Shown here: positions 1 through 64,000 of the stretch, piece after piece
How positions within the stretch are numbered: position 1 is the first letter of the stretch
Layout: each line of letters starts with the position of its first letter
Assembly (NCBI GenBank): GCA_030248065.1
Contig: JASAMV010003498.1
Coordinates: 116,602-180,601, forward strand
Length of the DNA: 64,000 bases
Source of the DNA: Rhynchonema sp. JSB1_4
Taxonomy: Eukaryota > Nematoda > Chromadorea > Monhysterida > Xyalidae
Direction: 5' to 3'
Position numbers and translations under genes: made by a program
Notes under the pieces: model-generated
What the model was told of the DNA's origin: nothing
The model's database searches: none
Seen by the model: the letters and a program-made list of their open reading frames with translations, nothing else

Positions 1-81
1 AAATATTCCGGCACGTACGTCAGCGACAGCGACGATGCAACCGAAAGCACTTCGATTGAGTCTATTATTTCACGAGGATGA
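1..81 (+). CDS. possible last exon of an upstream gene
   Basis: Frame 1 is open from the window edge and stops at TGA 79-81. It encodes 26 residues rich in Asp, Ser and Thr (runs such as VSDSDDATEST). Acidic/Ser-rich tails of this kind are common at protein C-termini, and the codons resemble those of the real exons further on. No domain can be seen and the 5' side is outside the window, so this is only a candidate. Confidence 0.25.
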   Translation, partial: KYSGTYVSDSDDATESTSIESIISRG

Positions 82-691
82 AACATCACCGAAATGCGAC
101 TTGACAGTGAATAGTATGATATGTAATTATGTTACTGCTTAGAGCAGGTTTATGAATACGGTAATTTTATTCGTTAAAAATGTAAGTACATACCTATAGT
201 AAGATACGTACTGTATGTAGAAGATTGTGAATGTTCTCAGATGTGATGTTTCAAATGTGACTGGGTTCGGGACCACTCTAAAATTACTCTCAGACACCCT
301 TTGACGTTGCTGCGAGGCGCTGTACTGTGACAGACAGGAGCTCGTTGTGTGCAGGGCAAATAAATAAACAACAGAGTTTGGATTTGGCATCTTGAGTTTA
401 TTCCATATGCCGCCACACAAATAACCACGGCAAATAACAATATAAACAAGTATAATAATACCAACAAATAATGGTTTAATATGCAATAATGCAAACTCAC
501 AGCATCACAAAACAAGACTTGCTTGCAGATCTAATTTCATGTCGAATCTTTCAAACAAACTCCATGGGAGGAATACTCAGGCGTTGAACAACACGAATAG
601 TATGCACGTCTCCAAAACTATTTATATCAACGGAAATTATGTGCATAATAACGGCAGCTGACTAAATGCAATCCCGCAGCAAGCATACTAA
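82..691. other. no gene recognised
   Basis: AT-rich sequence with only short, overlapping frames on the minus strand. I see no domain, no splice-bounded exon and no clear repeat. Confidence 0.5.
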
Positions 692-1045
692 CTATGCATC
701 AAATCTGTGATAAAGTGGATGGTCCCGCTCCTCTCTCAGTCGATCACGTCTGAAGCCATAGACGACCTCGAAGAATGTGACCCTGTTCCTCGGGGCATCG
801 ACCACGACCGATATGGGTACTGCAGGGTCGTCACCCTGAGGCAGTTCGTCCAGCCCCAAGTTCCTTGTCATTGCTGGCTTTGGTTTCGCTGAAGCTTGTT
901 GTCGTCCAGTGGAGTTGATCACTCTTGTCACGGCATCACCACCACGAAGTCTGTCAGACGCCGATAATGTCGTGTGGCGCTTCGCTTCCGGACGGGAGCG
1001 GCAGTGGGAGAGAAGGGCTGCAAATATGCACATACATAGACTCAT
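692..1045 (-). CDS. hypothetical protein or exon
   Basis: An open frame of 117 codons on the minus strand. The first 15 residues are hydrophobic enough to be a weak signal peptide; the rest is charged, with a basic C-terminal third ending in HRFDA. GC content is higher than in the flanking DNA, which favours coding. No family is recognised. It could be a single-exon gene, a terminal exon, or a chance frame. Confidence 0.3.
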   Translation of the reverse strand: MSLCMCIFAALLSHCRSRPEAKRHTTLSASDRLRGGDAVTRVINSTGRQQASAKPKPAMTRNLGLDELPQGDDPAVPISVVVDAPRNRVTFFEVVYGFRRDRLREERDHPLYHRFDA

Positions 1046-1176
1046 GAAACATCACGTGTTTGTGTCCCGAAATGGTGCCCGAATCTGCGCTCACAAATCC
1101 TTCCAGCATGAAAATGTACGTATTATACATGTAACTTTTTTCAACAGATACAGTGAAGCAAAATGTTCAGTTGGTA

Positions 1177-1449
1177 TTGGTCACACAATGACTATATAAG
1201 AATTCATCAAATCAATCCTGATTTTCACGTTCAGTCACTCTTAACCACTGTGCTATTTGTGATTCTCACAAAACATTTTCAGCTGAAAATAATCTAGCAG
1301 ATCAACCACGTTGCCGCAGGTCTGAAACATTCTCTTTACCACATGCTTTGTGTGCGATCACGCAACGTAACGTCATTGCCCCGTCACTTTCCCTCTTTAC
1401 GATTCAGGAAAAAATTTGACCAATTCTTATAAAGTCATTGTGCGACCAA
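1177..1449. mobile_element. TA-flanked MITE (copy 1)
   Basis: A 273-bp element with imperfect inverted ends of about 45 bp (outer end TTGGTCNCACAATGACTNTA). It is flanked by TA on both sides (1175-1176 and 1450-1451), as in Tc1/mariner-type insertions. A second, shorter copy lies inverted at 46345-46564. There is no coding capacity. Confidence 0.85.
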
Positions 1450-2748
1450 TATCACACCGCGCTGAATGATGCAAAACGGACAATTTCTTGAACGTTGTGA
1501 ACAGCATCCGTGACTTACCTGCCAAAATCCACAGGACTGTTAGTGCCATCTCCAATCACACCCAATCTGTGGAGCACAACCACAGCTGAACGTTGACCAC
1601 AGGATAAAATTTACAGAATAGATAGGGTCGGTGAAATTTGGTCGAATCAATAAAAAGATGTCGTGACACTGAAAGGCGAGCTCTTCAACCGCTTCTTTTC
1701 AGGGCGCAATGTATGTAACAATTTTCTCCCATTGAATTTTCTAAGGACACTTTTCAAGTCATATCATAGCAATGTTTACAAGAAGCGACAGATAAGTGGG
1801 TACACCGATAAGTGTTTGTGTATGCCCAACTTTCGTAAAACAGATAAAAGTAGCGCAGCCGTCCGCCTGTGGCTGAATACAGTCAAGATTCGTTATACAG
1901 TGGCTATATTTTCGGTAAACCTTACAAGCATATCCACCCTGTATAACGAATTTATCCATAGCGAACCCAGCACTTAAGGAAATGCACAGCAAGATTTTGA
2001 AGCTTGCTTCGTTCATCTTGAGGTCGTTTCAGTCAAGTTTACGTGTGTTTATGTGCACAACGCATAATGATATTCTTTGAGGTTATTTTCGCGCGTATAC
2101 CCTGTGCATTGGAAGGGTATCCATTGCAGAGCACGAGCACGAATGAAAATTTGACTCAGTGACGTTTTCGCTGTTCAAGCTGTGTGGTCAGAAAATATGC
2201 TAAAAATCGAATTATATTTCCATTCATTTGGAACAACAAAAATTTCTATGCTACGCATGCCGAATAGTGTTTTACGAATCAGTGAAATACTGGAAACTTT
2301 CGGGACACGCCAAAAAGTATGCATAACCCGAATTTGCTCCCATAGTGGATATGTATGCCTATAACAAATCGTGACTGTGGAACCCTTTATCTCGTTGTTG
2401 CGCAAGCGTATCCCAGAATATGTTTGGGCCGGTTTGCAGTTTAGCACGGAGGCCAGCTCTCGTCATTACAGGCCGCTTATCACCCAGTGTGGTGAGAAAG
2501 GTTGGGTATGGGTCCATTTCAGCAGTGTTTGCGGTTTACGCAATGCGATGTCCAGTTAATGGGTAAGGTGCACTTGAGTTCATTCACCGCAAAGCACACA
2601 AAAGTTGAATGAGAACGAAATTCTTTGTATTCAATACCTAAAAGAAGTCGTTTTTGTTCTTACAGCTTGTGGCGTTTTAAATATTGCCTGTGCAGCCTAA
2701 GGGCTACCTTAGTCTTAGTGTAAATTGGAAGTGAAAAATATTTTCTAT
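1450..2748. other. no gene recognised
   Basis: Unique-looking sequence with short frames on both strands (longest about 104 codons) and no recognisable domain or repeat. Confidence 0.5.
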
Positions 2749-2984
2749 GTCCAAGTCCAAGTTTTCCATTTCCATTTTCCAGTATGACTTAGGGCATACT
2801 GGAAAATGGAAATGAAAGAAAACATTTTCTGTAGCACCCAAGTTTTGGCATTTGACAAAACATTTTTTGTGCCACTCAAATTTCGACCGCTGATTGGTCA
2901 GAATTTACGAAGAAAATGTTTGATTCATTTCCATTTTGCAGTATGCCCTTAGTTAAATTGGAAAATGGAAGCGGAAACTTGGAC
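2749..2984. repeat. foldback repeat
   Basis: The outer arms are inverted copies of each other (CCAAGTTTTCC near 2752 against GGAAACTTGG near 2973). A second tight palindrome at about 2766-2812 pairs TCCATTTCCATTTTCCAGTA with its complement. It looks like a small non-autonomous foldback element; a target duplication is not clear. Confidence 0.6.
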
Positions 2985-3466
2985 ACTACCGCCATGTTAA
3001 ATAAAGAATTTTTTACGAGCGTGAATGTGGAACTGCAACAGAACATGGGTCAAACATACATATCACAATCGTGAAAAAAATATGAAACAAAACATAATAC
3101 CAAACGTGTGCAGCTTGCCAATGAGCCCAAATCTCTGATACATAAATACCTGATAAATACATGACACTTATCGCAGTATTTTTTACACGAACATTGGAGA
3201 TTGAAACAAACACAAAAGCTAGTGATATAAAAAAATTCTCAAGAACCACCCAACCGAAACTCTGAATTTCGCCTTATGCCTGAAAGACCAAAATTACAAG
3301 ATTGGTGCCGAGGTTCATGACGCAGTGACGGCCTGTTATCCAAAATCAAAAAGAAACATGACATAATCAAGGAAAATGAGTTACCGCGAGTGAAGCTCGC
3401 TCATTTTGACATAAACACTGAGTTTATAAATACAATTTGAAAGAAAATTGTATGGGCCGAAAAAAA
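2985..3466. other. no gene recognised; 3' flank of the Pmp3-like gene
   Basis: AT-rich sequence lying downstream of the minus-strand gene that ends at 3467. It probably holds its 3' UTR. No separate feature is visible. Confidence 0.4.
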
Positions 3467-3826
3467 TCAATACTTGCACATTCCAGCGCCATTCATTTGG
3501 GGTATGGTCGGTGCGACTGCCTGTTGAGGCATTGGCTGCATCATCATGGGTTGCTGCATTGGAGACATCATAATCGGTTGGATAAGGGGCTGTTGTGGGG
3601 CGCTTTGCGGCGACTGCAGGACAACCACGTTGTTGTTATTATTATTGTTGTTGTTATTATTATTATTATTGTTATTTCTTCCATTGCGACGCAGCTGCGG
3701 ATCGTAGCGCAGAATCACGTAAATGGCGTGGCAGACACCTGGCAGATAGACCAGAAATGTCAGCAGCACATTGAAGCAGACGTAGTGGTTGCAGCAGTCG
3801 TTGAAATGCAACATCACCGCGCAGGG
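3467..3826 (-). CDS. Pmp3/UPF0057-family membrane protein, last exon
   Basis: The exon begins after an acceptor (TTTATTCAG, minus strand) and ends at TGA 3467-3469. It reads PCAVMLHF, then FNVLLTFLVYLPGVCHAIYV, the second half of the small two-helix Pmp3/UPF0057 fold (family pattern: a PP.AV helix, then INILLT...PG..HA.Y). Pmp3 proteins are about 50-residue plasma-membrane proteins affecting membrane potential and ion balance. Here the C-terminal tail is much longer, with a run of 16 Asn encoded by an ATT/GTT microsatellite and then a Q/P/M-rich segment. The exon for the first helix was not found; upstream DNA is repetitive, so the gene may be longer or broken. Confidence 0.7.
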   Translation of the reverse strand, partial: PCAVMLHFNDCCNHYVCFNVLLTFLVYLPGVCHAIYVILRYDPQLRRNGRNNNNNNNNNNNNNNNNVVVLQSPQSAPQQPLIQPIMMSPMQQPMMMQPMPQQAVAPTIPQMNGAGMCKY

Positions 3827-4918
3827 CTGAATAAACCAGATTTCGGTCAATAATTTAGGATCGAAAAAACAAGTACCGTACCGTAAAGTCGGTAACTGAG
3901 CCCCCAATAATACACCCCCAGCAATAGAACGCCACGCAAAAAGCCTAAGTAAAAAAGAGCCTCCCGAACAATAGAACACCACCCAATTTTCGCTCGGCGA
4001 GTGAAAAGATAAAGCCCCCGCATATCGCAGTAATAGAACGCCAACGAAATGACCCCAGTGAATAAACAGAATGCCGGCCTCCTAATACCGACTTCATGGA
4101 ATTCCCTAAAATAGAGCCCATAAAAATAGAACCCAAAAGGTCCCCAGTGAAAAAATAGAACCAGGGGTACCCAGTGAAGCCAGGTGGTTGTGTCGGGCAC
4201 CTATATAACGCCCATGGTTTTTTAACCAAATTTACTAGCTTATAAGCTAGTAAATTTTTTTGGAAGCTACTAAATTTTAGAATTTAGTAGCTTTTTGCTA
4301 CTAAATTTTTCACTGACTAAAACGAGCTAGTAAATTTTAGAAGAAAGCTACTAAATTTTAGCTTCTCAGAAGCTCGTTTAAGGGGAGATAACGGAAAATT
4401 TCGCGCGCTGCGCGCGCATTCCGGTCACCTGCCATGGTATCGCGCCGTTTGTGGCACAAACGAGCATGCACACCATCACTTAGTTGAGCCTTGGCTTCAA
4501 GAAGTGCTGCACATAAAGTACATGCTGTTGTAGATGATTAATGGGCTGGGTAGCAGACCGCAGACCCCCAATGCAATATAAACATGTTTTGCTGACCCAT
4601 TGGGATATTAACAGTTTTGGGACCGTACAGCCACAGCAGATTTCAGCAGATAGGCCCGTGATGGCCAGCTGAATTTCGGCGGGTCAACAGGGAGCCTCAG
4701 CTAGTAAGATAATCCGATTAGCAGTCCCAGAAAGTTATTTCCAAAGGTAGGAAATGGCCAAAAAAGTAAAATTTTTGCGCGCTTCGCGCGTTTATAGTCA
4801 GTCCCTGTCTAGTTCTGTGGTCGAGGATAGCAGTTTTGTTGTCTTGTGTCTTTGTATGGACAGCCAGCTTTGTGTCCCATATGCTCCACAACTACTGTTT
4901 GTCAATGTCAATGTCAAC
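3827..4918. repeat. mixed repeat fragments, no gene
   Basis: 3890-4200 resembles the GGGGCTCTATTAATTCACTG repeat seen at 12543-13354 and 23040-23210, but decayed. From 4213 (CATGGTTTTTTAACC) the sequence matches the left end of the CAGGGTTT-type short elements at 46730 and 34403, with several direct and inverted GCTACTAAATTT copies. At 4405 and 4779 there are GCGC-palindrome motifs. No gene is seen. Confidence 0.6.
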
Positions 4919-5816
4919 TAGGGTTAGAGGTCGGGGGGGTACCCGACACCCGACAGCCGACACCCGACATCTGGAAGTACCCGACACCCGACATCTCAGA
5001 AAAAAAGCCGACACCCGACAGTTGCAAAAAACCCGACACCCGACATCTAGTTTTTGGAAAAAACCCGACACCCGACACCTGTTTTTGGACCAAAAACAGG
5101 CAAATTTTTGCTCCTTCGTACTATTAGTGCAATTTTTTGGATCAAGTGACCGAATTCAAGTATTTTCACACGAAATAAACACCAAAATGTCACGTTCTGC
5201 GTCATCGGAAACATTCGGTTCGAAGAAAATTTTCTCTCAAAATTCTTCTCTCAGCAAAACTGATGTTTTGAACCGTAAGTGTCGGGTCCCAAAAAACCCG
5301 ACACCCGACATCTGGGGGTACCCGACACCCGACACCTACACTTTTTTGGCACCCGACACCCGACATCTCTCTACCCATAGTTACCAATCACCAAAAAAGC
5401 CCAAAGCAAACCCACAAAAAAAAAAAAACCCGCCCCCCCCACCCCCCAAAAAAACGAAAACATCAACCCGGCGGACCCCCCCCGGGGGGCCCCCCGGGGG
5501 GGGGGAAGGGGGGAAACAAAGAAACTAAACCCCACACCAAACCAACCCACCCCCCACCCACAATACAAGCAACTGCGCCCCGGCCGCCCACCCGCCCCCC
5601 CCCCCCCACCCCCACACAACCACACCAGACAGACACAAGAACCCACCCAAACACAAACAACCCGCACCCCCCCACCAATCACAACAACCAAACCCCAAAA
5701 CAAACACCACACCTCCACAAACACCAAACAAAAACACCACACACAACCAAAAAACAAACCAAAACACCCAACCCAAACACCAAACACAACCCCCAAAACA
5801 CCCCCCTCTAACCCTA
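4919..5816. mobile_element. hAT-type MITE, TAGGGTTAGAG ends (copy 1)
   Basis: The element starts TAGGGTTAGAG and ends with its inverse, flanked by perfect 8-bp duplications ATGTCAAC (4911-4918 and 5817-5824). Ends of this kind plus an 8-bp duplication are typical of hAT elements. Both arms are built from the word CCCGACACCCGACATCT, around a unique core at about 5095-5280. The core is inverted relative to copy 2 at 6038. Open frames inside are repeat translations, not genes. Confidence 0.9.
5370..5805. repeat. A/C-only low-complexity segment
   Basis: About 430 bases lying inside the right end of the first TAGGGTTAGAG element and absent from copy 2. From about 5640 the plus strand is nearly all A and C. 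It may be an assembly or sequencing artefact. Confidence 0.7.
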
Positions 5817-6037
5817 ATGTCAACTACGAAAAAATGGAGCAGTAATCATTTCCGCCCTTCGCATCGCAGTGGGCGCCTGTTATTATGGATGTGTATGACA
5901 GAAGTTTCTGGCGCGTAACAAACAACGCGTGGAGCTGGAGCACAATGCAAAACACTTCAAACTTGACCAATTCAACAAAAGATTTGATGCAAAATCCCGA
6001 AATTTCCGCGCTACGCGCGATGACTACCATTCTCAAC
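5817..6037. other. spacer between two hAT-type elements
   Basis: Short unique DNA with one GCGC palindrome at about 6006-6020. No gene is seen. Confidence 0.5.
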
Positions 6038-6492
6038 TAGGGTTAGAGAGATGTCGGGTGGGTGTCGGGTACCAAAAAGCGTAGATGTCGGGTGTCGGGT
6101 TTTTTTAGACCCGACACCCGACAGCCGACACCCGACACTTACGGTTCAAAACATCAGTTTTACCGAGAAAAGAATTTTGAGAGAAAATTTTCTTCGGACC
6201 AAATGTTTCAGAAGACGCAGAATGTGACACTTTGGTGTTTATTTCGTATAAAAATACTTGAATTCAGTAACCTGAGCCAAAAAATTGCACTAATGATGCA
6301 AATGAGCAAAAATTTGCCTGTTTTTGTTCCAGAAACAGGTGTCGGGTGTCGGTTTTTTTCAAAAACTAGATGTCGGGTGTCGGGTTTTTTTTGCAACTGT
6401 CGGGTGTCGGCTATTTTTCTCAGATGTCGGGTGTCGGGTACTTCCAGATGTCGGGTGTCGGCTGTCGGGTACCCCCCCGACATCTAACCCTA
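6038..6492. mobile_element. hAT-type MITE, TAGGGTTAGAG ends (copy 2)
   Basis: Perfect 8-bp duplications TTCTCAAC (6030-6037 and 6493-6500) flank a 455-bp element with TAGGGTTAGAG and CTAACCCTA ends. Arms carry the same GTCGGGTGTCGGGT word as copy 1, and the core is the reverse complement of copy 1's core. There is no coding capacity. Confidence 0.93.
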
Positions 6493-7019
6493 TTCTCAAC
6501 TGGGTTATACCTTCGTTTCGTGTCAAAAAAGGCCATGAACGGTATAAAAAAACGACGTAGTATTAACCATTTTTAATATAAGTCGGTAATTTGTGGAGAT
6601 CGACATCAATAGGGTGCTAAAACAGCTAGAAACGTGGCTTTTGGAACAAGCTGGTAAAATGTTTGGAAAGCTACCAAAATTTTCTGTTTTGTAGCTTTTT
6701 GCTAGCAGCCGAATTTGAAAAAAATAAACCCTGATAACGCCTGTGGTTGAGTACAGTGGTTTAGCTCCCGGGTGGGGTCGCGGCAGCCTACTGGACCACC
6801 AAATATGTGGGGCGGCAAACAACCTATTGAGCCGACCGAGTTTGGGGCAGTTGTGGAGGTACTCTGGAGGGGGGATACCTGCTGTACCAGAGCCGATGGC
6901 CTCGGGGGGGGGGGGGAGGGGGTTTGGTACCTAGGGGGGGGGGCTTGGGGGCGGTTGGGGGGTTAGGCTTTTTGATGAAAAATTTTAACGTTGTTATTAT
7001 GTGTGGAATCAGTGCTGTG
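6493..7019. repeat. decayed repeat DNA, no gene
   Basis: 6640-6733 is the right end of a CAGGGTTT-type short element (ends AAATAAACCCTG). From about 6754 a larger repeat begins that matches, inverted, the sequence at about 23480-23960. Runs of G at 6905 and 6942 are part of it. Confidence 0.6.
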
Positions 7020-7456
7020 GCTGGGGGAGGTGGGGGGTCCCCCCGCCCCCCCCCCCAATGGTACCCTACCCGCCCCGGCCTGGTACGCTACCCCCTGCCC
7101 CTACCCGCCCCGCTCTGGTACCCTACCCCCCTATCCGCCCCGCCCTGGTACCCTACCCGCCCCGATTTTTACCCCCAACATGCCCATTTTTCGGTCAAAA
7201 ATGCCCAAATTTCCACCGAAAACCCTAAAAAGTGCAAAAAATCTCGCGCTGTGCGCGATATATGTGCTTTTTAGTACATAAAAACAGGCACGCGAGAAGA
7301 CTTGTGTTGTACCCTCCCCGCCCCGAAAAATCTCCCCCCTCCCCCCCAAACCGGATTCCCCCCCACCCCCAAATCCCAGGTACACTACCCCCATACTCGC
7401 CCCGATTTTTTCCACCTATGTACCCTACCCGCCCCGCCAAAGTAGCCACAGCACTG
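7020..7456. mobile_element. hAT-type MITE, CAGTGCTGTGGCT ends
   Basis: A 437-bp element with inverted ends CAGTGCTGTGGCT and AGCCACAGCACTG and perfect 8-bp duplications TGTGGAAT (7012-7019, 7457-7464). The arms repeat a word around CTACCCGCCCC. The related repeat at about 23776 carries the uninterrupted site, so the insertion boundaries are independently supported. Confidence 0.93.
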
Positions 7457-8578
7457 TGTGGAATCGTGTGAAAACGTGGTATTTGCGCCGCGAATTTTAG
7501 GTAAAAACCACTGATTTTACACTAACTTTGGCCATTTTGGTCAAAAATTGGCACTAGTGTACCTGGCGCGGCGGTTAGTGCTCTAGTGTACCTTGGTCGC
7601 GGCGGTTAGTGTACCTCAGGGAGGACCCCCTCCCTCCAGGAACACCACTGCCTGGGGGTCAGTGAAAAATACAGCCCGTTGTATTATAGGGATTGCGGTA
7701 AATTCGGAGAAAACCAGCTCTTACCGGGCACAGAAATGCGAGGAAACACAAATAACATTCCCTGACACCCATGACAACAACTGCGTGGTCGCGCGGCAAG
7801 TTCGGTGATCGGCAGACGGCAGCAGCAGCACCTGTTGAGCCGAGCACTGGCAGGGAATTGAGCATTAATCAATTGCTCACGCACGGGTGTTTCTTTTTGC
7901 AGCGGTTTTTCGTCCAATAATCTGCTAAAAAATCGGTAATTGAATGTTCAAGAACGAGAGGCAAAACAATAAAAACGACTGGACTGGACAGAAGCAGCCC
8001 CAGCCCCAACAAAACAAACTGCAACCTTCAGCGCATGAAGCTGCCAAGCACTGCAGTGAACGCGCAGAACGGGAAACCCAAAGACTTTTGGTGGGGGAAA
8101 TGCCCCAGTCCTCCAAAAGCAAATTTCGATGTTTTGATATAACGCACGGATTGGCTCAGGGTTTGGCCCAAGCCAAAGCCTAAGCCTAATAAAGAGCCTG
8201 AGCCTAAGCCTGAGATAAAGGCAAGTCAACTTTCAGTCTTAGGATTTTAAAGTTCCCCCAAAAGTCTGGGGGTTTCCCAAAAAGTTTACCACCAAAAGTC
8301 TGGGGGTTCCCAAAAAGCATGCGGGGACGCGAAGCCGATTTACGATATGCAGGTTTGATCGGCAGGTTGCTTCGTCGAACGCGGGAACATGTGGTAGTCT
8401 TTATTTCAAATGAACCAATCAGCATGCAACACCAACCAATCAACGTGGAAGAGCTACAGTAATTTGCTAGATTTCTCTTTCATTACGTTTTTAATCGGGT
8501 TTGGATTGGACAAGATTTTCACATTTGTTTCTGCTTGGTTTCCTTTTCTCAACGTGGCAGGCGCAGACACCATTACAG
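7457..8578. repeat. repeat remnant then unique DNA, no gene
   Basis: 7457-7650 continues the repeat interrupted by the element at 7020 and ends with a GGAACACCACTG-type terminus. 7651-8578 is unique-looking; short overlapping frames exist, but none shows a domain or splice pattern. 8170-8310 has short degenerate repeats (AGCCTAAGCC; AAAGTCTGGGGG). Confidence 0.5.
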
Positions 8579-9078
8579 CAGAGGTCGCACCCCCAAATCT
8601 CCGGCCCGGCCCGACCCGTACCCCCAAATCTCCGGCCCGGCCCGGCCCGAACCCCCAAATCTCCGGCCCGGCCCGGCCCGAATTTTTGGCTCAGATTTTA
8701 ACCCATTTTTTGTCATAACTTTTGCGATTTTTTAACCTATTTTTTTGGTTGAAAACAACGGTGTTGCAGGGGGGTGGGGTTGGGGGGTCCCCCCTAGGTA
8801 AAGTAGGTAGGTAGGTTGACGCTCCATCTTGGTACATAACAGTAGGTAGGTCGCCGCCCGGCGGCTGGTGCAGTAACTTGCTAATTTTGGCTCAAAATGG
8901 TATAAATAAAATCGGTATTTTTTACTCCAAACAGGCGAAAAATCGCGCGCTACGCGCGAAATGGGCGTTTTAGAGCGCATTTTCATCAATATTTAGACCT
9001 AAAAATTTTTATCCGCCCCGACCCCCTAGCTCGGCCGGTACAGTAGGAGGTAGGTTGCCTTTGCCACCCCACATTATT

Positions 9079-11067
9079 GGTGTTCAAGTTCAAGTTCAAG
9101 TTTTTTATTGCATCAGAAGCAACATGGTAACGTCAACAACACGCATAAGCTGGACAGTAACGACGAAACCATAAATAATTACAAGTGTTTAGTGGGCCAG
9201 TGGAAGTTACAGATCGAGAGGTGTAGATGATGATAAGGAGCAAAAAACACAGAAAACACAGAAACACAGCATGATCGGTCAATTACATTTCACACACGGA
9301 CGGAATAAATTTCACTGGCAGCAATCGCAATTTGTACAACAATTCAACAATCAAGCTTTGCGAACGAATGACTCCTTTGAATGTGCCCATTCGCAGGAAA
9401 ACAGCAAAATCAGGTAAAGCATTGTAAAGATGGGACATGATAACAATAGCACTGGTAGCGAGAATATGAGTTTTAGCACGTGGGATACAAATGGCACGAG
9501 AATGATTAAGACGAGAACTGGAGCGAGAATTGGAATCAGAAATGAACGAAATAGAGTCAACAGGAGCAGCACGAATACCAAGAACATAAGAATGCATCAA
9601 TCTCAGACGACGTTTCATGACAGTGACACCCACATAATCAACACCAAACATTGAACACAACTGCGAATATGACACAGACCGATCATAATTGCCAGAGAAC
9701 ATGCGAATAATGGATTTTTGTGTTCTTTCCAACAAATTACGTGAATAGTCATGAATAGGATAGGTCACCTCACACGAATAGTACATGACAGAGCAAATCA
9801 AGGTTTGATACAGATAACGCATGACAGACACAGGTAGATCATTACGAAAGGTACGGTACAATGAACCAGCAATTTTCTTCACTTTCACAGACGTGGCAGT
9901 AGTATGCAGACCAAAATCAAACTTGGAATCAATAACAGCACCCAGATATTTGTTTGCATCGACAACATCAATCAGACATTCATCAATCACAATAGCAGGG
10001 ACAGCGGGACATGAACTTGAGCGAGCAAATTGTTGAAGTTTTGTTTTGGTAGAATTAATGGAGAGAAGTTTGTGTTTGGAGAAGTGCTCGACAATCAAGT
10101 TCACATCCTCTTGCAAATGCTTTTCACAGTCAGGTGTACACATGAAGTGAATCAGTACCAGATCATCAGCATAGAGAATAATACGAGAACACGGAGAGAA
10201 ATGCAGTTTTGCAACAGAGTTGACGTATGCGAGAAACAATAACGGTCCTAATACACTGCCCTGCGGCACACCAGAGAGAACAGACAAGAAATCAGAACAC
10301 ACACCATTTACATTCACACATTGGGTTCGATCAGACAAATAGGATTGAATCAACAACAATAAATCGGGTGGAACATTGAAATCGTCTTGTAACACACGCA
10401 ATAATAGATTGTGAGGAACGGTATCGAAGGCCTTTCGAACATCAAAATACACAGCAACAACAGAATTTGAAACATCAAGAGCACGAGTGACTGTAGTATT
10501 GAAATGCAACAGGGCCTCAGTTGTAGACCGACCTCCACGAAAACCGAACTGCGTTTCTGAGAGTTTGGGGGCAATGAACCCGTTCAGGATGTTTCGAATG
10601 TGCTTCTCAGCGATTTTTGAGCACAGCGGTAATTTTGAGATGGGGCGGAGGTCCGATGGGTTTTGAGGGGTCTTGACTTTCGGCACGGCAGTGACAACGG
10701 CCCGTTTCCAACCCGACGGCCACGTGTGTTCGTCTATCGATCGATTGATGAGCACAGCGAGAGCCGGAGCGATCACGTGGGCACAGTTCTTGAGCATTTC
10801 GCCGGTGATGCCATCGATGCCACTGGCCTTGCGAGGGTCGGCTGTGATGAGACTGTAAAGCACGTGTGAAACATCAGTGTACCATTCGGGTGGCACGGGA
10901 CCGGTTGAGTTCAGAACCAGTGCCTCAACGTCATTGACGTTCCATACACTGGAGAAATGTGTTGATAAAAGTGCAGCCAAACCAGCACTGTCAGCAACGC
11001 ACTCCCCATCGGTGTTGGCCAGAGACACTTGATCTGTGTTGCTCCGTCCCGTGTACTTATTCAGCTT
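9079..11067 (-). mobile_element. 5'-truncated LINE retrotransposon
   Basis: The minus-strand 3' end is a short tandem tail of CTTGAA units at 9079-9100, as in CR1/L2-like LINEs. The 5' end is abrupt at about 11067 and the endonuclease half is missing, typical of incomplete target-primed reverse transcription. The uninterrupted host sequence is visible near 25545. Flanking short duplications are around (T)TTGGT. Confidence 0.85.
9283..11028 (-). CDS. LINE reverse transcriptase (ORF2, 5'-truncated)
   Basis: An open frame of 581 codons; the same frame runs on to about 11066 without a start, so the N-terminus is lost by truncation. Visible RT motifs in order: KASGIDGI, LRPIS, QFGFRGGRSTTEA, DVRKAFDTVPH, SGVPQGSVLGPLLFL, the catalytic YADD box, then KYLGAVID. 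The rest is the thumb/connection-like C-terminal region. The apurinic-type endonuclease expected upstream is absent. No internal stop is seen, so the copy is young, but it cannot be autonomous. The layout fits the CR1/L2/Jockey group. Confidence 0.95.
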   Translation of the reverse strand: MSLANTDGECVADSAGLAALLSTHFSSVWNVNDVEALVLNSTGPVPPEWYTDVSHVLYSLITADPRKASGIDGITGEMLKNCAHVIAPALAVLINRSIDEHTWPSGWKRAVVTAVPKVKTPQNPSDLRPISKLPLCSKIAEKHIRNILNGFIAPKLSETQFGFRGGRSTTEALLHFNTTVTRALDVSNSVVAVYFDVRKAFDTVPHNLLLRVLQDDFNVPPDLLLLIQSYLSDRTQCVNVNGVCSDFLSVLSGVPQGSVLGPLLFLAYVNSVAKLHFSPCSRIILYADDLVLIHFMCTPDCEKHLQEDVNLIVEHFSKHKLLSINSTKTKLQQFARSSSCPAVPAIVIDECLIDVVDANKYLGAVIDSKFDFGLHTTATSVKVKKIAGSLYRTFRNDLPVSVMRYLYQTLICSVMYYSCEVTYPIHDYSRNLLERTQKSIIRMFSGNYDRSVSYSQLCSMFGVDYVGVTVMKRRLRLMHSYVLGIRAAPVDSISFISDSNSRSSSRLNHSRAICIPRAKTHILATSAIVIMSHLYNALPDFAVFLRMGTFKGVIRSQSLIVELLYKLRLLPVKFIPSVCEM

Positions 11068-11342
11068 TTGGTGGTACAGTAGGTTGCCGCCCCGCCTGGG
11101 TAGCTACACCACTGGACAATAATGATCACTCACTTGCCGAATCCGTCAGAAATTTTAGTATTTTGACAAAAAATCCCTACTTTTTCAGTAAAATAAGGTA
11201 CTTCAGAAGCTTCGGGCCGGGGTGCCCGGCCCGGCCCGACCCTCCAAATCTCCGGCCCGGCCCGGCCCGAGCCAAAAGCCCAAAATCGCGGCCCGGCCCG
11301 GCCCGAGCTCTGTCCGGCCCGATTGCGACCTCTGCATTACAG

Positions 11343-11524
11343 ATTACATTGGCGGGACGGACAGAACAAAACTCATTTTTTCACGGGCTCCGAGCCCGTA
11401 TGCTTTTCCATGTATTTTGGGTACCCTACCCATCCATATCGGCGTTCTTTATCAGGCTTTAATTTTTCCCCAAAAATCGTGGGGTTTGGGTTTGGGTTAA
11501 TTTTGGCTTCGTTTGGGCCAGGCA
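11343..11524. other. spacer, no gene
   Basis: Short unique DNA between the nested element and the ATTGGGT minisatellite. Confidence 0.4.
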
Positions 11525-11980
11525 TGGGGGCAATACCCAATACCCAATATCACCCAATACCAGGTATTGGGTGTGGGCCTGGCATTGGGTATTGGGTGTT
11601 GGATTGGGTCTTTTCCAGGTATTGGGTGCCACCCAACCCAATACCCCTGTTTTGCCCTATTTTTCTGCTCCAGAGCCCTGAAATGGTGAAAAATTTTCAA
11701 TTTTTTAGCCTTTGAAATCGCTTTTTTAGCTGCAATGTTAAGAAGAATGAGAAATTCAGTCACATATTTTACTTAGTATTCGATCAAAAACCCAAAACAG
11801 GCCCATTTTTTAAAAAAAGTTTGGAATTTTCGGGTATTGGGTAGGTATTGGGTATTGGGTCTCAGGGTATTGGGTATTGGGTTGGGTCCCATTTGAGGTA
11901 TTGGGTATTGGGGGTGGGCCCTGGTATTGGGTATTGGGTATTGGCTTGGGTCAAAAAATCGGTATTGCCCCCATTCCTAA
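11525..11980. repeat. ATTGGGT minisatellite foldback
   Basis: Two arrays of GGTATTGGGTATTGG, in opposite orientation at 11530-11640 and 11835-11965, flank a unique core. The ends (GGGGGCAATACC and GGTATTGCCCCC) are inverted. A related array is at 23995-24875. This is probably another word-armed element, but no target duplication is found. Confidence 0.75.
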
Positions 11981-12335
11981 TTTGGGCCCGATGTTCGGAT
12001 CGGATCGAAATTTTTGCTGTGAATGTAACCCAACTTTCGTGTCAAGTCAAGTGCACATATTTCGTACCACAAACACATTAGTTTTTCGAGCGGAGTGCGT
12101 TAAGTTAAGCACTTCAAAAGTATTTGAAAAAACTTTTTTTCCGAAAAGACAGTTTTTTTCAATGGTCCTTTGCGCCAGCATGGCCAAGGCATCAAGACAT
12201 TCGTGTGCTCGTGACGTGAATTAAATTTGTCTCGCGTTTCAGAAGCTGCTCATATTGATTCAGCGACGCGCGAGATTTTATAAAGGAAGTTTTGTAATAA
12301 AAAAATTTAGTTTCGATCTGGGATCTGACAAGAAA
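11981..12335 (+). promoter_or_regulatory. Argonaute 5' flank with TATA-like box
   Basis: The 355 bases before the AGO start codon. TTTATAAAGG at about 12277-12286 is a good TATA-box match about 55 bases before the ATG. 12065-12160 contains a decayed copy of the AAGTATTTGAAAAAA repeat that also occurs in AGO intron 16 and a REXO2 intron. The transcription start is not known. Confidence 0.3.
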
Positions 12336-15300
12336 ATGGCCAGTGTTCCACAACAACCTGCGGCTGGTTTGTTTAAATGTTTGCTTTTTTATTGTTTATG
12401 TAAGAAAAACATTGTTTTGTTTTGCAGACGCTAACAATGGTCGTGCGAGCGCTCGTCCGGCTGCATCGCGATCGCGCGACGTGCAGGATTCGGGCATCGG
12501 CTCGTCACCGCGTCGTTTTAGTCCCGGTTGGTTTCTGGAATGCCGTAAAAACCTAAACAGAAGGGGGGCTCTATTAATTCACTGACCCCATTTTGGGGGG
12601 CTCTATTCCGGGGGGCCTCTATTAATTCACTGACCCGAACCTGAAAATTGTTCCCAGAAACACCCCCAAAAACCTATAAATGGGTTTGAAAGGATGTTTT
12701 TTTCGCTTGTTATCGCATTTATTCGTGTCTATTCGTCAATTAGAGGCATATCATGTGCTCTGAACGAACAACAAACGTGCATAAATGTACCTGTGCACCA
12801 CTATCAAGCCTTAATACACTACTGTATGGGGATGTTACTTAGGGGGGGGGGGCAGTGTAGTTCCTGGTCCGGAGGGGGAACAGGCGGTACCCCCCTTTTT
12901 TCGGAGGGGGAACAGACGTACCCACCTGGGGGGAAGGGGGGGGACGGACCCGGAAGGGGGCGGGGGAGGACCCAAATTTGGAGAAAAGTCATTTTTTGAG
13001 GTCGAAAATTTGGCTCATTTTTGCCCCTTTTAGGAAAAAAGTCTCAATAAAAAGGGTATTTTGGCGATTTTTGACGACATTGACCTAAAAATCACTCATT
13101 TTATGCCTAAAAATGCCTATTTTAGGGCAAAATTTGCCTATCTTAGGTAAAAATTTGGGGAGCAGACGTACCCGGAGGGGGAACAGTGGGGCAGGCGTAC
13201 CATGGAGGGGGAACAGACGTACCCGAGGGGGACCCCCCTCCCCCCAGGAACTACACTGGGGGGGGGCGGGGGGCTCTATTAATTCATTGACCCTTTTTGG
13301 GGGGAGGCTGTGTGGGGGACTCTGTTCCGGGGGCTGTATTTAGGTTTTTTACGGTATACCGACTTGCTGTGGGATTCAACCGTCGTTGTCGTTCCCAAAT
13401 AGAACCACCAAGATTCTATATTTTTGCCGGGGTCCGTCACTTATGTATGTAGTTAATTTTTCGTGGTATGTAATTTTTCTTTTCTGTTTGTTGCCCGCAG
13501 CATGATGGACAGCAGCAGTACGGGCAATGAAAAAAACAGGGACTTTCAGGATCGTCCAGCCCCGACTCATCGAGCGACAAGAAGTCTGGTCATCGCAAAA
13601 CATCGACGTCGCCAAATTCCGGTTCGCGTTCGCCGGGCTCAGGCAGCACAGGCAGTCCACGTGACTTGTCGCCCCCGTTGCTGCAAGAATTGGCAAGCAT
13701 GAACGTGGTACGTTTTGTTTTTTATGTAGTAACCTTCAAACTTTACTGCGTGTCTGTTATATTCACTGTGTTGCGTTGCGTGATCAAGTAAGCTGTTGTT
13801 GTTGTTCAACATGGAAGAACACAGCCCTGTCAAGCTGCGCGCTACGTTGATTATGTGACGTGGCACACGTGTAAAAGGCAAACAACGCCAACATGAGCTC
13901 GATTTCGCATCTGGCAGAATGGTGAAACATTCTGACGTGGCTGCTGTTTTGGGAAATGTTACACGTTGAAGAATACAAAACGGAGCATGATGATTTTCTC
14001 TTTCTATTCGCTTTGAATACACACACCCTTCGAAATCGGGCTCGTGTTGGTGTAGTTTGTCTTATAGATTGTAAAATATGTCACGTTGTTCAGCCGCGGC
14101 GAAACGTTTCTCACATCCAACCGCATGCTTGCTTGCGTTTGAAACGTGTTCAGTGTTTTAACACGTGTCAGCCGCGTCACTTTTTTTTTGACGTGACCAG
14201 CGTGGACTGTCGAACGAACGCGAACGTCGATCACTTAGTTGCACGATTGCAGCGCTATCACAGTTTCGCGCGCGAGAATTCTGTTCAGTCATATTAACTG
14301 GGCCTCAAAACTAAGTTACAACTTTGCGTTGTGTTCTCCGTTTCCATTCGAAGAGCTTACATTGCATGAAAGCACCACGGGAACATTGAAAGTTCTCGCT
14401 CTCCCCACTGGCGTACCTCGCTCTCCCAACTCCCAAACCACCGAATTCAAAGTCACATGCTTCCTTTCTTGGCATTGCAGAGCGAGTTGCATCGCCGTCC
14501 GGACACGGGTTCGCTGGGTCGCCAGATCCCGGTCCGCTCCAACTTCTACCAGATTGGTATGCCCAACAAACCACCGATGGTGACGCAGTATCACGTCGAT
14601 GTGCAACATCCGGGCACCAGGAAATTGGATCGGTTGGTTTTCCGGTCATTGTCTGTGGTTTGACGGCTCATTGCCAGCGCATTGGGTCTCAGACAAAAAG
14701 AGTAGAACTTACCATTAAAAATCGATGTCTAAATCCTAACGATGTCAGAAAAATTTTAGTGATGAAATGCGTGTGATCTTCTGGAAAGTGGTGTCGGACA
14801 ACAAGGCGTACTTCCCCAAGGTGTATGCATTGGCGTTCGATGGTTCGCATCAGTTGTACACCACGCAACGACTGAACTTTCCGGAGGACAAAACATCGGT
14901 ATTTTTTTAAAGTTTCTGAACGAATTCAATCAACGAATTTCAAATGTTCCTGTTCAGATGAAATTGGACTGCAAAGTGTCGTTGCCGAAAGATCCACGCG
15001 AGGAGACTGAGTGCTCGGTGACTTTCCAGCAAGTTGGACCGGTGCTGTTGGACGTGAGCAAGGTGGGTCATGCTTCACACGTTCAGATTGTCACATTCTG
15101 CTTTGCAAAAATGTTGCTGAATTTTGACCGTCAAGTGTGTAAAGTTTGCAGGCGCGCATCGGCAACATCGAGGAGCGAATGTTGACGCCGATTCAAGTGA
15201 TTGATGTGATATTCCGTCAATCGCTGACGTGCCCGATGGTTGAGTAAGTGGTCTATTATTCTTGACAATGTTATTCTCTTTGCCAATCGTGTCTTCTATT

Positions 15301-18300
15301 TGTCATTTTTAATTTGCAGAGCGTCGAAGAACTTCTACTCGTTCAAGTCGTCCTTCTACCGCATTCCACAGGTGGCTGGTGGCGATTCAGTGAATTTGGG
15401 TGGTGGCAAGGAAATGTGGACCGGGTTCTTCTCGTCCGTGTTGGTCGCCAATGATTTCAAGCCTTTGCTCAATGTTGACGGTTGGTCATTTTGTGTTGCT
15501 TTTATTGGACTGTAGGACCGTCATTCGTGGGCGGATGAGTTTGAATATATTACCTTCTGTTTGTACACCACAGTGTCGCACAGTGCGTTCTACAAGGTGC
15601 GAATGCCCATGCTGGAGTACATGTGTGATGTGTTGAATGAGCGTGCCACAGGTGGGGGACCGCCGCAGGGTGGGGGACGTGGTGGCAGGTTGGTCTCATT
15701 CATTGTAGTATCTTTTTCACACTTATCTCTGAACTGACTCAAGATCTGAACCCAAAACTATTCTTTGCAGAGGTGGGCCTCGTGGCGGTGGCCCTGGTGG
15801 TCGTGGCGGTCACATGGGCGGACGTTATGGACAACAAGAAAGTGCGGGACCGTACAACGTGGGTACAATCAATTTGAATTTGCCATCAGCCATCTATTAG
15901 TTGTGAATGACATGGCGACAATGATGATCATTTTTGAGCTAATCCTTTGCCGAATTTTGTGTGGATTCCAATGATAGGACTGAGTCAACATCACGAAAAA
16001 ACTGCTGTTGTTTGAACTACGTGGCTATGGGGCACAAAACCACCGATGCCTCAAACAGGTGCAACAACTGAATGCGCACATGCGTCTGTCGCCACAAGAA
16101 CATCGTATCGTGGCTGATTCGGTCAAGGGTCTGAAAGTGCGTGTCTGCCATCGTGAGGGCGCCGTCCGTGTGTATCGTGTCAACGCACTCGTCGACTCGG
16201 CCGATCAATTGAGGTTTAGCGGTTTTTGATTGAGTTGCCTATTCAATGATCTGACGGAAGCGGTAAGCGAATAATCGATTATTTCACGGCACTCGTAATG
16301 GTTACAGTTTCACTACCGAGAAGGAAGACGGTACGAAAGTGCGCCAGTCGGTTGCCGATTACTTCTCGCAACGCTATGGTGCACTGCGCTACCCGTTGTT
16401 ACCGTGTCTGCACGTTGGCCCGCAACAACGCAACATCTACTTCCCCATTGAGGTTAGAATCATTTTTATGCACCCAATCCTGTTTTATGACCGAACGCAA
16501 TCTATAATGCAACTTACAGGTGTGCGAACTTGATTCGCCGATGAAGTACACCAAGAAGTTGAATGAAAAGCAGACGTCGACCGTGATTCGCGTAAGTTGC
16601 ACTTTTTACTGGGCTCATTTCAATTTTTCTCTGACCGTCATGACATTGCAGGCGGCAGCGACCGAGGCGCCTGCACGTGCGTCCCGCATTGAAAATCTGG
16701 TGCAGCAAGCCAGCTACAATCAAGATCCGTTCCTGCGCGAGTTCGGTCTGTCGGTGTCGCCGCAAATGGTGCAGATACCGGCACGTGTGCTCCCACCGCC
16801 CACCATACTCTACAATTCAAGCAACAATCCAGTTTGTCTATAGTTTCGCCATTTTGTTGATATTTTCATGGAATCACTGCCTTATTTAAATACAGAATCC
16901 ATCGGTGGTGCCGCGCGACGGTGTGTGGGACAGTATCTCGCAGAAACTGCTGTTGCCGGCGCAGTGCACTGGTTTCTCGTTGATCGCCATGGTGCCAAAA
17001 CAGCACGAGGGCACGCTGCAGTTAGTTGATTCTTGTTTTTGTAAGTATTGACGTGGCTTATTGAGCATGACCTGTAAGAAATAGTTTTTCAGACAATTCT
17101 GTCAAGCGTTCGCCCGCAAGGCTCGCGAAATGGGACTGAAATGGCCGGACTGGCCCGATCTTGTCAAATACGGTCGCACAAAGGTACACCTGGCAACTTT
17201 TCTACCTTTATACATGCGTATTTTTCCGCAAAATATATTTTTGAAAAAAAATGTTTTTTTCCGGAAAAAAACCGTTTTTTTCCAAATATTTTTCCAGTAC
17301 TTAAGGATACCCATGGTCCAAAAACGCCTATTTTGGAGAAAATTTCGTCAGGAAATGGCCTGAAACAGTCTAAAAATGCACTTGGAGATTAAAAAGTGCT
17401 CATTATGAACTGTTTAGTACCGATTTACATTGGTTTTAACAACATCCTCTCGCAACCTTGGAAAATATCTCGGAAATTTTTGGAAAAAAAACCGTTTTTT
17501 TTCCAAAAGTTGCCACTTGGAAAAATTTCCGGAAAAATAAAAACGTATTTTTCCGGGCCTCGGAAAAAAAACGGTTTTTTTCGGTTTTTTTTCGGAAAAA
17601 AACGGTTTTTTTTTCCGGCCCGCAAGTATAACCTGGTTTGGATAAACTTTCCGGTTTCTTTCAGGAGGACATCATGAACGCGTACCGCGAGATCGTCGAT
17701 GAGTACAAGCGAACGAACGCTAAATGCGACATTGTGTTCGTGATCATGGGCGGAAAGAACTCGGATCAGTACAGTGAGTGTGACAATCTGTTATTATCCG
17801 ACCGCATTTTGGCTCACAATGAGATCAAATCTTGTTGATAAGCTCTGTCTTTCCTTCCTACGCTCGTGATCTGCACTCTAAATACTTCGATATGTACGTC
17901 CAGTATAAGATCTAGTCCGAGATATCATGTGACCAAGCGGCTGTGGTCCGGTCTAATAACTACGAGTTAGCGACATTAGTTCCAAAGAAGCCAGTGTGAA
18001 TGTTTTGCAGTGATGGTGAAGGAGTGCAGCGACATGGTGCACGGTGTGATGTCGCAGTGCATCCTGCTCAAGAACATCATGCGATCGGCACCGGCCACCT
18101 GCTCCAACATTGTGCTGAAAGTGAACGCTAAATTGGGTGGTATCAACAATCGTATCGATGCCGATGAAGTGTTAGTTTTTACGTTGTTTGTGATAAATCG
18201 GTTCTCAAAATAATTAAGCATGAATTTCCCCTGTAATTTCAGGGCCAAGAAGTACCTGACCGAGAAGACGTTGGTGTTGGGCGTGGACGTGACGCATCCG

Positions 18301-20536
18301 ACGTTGATGGAAGAGAAACAGGGCGTGCCGTCCGTCGCTGCGGTTGGTGTTTTTGTGCTGTTTGAATTTGTGAAAAATCTCCAAAGTAACCCAAGTTACC
18401 TCCCGCTGCCACCACCCTTGCAGATTGTGGGCAACCTCGACCCGATGCCACAAACGTACGGCGCCAATGTGAAAGTGCAGAAGAAGTGCCGTGAATCGGT
18501 GGTGTATCTGTTGGACGCGGTGCGCGAACGTCTGGTGCACTTCTACAAGGCCACTGGTGAGAAGCCCGATCGTATCATCGTGTATCGTGATGGCGTCAGC
18601 GAGGGACAGTTTCTGGAGGTTGCTTATTGTGCATTGCTGTTGTTGTGCAGTCTGGTCAATTTGCTGTTTTGGTTGATTTGCGGCTTGGATGTTTGGATTA
18701 TTCTATTTTTATTTAGGTGCTGCGCGAGGAGATGCAGGGTATTCGCACCGCGTGTTTGATGTTGTCGCACAACTATCGTCCGCCAATCACGTGGGTTTCA
18801 TGAATTTGTCTTGATTTATGATTCCGATAAAGAGTTTGTGTGGACAACCTGAATTTTCATTATTTATTAATCGACCAAGTGCACCGGTGTGAACTTGCAG
18901 GTACGTGGTGGTGCAAAAGCGTCATCACGCGCGTTTCTTCACGCAACAGCCACGTGACGCGGTGGGCAAGTGCAAGAATGTGCCACCCGGAACCACTGTC
19001 GATTCGGTGATCGTCAGCCCCGAGGCGTTCGACTTCTATCTGTGCAGCCACTATGGCATTCAGGTGGCATCTTATTGGTTTTTTTGCCGTATTTCTAACG
19101 CAAGTTGCATGAACAAATGCACATCTGGCTCAGGGCACGTCGCGTCCGACCCGCTACGCGGTGTTGTGGGACGAATCTGGCTTCAAGGCTGATGAACTCC
19201 AGATGATCACGTACCAGGTATGTTTTGCTGCTGCATGATGTTTCATTTCCATGTATGCATCACGTCATCCTTACAGCCAGTGTAGTGGCTGGGGGGGGAT
19301 GGGGGGATTCCCCCCTAAGGAGTAGGTACCTTGCAACCACCCCTTGGGGGGGATGGGGGAAGGGTAGGTACCTTGCAACCACCCCGGAGGGTACCTTGCA
19401 ACCATCAGTTTATGGTTTTTATAGGCAAAAATGGGTGTTTTTCGACCTCAAAACCCCAAAATTAGCGCGCTCCGCGCGCAAACCTCCATATAATAGGTAT
19501 TTTAGGCAAATTTTCGGCCAAGATGCAAAAAAGTACCTGTTTTTCGGTCAAATTTGCAGTATAATGCATGCAAAAAGCCCTTTTTTCGGACCTCAGGGGT
19601 ACCTTGCAACCTTCCGGAGGCTGGGTAGGGGGGTACCTTGCAACCATCTGGATCCATCCCCCCAAGGGTACCTTGCAACCATTTGCCTGCCACTGCACTG
19701 CTTACAGCTGTGCCACATGTACTGCCGTTGTCCGCGTGCGGTGTCAATCCCGGCGCCGGTCTACTACGCCGATTTGGTGGCCACGCGTGCTCGCTCGCAC
19801 ATCAAACGAAAACTGTGAGTGACATTCGCGTGTTGGATTATTAGGATATGACAGTCTTTGATACAGGTTTGGTGTAAAACCCATCCAGCATTGACACAAT
19901 TGTTGTTTTAGCGGCGTGCACGACAGCGACAGTATGTCGGATGCGGGCAGTCAGGTGTCTGCTGGTCGTGGTGCACCATCTACATCGGCTGCATCGACCG
20001 TCACCGACACGGACAAACGCCGACGCAAACCTGGTGGGTGGTGTGTGCACGGTGGTACATTTGTCGTGATCGCTGTGCACACAAGTCAGACTGCTCCTGT
20101 CATCATTGCCCATTGGGCATGATAACAAAACAACCAATCACTATCTACCGGGCATGCCCATTAAGCACGATAGCAAACCAACCAATCACTATCTGCGGGC
20201 AAGACTATCAACCAAACCAACCAACTAACATCACAATGCCAGGTGGCCGTGGCAAGTCTACCGAACGCGACACGCAAGGTGAATCGGGTGCTGGTGTGTC
20301 GGGCGGCGGATCGTCGGGATCGGACTCGGGACTGCAGGAATGCGTCAATGTGAGTCCCATCATTTTATACGTCTGAAAACATCACCAATGCATTTATGTC
20401 CTGTTTCTAGTTTGCTACATATCAAGTTCATTCAAGTCAAATTCAGCGGTGCAATTGTGATGGAACAACTAAACAAACATCATGCTCCTGTTTGCAGGTG
20501 GTGGACGACTTCAAGGGTCGCATGTACTTCGTGTAA
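12336..20536 (+). CDS. AGO: Argonaute (AGO clade), complete, 27 exons
   Basis: A small-RNA-guided silencing protein, about 1055 residues. Exons: 12336-12366, 12428-12526, 13550-13707, 14481-14632, 14760-14898, 14958-15062, 15152-15243, 15320-15480, 15574-15688, 15771-15858, 16059-16213, 16308-16452, 16520-16591, 16652-16831, 16896-17020, 17093-17183, 17665-17773, 18011-18170, 18243-18342, 18424-18618, 18717-18790, 18901-19063, 19134-19217, 19708-19814, 19912-20033, 20243-20349, 20498-20536. All phases agree. The start ATG lies in AGAAAATGG. A Ser-rich tail (1-96) precedes the N domain; PAZ is about 380-565, MID about 565-725 (5'-phosphate pocket Y, K, Q and QCILLKN lysine present), and PIWI follows to the end. 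Slicer residues read D741, E783, D815 and D953. A Gly/Arg-rich insert (about 336-380) sits between N and PAZ. The protein ends RMYFV. Confidence 0.97.
12543..13354. mobile_element. CCGTAAAAACC element in AGO intron 2, hosting a hAT-type MITE
   Basis: Inverted ends CCGTAAAAACCTAAA and TTTAGGTTTTTTACGG. Subterminal motif GGGGCTCTATTAATTCACTG is repeated in both arms. A TA follows on the right; the left neighbour is TG. The intact relative at 23040-23210 has TA on both sides, suggesting Tc1/mariner-type insertion. The 12853-13258 element is inserted in it. Confidence 0.8.
12853..13258. mobile_element. hAT-type MITE, CAGTGTAGTTCCTGG ends (alpha copy 1)
   Basis: 406 bp with inverted ends CAGTGTAGTTCCTGG and CCAGGAACTACACTG. 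The 8-bp duplication is GGGGGGGG (12845-12852, 13259-13266), made in a G-run of the host element. The arm word is GGGGGAACAGACGTACC. The core matches the alpha copies at 22598, 23000 and 41693. Confidence 0.9.
17184..17664. repeat. GGAAAAAAACCG repeat in AGO intron 16
   Basis: This intron is mostly a repeat with many GGAAAAAAACCG/CGGTTTTTTTCC units and the segment CCAGTACTTAAGG. The same segment, inverted, is in the REXO2 intron at about 57525-57570. Fragments occur at 12080-12160, 27720-27900 and 29945-30100. A short-element family without recognisable termini. Confidence 0.65.
19278..19700. mobile_element. hAT-type MITE in AGO intron 23, duplicating the splice acceptor (beta copy 1)
   Basis: 423 bp, ends CAGTGTAGTGGCTGG and CCTGCCACTGCACTG, perfect 8-bp duplications CTTACAGC (19270-19277 and 19701-19708). 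The duplication contains the intron's own CTTACAG acceptor plus the first exon base, so the element is fully contained in an enlarged intron. Arm word GGTACCTTGCAACC. Confidence 0.95.
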
Positions 20537-21867
20537 AGAACCAGCCACCTAAGTACCACGAAAGAATTAGAGAGATTTTGAGATTTTTATTGTGTTTTTT
20601 GATTGTTTGTGTACCGATTGATACCCCAAATTTTATTGTGTGAAAGAAAGAGGCGAAATTTTTTAAATTGCTGAGTGGCTTTCGAGAAGGGAGTTTTTGG
20701 AGGTGTATGAGTGAAGGTAGATTTTTTTTGGTACAGAATTTTTGAAGAAAGAAAGGATTTTGTTTTGAGGAAGGTGAAAAGAAAGGAAACAAGAAAAATG
20801 AAAAAGTAAGGAGAAAGTATTGGTGTTGTTGCTGAGAAAGTGTTGTTGTGATTGCACTGGTTATTTTTTACTGATTATTCTTTATTGTGACTTTATTGCT
20901 TGGTTGTGATTTTTTCTTCTGCTCACACACAGTGATTTTCTTTTTCATTGCCGTTGTTTTCCTTATTGTATCTTGATTTCAGACATTTTATTTTATTGTA
21001 ATCTTCAGGGTTGAGGAAAGCGGATCTATTGTTAGAGATTTTTTTTCGTGAATCTTGCTGGCGCCACCAAAGTAGCAGCAGTGATACTGATTTTGAAAAA
21101 AGGATTTGGGTGGGTGACCTACTGATTGAAGCCAAAGAGGAATAAAAATGGTGGTTGGAAATGGAGTGCTTAATTTATTGATCAATCTAAAAACAGTATC
21201 GTCCAACATCTAACAATCAATTTAAAAAATAAAATGTAATTTTGTCAAGACCAAAAGAAGGTAACGAAATTTCAAAGTTCATACATGCGAGAGCAAGCAG
21301 TCTTGCGTTACAGACTCGCGCATCTATGACGTCCTGGTCCATGGAAGCCGATAAATATTCAATACCGATCTGCATGATCACTTATTCGATACCAAACTTG
21401 CCGGGTCTTTCAAATTCTGACAAACTCGCACAGGTCATGTCGTGATTGTCCCATTTTGGGAAAAGCTGGTCCAGTTTCGAGACTGACTTCCCCTTTTCTC
21501 AGGCTTGGGGTGGGGTTTTTCTCTCTTTTCGGTTCTGATCAACTGAGGATTTCTTGCCTTTGAAACTTTCTGCCCAATAGACGAACAAACTGGGCTTAGG
21601 CTTCCTATCGCGAAATCGATAATTTTCGTTTTCTCCCTCTCTCAAGACAACTGAACTAGCTTTTCCCGACATGCATCGGGCATGTCGCCATGTTGCCCGC
21701 GTGCCGGGAAGACTGATTATAAATAAAACGGTTAAAGCTGATAAACCCGACTCCGCTGCCCGTCGGTGTACCATGCGTTTCACCAAGTCCTCCACAACGC
21801 AAAGACGAATTGAAAGAGAAAAAATGAAATCAGAGAGATCGCAATTATCTTGAGATGAGATCCAGAG
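20537..21867. other. AGO 3' flank, no further gene
   Basis: T-rich, purine/pyrimidine-biased DNA after the AGO stop, probably 3' UTR in part. The first plus-strand AATAAA is about 600 bases on. 21499-22026 holds a 175-codon minus frame with no domain; I treat it as chance. Confidence 0.5.
21141..21146 (+). promoter_or_regulatory. possible AGO polyadenylation signal
   Basis: AATAAA on the coding strand about 605 bases after the stop codon. Nearer AATAAA hexamers are not seen. Confidence 0.35.
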
Positions 21868-22015
21868 ATCGGAAACGGGTCGGGTAAAGTCGGCCCGGCC
21901 CGGTCGGCGAAAAGTCCGGCCCGGCCCGGCCCGTTGGAGGGCTGCAGGTAAGCCTGGCCCGGTCAGCCAATTTTCAAGGGCCGAAAACTGAAAAACTGCA
22001 GAACACTTGTTTTCA
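21868..22015. repeat. GGCCCGGCCCGG array fragment
   Basis: A short array of the same word as the CAGAGGTCGCA elements (8579, 40759), without identifiable ends. Confidence 0.6.
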
Positions 22016-22130
22016 CTGGTGCACATACTATAGTAGTGGCTTGGGGGGGGGGGGGGTTGGGGGGGTTACCCCCCTCTGAGTACTTGCCTGCCAGCCCGAG
22101 GGTTGGGGGGGTTGAGTACTTACCTCTCAC

Positions 22131-22567
22131 CAGTGTGGTGGCAGGCCAATCGACCCAAGATACCCTAGGGGGGGGGGAAGGTTTCGGACTTACTCGAGAT
22201 ACCCCCAGAGGCTACCCAAGATACCCCTATGGTCCGTCAAAAGGCGAAAAAAGCCGTTTTTTGCATGCAATTTTACTGCAAAATTAGCCTAAAAATGGGT
22301 ACTTTAAAATTTTTTTGACATTTTTGCCGAAAATTGGCCTAAAATGACCATTTTTGGGTGCTTAGCGCGCGATTTTTGGGGGTCCCGAGGTCGAAAAACA
22401 CCTATTTTTGCCTTTGAAAACCATAAATCTACTTACTCGAGATACCCTTTGGGGTCGGCTCGAGATAGATACCCTTCCCCCCCATCCCCCCCTAAGGGTT
22501 GACTCGAGATAGATACCCCTTAGGGGTAGGGGGGAATCCCCCCCCATCCCCCCCAGCCACTACAGTG
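22131..22567. mobile_element. hAT-type MITE, CAGTGTGGTGGCAGG ends (beta copy 2), nested
   Basis: 437 bp with perfect 8-bp duplications CCTCTCAC (22123-22130, 22568-22575). Its framework and core match 19278-19700, but the arm word is CTCGAGATAGATACCC instead of GGTACCTTGCAACC. Confidence 0.92.
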
Positions 22568-22597
22568 CCTCTCACAACTCCAAATCATACCTCTCAC

Positions 22598-22988
22598 CAG
22601 TGTAGTTCCTGGGGGGGAGGGGGGGTCCCCCCCCCCTCGGGTACACTATCTCCCCCTCAGGTGGTACACTATCCCCCTATCTCCCCCTCCGGGTACACTA
22701 TCTCCCCCAATTTTTGCCTAAAATAGGCATTTTTAGGCCTAAAATTGGCATTTTTATACCAAAAATGTGTGATTTTTTTGTCAATGTTCTCAAAAGTCGC
22801 CAAAATGCCCTTTTTATGAAGAATTTTTTCCAAAAAGGGGCAAAAATAGGTCAAATTTTCCACCTCAAAAAGTGACTTTTTCCCGAATTTGGGTCTTCCC
22901 CCCCCTTCCCCCCTCGGGGTACACTATCTCCCCCTCCGAAAAAAATGGGGGGTCCGCTATCTCCCCCTCCGGACCAGGAACTACACTG
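22598..22988. mobile_element. hAT-type MITE, CAGTGTAGTTCCTGG ends (alpha copy 2), nested
   Basis: 391 bp with perfect 8-bp duplications CCTCTCAC (22590-22597, 22989-22996). Arm word GGTACACTATCTCCCCCT. Nearly identical to 41693-42071. Confidence 0.95.
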
Positions 22989-23039
22989 CCTCTCACAAGC
23001 AGTGTAGTTCCTGGTCCGGCGCGGCGGTTAGTGTACCTA

Positions 23040-23210
23040 CCGTAAAAACCTAAATAGAGCCCCCCCCCCCCCCCCCCGGAATAGAGCCCCCTCGGAATAT
23101 CGATCGAAAATAACACCGGATTTGGAACGCTCTCGCTGAGAAACGAAAATAATTTTTTGAAAATGGGGTCAGTGAATTAATAGAGCCCCCTTGTACTTAG
23201 GTTTTTACGG
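23040..23210. mobile_element. TA-flanked CCGTAAAAACC MITE, nested
   Basis: 171 bp with inverted ends CCGTAAAAACCTAAATAGAG and the reverse complement, flanked by TA (23038-23039, 23211-23212). Relative of 12543-13354. Confidence 0.85.
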
Positions 23211-23459
23211 TACCCCTTTTTTCCGTGCGGCGGTTAGTGTACCTCCCTGGGGGGAAGGGGGGGAAGACCCAAATCCAGGAAAAAGTCACTTTTTGAGGTG
23301 GAAAATTTGACCGATTTTTGCCCCTTTTTGGAAAAAATTCTCTATAAAAAGGGTATTTTGGCGACTTTTGACATCATTGACCTGAAAATCACCAATTTTA
23401 GGCCTCAAAATGCCCATTTTAGGCCTAAAAATTCCGATTTTGGGCAAAAATTGAGGCGG

Positions 23460-23990
23460 TTTGTGTACCTGGCGCGGCGGTTGGCAGTGTTGGAGGTGGG
23501 GGGGGGGTTTGGGGGGGGGGGTAGCCCCCCCCCAGTACAGTAGGTATCCCCCTCGCCTGGTACAGTAGGTACCTATTCCCCCCGATGTTTGGCATGGTAC
23601 AGTATGTATCCCCCCCGATTTTCACCCCGGTACACTAGGTATCCCCCCCCCCGATTTTGCCCCAAAAGTGCCAATTTTTGACCAAAATGGCCAAAATTAG
23701 TGTAAAATCAGTGGTTTTTACCTCAAATGACCCCAAATTCGCGCGCTACGCGCGCAAATACTACGTTGTCACGCGATTCCACACATAGGAAACACATGAA
23801 AAATTTTCACCCCAAAACCTAACCCCCCCAACCCCCCCCCCAAACCCCCCCTAGGTACAAAACCCCCCCAGGCCATCGGCTCTGGTACAGTAGGTATCCC
23901 CCCCTCTCCGAGCGCGGTACAGTAGGTATCCCCCCCTCCAGAGTACCTCCAACACTGGCGGTTGGTGTACTAGTGTATAGGCCTGGCGTA
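23460..23990. repeat. inverted relative of the 6.75-7.65 kb repeat
   Basis: Contains words TACAGTAGGTATCCCCCC and a GCGC palindrome at 23741. The uninterrupted ATTCCACA at 23776-23783 is the empty site corresponding to the insertion at 7020. Confidence 0.75.
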
Positions 23991-23994
23991 TGAG

Positions 23995-24875
23995 TGGGCA
24001 CAATACCCAATACCAATACCACCCAATACCAATTCCAATACCAGTGTTTGGTATTGGTATTGGGTTTAATTCTGGTATTGGGTATTGGTATTGAAGCTGG
24101 CCTGGTATTGGTATTGAGTATTGGTATTGGGTTTCGCCAGGTATTTGGTCAAAACCAATACCCAATACTAACCCAGAAAAACCCAATACCAAACCAATAC
24201 CAAACCCAATACCTGACACAAAACCCAATACCAAACCAATACCAAACCCAATACCAGACCAAAAACCCAATACCAAACCAATACTAAGACCAATACCCAA
24301 TACCAATACCAACCCAATACCCAAAATACCAATACCAACCCAATACCAAACCCAATACCAGGCACTTCAGTAGTATTGATTTGGTATTGGGTATTGGTAT
24401 TGGTATTGGGTCTCGCCCGGTATTGGTATTGGTATTGGGTCCTCAATTTGCTATTGGTATTGGGTATTGGTACAGGGCCGGTATTGGTATTGGTATTGGG
24501 TGTCAAAAGTGGTATTGTGCCCGTATTGGTATTGGGTGTCGTGGGTTTGGTATTGGGTTGGTATTGGTATTGAGTATTGGGTATTGGTCTTAGTATTGGG
24601 TTTTTGGTCTGGTATTGGGTTGGTATTGGGTTTGGTATTGGTTTGGTATTGGGTTTTGTGTCAGGTATTGGGTTTGTTATTGGTTTGGTATTGGATTTTT
24701 CTGGATTAGTATTTGGTATTGGTTTTGACCCAATACCTGGGCAAACCCAATACCAATACCAGGCCAGCTTCAATACCAATACCCAATACCAGAATTAGAC
24801 CCAATACCAATACCAAACACTGGTATTGGTATTGGTATTGGGTGGTATTGGTATTGGGTATTGTGCCCACCCATG
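23995..24875. repeat. GGTATTGGTATTGG minisatellite foldback
   Basis: About 880 bp of CCCAATACCAATACC arrays in two orientations, with inverted ends GTGGGCACAATACCC and GGGTATTGTGCCCAC. Long frames on both strands here are repeat translations. Related to 11525-11980. Confidence 0.9.
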
Positions 24876-25251
24876 CTAGTGTACTTTGGTCGCGGCGGTT
24901 AGTGTACCTTAGGGGGGGACCCACTCCCCCCAGGAACTACACTGCTCACAAGCAATTTTATACCTTTTTAAGGCAAAAATCGGTGTTTTTCGACCTTATT
25001 TTCCCAAAAATCGCGCGATCCGCGCGCAAACCCACCCATGATACCTATTTTTAGGCGATTTTCGGCGAAAATTTGGAAAAAGTACTATTTTTACCTCAAT
25101 TTTTGGCCAAAATTGTATCACAAAAATGGTGTTTTTTCGCCTTTTTGGGTGACCAAAATCATACCTCTCACGCTTCCGGTCCCAACCCCGCATCATACTT
25201 ACCTCCCACACGTGGGCCTGCCACTACACTGCTGGTGCAGCTGGGAGGAAG

Positions 25252-25590
25252 CAATGGTGTAGCAGGGGAGGGGGGTTGGGGGGTCCCCCTGGGTACAGTA
25301 GGTAGGTAGGTTGACGCTCCATCCTGGTACGGTAGGTAGGTCGCCGCCCGGCGGCTGGCGGTAAGTTGCTATTTTTGGCTCAAAATGGTATAAAATCGGT
25401 ATTTTTCACTCCAAATAGGCGAAAAATTGCACGCTACGCGCGAAATTAGCGTTTTAGAGCACATTTTCATCAAAATTTCGACCTAAAAAATGTTCTCCCC
25501 CCTAGCTCGGCCGGTACAGTAGGTAGGTTGCCGCCCCACATTTTTGGTGGTACAGTAGGTTGCCGCCCCGCCTGGGTAGCTACACCACTG
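25252..25590. mobile_element. hAT-type MITE, CAATGGTGTAGC ends
   Basis: 339 bp with ends CAATGGTGTAGC and GTAGCTACACCACTG; near-duplicate flanks GGAGGAAG (25244-25251) and GGGGGAAG (25591-25598), 7 of 8. Word TACAGTAGGTAGGTTG. It shows the host sequence of the 8756 element without the LINE. Confidence 0.8.
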
Positions 25591-26940
25591 GGGGGAAGGG
25601 GTAGGCAGGTAGATTGACGCGCCATCCTGATGCAGTACGTAAGTCGCCGCCCCGGCTGGTACAGTTGTAGGCAGTGCTGTGGCTACTTTTGCGGGGCGGG
25701 TAGGGTACATAGGTGGAAAAATCCGGGGCGGGTAGGGGGGTAGTGTACCTGGGATCTTAGAGGGGGAATCCGGTTTGGGGGGATGGGGGGAAGATTTTTC
25801 GGGGCTGGTAGGGTACAATACACGTTTTGTTGGGTACCTGTTTTTATATGCTATAAAGTGCATATATCGCGCGTAGCGCGCGATTTTTTGCACTTTTAAG
25901 GGTTTCCGGTCGAAATTTGGTCGATTTTTGACCGAAAAATGGGCATTTTGAGGGCAAAAATCGGGGCGGGTAGGGTACCAGAGCGGGGCGGGTAGGGGGG
26001 GTAGGGTACCAGGGCGCGGCGGGTAGGGGGTCGTGTACCAGGGCGGGGCGGGTAGCAGTGCTGTGGCTACTTTGGCGGGGCGGGTAGGGTACAGAGGTGG
26101 AAAAAATCGGGTCGTGTAGGTGGTTAGTGTACCTGGGATTTTGGGGGGGGGGCAGTGGTGTCGTTGGGGGGGGGGGGGAAGGGGGGGTCACCCCCTAGTA
26201 TCCGGTATCCGGTATCTTGATTTTTTCACCCAGGGGTATCCGGTATCCTGACCTTTTGTCCAAGGGTATTCTACCCTAAAAATTTTCCGAAAACGGTAAA
26301 AATCGCCAATTTTTACCTCCAAAATGCTCAAAATCGCTTGCTAGCGCAAGCATAACCCCCAAAATGACCATTTTTTGTCCTTTCAACACCGATTTTGCTC
26401 AATTTTCATCTTAAAAAATTGACTTTTTTTGAACAACCCCCCCTGGGTATCCGAGATTTTTTATTTCAGGGAGCAACCCCCCCTGGTATCCGAGATTTTT
26501 CATTTTGGGTATCCGGTATCCGAAAATTTTGGATTTTGGGTATCCGGTATCCTGACTTTTTGATTTTCCAACGACACCACTGGGGGGGACTCCCGGTGGG
26601 GGGGAGGGGGGGAAGATTTTTCGGGGCGGGTAGGGTACAGCACAAGTTTTTTCGCGTGCCTGTTTTTATGTACTAAAAAGTACATATATCGCGCGCAGCG
26701 CGAGATTTTTTGCACTTTTTAGGGTTTTCGGTCGAAATTTGGGCATTTTTGACCGAAAAATGGGCAGTTTGGGGGTAAAAATCGGGGCGGGTAGGGTAGG
26801 GGGTAGGGTACCAGAGCGGGGCGGGTAGGGGGGTAGCGTACCAGGCCGAGCGGGTAGGTGGGTTGATTGCAGGCAGGCTTTTTTGGTGGTACAGTGGGTT
26901 GATTGCAAACGCCTGGGTATGAGTAGCTACACCACTGCTT
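25591..26940. repeat. tandemly rearranged CAGTGCTGTGGCTAC repeats, no gene
   Basis: Two right-end copies of the 7020-type element start at 25672 and 26056 in the same orientation. Words GGCGGGTAGGGTACC recur throughout. GCGC palindromes at 25868 and 26690. The region ends with GTAGCTACACCACTG at about 26939. Internal order is complex and probably nested. Confidence 0.65.
26153..26582. mobile_element. hAT-type MITE, CAGTGGTGTCGTTGG ends, nested
   Basis: 430 bp, ends CAGTGGTGTCGTTGG and CCAACGACACCACTG. The left flank is GGGGGGGG; the right flank is six G then AC, so the duplication is imperfect. Arm word TATCCGGTATCC. Confidence 0.8.
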
Positions 26941-27096
26941 CTTTCTTCAAAACGATGACTGAAAAGATCAAGAACTAGGAAATGTTATTGCGCCAAGCGC
27001 AAAAATTTTGAAAATTTTGGTTCAAAAAATGGTAGTTTCGCTCGAACTTAGGCATACCGGGCCCTCGAATCTCCGGCCCGGCCCGGCCCGTGTACC

Positions 27097-27479
27097 CATA
27101 GTAGTGGCAGGGGTTGGGGGGGGCGGTACTCCCTCTCAGTACTTACCTACCACAAAACCCGAGGGGGGTTGAGTACTTACCTCTCTCTCACAACTCCAAA
27201 TCATACCTCACAAGCAATATTATACGTTTTTAAGGCAAAAATGGGTGTTTTTAGACCTTATTTTCCCAAAAATCGCGCTAACCCACACATAATACCTATT
27301 TTTAGGCGATTTTTGGCGAAAATTTCGAAAAAGTACTATTTTACCTATTTTTGGCCAAAATTGTATCACAAAAACCGTGTTTTTTCGCCTTTTTGGGTGA
27401 CCAAAATCATACCTCTCGCGCTTCCGGTCCCAACCCCGCATCATACTTACCTCCCACACATGGGCCTGCCACTACACTG
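27097..27479. mobile_element. hAT-type MITE (beta), uninterrupted copy
   Basis: About 383 bp matching the host at 22024-25231 without its three insertions (right end CCTGCCACTACACTG). No target duplication is found. It is preceded at 27060-27092 by a GGCCCGGCCCGG fragment. Confidence 0.75.
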
Positions 27480-28105
27480 CACCGATAGGTAGATGAGTCC
27501 GGGAGATGAAATAAAAAAGTGTTGACGGCAGATAGATCAATTTGGGGCTTCCCCCAAGTACTACCCTGGGCTTACCGCTAACGATTAGGACAAGACATCG
27601 AAATACGGTTGAAAGCACAAAACCTCTGAAATCCAGTGTTTTGTATGGTCATCCAAAAGCACAGCATTATAGGGGTTTTGTGCTTTCAACCGTACTCCCA
27701 CGCATTTGCACGTCAAAAACTGGAAAAAATCTGGTCCAAAGGCGATTTTTGGGGAAGTCTTGGGAAAACATGGGCCGGTTTTCTTCACTGGAGAAAAAAA
27801 CCCTCGGTCCGGCCCCGTTTTTCTTTTTTCCACACCCCCGGAAAGCTTAAGAAAAAGCGGTTTTTTCAGTGCGGTTTTTTCAGGAAAAAACTGTTTTTTG
27901 CCCGCGGCAGCTATGTATAATGTGACGTGAAGGTGAATGTCAACACATTCATTTCAGCAGGGCTAAAAACTCAATCATCAAAGACCAGATAAAACGCGGC
28001 AAGAATAACATTGACAGATTATTTTCTCCAATCACCATCGTGTTGTATTCGTTCCGACCAACTGTCGCACTTACCAAACGTCACACAAGATTTGAACTGA
28101 AAGCC
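27480..28105. repeat. repeat fragment and FMR-A 5' flank
   Basis: 27595-27690 has a short inverted pair (GGTTGAAAGCACAAAACC). 27720-27900 is a GGAAAAAAACCG-type fragment. 27930-28105 is unique and probably holds the FMR-A 5' UTR and promoter; no TATA box is obvious. Confidence 0.5.
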
Positions 28106-31100
28106 ATGGAAATTGAAGTTCGATTGGCTCAGAACAAGGGCTACTACAAGGTTGGTTTTCCTCGGTCGGTCGTCTGTCGCCAATCGGCAGCAGCGTTGGA
28201 ACAAAACAAAAAGTTTTTTTTATAAAAAAGTTTTTTTTAATAAAAGGTCAGCAGCACCTTAAAAAACAAAATACAAAATAGAATATAAAAATACAAAAAG
28301 AATAGGATGCGAATTAGGATATTTTCGACCTTTTTGTTTCCATAATGCATGAAATCTAGTCAATTTTCACCCCAAAACGCAAAATTTTTGCCCGAAAGTA
28401 ATTTATAGTTATCCCTTGTGCTCAATTCCAACACCCTTGACGAACTTGCCGTTCAAATTTCTATCAATACAGAGACATTCCTTTCATTTTTTCTCCAATA
28501 CTGGAAAAAGTTCTCTTTGCCGATTTAAAAAAAAACAAGATACTTGTTTAGGAAGAAACGATTTTTTCTTTTTTCAACGCTGATCGGCTATTCAGTGAGG
28601 GGGAGATACTGTACCCTGAGCGCAGGGGTCACATACCGCACTGGCGGGCGAGGGGGGATACTATACCTTGAGGGGTTCCTCCTCTCCTTGAGTTACAGCA
28701 CTGCTGCCTGCTTTCTTCCAGTATGTTACTAAATACAAATGGGTCAAAATAGGCCATTAAACTTGGAGCATGCCCGTAAATTTATTTCAAACGATCCTTC
28801 GTGCATGAATTCATCCAAACCAGGGCTGTGGATGGGGTCGGTCTCGGTGCTGTGGCTACTTCTGAGGGGGAGATCCTGTGGAGCCGAGGGACCAAACATT
28901 GTGCGAGATACCGGGCCACCGCACTCAATAGCGCGCAAGTTTTTCACTGCCAAAAAATCGACTAAAAGTAGAAAAATTTGCACTCGCGCGTTTTATGCAC
29001 ATTGTGACCAATAAAAATCATAGGTTTTTAGGTTTAATTTGCACCTAAAATTTCAGGATTGCACCTAAAAATTGGAGGTTAGGTGCAACTTGCACCTAGA
29101 TGTTTCACATTTTGTTCATAAAACAAAATTTGACATATTAGGTGCAAGTTGCACCCAGTGAATTTTGGAAAAAAACTATGATAAAAATTCAGTTAACGCA
29201 AAATTATCATGGTATAATACCGCATCTCCCACGGAAAATTTCCCCCCTCCCTCCACCCCGCCCCCAAACTGAATTCTTTCTGATTTGTACGGTACCCCGG
29301 TACTTTCCCGATTTTTGTCCCCAAGGTGCAGCATCTCCCCCTGGGAGCAGGCACAGCACTGATTCAAATAACACCACAACTGTTTTTCCAGGCTTTTATG
29401 AAATCAGCCAATCCCGAGTCGATAACCGTGGCCTTCGAAAATGAGTAAGTTTTACTTTCAGGTTCTTTCTGTTTAATGCATGATTTCGTTGATTTGCTGC
29501 TGTTTGTGTTTTTGTCATAGCTATCTTTCGAATTTCAATTTGACAGCTGAAATGAACGCTTGTTTCACAACAGTCCTAGAAAGCAGTCATAATTACTGTT
29601 GTGAAGGCAAGTTTCATTTTCCGTTGGCGTTTTCCAGATGGAAATTGTCTCAACCGATGCCGTATGAATCGTGTCGAATGCCACCCACTCCAAACACATC
29701 GTCAATGAGCGTGAAAGAGGGCGAAATCATCGAAGCGCTCGGCAATCCCACTGATGACGTGCCGGTCGATGGTTGGCACGAGGCCACCGTTAAGAATATT
29801 CGGGTAAATTTTGTTTCTTTTGCTAATTTGACCCTTACGTATGGATTGAAATGTGAACGCATCTATTCGTACAAATTTTTCTACAACATGCAGCAGAATA
29901 CCCTTGCATGAAATCTCAACATGTTTCACGGGGTCATTTCCTGCATTTTCTGAAAAAACCTGTTTACGTTGAAGTATAGCTGCGGATGGAAAAGAACCGG
30001 TCTTTTTTAGTGAAAAAAGACCGAAAAAAACCGGGTCCGTTTTTGGACCGAAAATAAATTTTCGTGAAATAACCGGACAAAATTTTCTCCAATTTTTTGC
30101 CAAAAAATGACGTTTTTGACCCTTATTTTTCAACGTTCTGGAGGTTCGTCAATGCCGAAGTGCCATCTAGAGGTTTAGAACGAGGTAACTTGGAGATTTG
30201 GGGCAGTTTGCATGCCTTCTGCAGCACAGTGTCTTTGCACTATGCTTCACACCAGTTTTTTGGGTCAACATACCTTGTATAGTCCAGCCACCAGCTCATG
30301 AGACGACTTTTTTTTAAAGCTTGCTTGGCCAGATTAAAAAATGCACCTGTTAAAGGCAGTCCACGGGAGGTTGTCACTCAGCCCCCGAATACCGTAACCC
30401 ACCGCAAACGAGATCGTTGCGAGACCCATGCTGATCGCTGCTTATCGACACGTGTATTAGCGGGAGCAAGCTGGAAATTGTCATCGTGCGCGTCGATCAC
30501 CAAAACTTCGAAATGTTGGTTGGTGTTGGCGCTAACACGCAAAACAAGAAAAAAACCAAAAGGGCCCCGCCACGACCCTCGCAGATCAAAATTCCGGGGG
30601 GTACGGCGTTCGGGGGCGGGACACCACCCCCCCCCTTTACACGTGTTTTCGCAAATAAAAAGAAAGAGATCGGGATGAGAGACATGATGACAACTTCCAG
30701 CTGGCTGACCTCAATTTGTTGCGTGCTTACGCGAACAACAACGTTGTTCAACACGCAAATGTTTTGGGAGTCAAAAGGGAATTTACGCACCGAGGTGGAG
30801 AGCGTGTTTTGAAAAAATACATGCATTTCTCTTTCTTTCATTTCCGAAATACATGGAACTGGAACATTATTGGATCTGTTCAAGTCAACTTCAAAATAAG
30901 TCGTCTCATGAGTTCGTGGGTGGACTATACGTGCTATTTGATACCCTGTACTGAAAATTTATTCTTTGGAAATTTTTCAGTTTTTTCCCCACAAAATGTG
31001 AAGAACCGGTTTTTTCGCAACTATACGTTGAAGCTTCAATGCGAGCTTCTTTTAATAAATAGGTCATAAATTTCCAAATGATGTGAAATGTATGTTTTAG

Positions 31101-34100
31101 GGCGAATACGCCGTCATTCGGTTCATCCATTTTCCACATCACACTGGCGAGATTCTGACGCTCGACAAACTTCGGTCCATCACCAAATTCACGCCGCTCT
31201 CGTACAAAAGTTTCCATCACGACAAAGTGTCGATTCCGGAAGATTTGCGTTCACAGTTGGTTCACTTTTTGTCACAATACTCTTTTTGAAAATGTGTTCA
31301 GTTTGTCATGAACGGTGACGGTGTCAAAATTGGTAATCACAAATTCATGATTGGATGGATCAGTCCTGCAATTGTCCCATAATGATTTGAATTGATTGAA
31401 GGATGTTGCAATGCATAGATGCTACAAAGGTATTGATTTTATATGTCTGTCTGACTTCCTGCCGGTCAACATTTGTGCCGTCAGTAAATCGCCACGTGTT
31501 AAATACTGATAAGTCGTGTTGCCAAGACAGATCCAGTCACCAAGTTTGATACAAGCCAATATTTATGAATGTTTTTACTACAGTTGTGTCTCAATGGACG
31601 CGGCAGCCCAGTTCGCAGAGTCTGTTGGCAATCTATACGCAACCTTCAATGAGCGGGACGGAACATTTGACTTGATCGTCAGTTTCATTATTTTTTAAAC
31701 ATAATAGTTAAATAATCGGAAATTTAATTTTTTACAGACCTGTTATCCCCAATCACTACGTCGCGCGCAAATGCTATCAGATATGTTCTTCAAAGATCTA
31801 CACCAGAAAATCGTCATCAAAAACCGAACCGAAGACATGGCCAAACAGCTCCAGGCATGTTCCAAGAAACTAACGTATCACTTGAGAAAAGAAAATGTAA
31901 CTGCACGTCAGGATTGAGAATCAAAATTGTTCTTCAACTTCCAGCTACAAACGTCCAGCGACCACAGCGATCTCGTAATGGAGGAGTTCACGGTTCCCCA
32001 CGAACTGATGGGCTTGGCGATTGGCAATCGAGGCTCGAACATAGTTGCTGCACGAGGGGTGCCTGGTGTACAATCTATTGACTATATCGAAGCTTATGGC
32101 GATAGGGGTGTCAGCTTCAAGATCTTTGCCACCGTAAGTGGGATCTCTTTTCATGTATTTCACGCATTTGGCTTGCGGAAACCCAGCTGAGTTCGTGTGC
32201 CGTTTTGGAGACCGCATTGGGATCAAATTGCAGACAGCTGAGGCGGCCAGACAAGCACGTGCCATGCTCGAATTCACTGAAGATTCGTTCCCCGTGCCGC
32301 GCGATATGGTCGGTAAGTATCGCATCGGTGCTGCTTGGTGTCGGTTTCCTCGAAGATCTTTGGGTTGCGGGTGCGTAAAGCATGCGTGATGCAATTCATC
32401 ATAAGTGTGTAGTCTTGCTTACTTGGTTTTCAAGCAATCTCAGATCCAATTATTCGTGCAGTTAAAAATTGAGCGCTTAAAGGTGCTGGTCAACAACCTT
32501 TCGACCGCGCTTGATCTTGGGGGTAGTATATATAAACAAAGTTTGGACATCGTGTTACTCGACCCTAATCTGGCCAGCCGATTGGTTGCTTCCTGATGTT
32601 TCACGGCCACGTTGAAGTTTGCACATGGTGAAAAAAAACCGAAAAAATTTGAAACGCTGCTGTGACACGAATAGGCTGTTTCAAAGTTTGATACTGGAGT
32701 GACAGCAACCTCCAACATTGTGACAAAAACCGCAATGCACAATAGCTATTGAAACGTCCGCATCGTTGAATAAAAAAATAAAAGGTTTCAGAAACCTGGT
32801 CATTTTTTGCTAGGATTTTGTACTCGTGTAATTTTAAGCATCTGTGGTGAATGAAATAAGTTGTCAATTACAAATAAAAATCATCTAATTATCAAGTTCC
32901 TTGTTTGTGCTCCCCAGTTTTCAAAACCCTACACAGCTCACACAATGTTTACCACAACATGCGCAAGGCAGCCATTCTCAAAGCGCACGCACAACGACAA
33001 CACACAGTCGGCACAGCGACAACACAGCAATGTTTCACAGCTGGCAAGTTTTGTGTGTGTCCAGAACAACTTTTCACCAAAACAAGTTTTGTCAATGGTC
33101 GACTGAGCATGCGCAAGGCAGCCTTTCCAATGCGCACACACACAAAGCTGGCCGGCTGTGAAACATTGCTGTGTTATCGCTGTGCCGGCTGTGTGTTGTC
33201 GTTGTGTGTGCGCTGAGAGAATGGCTGCCTTGCGCATGTTGTGGTAAACATTGTGTGAGCTGTGTAGGGTTTTGAAAACTGGGAAGCACAAACAAGGAAC
33301 TTGATAATTAGAGGATTTTTATTTGTAATTGACAACTTATTTCATTTACCACAGATGCTTAAAATTACACGAGTAGAAAATCCTAGCAAAAAAATGGCCT
33401 GGTTTCTGAAATCTTTTATCTTTTTATTCAACAATGCGGACGTTTCAATAGCTATTGTGCATTGCGGTTTTTGCCACAATGTTGGAGGTTGCTCTCACTT
33501 TAGTATCAAACTTTGAAACAGCCTATTCGTGTCACAGCAGCGTTTCAAATTTTTTCGGTTTTTTTCACCAGGTGCAAACTTCAACGTGGCCGTGAAACAT
33601 CAGGAAGCAACCAATTGGCTCGCCAGATTAGGGTCGAGTAACACGATGTCCAAACTTTGTTTATATATTCTACCCCCTAGATCAAGCGCGGTCGAAGGGT
33701 TGTTGACCAGCAGCTTTAACTGCAAACTGAAGGTGAAATGTTTTAGGTTCCCGCTAAAAAGCCCAAAATCCTCAATATTTGTTGTTGACGTCGGTCTATT
33801 TGCGTTGTAACAACGTTTCCAAAAACAACCCTATGCATCAATCAATAAGACCGTTCGTTTGCAGGTCGATCGATCGGCAAGAACGGTCGTACGATTCAAG
33901 AGATCGTCGATAAATCGGGTGTGATCCGAGTGAAGATTGAGGGCGGTGACGATCATCAACAACAAGATGCTGAACAGAGAAACGCTGCTGTTGCCGCTGA
34001 TCCAAATGTGCGTCGAATTTTGGTTTTTTCGTGGGTTGTTTTTGTTTTAAATGCGACGACTGGTGGTGATACGTTTTTCGCTGTTTGCATTGGCTGCAGC

Positions 34101-37100
34101 AGTATGGCATTATCAGTTTGTGGTGAAACTAGAAAATAAAGAGATTCTAGTGACTTCTGTCCTGAGCTTCGCGGGGTTTGCGTTCGTGAGTCAATGATAG
34201 CAAGTTGATTTGTTGTAGAGTTCTTCGGTGTCAGCTGACGGACAGGAGACATCGCCTCAGCCACAACCACAGCCAGTAAGGGCAAAGGTACATGGTGTGC
34301 GAAATAACAAAATCCTCGATTAAAAGCAATTTAGAGAATAACGCAAAACCAACAAAGCATGCGCCTGAGTGGTCTAACGAGGAAATAAAGTGCTGTAATA
34401 ACCAGGGGCTTTCTTTTCAATGTTTTCCACTAGCCATTGACTAGTAAAACTCCGAAATCTACTAGCTAGAATAACAAAAAACATTAGCCCGTGGTGGTAA
34501 AGCTCAAAATTCCGCCAGCCAGTTTTGCTAGTAAATTTGGTTAAAAAATCCCTGGTTCTAACGAAATGTAGTGTAAAATAATTTGTATTTTCAGGCGATC
34601 GTCCCGTTCACTTTTGTCGGCACTCGCGAAAATATTGAAAACGCTAAATTCTTGCTCGAATACCACATCAATCACTTGAAAGTTCGTTGTCTTTCGTTTC
34701 TCTTTTTGTTTAATTGTTTTTTTTCAAAAACAAAGAAAAATACTGCAGGAAATGGACAAATTGCACACGGACGCCAACGAGATAACCCGTCAATTGCAAA
34801 GTCAGACATTTGGTGCCACTGGGGGCTCGTTCGGTCATGGATTCGGCAGTGGATTTGGTGCACCGCCCAGGGGGTTGGTACATCAACCGTTCAGACGGGA
34901 TCAACGGTGGGCATTGATTTTCTTACTATTCGGATTCTGAATATCTGATTTCCTACCGTACACAGTCGCACAACACGTGATTCCAAATCATGGTCACCGC
35001 TTAGAAGGGAACCTGTTTTGCGGTCTGTTTGTCATCTGATGTATTCGTACTGCCGATGACGTACCTGGTGCGCCAGCCGTCTCTGAAAACGTGTTGAAAC
35101 GACAAACCAGAGACGAGCTGCACATATCGTTGAGAGTAATCGAGTCGCCAAGTTGTTGCACGAATCTAAGGCGACCTGCAGTTGGTTTACTTACACACTG
35201 ACTGATATTGTTTTGATTTCATTTCAGTGGTTTCTCAGTCGAGCACGACACTGGCTCAGGCGGATTCCGTGGTTCGCGTGGTGGTGGCGGACATAATTTC
35301 GAAGGCCGAGGTGGATTCGGACAACGGGGTGGCTTTGGCCGTGGCGGTGGAATGCAAATGTCTAATGGTACTTTCGTCTTTATAATATTTCATTCTTTTG
35401 TCGTTGATACAAGAAAAGTGACGAAACTGATTCCCCGACAGATCTATCAGTGCTGAAATCTTCCATTACTGATTTCTTGTCTTCGGAGGAAATAGCAAGC
35501 GAAGGTTTCATGTATGCACGAACACAAATGACTTATTTCTTCAGGACCTGGCGGTTTCGGTCGTGGTCGGGGCGGCGGCCGTGGTGGATTCTCACGCGGT
35601 CGTGGAGGTGTGTTTCTCACCCAGTATCTGACAGTTGAACTTAAACTGTATTCTTCGTTGGTCGAATCCTCAACTTTTATTGCTAATTGTGCAGACGCAC
35701 GAGCGAGTGGTTCAACCGAGCATGACATGGAAAGTCGACCTGGTCGTGGTGGTGGTGGACGACGAAGACAACACGATGATCAGGCGATGATTGGCGATGA
35801 TAATGGTGGGGGTGGTGGTTGGCGGAGGGTTTTTGTGCAGTCAGCCGTGTTTACAGTCACATTCATTATCCAGAATGTCGATCAGAAATTCACGGCGTTA
35901 AAGGCACGGCGATCAATCACCCAAGAAAGGGCATTAATGTCTGCCCTGTTTATTGTGACTCCATGATAGAGCCCTGGTGTGTCTCCAGTGGGCCAGGCAA
36001 TTCCAGTGGAACACTCTCTTGATTGACCGATGATGCCTGGTGCTAGTCATCCCACAAAAATAGCGAGTGGATTAAGACACAAATTACAGTATTTTAGCGA
36101 GATTTTTCGTTCTAAAATTGATTTTCTTCACTATGTGTGTTAACTTGTTACAATTACACCAGACGACAGCACAGCGTCGCCATTCGAGGGTGCCCCACCG
36201 AGCGGTCGTGGCGGTCGCGGTGGACGTGGCGGGAAACGCGGCGGACGAAATCGTGGTCGCGGGGCACGTCATGTGACCGACTCGAATTCGGGCAGTAATG
36301 CTGCGTTCAATGGCGATACTGGAGGTGGCTTGATTGGTTCTTGTTCGTGGTTTCGTGTCTGTTTTGGTCAATGTCAAACCTGATAATCATACCGGATCTC
36401 CCAAAGTCACGAGCCGGGTTCTTTTCCCATTTTACTGGCTCATTGAGCCAGTATGAATTTGAAATGAGCCAGTAAGCAGCTACAGGAAGCACTTTCTGAA
36501 GGTAACAAACAGCCCAAAAATCGAAAAATTTTCCCGCGGTGTAAAATGCCAAAATTTTCGCGCTATGCGAAAATATTCTTTTTAGCATCAGAATGGCCCA
36601 AAAACACACTAAAGTGTGATAAAAGAACATGTTTTGCCTCTTTTTAGAATGAGCCAGTAGATTTTGCCAAATGAGCAGTAATGAGTCAGTGGCTCATACT
36701 GAAAAAACCCGGTCACGAGTCTCTGGCGGCAGGTGTGGCTATCGGGTGTTTGGGTGTCGGCCCTTTCCAAATGTAGTTGTCGGGTGTTCGGTTTTTTTTC
36801 GTGGTGTTTGGGTGTCAAGTGGTTAGTGTTTGGATCTTAGAATTTCCGAAAACGCATGTGGTCACATCGCAATTCATTTCTTCAACTTCGAAAATCTGAA
36901 AATCAACGCTTCAACAATCTAAAAATCACGCGCTTTGTGCGCAGATATCCTCATTTTCAGTCAGTGAAATTTGGGGTTCGGACGAGCAAAATAGAAACTA
37001 AAATGAACTACAGTGATTTTTCAAAATGGAAAAGGCGCTAGACAAAGCATTTTTTCGAAACATAAACGTCATTTAGCGTAATCAAGCAGTTGGTCTACGT

Positions 37101-37266
37101 TCCAGTCGATGACCCGTCCCTCGACCGCAGTGCCGACTCGAACATAGTCAACATTTCGAGCTCGGCGTCAACCGCGTCGTCAACGACTGCGGCCAGCAAA
37201 ACCAAACAGCATCCCGTTCGAAACAAGGACCAGATGGCAAATGCTGTTAACGGTACGCCGCGCTAG
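28106..37266 (+). CDS. FMR1: FMR1/FXR RNA-binding protein, paralogue A
   Basis: A cytoplasmic RNA-binding translational regulator. Exons: 28106-28150, 29392-29444, 29638-29803, 31101-31255, 31584-31677, 31738-31854, 31945-32133, 32234-32312, 33865-34007, 34219-34287, 34595-34681, 34749-34906, 35228-35367, 35545-35607, 35695-35805, 36163 to about 36349, about 37077-37266. Phases agree; length is about 681 residues. The N-terminal Tudor/Agenet-like part includes [20 protein letters not shown]1 has GLAIGNRG and KH2 has [19 protein letters not shown], both with GxxG loops. The tail is RGG-rich, and the last exon ends ANAVNGTPR, like the VNG end of vertebrate FMR1. The join of the last two exons is uncertain; reading through exon 16 would instead stop at 36383. 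Exon 10 (Q/P-rich) is absent from paralogue B. Exon 6 uses a GC donor or a 14-codon extension. Confidence 0.93.
30280..30927. mobile_element. TA-flanked element in FMR-A intron 3, TAGTCCA ends
   Basis: Inverted ends TAGTCCAGCCACCAGCTCAT and complement, about 30 bp, flanked by TA (30278-30279, 30928-30929). It shares the outer TAGTCCA with the hairpin element at 56762. The 128-codon minus frame inside has no domain. Confidence 0.8.
32481..33715. mobile_element. 1.2-kb near-perfect palindrome in FMR-A intron 8, TTAA-flanked
   Basis: Left arm 32481-33060 and right arm 33132-33715 are inverted copies over about 580 bp, around a spacer of about 70 bp. TTAA lies at both outer edges (32477-32480, 33716-33719), and the ends read AGGTGCTGGTCAACAACC and AGCTGCTG..., giving an inverted terminus. 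TTAA duplication suggests a piggyBac/Kolobok-type non-autonomous foldback. No transposase frame is seen. Its transcript would fold into one long hairpin. Confidence 0.9.
34403..34554. mobile_element. short hAT-type element, CAGGGNTTT ends, in FMR-A intron 10
   Basis: 152 bp, starts CAGGGGCTTTCTTTT and ends TTAAAAAATCCCTG. Flanks GTAATAAC and GTTCTAAC agree at 6 of 8. GCTAGTAAA-type motifs inside match 46730-46888. Confidence 0.7.
36414..36712. mobile_element. short element with CCGGGTT ends, downstream of FMR-A exon 16
   Basis: 299 bp, ends CCGGGTTCTTTT and GAAAAAACCCGG, flanked by the 7-bp repeat TCACGAG (36407-36413, 36713-36719). Arm word GAGCCAGTA in both orientations. GCGC-like palindrome at 36551. 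Confidence 0.8.
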
Positions 37267-38930
37267 TATGTATCCTTTGAGTAAAAAATTGAGTGAGGTG
37301 TCTTGTTTATGGCTGCATGTTTACATGAAGGCGTAACGTAATACCGTAACGTAACCACATCTAATACAAGAATAAAATTGAACGCGAACATCAAACATGT
37401 GGCCCTTTTTCGTGCAATTTTTAATCGCACCTTGTCTATACCCTGAAAATGTTGCCTAAATTTTTTTCTTCATGCATTTCGTCGCACGCGTTGCCCTCAT
37501 CTTACGTTTTTTTTCGATATCGTTCATGTTCATAGCTAGGTTCTGCATTTTCTGTGAGTTCACAAAAACAATGGCAGTTTCTATCATACCTGCACTGTAA
37601 TGCAATAGAAGCTGTCATCTTTGATCTGTGTCTTGTGCTTTCCATTTGACTTTGTGCTCATCATCATTGTTACCTAAATGATACCAATATTGGGTTTTGC
37701 ATAATTACTGTATAAAATGCTTGGTCTTGCACGGAAAATGTTACAGAATCCTTTTCGATAATTGGTTTCCGGTCTTTTTGTACTCCTTTTTATAGTGCTC
37801 ATGAAAAGCATTCATTATTTTTCGTTTGATGTTTTTATCTATTATTAGTGCCCCAAATTCTGAATTGTGCGTTTATTTTTTCCATCACGATGCTTTTTCT
37901 GCTGTCTTGTGCTTTGGTTCATGTCAATGTTTGTTTTGTTTGTAAAATGAAATGGTAACGTGGTACACATTATTCCGCAGTCGCAATACATACATACTTA
38001 GTGCTTGAGTTGAGACGTGAAGTTTATTCGCAAAAATTCTAGTGATTTTGTCGTGTTATACGTGTGTTAGAAACCATAGAACCAGTGTTTTGTCGCTCCT
38101 TTGATTAATAATTATGTTGCTATAGAGTCGATTATATCAACCGAATCTTAGTCAGATAACATTTGTGAGCTAATTGATGAGTGATAGATACAGTGGTGGG
38201 ACCTTGATCCTTATCATGTGAAAAATAACAGTCTTGATGTGAATTCTTGTTGTTGATGAATATGGAACTGCTAATTCGCTGTTCAAGATTACACCAATTA
38301 GTTACCCATAATTTGATAATATTATAATAATGTCACTTTGATTTTCCGCGGCCTAGCATGGCTTTTTCTTGCTGTTTTGTGGTTGTTATGCTACGTCGGT
38401 CGATGTAAAGTTGTTATGATCGCAAACTCGTTTGTGAGTGCAGAACAATTGGCGTCAATCGGTTTTGCGATTACATTATCGATTGTATTTCTCAAAATTG
38501 TTGCTATTGTGCCCGCAGCATTATGTTGAAATCGGTTTGGATATAAATTAAGTGCGTTCTTGTTATCAGACTTTTGTTTATCACAATTTCCATAGTTTAT
38601 CCACAAATATATTGATTTGTTGCGTGTTGCGGTGGTGATCAATGAACGTGTTATATAATCATGCTAAAATACTCTCTGATGTTTCGCAACTACGTATATA
38701 CATTTTCATGATACGGTGCTGCTGTTGTTACGGACGGAATCTGATCGTTTGTGCGATTTTGGGAATGTTGACCCTTTGTGTTTTTATCGGAATTATTATA
38801 CAATTTCACCCAATTTTCTTGTTGTGGTTGGAACAAAATAAATGTTTTCTTTGAGTTCTGTTTGTCGTGGCTTGCCTGAAAAGTGGGAAACCGTTTTTCG
38901 ATCGGCGGTAAAAAGCTAGACATTTGTTGA
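37267..38930. other. FMR-A 3' flank, no gene
   Basis: AT-rich DNA after the FMR-A stop. Frames of 60-83 codons exist but none shows a domain. Likely 3' UTR and intergenic DNA. Confidence 0.5.
37371..37376 (+). promoter_or_regulatory. likely FMR-A polyadenylation signal
   Basis: AATAAA about 105 bases after the stop codon, followed by T-rich sequence. Confidence 0.5.
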
Positions 38931-38934
38931 CGGC

Positions 38935-39320
38935 CCGAACTGCACGAAACCTGTCCACTAAAAGGCCCACTCTTGGTGCCTCACTGTCCCACCCCAAAAA
39001 CCCCACCACCACTAGTGTCCCACCGCCCTGGAAGCCCCACCCCTGCTGCCCCACCACCACCAGTGCCCCACCGCCTTGGAAGCCCCACCCCTGGTGCCCC
39101 ACCATTGGTGCCCACCGTGCCCCACTGTCAAGGTGCCCCACAATGCCCCGGGGTACGGTGGGACACCTCGACAGTGGGGCACAAGGGGTGGGGCTTTTAG
39201 GGGTTCGTAGTGGGGCACGGGGGTCGGACACGAGTGCTGGGGCTTTTTGGGAGTGGGGCGCCGACAGTGGGCCTTTCAGGGAGACTGCACAAAACGAGGA
39301 GGTGCGTTCGGTACACTTGT
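38935..39320. repeat. GGTGCCCCACC minisatellite foldback
   Basis: Arrays of GTGCCCCACC/GGTGGGGCAC with CTGGAAGCCCCACCC in two orientations, meeting near 39130. The edges have similar TTGTTGAC motifs. Frames of up to 184 codons are repeat translations. Confidence 0.85.
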
Positions 39321-40502
39321 TGACAGTGTGACAAAAGTGAACTAACCACAGTCTCTGCACGCGTCAACCAGTACAAAAGGGCAATGCGCAGAAGGAAAGT
39401 ACAGCGGTAAAGCGGTTGTCATTGTTTTTTTTAATTTCTTGCCGTTTTGGTTTACGTGAGTTCATGTTGACTGACGCATCACTTATTTCGCCGTCCTGTG
39501 GACAGTGTCATCAAAAGTTTGCTCCTCCACTCGACATTCCAAACGACTGTCACCATTTGATGGTGATTGGCTGATTAAATTATTTTAGTTTGGTGATTGG
39601 TTGGAATTAAAGTGATGTGCAGGCGTGCACTAAATTCAAACTTGGTTACGGTAAAATGCCAGAAAGAGAAACGGGTTGTTCTTTTTCTTTCTGTTTTGTC
39701 TGGAGCGGAGGTGTCAATCTGGCCAGACCCGCAGCCGCAACCCCCGACAGCCGACACGTCGGGCCCAGAGATTAGGATCGGGCCGGGTAACCTCGGCCCG
39801 GCCCGACTGGCCAAAACTCCGGCCCGGCCCAGCCCGATTTGAAAGTCCAAAATCGCGGCCCGGCCCGGCCCGATTTTGGGGTCAAGGGAAAAAATGGTAA
39901 AAAAAGACCAAAATTTCCAAAAATTTTCTTGGGGAAGCATGTTTATGTTTTTGTGATTCGGTTTTTGTAAACCGCGTCCATTTGGGCCCCACAAAAAATG
40001 TGCACATTTTATGCGCGAGGCGCCATTTTTGTAGATTTTTGGGCAAAAAATGCGCTTTTGGCTTGAACTTTGAGCAATTCTGGCCGGGTCGGGTCTCCAA
40101 ACTATCGGGTCTCGAGTTATTTTCGAAGTATCGGGTATCGGCTTCTTTCATGAACTATTAGATATCGGGTATCGGCATTTTCCAAGTATCGGGTATCGGC
40201 ATATCCGCGATACCGACCGATCCCTACTCGTCAGTGCGAACATTTCTGGGCAATTGACCTCCAAAAAATACGTCGAGCAGATCTTATTGCTGGAGTGAAA
40301 ATTGGTCGGTGGCACTAAAACAGGTCAAGAGGACCGTTGTTGTGCCTGAAAAGTAATCAAATAATAAATCTTGAATCTTTCGCAGATTTGGAACAACCGC
40401 AAAACTGACCCACAGAAAAACCACAAATCGACTGAGTTCAAAAAGTGAACCGATTCTAATTTTTGTTTTGGTCGAGCAGAAGACAACAACAGCGTCTTAA
40501 TA
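39321..40502. repeat. repeat fragments between the FMR genes, no gene
   Basis: 39760-39880 is a GGCCCGGCCCGA array related to the CAGAGGTCGCA family. 40090-40230 repeats TATCGGGTATCGG. 40230-40502 is FMR-B 5' flank; no clear TATA box. Confidence 0.55.
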
Positions 40503-43500
40503 ATGGAAATTGAAGTAAAGTTGCCGCAGAACAAAGGCTATTATAAGGTGAACCCGGAGTTTAAAGATTCGGTTTCTGACTGGTAACACACGGATGTGGT
40601 TGTGTTAATTTTTAGGCCTTTATGAAAGCGGCAAACCCAGATTCGCTGACGGTGACGTTTGAAAATGAGTGAGTTTCGTTTTTGGGATTTTTGTTGAATT
40701 GAACACAGGATTTGTTGACCGAAGTGCAAACGATCGTGATGGAGAGAAGTGTTGATTCCAGAGGTCGCAATCGGGCCGGGTTTGACTGGCTTCAGGGTAG
40801 TACTTGGGGGGGGGGGGGGTGGAAGGGTCCCCCCAAATTCATCTATCTATCGTCAACACTTTGATTTCATCTATCTATCGTCAACACATATGGGCAAATC
40901 TATCTACGCGCGGATTTAGTACATCTATATACATTTCCATTAATATTTACACATTATTACCTGCTTAATGCACTATACTATACCTTGATTTTTGGCGACC
41001 CCCCACCATCTATCTATCGTCAACAAGTTTTGGGTCGACCCCCCCAGATTTCGGACTTGGGTCATCTATCTATCGTCAACACATTTCGGGTCCCAGTCTA
41101 TCTATCGTCAACACCCTGACCAACTACTACACTGGCTGGCTTGGGCCACCAAATCTCTGGCCCGGCCTGAATTTTTTGGTCAGGTTTTTCTCACAATTTT
41201 TTTCATGTTTCTGAAGCTAATTTTCTGGCACAAAACGCATTGTTTTTTTATCAGAAAGCTGCGCCGTATGTCCGCGCCAAATCCGTCCTTAATTTATTTT
41301 TTCGACAAAAATATCATGATTTTTCGGTAACCGGGCAGCCCGGCCCGACCGCAACCAAATCTCCGCCCGGTCCTATCCGAGCAAAATGTCAATAAGCGCG
41401 ACCGGGATTGAGCTCGGTCCGGCCCGATTGCGACCTCTTATTGATTCACAGCTGGAAACAATGCCAACCGTTGCCTTACGACCAATGTCGGATGCCCTGT
41501 GCGAGCACATCCACATCGATCAATGTGAAAGAGGGTGAAATCGTCGAAGTGCTCGGTTGTCCAGACGACGTGCCCGTTGAGGGATGGCATGAGGCAACGG
41601 TCAAGAATATTAAAGTGAGTTCAGATTGGAAACGTCAATGTTCAGTCCAACAGTTTCACTCTTGATTTGTTGGCATGCGTCAACCCACACACCAGTGTAG
41701 TTCCTGGGGGGAGGGGGGTCCCCCCTCGGGTACACTATCTCCCCCTCAGGTGGTACACTATCCCCCTATCTCCCCCTCCGGGTACACTATCTCCCCCAAT
41801 TTTTGCCTAAAATAGGCATTTTTAGGCCTAAAATGGGCATTTTTTAGGCCAAAAATGAGTGATTTTCAGGTCAATGTTCTCAAAAGTCGCTAAAATACCC
41901 TTTTTCTGAAGAATTTTTTCCAAAAACGGGCAAAAATAGGTCAAATTTTCTACCTCAAAAGTGACTTTTTCCTAAATTTGTGTCTTCCCCCCCTCGGGGG
42001 TACACTATCTCCCCCTCCGAAAAAAAAACGGAGGGTCCGCTATCTCCCCCTCCGGACCAGGAACTATACTGCCACACACCACCATACGCGTTACGTTGTA
42101 GATTGCACTACCACGATCCACGGGTAAATAAGTAAATAAACCATGGTTATAAAAGTGGTTTAACGATTTTCTCCATTCTCTTCCGGTCCTTTCTTTTCAG
42201 GGCGAATACGCTGTTATCCAATTTATCCACTTTCCACATCACAACGGCGAAATTGTCACGCTGGAAAAACTGCGACCGATCACCAAATTCACACCACTGA
42301 CCTACAAGGGTCTGCACGAAGACAAAATCGTCGTTCCGGAAGATATTCGTCCACAGTTGGTTTCTTTGCCTCGCAAACATTTTTGTCGAAAGTGTGAGGT
42401 GTTGTGTAGGGTGGAACTGGAAATAAACTGACTGAAAATATCCCTGTGATTTTCAGTTGCGAAGAACTTGATGCAGCGGCAAAATTTTCGAAAGCAGTTG
42501 GCAATGTTTACGTGACGTTCAATGAACAAGAGGGAACGCTCGATCTGATAGTTCGTTGGCCATCGTTTTTTGCCTTCGCTGAAACAAAAAAACGCGTGAC
42601 TGTTTTGCAACCGTCCGGTACTTTCTTGCAGACCTGCTACCCCCAATCGCTGCGCCGTGCCCAGATGTTGTCCGATATGTTCTTCAAAGATCTCCATCAG
42701 AAAATAGTCATCAAATCACGAACACAGGACATGGCCAAACAGCTCCAAGTTTGTCCGACGTTTTTTTGGTTACTGTGCCAGTGTCCTGTCGATGGAAAAT
42801 GGCCCCTGGAGCTACCGTTGTTGTTTGTTAGAGGTTCACTGGCTATCCCTTGGGTGCATTCGCACCGGTGGAGGTGCCACTCACGAAAATGCGAACCTTC
42901 TGGGTAGTTTTGTCATGCTCCAGTTGCAACAATCGTCGAGCGAGCACAGCGACCTGGTGTGCGAGGAGTTCATAGTGCCACAGGAGTTGATGGGTCTGGC
43001 CATCGGTAATCGCGGCTCGAACATTGTGGCCGCACGAGCCATTGATGGCGTCAAATCGATTGATTGCGTTGACGCCTACAGCGGCAGGGGCGTCAACTTC
43101 AAGATCCTGGCCGAAGTTAGTTTGTTGTTTGCTTGACCGTTTTTGTAATCAGTGACGGTCAGGTTTGAGGTGCGTTCGCTTCGTAATGCGCACTGATGGT
43201 CGTCTGGAGCACGGCACGCAGATTTTTTTCGAAATTCTCCCGGTACATGTTTGCATGTACATTTGCTCCAAGAACGTCAAAACATTTGATGTGAATTCGT
43301 TTTTAAATGTGACTTGTTTCATTCACGAAAAATGGCGAAATTCTACGTATAAATTGCTCACAGGCCTCGAATCTTTAAGACCAACTGAAATTTTCAGGCT
43401 CGCGCCTTGGTGCACCTAAAGTGGTAAAAAAGACCATCACGTTTTTCTGTTGCAAGGCAGCTGAAAACGAACAACCGCAACCACATTTTTTGTAGTTCAG

Positions 43501-45254
43501 CGCTTCTAAACTTTAGAAAACGGCACCTTTTTATATTTTCATGAGAAGGAAGCGTTTCAGACGGCACACGCAGCACAACAAGCGCGTACCATGCTCGAAT
43601 TTACCGAAGACTCGTTCCCAGTGCCGCGCGACATGGTCGGTAAGTATGGAGGGACGATGGAATTCGAGTTCGCAGTTTAGATACCCTGTCTTGAATGCAG
43701 GTCGATCGATCGGCAAGAACGGTCGTACAATCCAGGAGATCGTCGATAAATCGGGAGTGATCCGAGTGAAGATTGAGGGCGGCGACGACACGACACATCA
43801 CGATAATGAACAGCGCAATATGAATGCAGCTGGCGATATGAATGTGCGGTTGCTAATGCCAAGTGGTCACGCTTATGCTTTCAGTTAAGATGCGATAAGA
43901 AAAGTGGGTACGGATCAGGATATCGTTTGCTGTTTTTCAGCCAACCGTGCCGTTCACATTTGTGGGTACTCGTGAAAACATCGAAAATGCCAAATTTCTG
44001 CTCGAATACCACATCAACCATCTGAAAGTGTGTTCTGTGTATTGTTTTCTTTTTCGCTAGTTCCAACTTTTGTTTGGCCCGCACAACTTTTTTCTGAGAA
44101 TGTTTTCTCCGATCGCAATAGGACATGGACAAACTGCGCGAGCACGAGAGCGAGATCACACGTCAGCTGCAAGGTCAGCCATTTGGCGCCAACAACCAGG
44201 GACTGGGCAATGGCGGCAGTTTTGGATTCGGTAGTGGCGGTGGAGGATTTGGAAGTGCGCCAAGGGGTGGGTCGATGGGACACCCACCGCCCTACAGTCG
44301 ACGTGATCAACGGTAAGCTCACAAACAGTGCACGCTACAAACAGTCGGTAGGTATCAACGCCGATCGGATTGTCTGTTTCTTGGTCACCACAGGACCAGT
44401 TGCAATGACAGATTCAGTAGTGTCACACATTTCGACCAGCGTTAAAAATTTGTTTGGAACAGCAGTTGCACTGGTCGAACGTTGTGGCTTCAATCGTCAA
44501 TCTCGAGATTGATGCAAAATAGTCGTGACCGCGGCAGGTGCACAAGTTTGACATCCATGTGACCAGCCTGCATGTTCTTGTCGATTGCAGCGGTTTCTCA
44601 TTCGACAACGATCCGGGTTCGTGTGGTTATCGTGGTTCGCGTGGTGGCGGTCCGTTTGAGGGCGGTGGCCGTGGCGGCGGCGGATTCAGGGGCGCACCAA
44701 GGGGAGGATTCGGTGGCGGTGGTGGACGCGGAATGGCGATGGGGGGAGGTGGGTACGACCGATTGTCATTGAAAGTGGTCCAAAACTGTCCATGTCTGGC
44801 GTGGGTTAGAAACGTAACATAACCGGGACCCATCAAAGGTACTACGTGTTTATTTGCAGCACCTGGTGGTTTCCGTGGACGCGGCGGCGGTGGCTTTACC
44901 GGTCGTGGCGGTGGACCTGGCGGATTCTCGGGACGAAGTCGTTTGGGTTAGTGTTTGGCGTGCCCTTAAAACATTATTTTGGTGATGATTGACAACTTGA
45001 ACTTGATAAGTGTAACTTATCAATCACCGGATCACCCGCTAACACAAGCAACGACAAGTATATAACAAACGAACGTTTCAGAGCCCCGCACCAGTCCATC
45101 AGCGGACGGCGCAGACGAGAGTGACCAGCGTGGTGCAAGTGGACCGGCACGTCGTCGACGTCAACATGATGATCAGGGTGTTATTGGTGAGGACACTGGT
45201 GGATTTGGCGCGGGGTTGAAAGAGAAAATGGTGGGCGAAGAGGGAATTGCTTGA
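40503..45254 (+). CDS. FMR1: FMR1/FXR RNA-binding protein, paralogue B
   Basis: Second tandem FMR1/FXR copy, about 578 residues. Exons: 40503-40547, 40616-40668, 41452-41614, 42201-42355, 42457-42550, 42632-42748, 42924-43115, 43561-43639, 43701-43843, 43941-44027, 44122-44312, 44591-44748, 44860-44946, 45082-45254. Every phase matches and intron positions are the same as in A through KH2, so the two arose by duplication. Tudor/Agenet-like N-terminus, KH1 with [10 protein letters not shown]2 with GRSIGKNG, and a Gly/Arg/Phe-rich tail. It lacks A's Q/P exon, and it ends EEGIA with no exon matching A's VNG-containing C-terminus. All donors are GT. Short elements occupy introns 2 and 3. Confidence 0.95.
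40759..41439. mobile_element. hAT-type element, CAGAGGTCGCA ends, in FMR-B intron 2
   Basis: 681 bp, ends CAGAGGTCGCA and TGCGACCTCTT, 8-bp flanks GTTGATTC and ATTGATTC (7 of 8). The right duplication ends four bases before the AG of the exon 3 acceptor. GGCCCG arms. Contains the element at 40793. Confidence 0.9.
40793..41134. mobile_element. hAT-type MITE, CAGGGTAGTACTTGG ends, nested
   Basis: 342 bp, flanks ACTGGCTT and GCTGGCTT (7 of 8). Arm word ATCTATCTATCGTCAACA repeated on both sides of a short core. Confidence 0.9.
41693..42071. mobile_element. hAT-type MITE, CAGTGTAGTTCCTGG ends (alpha copy 4), in FMR-B intron 3
   Basis: 379 bp with perfect 8-bp duplications CCACACAC (41685-41692, 42072-42079). 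Same word (ACTATCTCCCCCT) and core as 22598-22988, with a few changes, so both moved recently. Confidence 0.95.
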
Positions 45255-46344
45255 AAGGTGTTTTATTGAATATTTTCTTGTTGATGGTTTATTCTCTTCG
45301 TTTTTTGACCGAGATTTTAGCACTGTATTGATACCCATCTGTAAATGATGGGTGCAGATTTTGCTTATTTTCATGCTCACTGATTTGCTGTGCACTGGTA
45401 GCTGGCCATCCCTCGAATCTTCGGTTTTGTTTCTGTCACAGTGTGATTGATTCTTTTTTCACCACTTCTCTACAATTTTTCCTTTTCTCTGCAAGCATTT
45501 TGTTACCTTTCCGGTTTCGTTCGCCTTTTCTGGAAATTTTGGTTTGGTCGATTGTGTTTTTTTTACTTTGCCTTTTTCAGTTACTGTCCGGGTTTCTTTT
45601 TACTGCATAATTTATGCTATTCATTATGTTCTGGATTGCGTCTGAAGAAAAGATTATCCCATGATGCTATCGCGAATATCATATCACTATTATCGAATAC
45701 CAATTTTGTGTCGATAACTACGATTTGGATTCTTGGAGTGAACATTATAAGGAAGGATGATACTTTTATCTCGTCTATTATGCTGTCAACCCATGTCACG
45801 ATTTTGTTGTTATGCATTTATCTCATTTTGACCAAGTGTGGTGTGCCAGAACTCAACTTTGTGTTTCAAGAAGTCAACTTTTCTCTTTAAAGTTGAGTTT
45901 GGCCAACACTCATGATGATACAGTTACCGAATTTGTGCCGTACACTATATTTGTGTGAAAATCGTTGTTGTCGTATTCGAGGTGTGTGAGGTCTCGTATT
46001 TGATTGTTACTTGTTTGAGTATACCTCGCTTGTTACTCTTTTCTTGTCTCTGTTTATGTACTACCGAATCGTACGTGTTGTTTACTATTGCTTGTTTATG
46101 CTTACTGAATTGTGGTTTAGCCATGGCTTGGTTTTGAAAGTTTATAATATTTTATCTTCGAAAAACCAAAACCAAGGCATGGTCACGACTTGAAGTCACC
46201 AAATTATTATGTTTATGAGTTGGAACCGGTAGTTGGGGTATCAGAAGATGGTCGCTGATGTTAGTGATTGGGTATGCGGTAATTAGGGACTGTTGTGGTT
46301 GATTGATTGCCGGGTTATTTGAAATGAAGGAGTTTCTTTTTGTA
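45255..46344. other. FMR-B 3' flank, no firm gene
   Basis: T-rich DNA. 45447-45890 is a 147-codon plus-strand frame, very hydrophobic because of T-rich codons; no family is recognised and it may be chance within a 3' UTR. Confidence 0.45.
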
Positions 46345-46564
46345 TTGGTGGCACAATGACTTTATAAGAATTGGTCAAGGTTTTTTCCTGAATCGCAAAG
46401 CGGGAAAGTGACGGGACAATGAAGCGTTGCCTTGCGCGATCACACACATATAGTAGCATTGCAATCCACAAAATGTTTCAGACCCACAGCAACGTGGGTG
46501 TTCTGCTAGATTATTTTTAGCTCAAAATGTTTTCTGAAAATTCTTATGGTCGTTATGCGACCAA
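46345..46564. mobile_element. TA-flanked MITE (copy 2)
   Basis: 220 bp, inverted and shorter relative of 1177-1449, with TA at 46343-46344 and 46565-46566. Confidence 0.85.
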
Positions 46565-46729
46565 TAATCCTATGGATGATAATTTTATTGCACAATTCAG
46601 GCAATGACACGTAACGGCTGACACACTGTACAATGGGCACAAATTTATGTGAAAGAATGGTGTCGTAAGAAAACGGCTATTACAGTCTACCCTCTTTAGA
46701 GTGACATGATCAGGAACCAGGGTTTCAGG

Positions 46730-46888
46730 CATGGATTTTTTTAACCAAATTTAGTAGCTTTTTAGCTACTAAATTTTGTATGTTGGCCAAAAAAGCTAGT
46801 AAATTGGCTTTTCAGCGGCAAAAAAACTACAAAATTTTTTATTTTACTAGCTTCTTGCTACCAGCCCATTTTTAAAAAATAAACCCTG
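46730..46888. mobile_element. short hAT-type element, CATGG/CCCTG ends
   Basis: 159 bp with perfect 8-bp duplications GTTTCAGG (46722-46729, 46889-46896). Ends CATGGATTTTTTTAACC and AAAAAATAAACCCTG; GCTACTAAATTT motifs inside. Confidence 0.9.
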
Positions 46889-46989
46889 GTTTCAGGCAGA
46901 TTGAGGGCTACAATAATAATTCTCATCCGCTGTCTGAAACGCTGCCAGGGTCACTCTGAAGAGGGTGTTTTAGAGTAAATGGGGCTAAA

Positions 46990-49900
46990 TCACTCCCCGA
47001 ACGCATAATGTCTAATCCAGGCTTTCACATGAAAGACATTAGTAAACACAGCGGGATGTGGCCTGTGCGAACCACAAGTGTGACCGGTCAGCACACCTGC
47101 GATGTACCACGTGGATGAATCGTGACACAGTAGAGGGGCACCTTCGTCGTTCTGCAAATGAACTGGGTGGTGGCCTGGAGATTGTGCTTTTTTTCACCGT
47201 GCCAGCACGTGAAGGTGAAACATCTCACGGATCTTTGACATCAGCCGAAGTGAAGCTTTTTCTGGGCCCAGGGTTGCCCGAGTCGTCCCGAAGCTATTGT
47301 GCTTTTGCGAGTCAAGAAACATACTCAATGAGACCATAATGCCTGTGCGATGCGTCACTCCAAATGCCTGGTTGTCTGTAACCCAACACACCAACCGAGC
47401 AGGGTCCAGCCATGTGTTGTGTGGCAGTGGCACACAACATTCTGTCAGTCACATAACCATTGTAATGTTCGGTACTGTTGCAGTCATTCGACGATGTGAC
47501 GGTCATGTCAACGTGATGCAGTTGGTGGTTGATCGCAAAACCTGCCAATATTGTTCGGAGAATGAACCAGAATGAGAAAGCATCGAAACATGGAGCAGTA
47601 CGTGTACGTATGTGCGATTTTGTGATCGGATCTGCCTCGATCATGTGCCCTTTTTCACAGATTTTTTCCCAACGTGCACTGATGCCACTCAGTTCGACCA
47701 GTATAAAAGCTGCTAATTAGCCAGCTCACATTGCTAGGTACTCCGATCACCATTCACTGTATTTACCTCCCGGTGTCACATATCCCCATCCAGCAGTCAC
47801 ACACACAGTGTCCACATGTGGCGTGCCCATGGGCAAGCACATCATTGATCGATTCGTGGCCACCGGTTCGCTTAATTCCACGAGCGCAATGTCGTAGTCG
47901 GACAGGGGTGTGCCCAGTTTGTAGCTGGGATGCATCATGAAACGACGGGCACGCTGGGCACGCAAACTGTGACGATTGGCTTTGGACAGGGGATCACTCA
48001 GGCCGATCACGATCTGCCACGATGACGGGTCGGGGTCACTGGAAACAAGAGGGAAAGACGGTGAGGGTCCGTGGTTGGCTTCGCGTTAATTGGAGATCCC
48101 GCATCTAACTTGACCATGCGATCTTTTTGTACAAACAAGCAGAAGCGCACACCCGCCGTAACGAAGCCAACTCACGTTCTAATGACACACATGGCGCTGG
48201 TGAGCAGCCAAGTTGCACTGACTATCGTCGCTGTGCACGACCATTTTTTGTCCTGATTGAACATCAGTGCGACGGTGGGCCATTGATTCTTGCCTGACAC
48301 GTGACCACCGACCATACGACGCGAACGTGTGGGGGTGCACGCTGGAATGCCGCATTGGAAATACATCAACAACAAACAGCATCAATCAAGCTGAGACTAA
48401 ACAAACGTACATCGGGATGGCGTTTCACAGTCGACTGATATTCGGCGCACGGATTTGCAGTCGGCAACAGGACTGAAATCGTAAACCATATTGTTCTCTT
48501 TCAGTTGGATGGTGCACCAGGCAGTTCCAAACTCGACCAAAACACAGACTTACACAAGATCCACCAATTCCAATATCGATTTTCGGTCCAGATCCATTTG
48601 CCTGACCAGTGCCACTTCACCCACACCCCTTGTCTCCAATGGCTGGTATATCTGCGTGTGTGCACCCCTGTGGCCCAGTTGACGACACAACTGGTGACTG
48701 TGACTCATTGTCCAAGTGTCTGAGCAGACTTGTAACCACGGTGAACCGGACTTTTGCACCGAGAACTCGGTTGCGTCGCGGACACCAAGACTGACTGAAG
48801 AAACGTTAGTTCTGCACAGCGTGTGCGCGCTTTTGGATATAAAAATTTTATCAAATGTGGTTGTTGCCTGAGTTATCAAGCACATTCACAAAAGTAAACC
48901 CACCACAATTCCATTCATCACTCGCATCCGCACAATCCGGCTGTCCGTCACAACGGCGTTCAGGTTCAAAGCACATCTGACCACTGTCACATCTGGAATG
49001 TGTTTACCGATTGGTGAAACTGGAACTGATATACATAAGTGTTTTCAGTTTTGACAGTCAAAAGTGACCAGTATTGATGCATGTAATACATACTGTACAT
49101 ATCGTATGATTTCCACTGATTTCGGTTTCACCGCCAGAAATAACCTTGTCAAACAAAACTGATAAATCCAATTTTGTATACAAATTCATGCCAACCTGAC
49201 TTGCCCCGGTGGGCACTCCTCCCCACAACGCATCTCGTCCGATCTATCTGGGCAATCCATCCTCCCATTGCACACCCACCCACCGGGGATGCACCAACCC
49301 TGCGAACATAAATGGTTATCGGGCGCGTTGCACATGTATTGCGATTCTGTAAAACAGATTTGGCAACATTATTTCGTCGGGTAGTGATAAAAAAAAACAC
49401 CAAAACTATAAGCAAAACCGACCACAATTCTTTTCATCGTCGGCTCCCGGACAGTCGGCGTCCCCGTCACAGAGCCATTCTCTCGGGATACAGTAACCGG
49501 TGTGACAACGGTATTCGTACGGTTGGCATTCGAATGTCGCTGTAATCATCTCTTCGTTTATATTTAATTTTTATATTTTCCCTCCAATTTCAATTTGATG
49601 CGACTTACCACAAACTTTCTCGTCACTTCCATCCGTACAGTCAGGCACCCCGTTGCACACCTTGGTTAGCGACACACACTCGGCGTGCAGATGACATTCG
49701 AAATTACCGTAACACCGGAGTTTCTCTAGAAAATGCACAAACGAAATTATCACAAACATACAACTCCAAATTAGCTAAAAATTACCAACCACAGAACATT
49801 TCATCACTTCCATCCGAGCAGTCCTGTATGCCGTCACATCGTTCCCATGGATATAGACAAGGCACACGACTGACGCCATTGGAGCATTTGAATGTGTCTG

Positions 49901-52900
49901 CAAGATAAAACGGTATTCAACATGTTCTTGTTGTTCTGGTGCCAATTTTTTTCGTTGCTTTTGTTGGTGCCAAGCGCCAGATGGCCCGAAAAACAGAAGC
50001 AGACACCTATATCGGCTTGTACAGGCTGCGCTTTTGATGCTTTTTGCAGTGACATTGCTCTAAAATAGAAAAGCAACCAAAAAAGCTGATCACGTCATTC
50101 TTTTAAGTTTACTCACAGCAAACAATATACAGTTCCGGGTGCAATTCTAGGCTGAAAGTTGAAGTGGGGGACGCGACCCGAAAAAAAGGGGGGGGGGCGG
50201 GGGGGGAAAAACCGCGGAAATCCTTCTTCCTTCTTTCCTTCCGCGCCATAACTCACTATCTTTACACTCCACATTGGTCCTGTCAGGCAGCCAAGTTGAC
50301 GGAATCGCCCATTCAGTCGTGGTCGTGGTGGACCTCGCAGTTGTAGTGGGCGAAACGGTAGTGGTCCTCGTCAGTGTGGTCGATACCGCAACCGGATTGG
50401 TGCGCCAGGTCATCTTCGATCTCGGAGCAGCAGTTGATTTACTGGTGGTCACTGCATCCGATTGGTACTGTACTATATCGTCATTGACACGGTGCTGGGT
50501 GTGAATGTCACGCCAGGCGTCTTTGGATGTTGAGTTGAGCAGAATTGTTTGTTGACTACGTTTGGTTGCGTCGGCGTTTGGTCGCATAAAAGGGTAGATG
50601 GCTGAAAACATCAGGATACTGATATTAGCACGATCATGCGTTTTTAAGTTTGAACGGATAACGCTCTATGTGAAAGCAACAATTTGTCCGTGCGACGTCT
50701 ACCATTGACAAACACCAGTGTCACAATGAGCAATATCAACAGCACAGCCGTGCCCCACAAGGCGAACTTGATGAAATTGTCCCACGATGGTCCGTCTCGC
50801 TCACGGTCGGGGTACGTGAAACCGAATTCACTGAAAGGAAATTGATTGAGTTTCTCGTGGGTTGGCTTGTTTCGTAAAACTAGATGATGTTCTAAATTTT
50901 GTGCGGTCGTGTACTGTGGTTTTTTTGTTGTTATATTTCTGACTATCGAAGAATCGTGAAATTATGTTGTTCATTTCTTCCGTTGATGGTATGCAAACCA
51001 TGAACATTTTTGAAGCAGCAACAAACACAATCTTTTGACGAAAATAGCACAGGCGCTGCAGGCAGTTAGAAACATTGGTCGCACGGTTGAAAGCTGTAAT
51101 TTTGCAACATCCTATGTGTTATTGTGATGACTTTGACGGTGACAAAACACTGTGCTTGTTTTGGATCACGTGACGACTCAGTACTGACGGTCACCTGATG
51201 ATACACAACTGGCACTCCTGCCTGAAGAAGCAGTACCCTCAAACCGCCTTCTTTCGTTTGAAAAAATCAAGATGATGATTCCTTTGTAGTAGGCATCTAT
51301 TCAGTTACATCCATATAAACACCATTATCCTAACGGACGGCTTGACCTTCCTTCCTCATGCCCTTGAGCAGTTTACTACCAGCAAACGTGCCAGGAATTT
51401 ATTTACAGCAGATAAATTGCTGCCGCATGCACAACATCTCAAAAACAGAACAGTGCTGTATTGTTCGCTCGAGGAGCCATTTTCTCGCGCACATCATATT
51501 GGAAATCTTAGGTACCATTAGCAATATCATGGTCATTTGTTCAGGTATCCCCGATAAACATGCAACACGTTGGTAAACAACCATGATGTATCAAGGCCGG
51601 CTATAAATTTCTTTTTCATTCGGGTTGGAACAAAAAATACGTAGAGATTTGCGAAATAAATAATATTACTTCAACGATTTTCACTATGACGCTGCATCAA
51701 GTAGTGGTCTTTTTTCAATTTGCTTCTAGCGCCAGTTTGCACGGACATGGTACCGTTGATTACGATAGGTGACCTTACATTTTGTTGGGTTGGGTTGTTT
51801 CGCGAATCAAGACAGTATACGTTTGGCATTTATAAAAAGTGAATAAGTGCTTGCCTAGCCAGAAGAAAATAATGACCTGTGCGAAATGTCTCTTTCCAGC
51901 GAGTCTGAATTTTGAGTTGCAGAGAAACTGAGGCTCCATGAAATTATGTATGTTGAGAATTCAAGGAAGTTCCAATCTCCCATGAGAATGTGCATAATGC
52001 GGAAATTCATAAAAGCACAGCATTAACTATAAGCAAATAAATTGCATATAAAAATATCAAAAATTCATAAACCATAACCTACCGTAACTTGGTGACCACC
52101 GGTGAATTCGCGAGCATTTCATAAATCGAATTATCGAAATCCCAAAACCGGCCGCCAAGACGTTTCTTAGTTTCAGTCGGTTTCAATGGAAGTTTCGTGT
52201 CGATGACCAGGTTCAGTTTGTTTTTGGTGCGATTTTGAGCAGAACATGATGACTGGGTTACGGTACTAGGGTCGAGGCTGAGTGCACATCGGCAAGTGTC
52301 ACAGTAGAGGGGGTTGCGACGGAGGTCTGAAACCAAGAAGCAACAGTTTACGTCAACGGTTTTTCCAGTCAACTTCGTTGAGAAGCTGTTCAGCACGGGA
52401 AATGACAAAGTCGTCTCAGTAACTTGCTTTTTACGAGGGACACAAAAGTGCTGTCGTGTTGAAAATATAATAAGGGTTCCTTGGTCATACAAAAGAGTAA
52501 ACGGTAAAAACGAAACGCAATGGACAGGAAGTTTGCTATCTGATTAACTCCGCATGTTCTTCCTTACAGTTCTTTGAAAAAATCAAAAGGGGCGGCTGAA
52601 GGTTATTTTACAGCATTTTACCCAAGCCAGCCTGAGAGCACTGAAAAAGGTTGTGCGCGACGGGAGAAGTTTTTCTAAATTTTGTGACATCGAAATTGGC
52701 TTACAATGCAAGGTTGTAATGGGGTTGTTTAGTGCACATTAGAGCAGGTGCATTGCATATACAACTTTGGGTGTAGGAGTTCACGATATTTCACTCAAGG
52801 TCGTGCGTTTAGTAAACTTCGAAAATCATGCATCGTGGGCATATGCCTTTACATATTCTTCCCTGAGTAAAAGTTGTTATGCGCGTGTTAAATCAAATCG

Positions 52901-54279
52901 GGCATGTATTAGTACAGAACTTTACGAAAGGTTTCACACCAGTACATAAGGAAAGGGCATATGTGAGGGCAAGAAACCGTCATGAGATAGACCTCTAAAC
53001 TTCGAACACCCAAGTAAACAAGAGTTTGTCAAGGCCTGAGGGCGATATAACGATCTTACTCTCACACCACGGGACTGACAAAGGGGACAGTTGGTCGCGG
53101 TGTCCCAGAACAGGTGATTGTCGCTATCGGTAAGCACATTGAAACGAGGATTTCATTGCTGAACTGCATTGAACGTTCTGATTTCTAACATATATCGTAA
53201 CACGGCTGATGTACACTTATATACATATTGCTGAAGCTTCATGAGTTTTGCATACTTCGAAAGCCCATACCGCAACCACACGCAAGGTTGACAAATAGAG
53301 ACTTTGTAAATACATAGCCATAGAAAACAACAATAAACTCACCCGTAGTTCTGATCAGTGACGAGTACTGCACTTCTTCCGACGTTGTCGTGGCGTTTTG
53401 GCAGTGGGACTCGGGTCGACTGCTGACTTCTTCATACGGGTTCTCGTCATCGTCGACTTTGTTCGCAAAAGGCACTTGAGTCGTATTGTTTCGTGTGAGA
53501 GTGTTGATGTACTCGTGTTCCCTTTCGCTGTTCTTCTGTTGTTTCGTCCCGGTCTGAGCCGGGTTACCATCCGAACACAATCGTGCGTTATTGAACAACA
53601 TCAGGTCATCGTTTGGAACGGGATTCGCGTCGAAAAGCAGTTCAGCGTAGAGCAGCTCGGCCGTGCGCTCAATGTCGATCTCGACCTAGATTTCAAGAAC
53701 GATAGGTCTTTCACTGAATGTTGACACAAGGATTCAGATCACGTGCATGATTGTGAATGAAGTGAGTGCACGTACAGCATGTAAGTTTGAGGACTTTTTA
53801 GCATTTCTGAATAGTTTGCCATAACAAAACACTTGCTGCCATGCAAAGCATCTAGCATGTGGCCATCTAGTACATTGACACCGTCCCTTGCTGACGATGT
53901 CCTGGTGCACCACCCAGGAAACTAGGCGAATGCTGAGTGAACATGAAGCAAAACACACTTGTTATCACGTCCGTTATGCGAAAAAAAGAAGCTTTCATTG
54001 TTGTTATCATGCCCGTTAGTGGTGCACAAGCTGATCAAATCAGATAGAAAATCAATATTCACTCACCGGTTCACCCATACATTCACATTTATCCACGTTC
54101 GTTGATCGATTGATGGTTGCAATAGCGGATTCAGTCTCAGACTCGAACCCAGCAGGTGATTGTGGCACGATCGTGTCCGAGCTGCTCGTTGTGGAATTAG
54201 AGCGACGTCTCGACTTAGGCAGGAACTTGGATTTGAATTTTTCGAAATAAAACAGCGGAAACGACGGCGGCGAAGTCAT
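46990..54279 (-). CDS. type II membrane LDLa-SRCR-trypsin-like protein, catalytically dead
   Basis: Exons (5' to 3'): 54067-54279, 53343-53685, 52083-52326, 50703-50830, 50257-50601, 49790-49897, 49609-49725, 49423-49539, 49196-49346, 48904-48992, 48554-48794, 48411-48472, 48176-48341, 47767-48038, 47396-47541, 46990-47151. All phases fit; about 967 residues. A basic cytoplasmic tail precedes one transmembrane helix (about 287-309), a Thr-rich stalk (about 310-424), five LDL-receptor class A repeats (Cys pattern with CDG...[12 protein letters not shown] calcium sites), a scavenger-receptor Cys-rich domain, then a trypsin fold starting RRMVGG. This is the TMPRSS/enteropeptidase plan. The catalytic His position reads SAMC instead of AAHC, Asp is kept (DYDIAL), and the Ser position reads NDEGAP instead of GDSGGP. 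Hence a non-enzymatic receptor or binding protein is likely. Confidence 0.93.
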
Positions 54280-56220
54280 AATGTGATCAAAGGGTCAACC
54301 GCGGCGGTATGGTGGAGGAATTTTTTAAAATTTTTATTATGACCAAAATCTGAAATGACAGTCGACTGTATTTGGCTATGGTCTGCGATGACCTTTCACC
54401 ATGAAAAGCGGTGACTCAGTGAACAACCAAGGGTGACTGTATCACATCATCATCGTGAGTAACTGAAACCGCGTCTCTCACCACAGGAGGTTGGAAATCA
54501 CAAGCAGCCAACCGATCATAAATTGAAAATAAGGAAACGTTGTGCACTGCATGCTATCTTCATCAGAATATCAAGGGACAAGAAAAAGTGGTATTGAAGT
54601 AGCGTTATCATATACCAGGCACAAGGGTGTGATTTTTGTACCACCATTCCCTCCCACAGTCCCAGAACTGAAGTTGACGAAATTCAAGGTCACACCCAAA
54701 CCCAAACTGTCTTTGTGTGCGCTGGACCGTAACTGCAACCAATAAGGTGAGGTGAGCGGTGAACGGTACACGACAAAGCATATGGGAAGAAAAGATGGCG
54801 CGCAGGTGCATGTGGAATGATTTCACATTTTTGGATGCATGCGAATGAAAATGAAACCCGTTTGGGCTATTCACTTGCAGTGGACACTAAGTCCATACAG
54901 CACAATCATAGTCCTAGCAGCTTACCAGCGAACAAAACTGGAAAATAAAAACATTAAAAACGGAAAGCAAGTGACACGCAGCATGGTGGATGAGACAAAG
55001 ACTATAAAATGCGCATCACATGCAAATGCAGTGAGTGAAAGTGAGGAGAGAAGAGGGCAAAGGAGGACACTTGGATTTTCTTGAAGGTCATTTATCCGAT
55101 ATATTGATGAGGGTATACTATTCCCGTGTTCATGGTCACTAATGGCAGAACATTGACAAGCACACAGGACACTGTGCGGTGTCTGCACTAGTGCTACACT
55201 CCACTTTGTATTCCATCATTCGTCTTCAACCAAGACACTCACCGAGAATGAATATATCAGCAATAAATAAATGATCAAAAATGATAATTCACACAGACGC
55301 ACGCACGCGCGTGTCATTATGCTTTTTCATCAGAGAATAGAAAATAACACTGTGGCTGGCAACCTGGTGCACCTTGAAAGACTTCATACCTTCCTTGAGT
55401 GCGCACATACAGTGAAATGGATTGTTGATGCGCGTGGGAAATGCCTTGTCAAGACCGGGCGGAGATCAGGACCAAAGGCGTTTACGTGCATCATTAATGC
55501 GCGATTAGGCATCGTGAGAGAGACCATTGTGACCTGAACGCAACATCACTGCTTTTCGGTTCCCTGAACCAGACCAGTCTAAGCACCCAAAAAAATCTCT
55601 TGATCACGATGCATAGTGCTTAGCGGGAGTGACAGCTGCAGCCCAACCGATCGACGAAAAAACTAACACCATAAATTTTCTAGACATGACCAAACTGAGT
55701 GTTTTGAAAAAAGCTGAGCTTTATATGCGAACGTGACACGATTTACCATTCAATTCTTTGTCCCAACAAATTTAACAGTATGATCATCGAATGGCAAACT
55801 GGTTTCTGTACTTTACGTGTAACGCAGAGCTGCATGAATAAACGGCTTTCGAGCAAATAAACATTTGCATCAAGCTTTATTCCTGTGTGCATACTTACAG
55901 TCAGTTAACACCTCAGTTCGTAAAAGTCAGTACATAATAACGGATGCCATGAAAAACAGAAAGAATGAACATAAGCAAAACGTTCGGCTGTGATACGTCT
56001 GGAAGACAATGATGCATAGCACAACACTGTAACAATAAGGCCGTACAAATTGAAAGTAGAACAACGCGGCAACTAGTGAACAGGGGATCTGGATTGACAA
56101 AAGGACCGTAGTCACAACAACAGACGATACACGCACAGACTAGATTTGCATGAAACATAAATACCATACCGGATGAACAAAAATATCTATATTTCTAAAT
56201 ATATACAAAAATCGACACGT
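54280..56220. other. no gene recognised
   Basis: Upstream of the LDLa-SRCR gene and downstream of REXO2. Frames up to about 90 codons, none with a domain. It should hold the promoter of the former and the 3' UTR of the latter. Confidence 0.5.
55876..55881 (-). promoter_or_regulatory. possible REXO2 polyadenylation signal
   Basis: AATAAA on the minus strand, about 340 bases after the REXO2 stop codon. Confidence 0.4.
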
Positions 56221-58457
56221 TTATTCATTCTGCTTCTCTTCGCTTGGTGCGTCTGTCTGTATCCCATCCGTAGAGACCACTCTGAACACATTCTTCTGAT
56301 ACCATCTCAATTCCTCAATACTTTCCTTCACATCATCCAGTGCACGATGTGTGAGCTTCTTTGGTGGTCGTTGATCGAACAGCTGTGGGTACCAACGGCT
56401 GTAACAAACTTGGCCATTAATCATCGCACAGGATACACCTTGATCGATCACACGACTTTCGAACATATTCGAGATTTATTGATTGCACTAATTTCGACCA
56501 ACGTGAAAGCTGTTTATTAGCTAGCTGTCTAGGAACAAGTCTAACGCTGGTCGAAATCAGTGACACCGCTGTATATCGAAAGGACAGTCACGTGACCAAG
56601 ACAGATAGTCGGATCACTAACAGGTCGATAATACCCTCAGTATTTATGGCGAAACAATCGGACACCAATTTCCAAAAAAACAGTGATTAAAATTTGTCGG
56701 TGCAACCCGTTTACGGCCTCTTTCCAGAGACAACCAGTGCACATCAGTGATCAGTATTATATAGTCCAACAACAGCTAATGCAGAATTTATGTCCACTGC
56801 GTTGCCTGATCCGCCAAGCATATAACGCGTGATGCAACATTACAAGCACAGACAGGCAGTCAGCTTGTGTGTTGGCTGGCTGCGTGGATGTGTTTATAAT
56901 GTTGCATCACGCGTTATGTGCTTGGCGGATCAGGCAACGCAGTGGACATAAATTCTGCATTAGCTGTTGTTGGACTATACCAGTCCAGGCTAATCGAGCG
57001 GTTTGCCACCCCCAAAAAACTCAGCCATCATAAAACCAAAAGCCAACAAAGTGGGAACTAACCGACACAATTCAGCGATACTCGACACATCCACAGTTCG
57101 ATAGTGAAAGTGTTTTGCGAGTGCGGGCATGTATTTGCGGATGAACACTCTGTCAAAGGACACCGTATTGCCGGCCAGTGGACATCGACCCTCGTCAGTG
57201 TGTTTACGCACATAGTCGAGCACTTTGGCCTCGGCCTGTGACATGCTCACATTCGACCAGCGGATACGGCTGAACAGACCGTTCTGTAATGGTGGCAAGT
57301 ATACTGTCGGACGAAAAAAGCCGTTTTTTTCGAGGCTCGAATAGTTTTCTATTTATTTTCAAGGTGATTTTTTATCGGTTTTTTACTTTACTTTTCCCAA
57401 AAATTGTTAACACAAAACCGATGAGTTTTTTGGTTCGAATCAAATTTTGGTCGGATGTTCGGACCAAAATTTTCTATGAAACCCTACTGTTGTGTCACGT
57501 GCCCAACCACTTTACTTTTTTGACCGGAACACCTTAAGTACTGGAAAAGTATTTGAAAAAAATTGTTTTTTTCGAAAAAAACCGCTTTTTTCAACGAAAG
57601 ATGAAGAACGGTACTATACGCCAGTCTGGTGGTAAAGCGAGTGTCAGATAAAGGCGACACAGCCACGTGCGTGACCAAGACAGGTTCGATCCGATTGGAT
57701 TTGAACCACTGAACCGTCTTGAATGTTCCATTGTATAATACACTGACCTTTTCGAACTGTTTCTTGCACCAGTCACTCATATTATCCATGGTCAATGATG
57801 ACTGTGCGATCACCGCATCCACCCCATCGTCCAACTCAGTCAATTGCGTGTCGCCCTCGGTCACAATGCACGCGATCTCGACCAGGTGATGTTGCTCGAC
57901 ATCAAGACCGGTCATCTGCAAGCAAAGCAAAGCAAATCTGCGTTGCGTTTCGTATTTGAGCGATAATTAGATTCAGACAGCACCAATTTGAGCAGCACAA
58001 AAGTTCTTCACAGACAACTAAAAATCACGAATCGTCCATGACAGAGTCGCGTGATCAAGAACGGACCAACGACCAAGCTTGATGCCACTCGAGATCGTCT
58101 GGTTGTCAAGCAACTGACACGATTCAAAGCTTGACTGAGCTGACGTTACATAGAGCAATAGAAAATGGAGCCATTTCTGACCAGTAGGACGAGAAAAACC
58201 AGGAATGCTATTGCCTTCGAAACAAATCCACCTACCTCACAGTCAATCCAAATGAGTCTGCGATCGCGCGCGTTTATTTGATTGGACTCATTGCTGCTTC
58301 TTACCATCGCTTGTCTGCACAGCAAAGTTGATATCCAGCTTCAGGCCGTAACGTGAACGAATGCCAATATCACTCACAGATCATTGATTCCCTTTGTCAT
58401 CATACCGACCAGTGCACCGTTGTTCATCAATTCAATAAATCGGCCAGTTCGAGGCAT
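56221..58457 (-). CDS. REXO2: oligoribonuclease (REXO2 family)
   Basis: A 3'-to-5' exonuclease that degrades very short RNAs to mononucleotides. Exons: 58378-58457, 58236-58257, 57748-57915, 57063-57283, 56221-56398; phases fit; 222 residues, close to the usual length. DEDDh residues are all present: D and E in LIWIDCEMTGLD, D in NTVSFDRVFIRKYMP, and H and D in HRALDD near the end. PLAGNTV, HYRTVDVSS and ELCRRWYP are also family signatures. Exon 2 is only 22 bases and encodes the first catalytic motif. The N-terminus may be a weak mitochondrial leader. A hairpin element sits in intron 4 and a GGAAAAAAACCG-type repeat in intron 3. Confidence 0.96.
56762..56977. mobile_element. hairpin MITE in REXO2 intron 4, TAGTCCA ends
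   Basis: 216 bp that is nearly one perfect hairpin (arms of about 95 bp), flanked by TA (56760-56761, 56978-56979). Shares TAGTCCA ends with 30280-30927. Confidence 0.92.
57294..57747. repeat. GGAAAAAAACCG-type repeat in REXO2 intron 3
   Basis: GAAAAAACCGCTTTTTTC units and CCTTAAGTACTGG, the inverse of the segment in AGO intron 16. Confidence 0.6.
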
Positions 58458-58930
58458 TTTCTCGGCTTGAGCACTTCAGTTTGTGCCGTAAAGTCGTTGT
58501 AAAGCTAGGACAGGATGTAGACAACATGTATAAGCAATCGTACATAGGGCATATAGAAGAATGGTAATGCACAAATAAAGTGCAAAACGGCGAAAAAAGC
58601 AGCCGGACAGAACAGCAGTTAACCATAAAAAATCTGAACGCATTGACTTTATTTTTCATGAACACCAAAAACAATAGAAATCGAGCATAAAGAGCATTTT
58701 TCTCACACGTGAACTCACAATATAGACCCAGAGAGACTCGAAATAAAGGCAGAACAAAACAGGAATAAAACAATGACTGACATATCATATGCTAATGGCA
58801 GTGGAAAAGAACAAAATGAAACAAAAACAAAACGACAAACACAAACCGCATAACATTTGCATACATCGATGGTCTTGTGGACGTGGTTTCTGGTCACTAT
58901 GTTGAATTGAATCTTTTCGACCGCTTTATA
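58458..58930. other. REXO2 5' flank, no gene
   Basis: No domain or exon visible on either strand. A 118-codon minus frame starting at 58788 overlaps the REXO2 start region and looks like chance. Confidence 0.4.
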
Positions 58931-59164
58931 GTAAATTTCCAAATTCGCTGCCGCACACTAAAATACGCCCCATAGTTAATGTCCAGCTATAAACCCGAAA
59001 ATCAACTGTTGAAAGATTCCGGCAGCAGACACACGTGCAGCTTGCCAGCCAGCCGTGCAGCTGTGCGCAATGTTTCAGAACTGCGCGTGGTTAGCTTTCG
59101 GGTTTATACGTGGACATTAACTATGGGGCGTATTTTAGTGTGCGGCAGCGAATTTAGAAATTTA
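58931..59164. mobile_element. foldback element, TAAATTTCCAAATTCGCTG ends (copy E1)
   Basis: Arms TAAATTTCCAAATTCGCTG... and ...CAGCGAATTTAGAAATTTA pair over about 80 bases, around a spacer with CGTGCAGCTTGCCAGCC. TA precedes it. A diverged copy E2 is at 59893-60112. Confidence 0.8.
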
Positions 59165-59318
59165 CCATACCACGCAAATGTTTTTACTTCCAACGTTTCG
59201 TGACCGACTGAGGACACTTTCAAGGGAAAACCTTTGGTATGGGCGTAAAAGGGTTTCCCTTGAAAAAGTGTCCTCAGTCGGTCGCGAAACATTGGGAGTA
59301 AAAACATTTGTGTGGTAA
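59164..59318. repeat. hairpin repeat
   Basis: Inverted arms of about 65 bp (GTGACCGACTGAGGACACTT against its complement) around a short loop. It abuts E1. Confidence 0.8.
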
Positions 59319-59456
59319 AGCGGTCGAAAAGACTCAATTCAACAACGCACATGTAACAGAAGAGCGCGATAAAAACACAATAGGCTATTCAATGACACTA
59401 CAGTAAGAAAATACAACCGGTATAACGGTAATCAAATAACAACACGTAATTTGGAT

Positions 59457-61531
59457 TCACATGGTGTTCGTCGGATGTCCGATCGCCATAAGTTGGTGTG
59501 CGACCAGTGCGCTTTGAAGCTGCACCAGCTGACGATGTTCATGGATCAGAGCTTGCGATTCGGTCAGGAAATTCTGAAACAATGTCACTGGAATGACGTC
59601 GAAAGGTTGCAAATGATAACAAAACGCACCTTCAACATGACTTGCAGTTCACGATTGGCATCTTGCACGGTCACCTGCGGATTTGGCACGGCCTCGGCTT
59701 TTTGCAGCAACTCATTCTGACAAGAAAACGGTGACTTTTGCACACCATTTCAAATGTTCATGTTAAAAATGCTCGAACCGTAATGTTCAACAAGTTTTTC
59801 TTCACACGTTGCTGCTTTCTCGTTGAAAGATCAGCTGGCGTTCCAAACGGTACGGGTGACTCCGGCAGTGCCTTCAATGTTTTTAATTGTGTGGTGAATT
59901 TCTCAATTCGCTGCCGTGCAGTGAAATACGCCCCATAGTCTAAACCCGAAATTCCAGTTTTGAAACATTCCAGCAACAGACGCACGTGCAGCCTGCCAGC
60001 GAGCCATGCAGCTGCGCGCAACGTTTCAGAACTACGCGTGGTAAGCGTTTATGCTTAGAACTTGACATTAATGGCGCATTTGAATATGCATTTAGAATTT
60101 AGAAATTTACCATTATGGATGCATGTATTCATATGGAGTCAGGAGTGACAAAAGGTGTAGATTTGTCCGTTAACAATAAATGAAAGAAACAACTGCGAAG
60201 GTAAATGAAGCACCACCTGAAGTGCGGGAGAAGGGCTGCCGCCAAGCGAACATTGATCAGTTCGTGAAGTCAAATTGGATCCGGTCGGTGAACTACAAAT
60301 AAGCAGCTGCTTATTGTTTTCCTTTGGCAAAAGCGAGGCAAATTATACACCACTGATAACCGTACCTGTTTCGTCGCATTTCGGTCAACAAGAAATTCTG
60401 TGCCGTTGTCATCTGCTCACCGTCGTGCACTGTTTCAACTTGATTCGAATTGGTCTAAAAATCGAGATCAGAAGAACTGAATTTTCGTATAAGAATCTTT
60501 CGTCAAGGCAACGACACAAAATGCATAATAATCGCAAGCCTTCAAAGCAGTAGTCCCCTTGGCCCTGGACCGTTTCTTCTTGTTGGTGCCGACGGCCCGA
60601 TCGACTCTATCCTTCAATTCAGTGTGCCACGGGAACAACAACATCGGACCTATGTCGACATCAGGGTACAACATTTTGTGTATGATACGTTGTGGACGCG
60701 TGTAGCGTTGGCACAGGCGTGCGTTCACATCAGCACCCGATTCGGTCACTTCATGGTAGATATCGCGCACACGGCGCTGCAATGTGCGATTGGATTATTT
60801 GGATTCTTCCAATTTCATTGCTTCATTTCATCGCGTACAATAATTAAACATTACGTTGCTGAAAATTACATTAGAAGTCAGGGAAACCCGAAATCACATT
60901 GTTGTAAACGTTAGACATCCACGGACCTGATTAATGGGTGCCAAGCCGAAAATCGCACTGCTAACCTTCTCGGTGTATATTTTCTTGCGAATCTGACTTC
61001 GGGTCTTCTGATCTCGTGGCTGCTGATAAGCGTTGTACTCGTTCAGCACGACGCGGAAACAGTCCTGTTTGCTCATCGCATCTGAAGTACGATAGTACAG
61101 ACGCGCCATGTACGTCATCATCATGGCGCGGCACTAGATGCACACAGAACGTTGTGTGGGTGGGGTCTCCCGATGCCGTGGACGGTCAAAACAGAATGAA
61201 CTTCGAACGACCATTCGGTCCCCACATTTGCTGCCAATACCTCATCATCACTATTGGTCCAACGATTATTCTGCAGTGAACCAAATATCGGGTCTCGAAT
61301 CCCGAATGATTAACTGCATGGGAGGCGTGTGGTTGATGTGGAAACTTGCAACTGAAGCCAACGGATGAAAATACATTAATCATGAAAATATAGTCACCAA
61401 CGTTTTTCGACATGGTCCTGCACTAGTTTGTACAAATACATTAGCATTTCGGTGTTGTCAGGCGTAAATAGTGATGCTATTGCCCCTTCTTTACTCGTTG
61501 GTGACGTGAGCACTGCATTGGGGGCAGCCAT
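59457..61531 (-). CDS. unrecognised multi-exon protein, coiled-coil-like C-terminus
   Basis: Likely exons, 5' to 3': 61398-61531 (begins MAAPNAVLTSPTSKEG), 60966-61133 (YMARLYYRTSDAMSKQDC), about 60516-60776 (RRVRDIYHEV, then basic KKKRSRAK), two possible microexons 60421-60454 and 60366-60397, then 59779-59910, 59630-59716 and 59457-59573 (ends HPTNTM). The phase-0 joins from 60966 onward fit. The join from the first exon is unresolved: its CGTTG|GTGACT donor is phase 2, while the next exon needs phase 0, so an exon may be missing. The last three exons are rich in L, E, Q and K with heptad-like spacing. No family is recognised. The first codons of the 59779-59910 exon lie in the end of element E2. 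Confidence 0.6.
59893..60112. mobile_element. diverged foldback element (copy E2) overlapping an exon start
   Basis: Matches E1 through GCTGCCG, TACGCCCCATAG, CGCACGTGCAGC and TTTAGAAATTTACCAT. Its left end supplies, on the minus strand, the CAG acceptor and about the first six codons of exon 59779-59910. Confidence 0.75.
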
Positions 61532-61799
61532 TGTGTGATGAAACATCGACTGTAGCAGATCAATCACCTTGATTTGTTGAATCAGCCTGTCGCAGTATAT
61601 CACGGGGTTAACGGCCGTTAACCTCCGTATACCTTGGTTGGGAAACGAACGATCGCGGTTTTGCGGTGCGGGGTTAGTAATATGTCTATCGGAAGGACAG
61701 TTCGATAGGATGAGAGACCGCGGAAATTTTTTTTTCGAAATTCTCAAGTGAAACATCACCAGGCTGGATTTAGTGGTTTTTCCCTATACCTTGTGTGTT
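61532..61799. other. 5' flank of the unrecognised gene
   Basis: The minus frame stays open upstream of the chosen ATG to 61759, so a longer N-terminus is possible. No promoter motif is clear. Confidence 0.4.
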
Positions 61800-63480
61800 A
61801 AAAACGGGGGTTCTGGCGTGGTGACGTGTGATTGGTTTTTAATGATGTTTTGATTGTTTTGGAGTGGGAGTCCAGCCGTTACAAAACGCTGAAAATTTCA
61901 GCTCGATCCACCCAGTAGAAAGGTGTTTTTCAGTCACCCGAAAATTTGTGTGTCCGGCGGCCACATAAAGTGGGACAGATGACAACCGCGCAAAGGATCC
62001 TGAATCAGGCCGACCAAGTCGTATATCGTTCGATTCGTCTAGTCGTGGTGGCGTCGGCGAAAGATGTACAAAAAAATAATATCTCTTCTATCGCGAGAAA
62101 ACGGCCGGTGATGTTTCACTTAGTTTTTGGTGGTTAGTCGCACAACTACTGTTTTTGTGAGCATTATTCTGACCGTGTGTGACTTGTTTTGGTTGATATT
62201 TTGATTGGTTTGGAGAGCCTGTCTGCGGGTTTGAAAGTTATGAAAACGTCAGATTGGTCCACCCTGTAAAAACGGGTTTTTGGGTCACCCAAAAAGCGGT
62301 GAAACTTGTGTTCGAGTTCAGGTTCGCGAGGTTGGCGCGGTTTAACGTGGTTTGTGTTGCGGGGTGTTTTGATTGTTTTTGTGAGTCCGTCTGGAGGACA
62401 GTTACAATTAGGCAGTGCGGGTATTATGGTAATGGCTGTGTGACTCGGTAGTGCGTGTGATGTTAGTCGTGCGACTAGGTTATAGTGTAGTTTAGTTGTG
62501 CGACCAGTATCAAGTTGCGGTCTTAACTGTACGACTATTTTCTGATGCTCGTCGCACAATTAGGCAGTGCGGGTATTATGGTAATGGCTGTGTGACTCGG
62601 TAGTCCGTGTGATGTTAGTCGTGCGACTAGGTTATAGTGTAGTTTAGTTGTGCGACCAGTATCAAGTTGCGGTCTTAATTGTACGACTATTTTCTGATGC
62701 TCGTCGCACAATTAGGCAGTGCGGGTATTATGGTAATGTCTGTGTGACTCGGTAGTCCGTGTGATGTTAGTCGTGCGACTAGGTTATAGTGTAGTTTAGT
62801 TGTGCGACCAGTATCAAGTTGCGGTCTTAATTGTACGAATGTTAGTCGTGCGACTAGGTTATAGTGTAGTTTAGTTGTGCGACCAGTATCAAGTTGCGGT
62901 CTTAATTATGCTCGTCGCACAATTAGGCAGGGCGGGTATTATGGTAATGGCTGTGTGACTCGGTAGTGCGTGTGATGTTAGTCGTGCGACTAGGTTATAG
63001 TGTAGTTTAGTTGTGCGACCAGTATCAAGTTGCGGTCTTAATTGTACGACTATTTTCTGATGCTTGTCGCACAATCGCACAACTAGGCAGTGCGGGTATT
63101 ATGGTAATGGCTGTGTTTAGTTTGGTTAGTCGGACAACTAATGTTTTTGTGAGCATTATTCAGACCGTGTGTGACTTGTTTTGGTTGATATTTTGATTGG
63201 TTTGAGAGCCTGTCTGCGGGTTTGACAGTGATGAAAACGTCAGATTGGTCCACCCTGTAAAAACGGGTTTTTGGGTCACCCAAAAAGTGGTAAAATTTGT
63301 GTTCGAGTTCAGGTTTGCGAGGTTGGCACGGCTTAATGTGGTTTGCGTTGAGCGATGTTTTGATTGTTATTGAGAGTACGTCTGCAGGTCAAAGAAGTGT
63401 GAAACTTTCAGATCGGTCCACCGTGTAAAAACGGGTTTTTGGGTCACCCAAAAACGGTGGAATTTGGGTGCGATTCAGGA
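61800..63480. repeat. tandem and higher-order satellite
   Basis: A unit of about 152 bp (starts GTCGCACAATTAGGCAGTGC) is repeated at 62551, 62703, 62914 and 63065, with a partial one near 62402. The 62703 unit carries an extra partial duplication. This block is flanked by two or more copies of a second unit (GTCCACCCTGTAAAAACGGG, then GGGTTTTTGGGTCACCC) at 62250, 63240 and 63420, with a diverged one near 61900. Repeated GTGCGAC/GTCGCAC motifs alternate in orientation. Confidence 0.92.
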
Positions 63481-64000
63481 TTCAGTTGATTTTGTGTGAT
63501 AGTTTGATTGTTTTCGAATAAGTGTGCGGCGGCTGTGTTGGACTGAGCGTGGCTGGTTTGCAGCTTGACAGTTTTGATTTTGAGAGTTTGAGAGCTACGT
63601 GAGAGTCACGTTAAAACTGAAAGTATGCTTATAATGGATCGTTTCACATGTGTTAATTTGAATTCCCGAGCGTAGGTCGGACTTAAAAGCATGTGTGGTC
63701 GTTGTAAGCGATTTCGTGAAAGGTGCGTGAATTGATATAAGCGATTTCGTGCATATAAGCGTATGATTTCAACTGCCGCGCACCCATTTCTTTGCGCGAC
63801 ACTAATCTCTTAGCTGATTGGTTGTGATAAGCTTTGTTAATCCCCCGTGGGAAAGTTGCGCGTGGGAAAGTTGCGCGCGCGTAAAAGTTTATTATTATGT
63901 GTGATTTTTTTCACGCTTGATCATGCTGTGCATTCTTGTTTGTTTTATTTGGTGCGGGTTTCGTAAATTGTCGTATTTTTTGACGTTAATTGTCGGACTA
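63481..64000. other. no gene recognised
   Basis: After the satellite. Short GTGCGTG- and GTTGCGCG-type motifs recur, but there is no coding frame of note. Confidence 0.45.

What the first reader, a model, noticed from the sequence alone, without database searches (positions are those of the whole stretch)
12853..42071. Transposon copies with the same frame and core but a different word, changed in concert at every arm position
Four alpha elements (12853, 22598, 23000, 41693) share ends, core and spacing. Between the constant blocks (GGGTAC ... CCCCCTCC) lies a short variable word present several times per element, in both arms. It reads GTCTGTT-like in the first, ACTATCT in the second and fourth, and is replaced by a GCGGCGGTTAG word in the third. 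Beta elements do the same: 19278 has GGTACCTTGCAACC where 22131 has TCTATCTCGAG, at three matching positions. A single point mutation cannot do this; the words are homogenised within each copy. hAT transposases are known to bind subterminal repeats, so word change might track transposase specificity or arise by template switching between arms. I know of no described element class with this behaviour.
Basis: partly seen in the sequence, partly recalled or inferred. Interest (0 to 1): 0.88.

Follow-up and report, generated by a model that had tools for sequence, protein, structure and literature searches.

The report
Mini-transposon families with swapped binding-site words
Many tiny non-coding transposon copies in this animal-like genome fall into families that share the same body but carry a different short repeated word at the same few places, most likely because the protein that moves each family reads a different word.

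Summary
The alpha elements are about 390-bp non-coding elements with hAT-like ends and 8-bp target duplications; word sites lie at five places, one doubled, in both arms. Among 65 compared copies there are four word classes: GTCTGTT (W1), ACTATCT (W2), ACTAACC (W3), ACTAATT (W4); none mixes classes. In a sample taken by word alone, 100 of 107 neighbouring site pairs match; six of the seven exceptions are nested or adjacent elements by sequence, the seventh by position. W1 and W2 differ at 30 of 42 word columns but 26 of 189 core columns; two W1 sublineages differ at 37 of 179 core columns but 1 of 42 word columns. Word class follows the core tree with the minimum of three changes. Beta elements repeat the pattern. 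So words mark families; they are not homogenised copy by copy. Best reading: transposase-binding subterminal repeats that define specificity classes, rewritten at all sites during transposase-site coevolution. Against a words-only view, spacers of W3 and W4 changed nearly as much. No transposase with these ends was found, so the binder is inferred. New variant of a known kind.

The parts
12853..13258 (-). Alpha element, word class W1 (GTCTGTT); word sites at 12871-12891, 12903-12923, 13153-13173, 13174-13194, 13204-13224
   Evidence: inserted in a run of G, so its TSD cannot be read uniquely
22598..22988 (+). Alpha element, word class W2 (ACTATCT); word sites at 22638, 22661, 22690, 22916, 22949
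   Evidence: 8-bp TSD CCTCTCAC
23000..24944 (-). Alpha element, word class W3 (ACTAACCGCCGC), interrupted by other insertions; word sites near 23021, 23227, 23453, 24897. Too long for the set of 65 copies
   Evidence: 8-bp TSD CTCACAAG
23485..23957 (.). Gamma element nested in the W3 element, own word GTACAGTAGGTAT
   Evidence: TSD GCGGTTGG
41693..42071 (+). Alpha element, word class W2; word sites at 41719, 41742, 41771, 41989, 42024
   Evidence: it lies between two exons that read like an FMR1-like gene (recognised from memory, no search)
19278..19700 (+). Beta element B1, word GTACCTTGCAACC at six sites
   Evidence: TSD CTTACAGC
22131..22567 (-). Beta element B2, words GTATCTATCTCGAG, GTATCTCGAGTAAG, GTATCTTGGGT
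   Evidence: TSD CCTCTCAC read by eye
22029..25231 (+). Host beta element B4 (words TACCTCTCAC, TACCTACCAC, TACCTCCCAC) into which the 22131, 22598 and 23000 elements inserted; left boundary approximate
   Evidence: by eye against B4 copies in L062, L064, L067, L077

Best explanation
These are non-autonomous hAT-type elements (MITEs). Each word site is a subterminal transposase-binding repeat made of a near-constant part (GGTAC) and a variable word read by the DNA-binding domain of the transposase that moves that family. When the transposase changed specificity, or a lineage came under a different transposase, selection on mobility rewrote all five to six sites in the master copies, while the ends stayed fixed and the core drifted. 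In W3 and W4 the rewritten stretch reaches beyond seven bases into the neighbouring spacer. Each successful word class then amplified, so every copy of a family carries one word. Shown: the anatomy, the word classes, no mixing, excess divergence at words, word class going with the core tree. Inferred: that the words are bound, that the binder is a transposase, and that selection on mobility caused the change.
For: 8-bp TSDs (47 of 70 candidate rows identical, 56 of 70 with at most one mismatch) and CAGTG ends, the same kind of ends as the hAT-domain elements of this genome (CAGTGTTCGAACG with 8-bp TSD). Consensus word columns differ more than core: W1-W2 30/42 v 26/189, W1-W3 38/42 v 24/189, W2-W3 15/42 v 11/189; TIR 0/30 in all six pairs. 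Fixed v polymorphic columns W1-W2: word 30 and 3, core 16 and 49 (Fisher p 2e-10). Within W1, core 37/179 different but words 1/42. Word class needs 3 changes on the core-only tree, the minimum. Site-specific forms stay in register across W1 and W2. The beta group repeats the pattern with three words. Precedent: subterminal sequences with Ac hexamers impart specificity (PMC3260210 passages); Hermes BED domains bind short subterminal repeats (PMC10368747 passages).
Against: No autonomous element with these ends was found. Of 37 hAT-domain loci, 30 have CAGTGTTCGAACG ends, 6 TAGGGATCGGCG ends, 1 neither. Three of the 37 also hold alpha ends: in L014 and L086 the hAT domain lies in a separate nested element, in L027 the alpha end lies outside the hAT element. 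L018 and L036 hold W3 words; L036 was not read through. Most loci reach only 1.5 kb each side. TSD base preference is only weakly hAT-like (T at position 2 in 27 of 56, A at position 7 in 16 of 56). Spacers differ nearly as much as words outside W1-W2: W2-W3 32/101, W1-W3 29/97, W2-W4 25/94, W3-W4 21/94, against 10/95 for W1-W2. The W1a-W1b arms are close (spacer 8/97), so their core contrast could be a core exchange and not drift (two W1b copies). Columns at six sites are not independent. Sampling leaned on similarity hits. W3 rests on 4 copies, W4 on 2; W2 and W3 are not one side of a branch in the best core tree (not rejected, p 0.26 and 0.39), and its bootstrap had not settled. In the papers: some Ds1 elements lack the hexamer and still move, and the right-end STRs of Hermes did not contact BED domains. 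No binding was tested.
Confidence: 0.6

Rival explanations
1. Gene conversion or template switching between the arms copied one new word over all sites of a master element, without selection on binding.
For: All sites of a family carry nearly the same word; the arms are repeated sequences that could mispair. In W3 and W4 stretches next to the words changed as well (spacer 32/101 between W2 and W3), as a tract longer than the word would give.
Against: Between W1 and W2 spacers differ at only 10/95 columns and site-specific forms are kept (both have C at word position 7 of site 2; W2 site 5 starts with G, as W1 words do), so a tract there could not have carried much more than the word. No partly converted copy among 65. 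Conversion alone does not explain why words stay fixed inside W1 while the core differs by 37/179.
Confidence: 0.17
2. The words are targets of a host repressor (a zinc-finger protein or small RNA) and changed in concert to escape it.
For: Fast between-family and slow within-family change is also what an arms race gives.
Against: Escape needs only loss of the site, yet each family has one precise new word at the same places in both arms, which is hard to explain without a positive role. No host factor was looked for.
Confidence: 0.12
3. The families are independent MITEs cut from different autonomous elements that merely share an old frame; the word change happened in those elements and not in the MITE lineage.
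For: Word classes group on the core tree, and MITEs commonly arise this way (general knowledge).
Against: The non-coding core is shared at about 81-94 percent between families, and no autonomous element with that core was seen in the limited search. This rival moves the place of the change, not its likely cause.
Confidence: 0.08

Closest known systems
VANDAL elements and VANC proteins, Arabidopsis (PMC5735166; passages and section 9 seen)
   Same: Short motifs, repeated in non-coding parts of a transposon, differ between related families and change together, tracking the specificity of a TE-encoded binding protein.
   Different: There the motifs spread by tandem-repeat formation and serve anti-silencing. 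Here the sites are dispersed at fixed places in both arms, spacers are kept between W1 and W2, and the elements are short hAT-like MITEs without genes.
Ac/Ds subterminal hexamers AAACGG, maize (PMC3260210; passages seen)
   Same: 8-bp TSD, short non-autonomous relatives, subterminal repeats that impart specificity.
   Different: One hexamer is described; no set of interchangeable words on one frame was in the passages seen.
Hermes STRs bound by BED domains (PMC10368747; passages seen)
   Same: Short subterminal repeats of a hAT element bound by the transposase zinc finger.
   Different: An AAGT-type motif, arranged differently at the two ends; no comparison of word classes across families in the passages seen.
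Mar, a hAT MITE of Drosophila (PMC3517528; passages seen)
   Same: Short AT-rich MITE with CAG-type ends and 8-bp TSD, assigned to hAT.
   Different: No arrays of words in the passages seen; relic full-length copies were found there, none here.

Membership tests
hAT superfamily (non-autonomous members) | 8-bp target site duplication | tested here: met
   47 of 70 candidate rows identical, 56 of 70 with at most one mismatch (the 70 include one non-member and four overlapping duplicates, removed)
hAT superfamily (non-autonomous members) | Short terminal inverted repeats beginning CAG-N-G | tested here: met
   CAGTGTAGTTCCTGG at both ends; consensus TIR columns 0 of 30 different in each of six family pairs
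hAT superfamily (non-autonomous members) | TSD consensus nTnnnnAn (Ac type) or nnnTAnnn (Buster type) | tested here: inconclusive
   T at position 2 in 27 of 56, A at position 7 in 16 of 56. The Buster form is given in PMC3517528; the Ac form is recalled
hAT superfamily (non-autonomous members) | Mobilised by a hAT transposase carrying the same ends | tested here: inconclusive
   Not found in the 37 hAT-domain loci examined, out of 150 scored matches
KDZ (Zisupton-type) elements, also considered | KDZ transposase in the genome | tested here: inconclusive
   No match to PF18758, but the control genomes were silent too
VANDAL/VANC-type motif coevolution | Motifs arise as tandem repeats | tested here: not met
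   Sites are dispersed at fixed positions in both arms; only site 2 is doubled
VANDAL/VANC-type motif coevolution | A TE-encoded protein binds the motif | not testable with these tools
   No autonomous partner found; no binding assay

The most novel reading that the evidence does not exclude
The subterminal sites are two-part addresses: a near-constant GGTAC half shared by several families with different ends, and an exchangeable word that sets which transposase can move the element. One MITE frame has hopped between orthogonal mobilisation channels by parallel rewriting of every site (at least four alpha words, three beta words), leaving a natural series for reading how transposase-site specificity evolves.
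Probability: 0.35. Interest if true: 0.78.

Novelty: new variant of a known kind. Interest (0 to 1): 0.57.

Why it matters
How a transposase and its many binding sites can change specificity together is an open question, because one changed site gains nothing alone. Here one frame with four word classes and thousands of sites, with words that change out of step with the core, gives a ready series for testing it and points to the columns that a protein probably reads. It also warns that repeat libraries built on ends and core could merge families that have different partners.

Tried and rejected
Autonomous partner: PF05699 gave 150 scored matches of 330 candidates. 37 loci were examined: 30 have CAGTGTTCGAACG ends, 6 TAGGGATCGGCG ends, 1 (L016) neither. 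L014 and L086 first looked like alpha elements with a hAT domain, but the domain sits in a TAGGGATCGGCG element nested in an alpha copy. PF14291 and PF18758 gave nothing, with silent controls. PF02892 gave 32 matches; the two fetched (L089, L090) are TAGGGATCGGCG derivatives.

Insertion preference for the words of other elements: 7 of 98 target sites overlap a word against 617 of 17275 random places (3.6 percent), p 0.06, looked for after seeing examples; not claimed.

Recombinant origin of W2 (core nearer W3, spacers nearer W1): considered; faster arm change on the W3/W4 branch explains it without recombination, but it is not excluded.

The first word/core table put a stretch of the G/C run into the word class; the corrected definition is the one used. 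Rows dropped: 70 candidates became 65 (one non-member, four overlapping duplicates); 64 of 65 entered the core tree. In one search the lists were cut to contigs below C136: 97 of 100 W1/W2 places, 99 of 100 W3 places, 38 of 100 W4 places.

Papers: searches of an open-licence library listed no paper whose title or abstract start describes word exchange at dispersed sites; only five papers were opened (passages), and subscription papers are mostly missing from that library.

On re-checking I lowered the main confidence from 0.62 to 0.60 and raised the conversion rival from 0.15 to 0.17, because the spacer differences of W3 and W4 had been left out.
Full report
WHAT IS THERE. The alpha elements at 12853, 22598, 23000 and 41693 are 379-406 bp long, apart from the third, which is enlarged to 1945 bp by nested insertions. 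They begin and end with CAGTGTAGTTCCTGG and its complement (one mismatch in the right end of the fourth). 47 of 70 collected candidate rows have identical 8-bp target duplications. Each has a G/C-rich arm with three GGTAC-word sites, the second doubled, an A/T-rich core of about 190 bp, and a second arm with two sites.

WORDS ARE FAMILY-WIDE. From the window and the loci fetched up to I took 65 non-overlapping alpha copies of 330-430 bp: 19 W1, 40 W2, 4 W3, 2 W4. The interrupted element at 23000 is too long for this set. W4 (ACTAATT) was not in the finding and was met in L086. Of 295 sites within two substitutions of a class word, 291 are nearest to the copy's own class; the other 4 are the ACTAGTAC form of site 2 in the four W3 copies, which W3 shares with W4. 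Because many copies were fetched by similarity, I also used the listed genome places of the word patterns on contigs below C136: 234 sites, 107 same-strand neighbour pairs within 360 bp, 100 with the same word (1000 shuffles: mean 32.6, maximum 48) and 7 with different words. Four of the seven were fetched: two are an alpha element nested in another (L091, L092) and two are neighbours (L093, L094). Two more lie at elements already in L069 and L073, where an element boundary falls between the sites. The last (C43) is read from the place list alone: three W4 sites, then the W3 pair of what looks like the next element.

WORDS CHANGE FAST BETWEEN FAMILIES AND SLOWLY WITHIN. Between family consensus rows, word columns differ at 30/42 (W1-W2), 38/42 (W1-W3), 29/42 (W1-W4), 15/42 (W2-W3), 16/42 (W2-W4), 12/42 (W3-W4). 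Core columns differ at 26/189, 24/189, 32/168, 11/189, 17/168, 19/168; the ends at 0/30 in every pair; the GGTAC columns at 0 to 3 of 25. Against a words-only picture, spacers differ at 10/95, 29/97, 19/89, 32/101, 25/94, 21/94 in the same order: low for W1-W2, but close to the words wherever W3 or W4 is compared with W2 or with each other. Part of this is that the changed stretch is longer there (ACTAACCGCCGC against ACTATCTCCCCC). Inside families, non-consensus cells are rarer in words (7/784 in W1, 12/1664 in W2) than in core (155/3464, 150/7541). Fixed against polymorphic columns for W1-W2 are 30 and 3 in words, 16 and 49 in core (Fisher p 2e-10). Columns at six sites of one element are not independent, so these p-values describe columns, not events. 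The sharpest contrast is within W1: the two copies of L072 and L074 differ from the rest at 37/179 core columns but 1/42 word columns, while W1a and W2 differ at 26/189 core and 30/42 word columns. Their spacers are also close (8/97), so an exchanged core is an alternative to drift.

INHERITANCE. A tree of core columns alone (64 rows) needs three changes of word class, the least possible for four classes; shuffled labels need 21.2 on average. W1 is one side of a branch (97/92), W4 too (88/81). W2 and W3 are not in the best tree, but one clade is not rejected for either (p 0.26 and 0.39). The bootstrap had not fully settled and the root is not inferred. So the word goes with the lineage.

IN PLACE OR PASTED. 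Between W1 and W2 the spacers keep their own letters at each site. Site 2 is doubled in all four classes, with the word in both halves. W1 and W2 share C at word position 7 of site 2, and W2 site 5 starts with G as W1 words do. This favours stepwise substitution under selection over copying whole sites for that step, but it is a handful of positions; for W3 and W4, where spacers changed too, copying is not excluded.

BETA ELEMENTS. B1 (19278), B2 (22131) and a third family B4 align along ends, arms and core, with GTACCTTGCAACC, GTATCTATCTCGAG or GTATCTCGAGTAAG, and TACCTCTCAC-like words in matching columns of the left arm; the right arm of B4 aligns with a gap at one site. B2 is 73 percent identical to B1 over 334 bp; B1 against three other B2 copies is 82 percent over 184 bp of core. 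B2 uses three word forms within a copy, the same in the three copies aligned, so uniformity inside a copy is not absolute.

HOW IT PROBABLY WORKS. hAT transposases read subterminal repeats: in Ac/Ds subterminal sequences impart specificity, though some Ds1 elements without the hexamer still move (PMC3260210 passages); Hermes BED domains bind left-end repeats, while right-end repeats were not seen bound (PMC10368747 passages). A word that is fixed within a class, present at every site, and replaced at every site between classes is what a change of binding specificity would leave. The nearest published behaviour is VANC and its motifs in VANDAL elements, where units within tandem repeats diverged together (PMC5735166 section 9). 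Here the sites are not in tandem. That the binder is a transposase is inference: none with these ends was found among 37 hAT-domain loci.

VERDICT. It is a new variant of subterminal-repeat coevolution, with an unusually clean natural series.

Noticed in passing
window 22029-25231: A B4-type beta element carries three insertions whose duplicated targets (CCTCTCAC, CCTCTCAC, CTCACAAG) overlap its own words. Tested over 98 insertions in the loci: 7 overlap a word against 3.6 percent expected, p 0.06.
   Followed up: partly
L014, L018, L086, L089, L090: Copies of a TAGGGATCGGCG hAT-type element keep a dimerisation-domain stretch (L014, L018, L086) or a BED zinc-finger stretch (L089, L090); 28 of the 32 BED matches score nearly alike. 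They could be repressor-like fragments.
   Followed up: no
L009-L038, L081-L087: A CAGTGTTCGAACG family of 1.1-1.5 kb elements keeps a hAT dimerisation domain between ends made of GATCCCGATCCC repeats: 30 of 37 loci have such ends, 26 as a matched pair with TSD. Near L015's domain there is also a BED match.
   Followed up: partly
window 23485-23957; L018 2270-2970; window about 25280-25360: Gamma (GTACAGTAGGTATCCCC) and delta (GTACAGTAGGTAGGT, tail TGCCGCCC in L018) elements share the first part of the word but differ in the tail, like W4 against W3, although their ends differ.
   Followed up: no
window 7010-7456: Another CAGTG-ended element (CAGTGCTGTGGCT) with word GTACCCTACCCGCCC; in 7 of 7 copies found in window and loci the commonest word starts CCTAC.
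   Followed up: partly
window 8579-11334: Element with CAGAGGTCGCA ends, GGCCCGGCCC arrays and TSD CATTACAG, holding a 606-codon open frame that reads like a non-LTR reverse transcriptase (recognised by eye).
   Followed up: no
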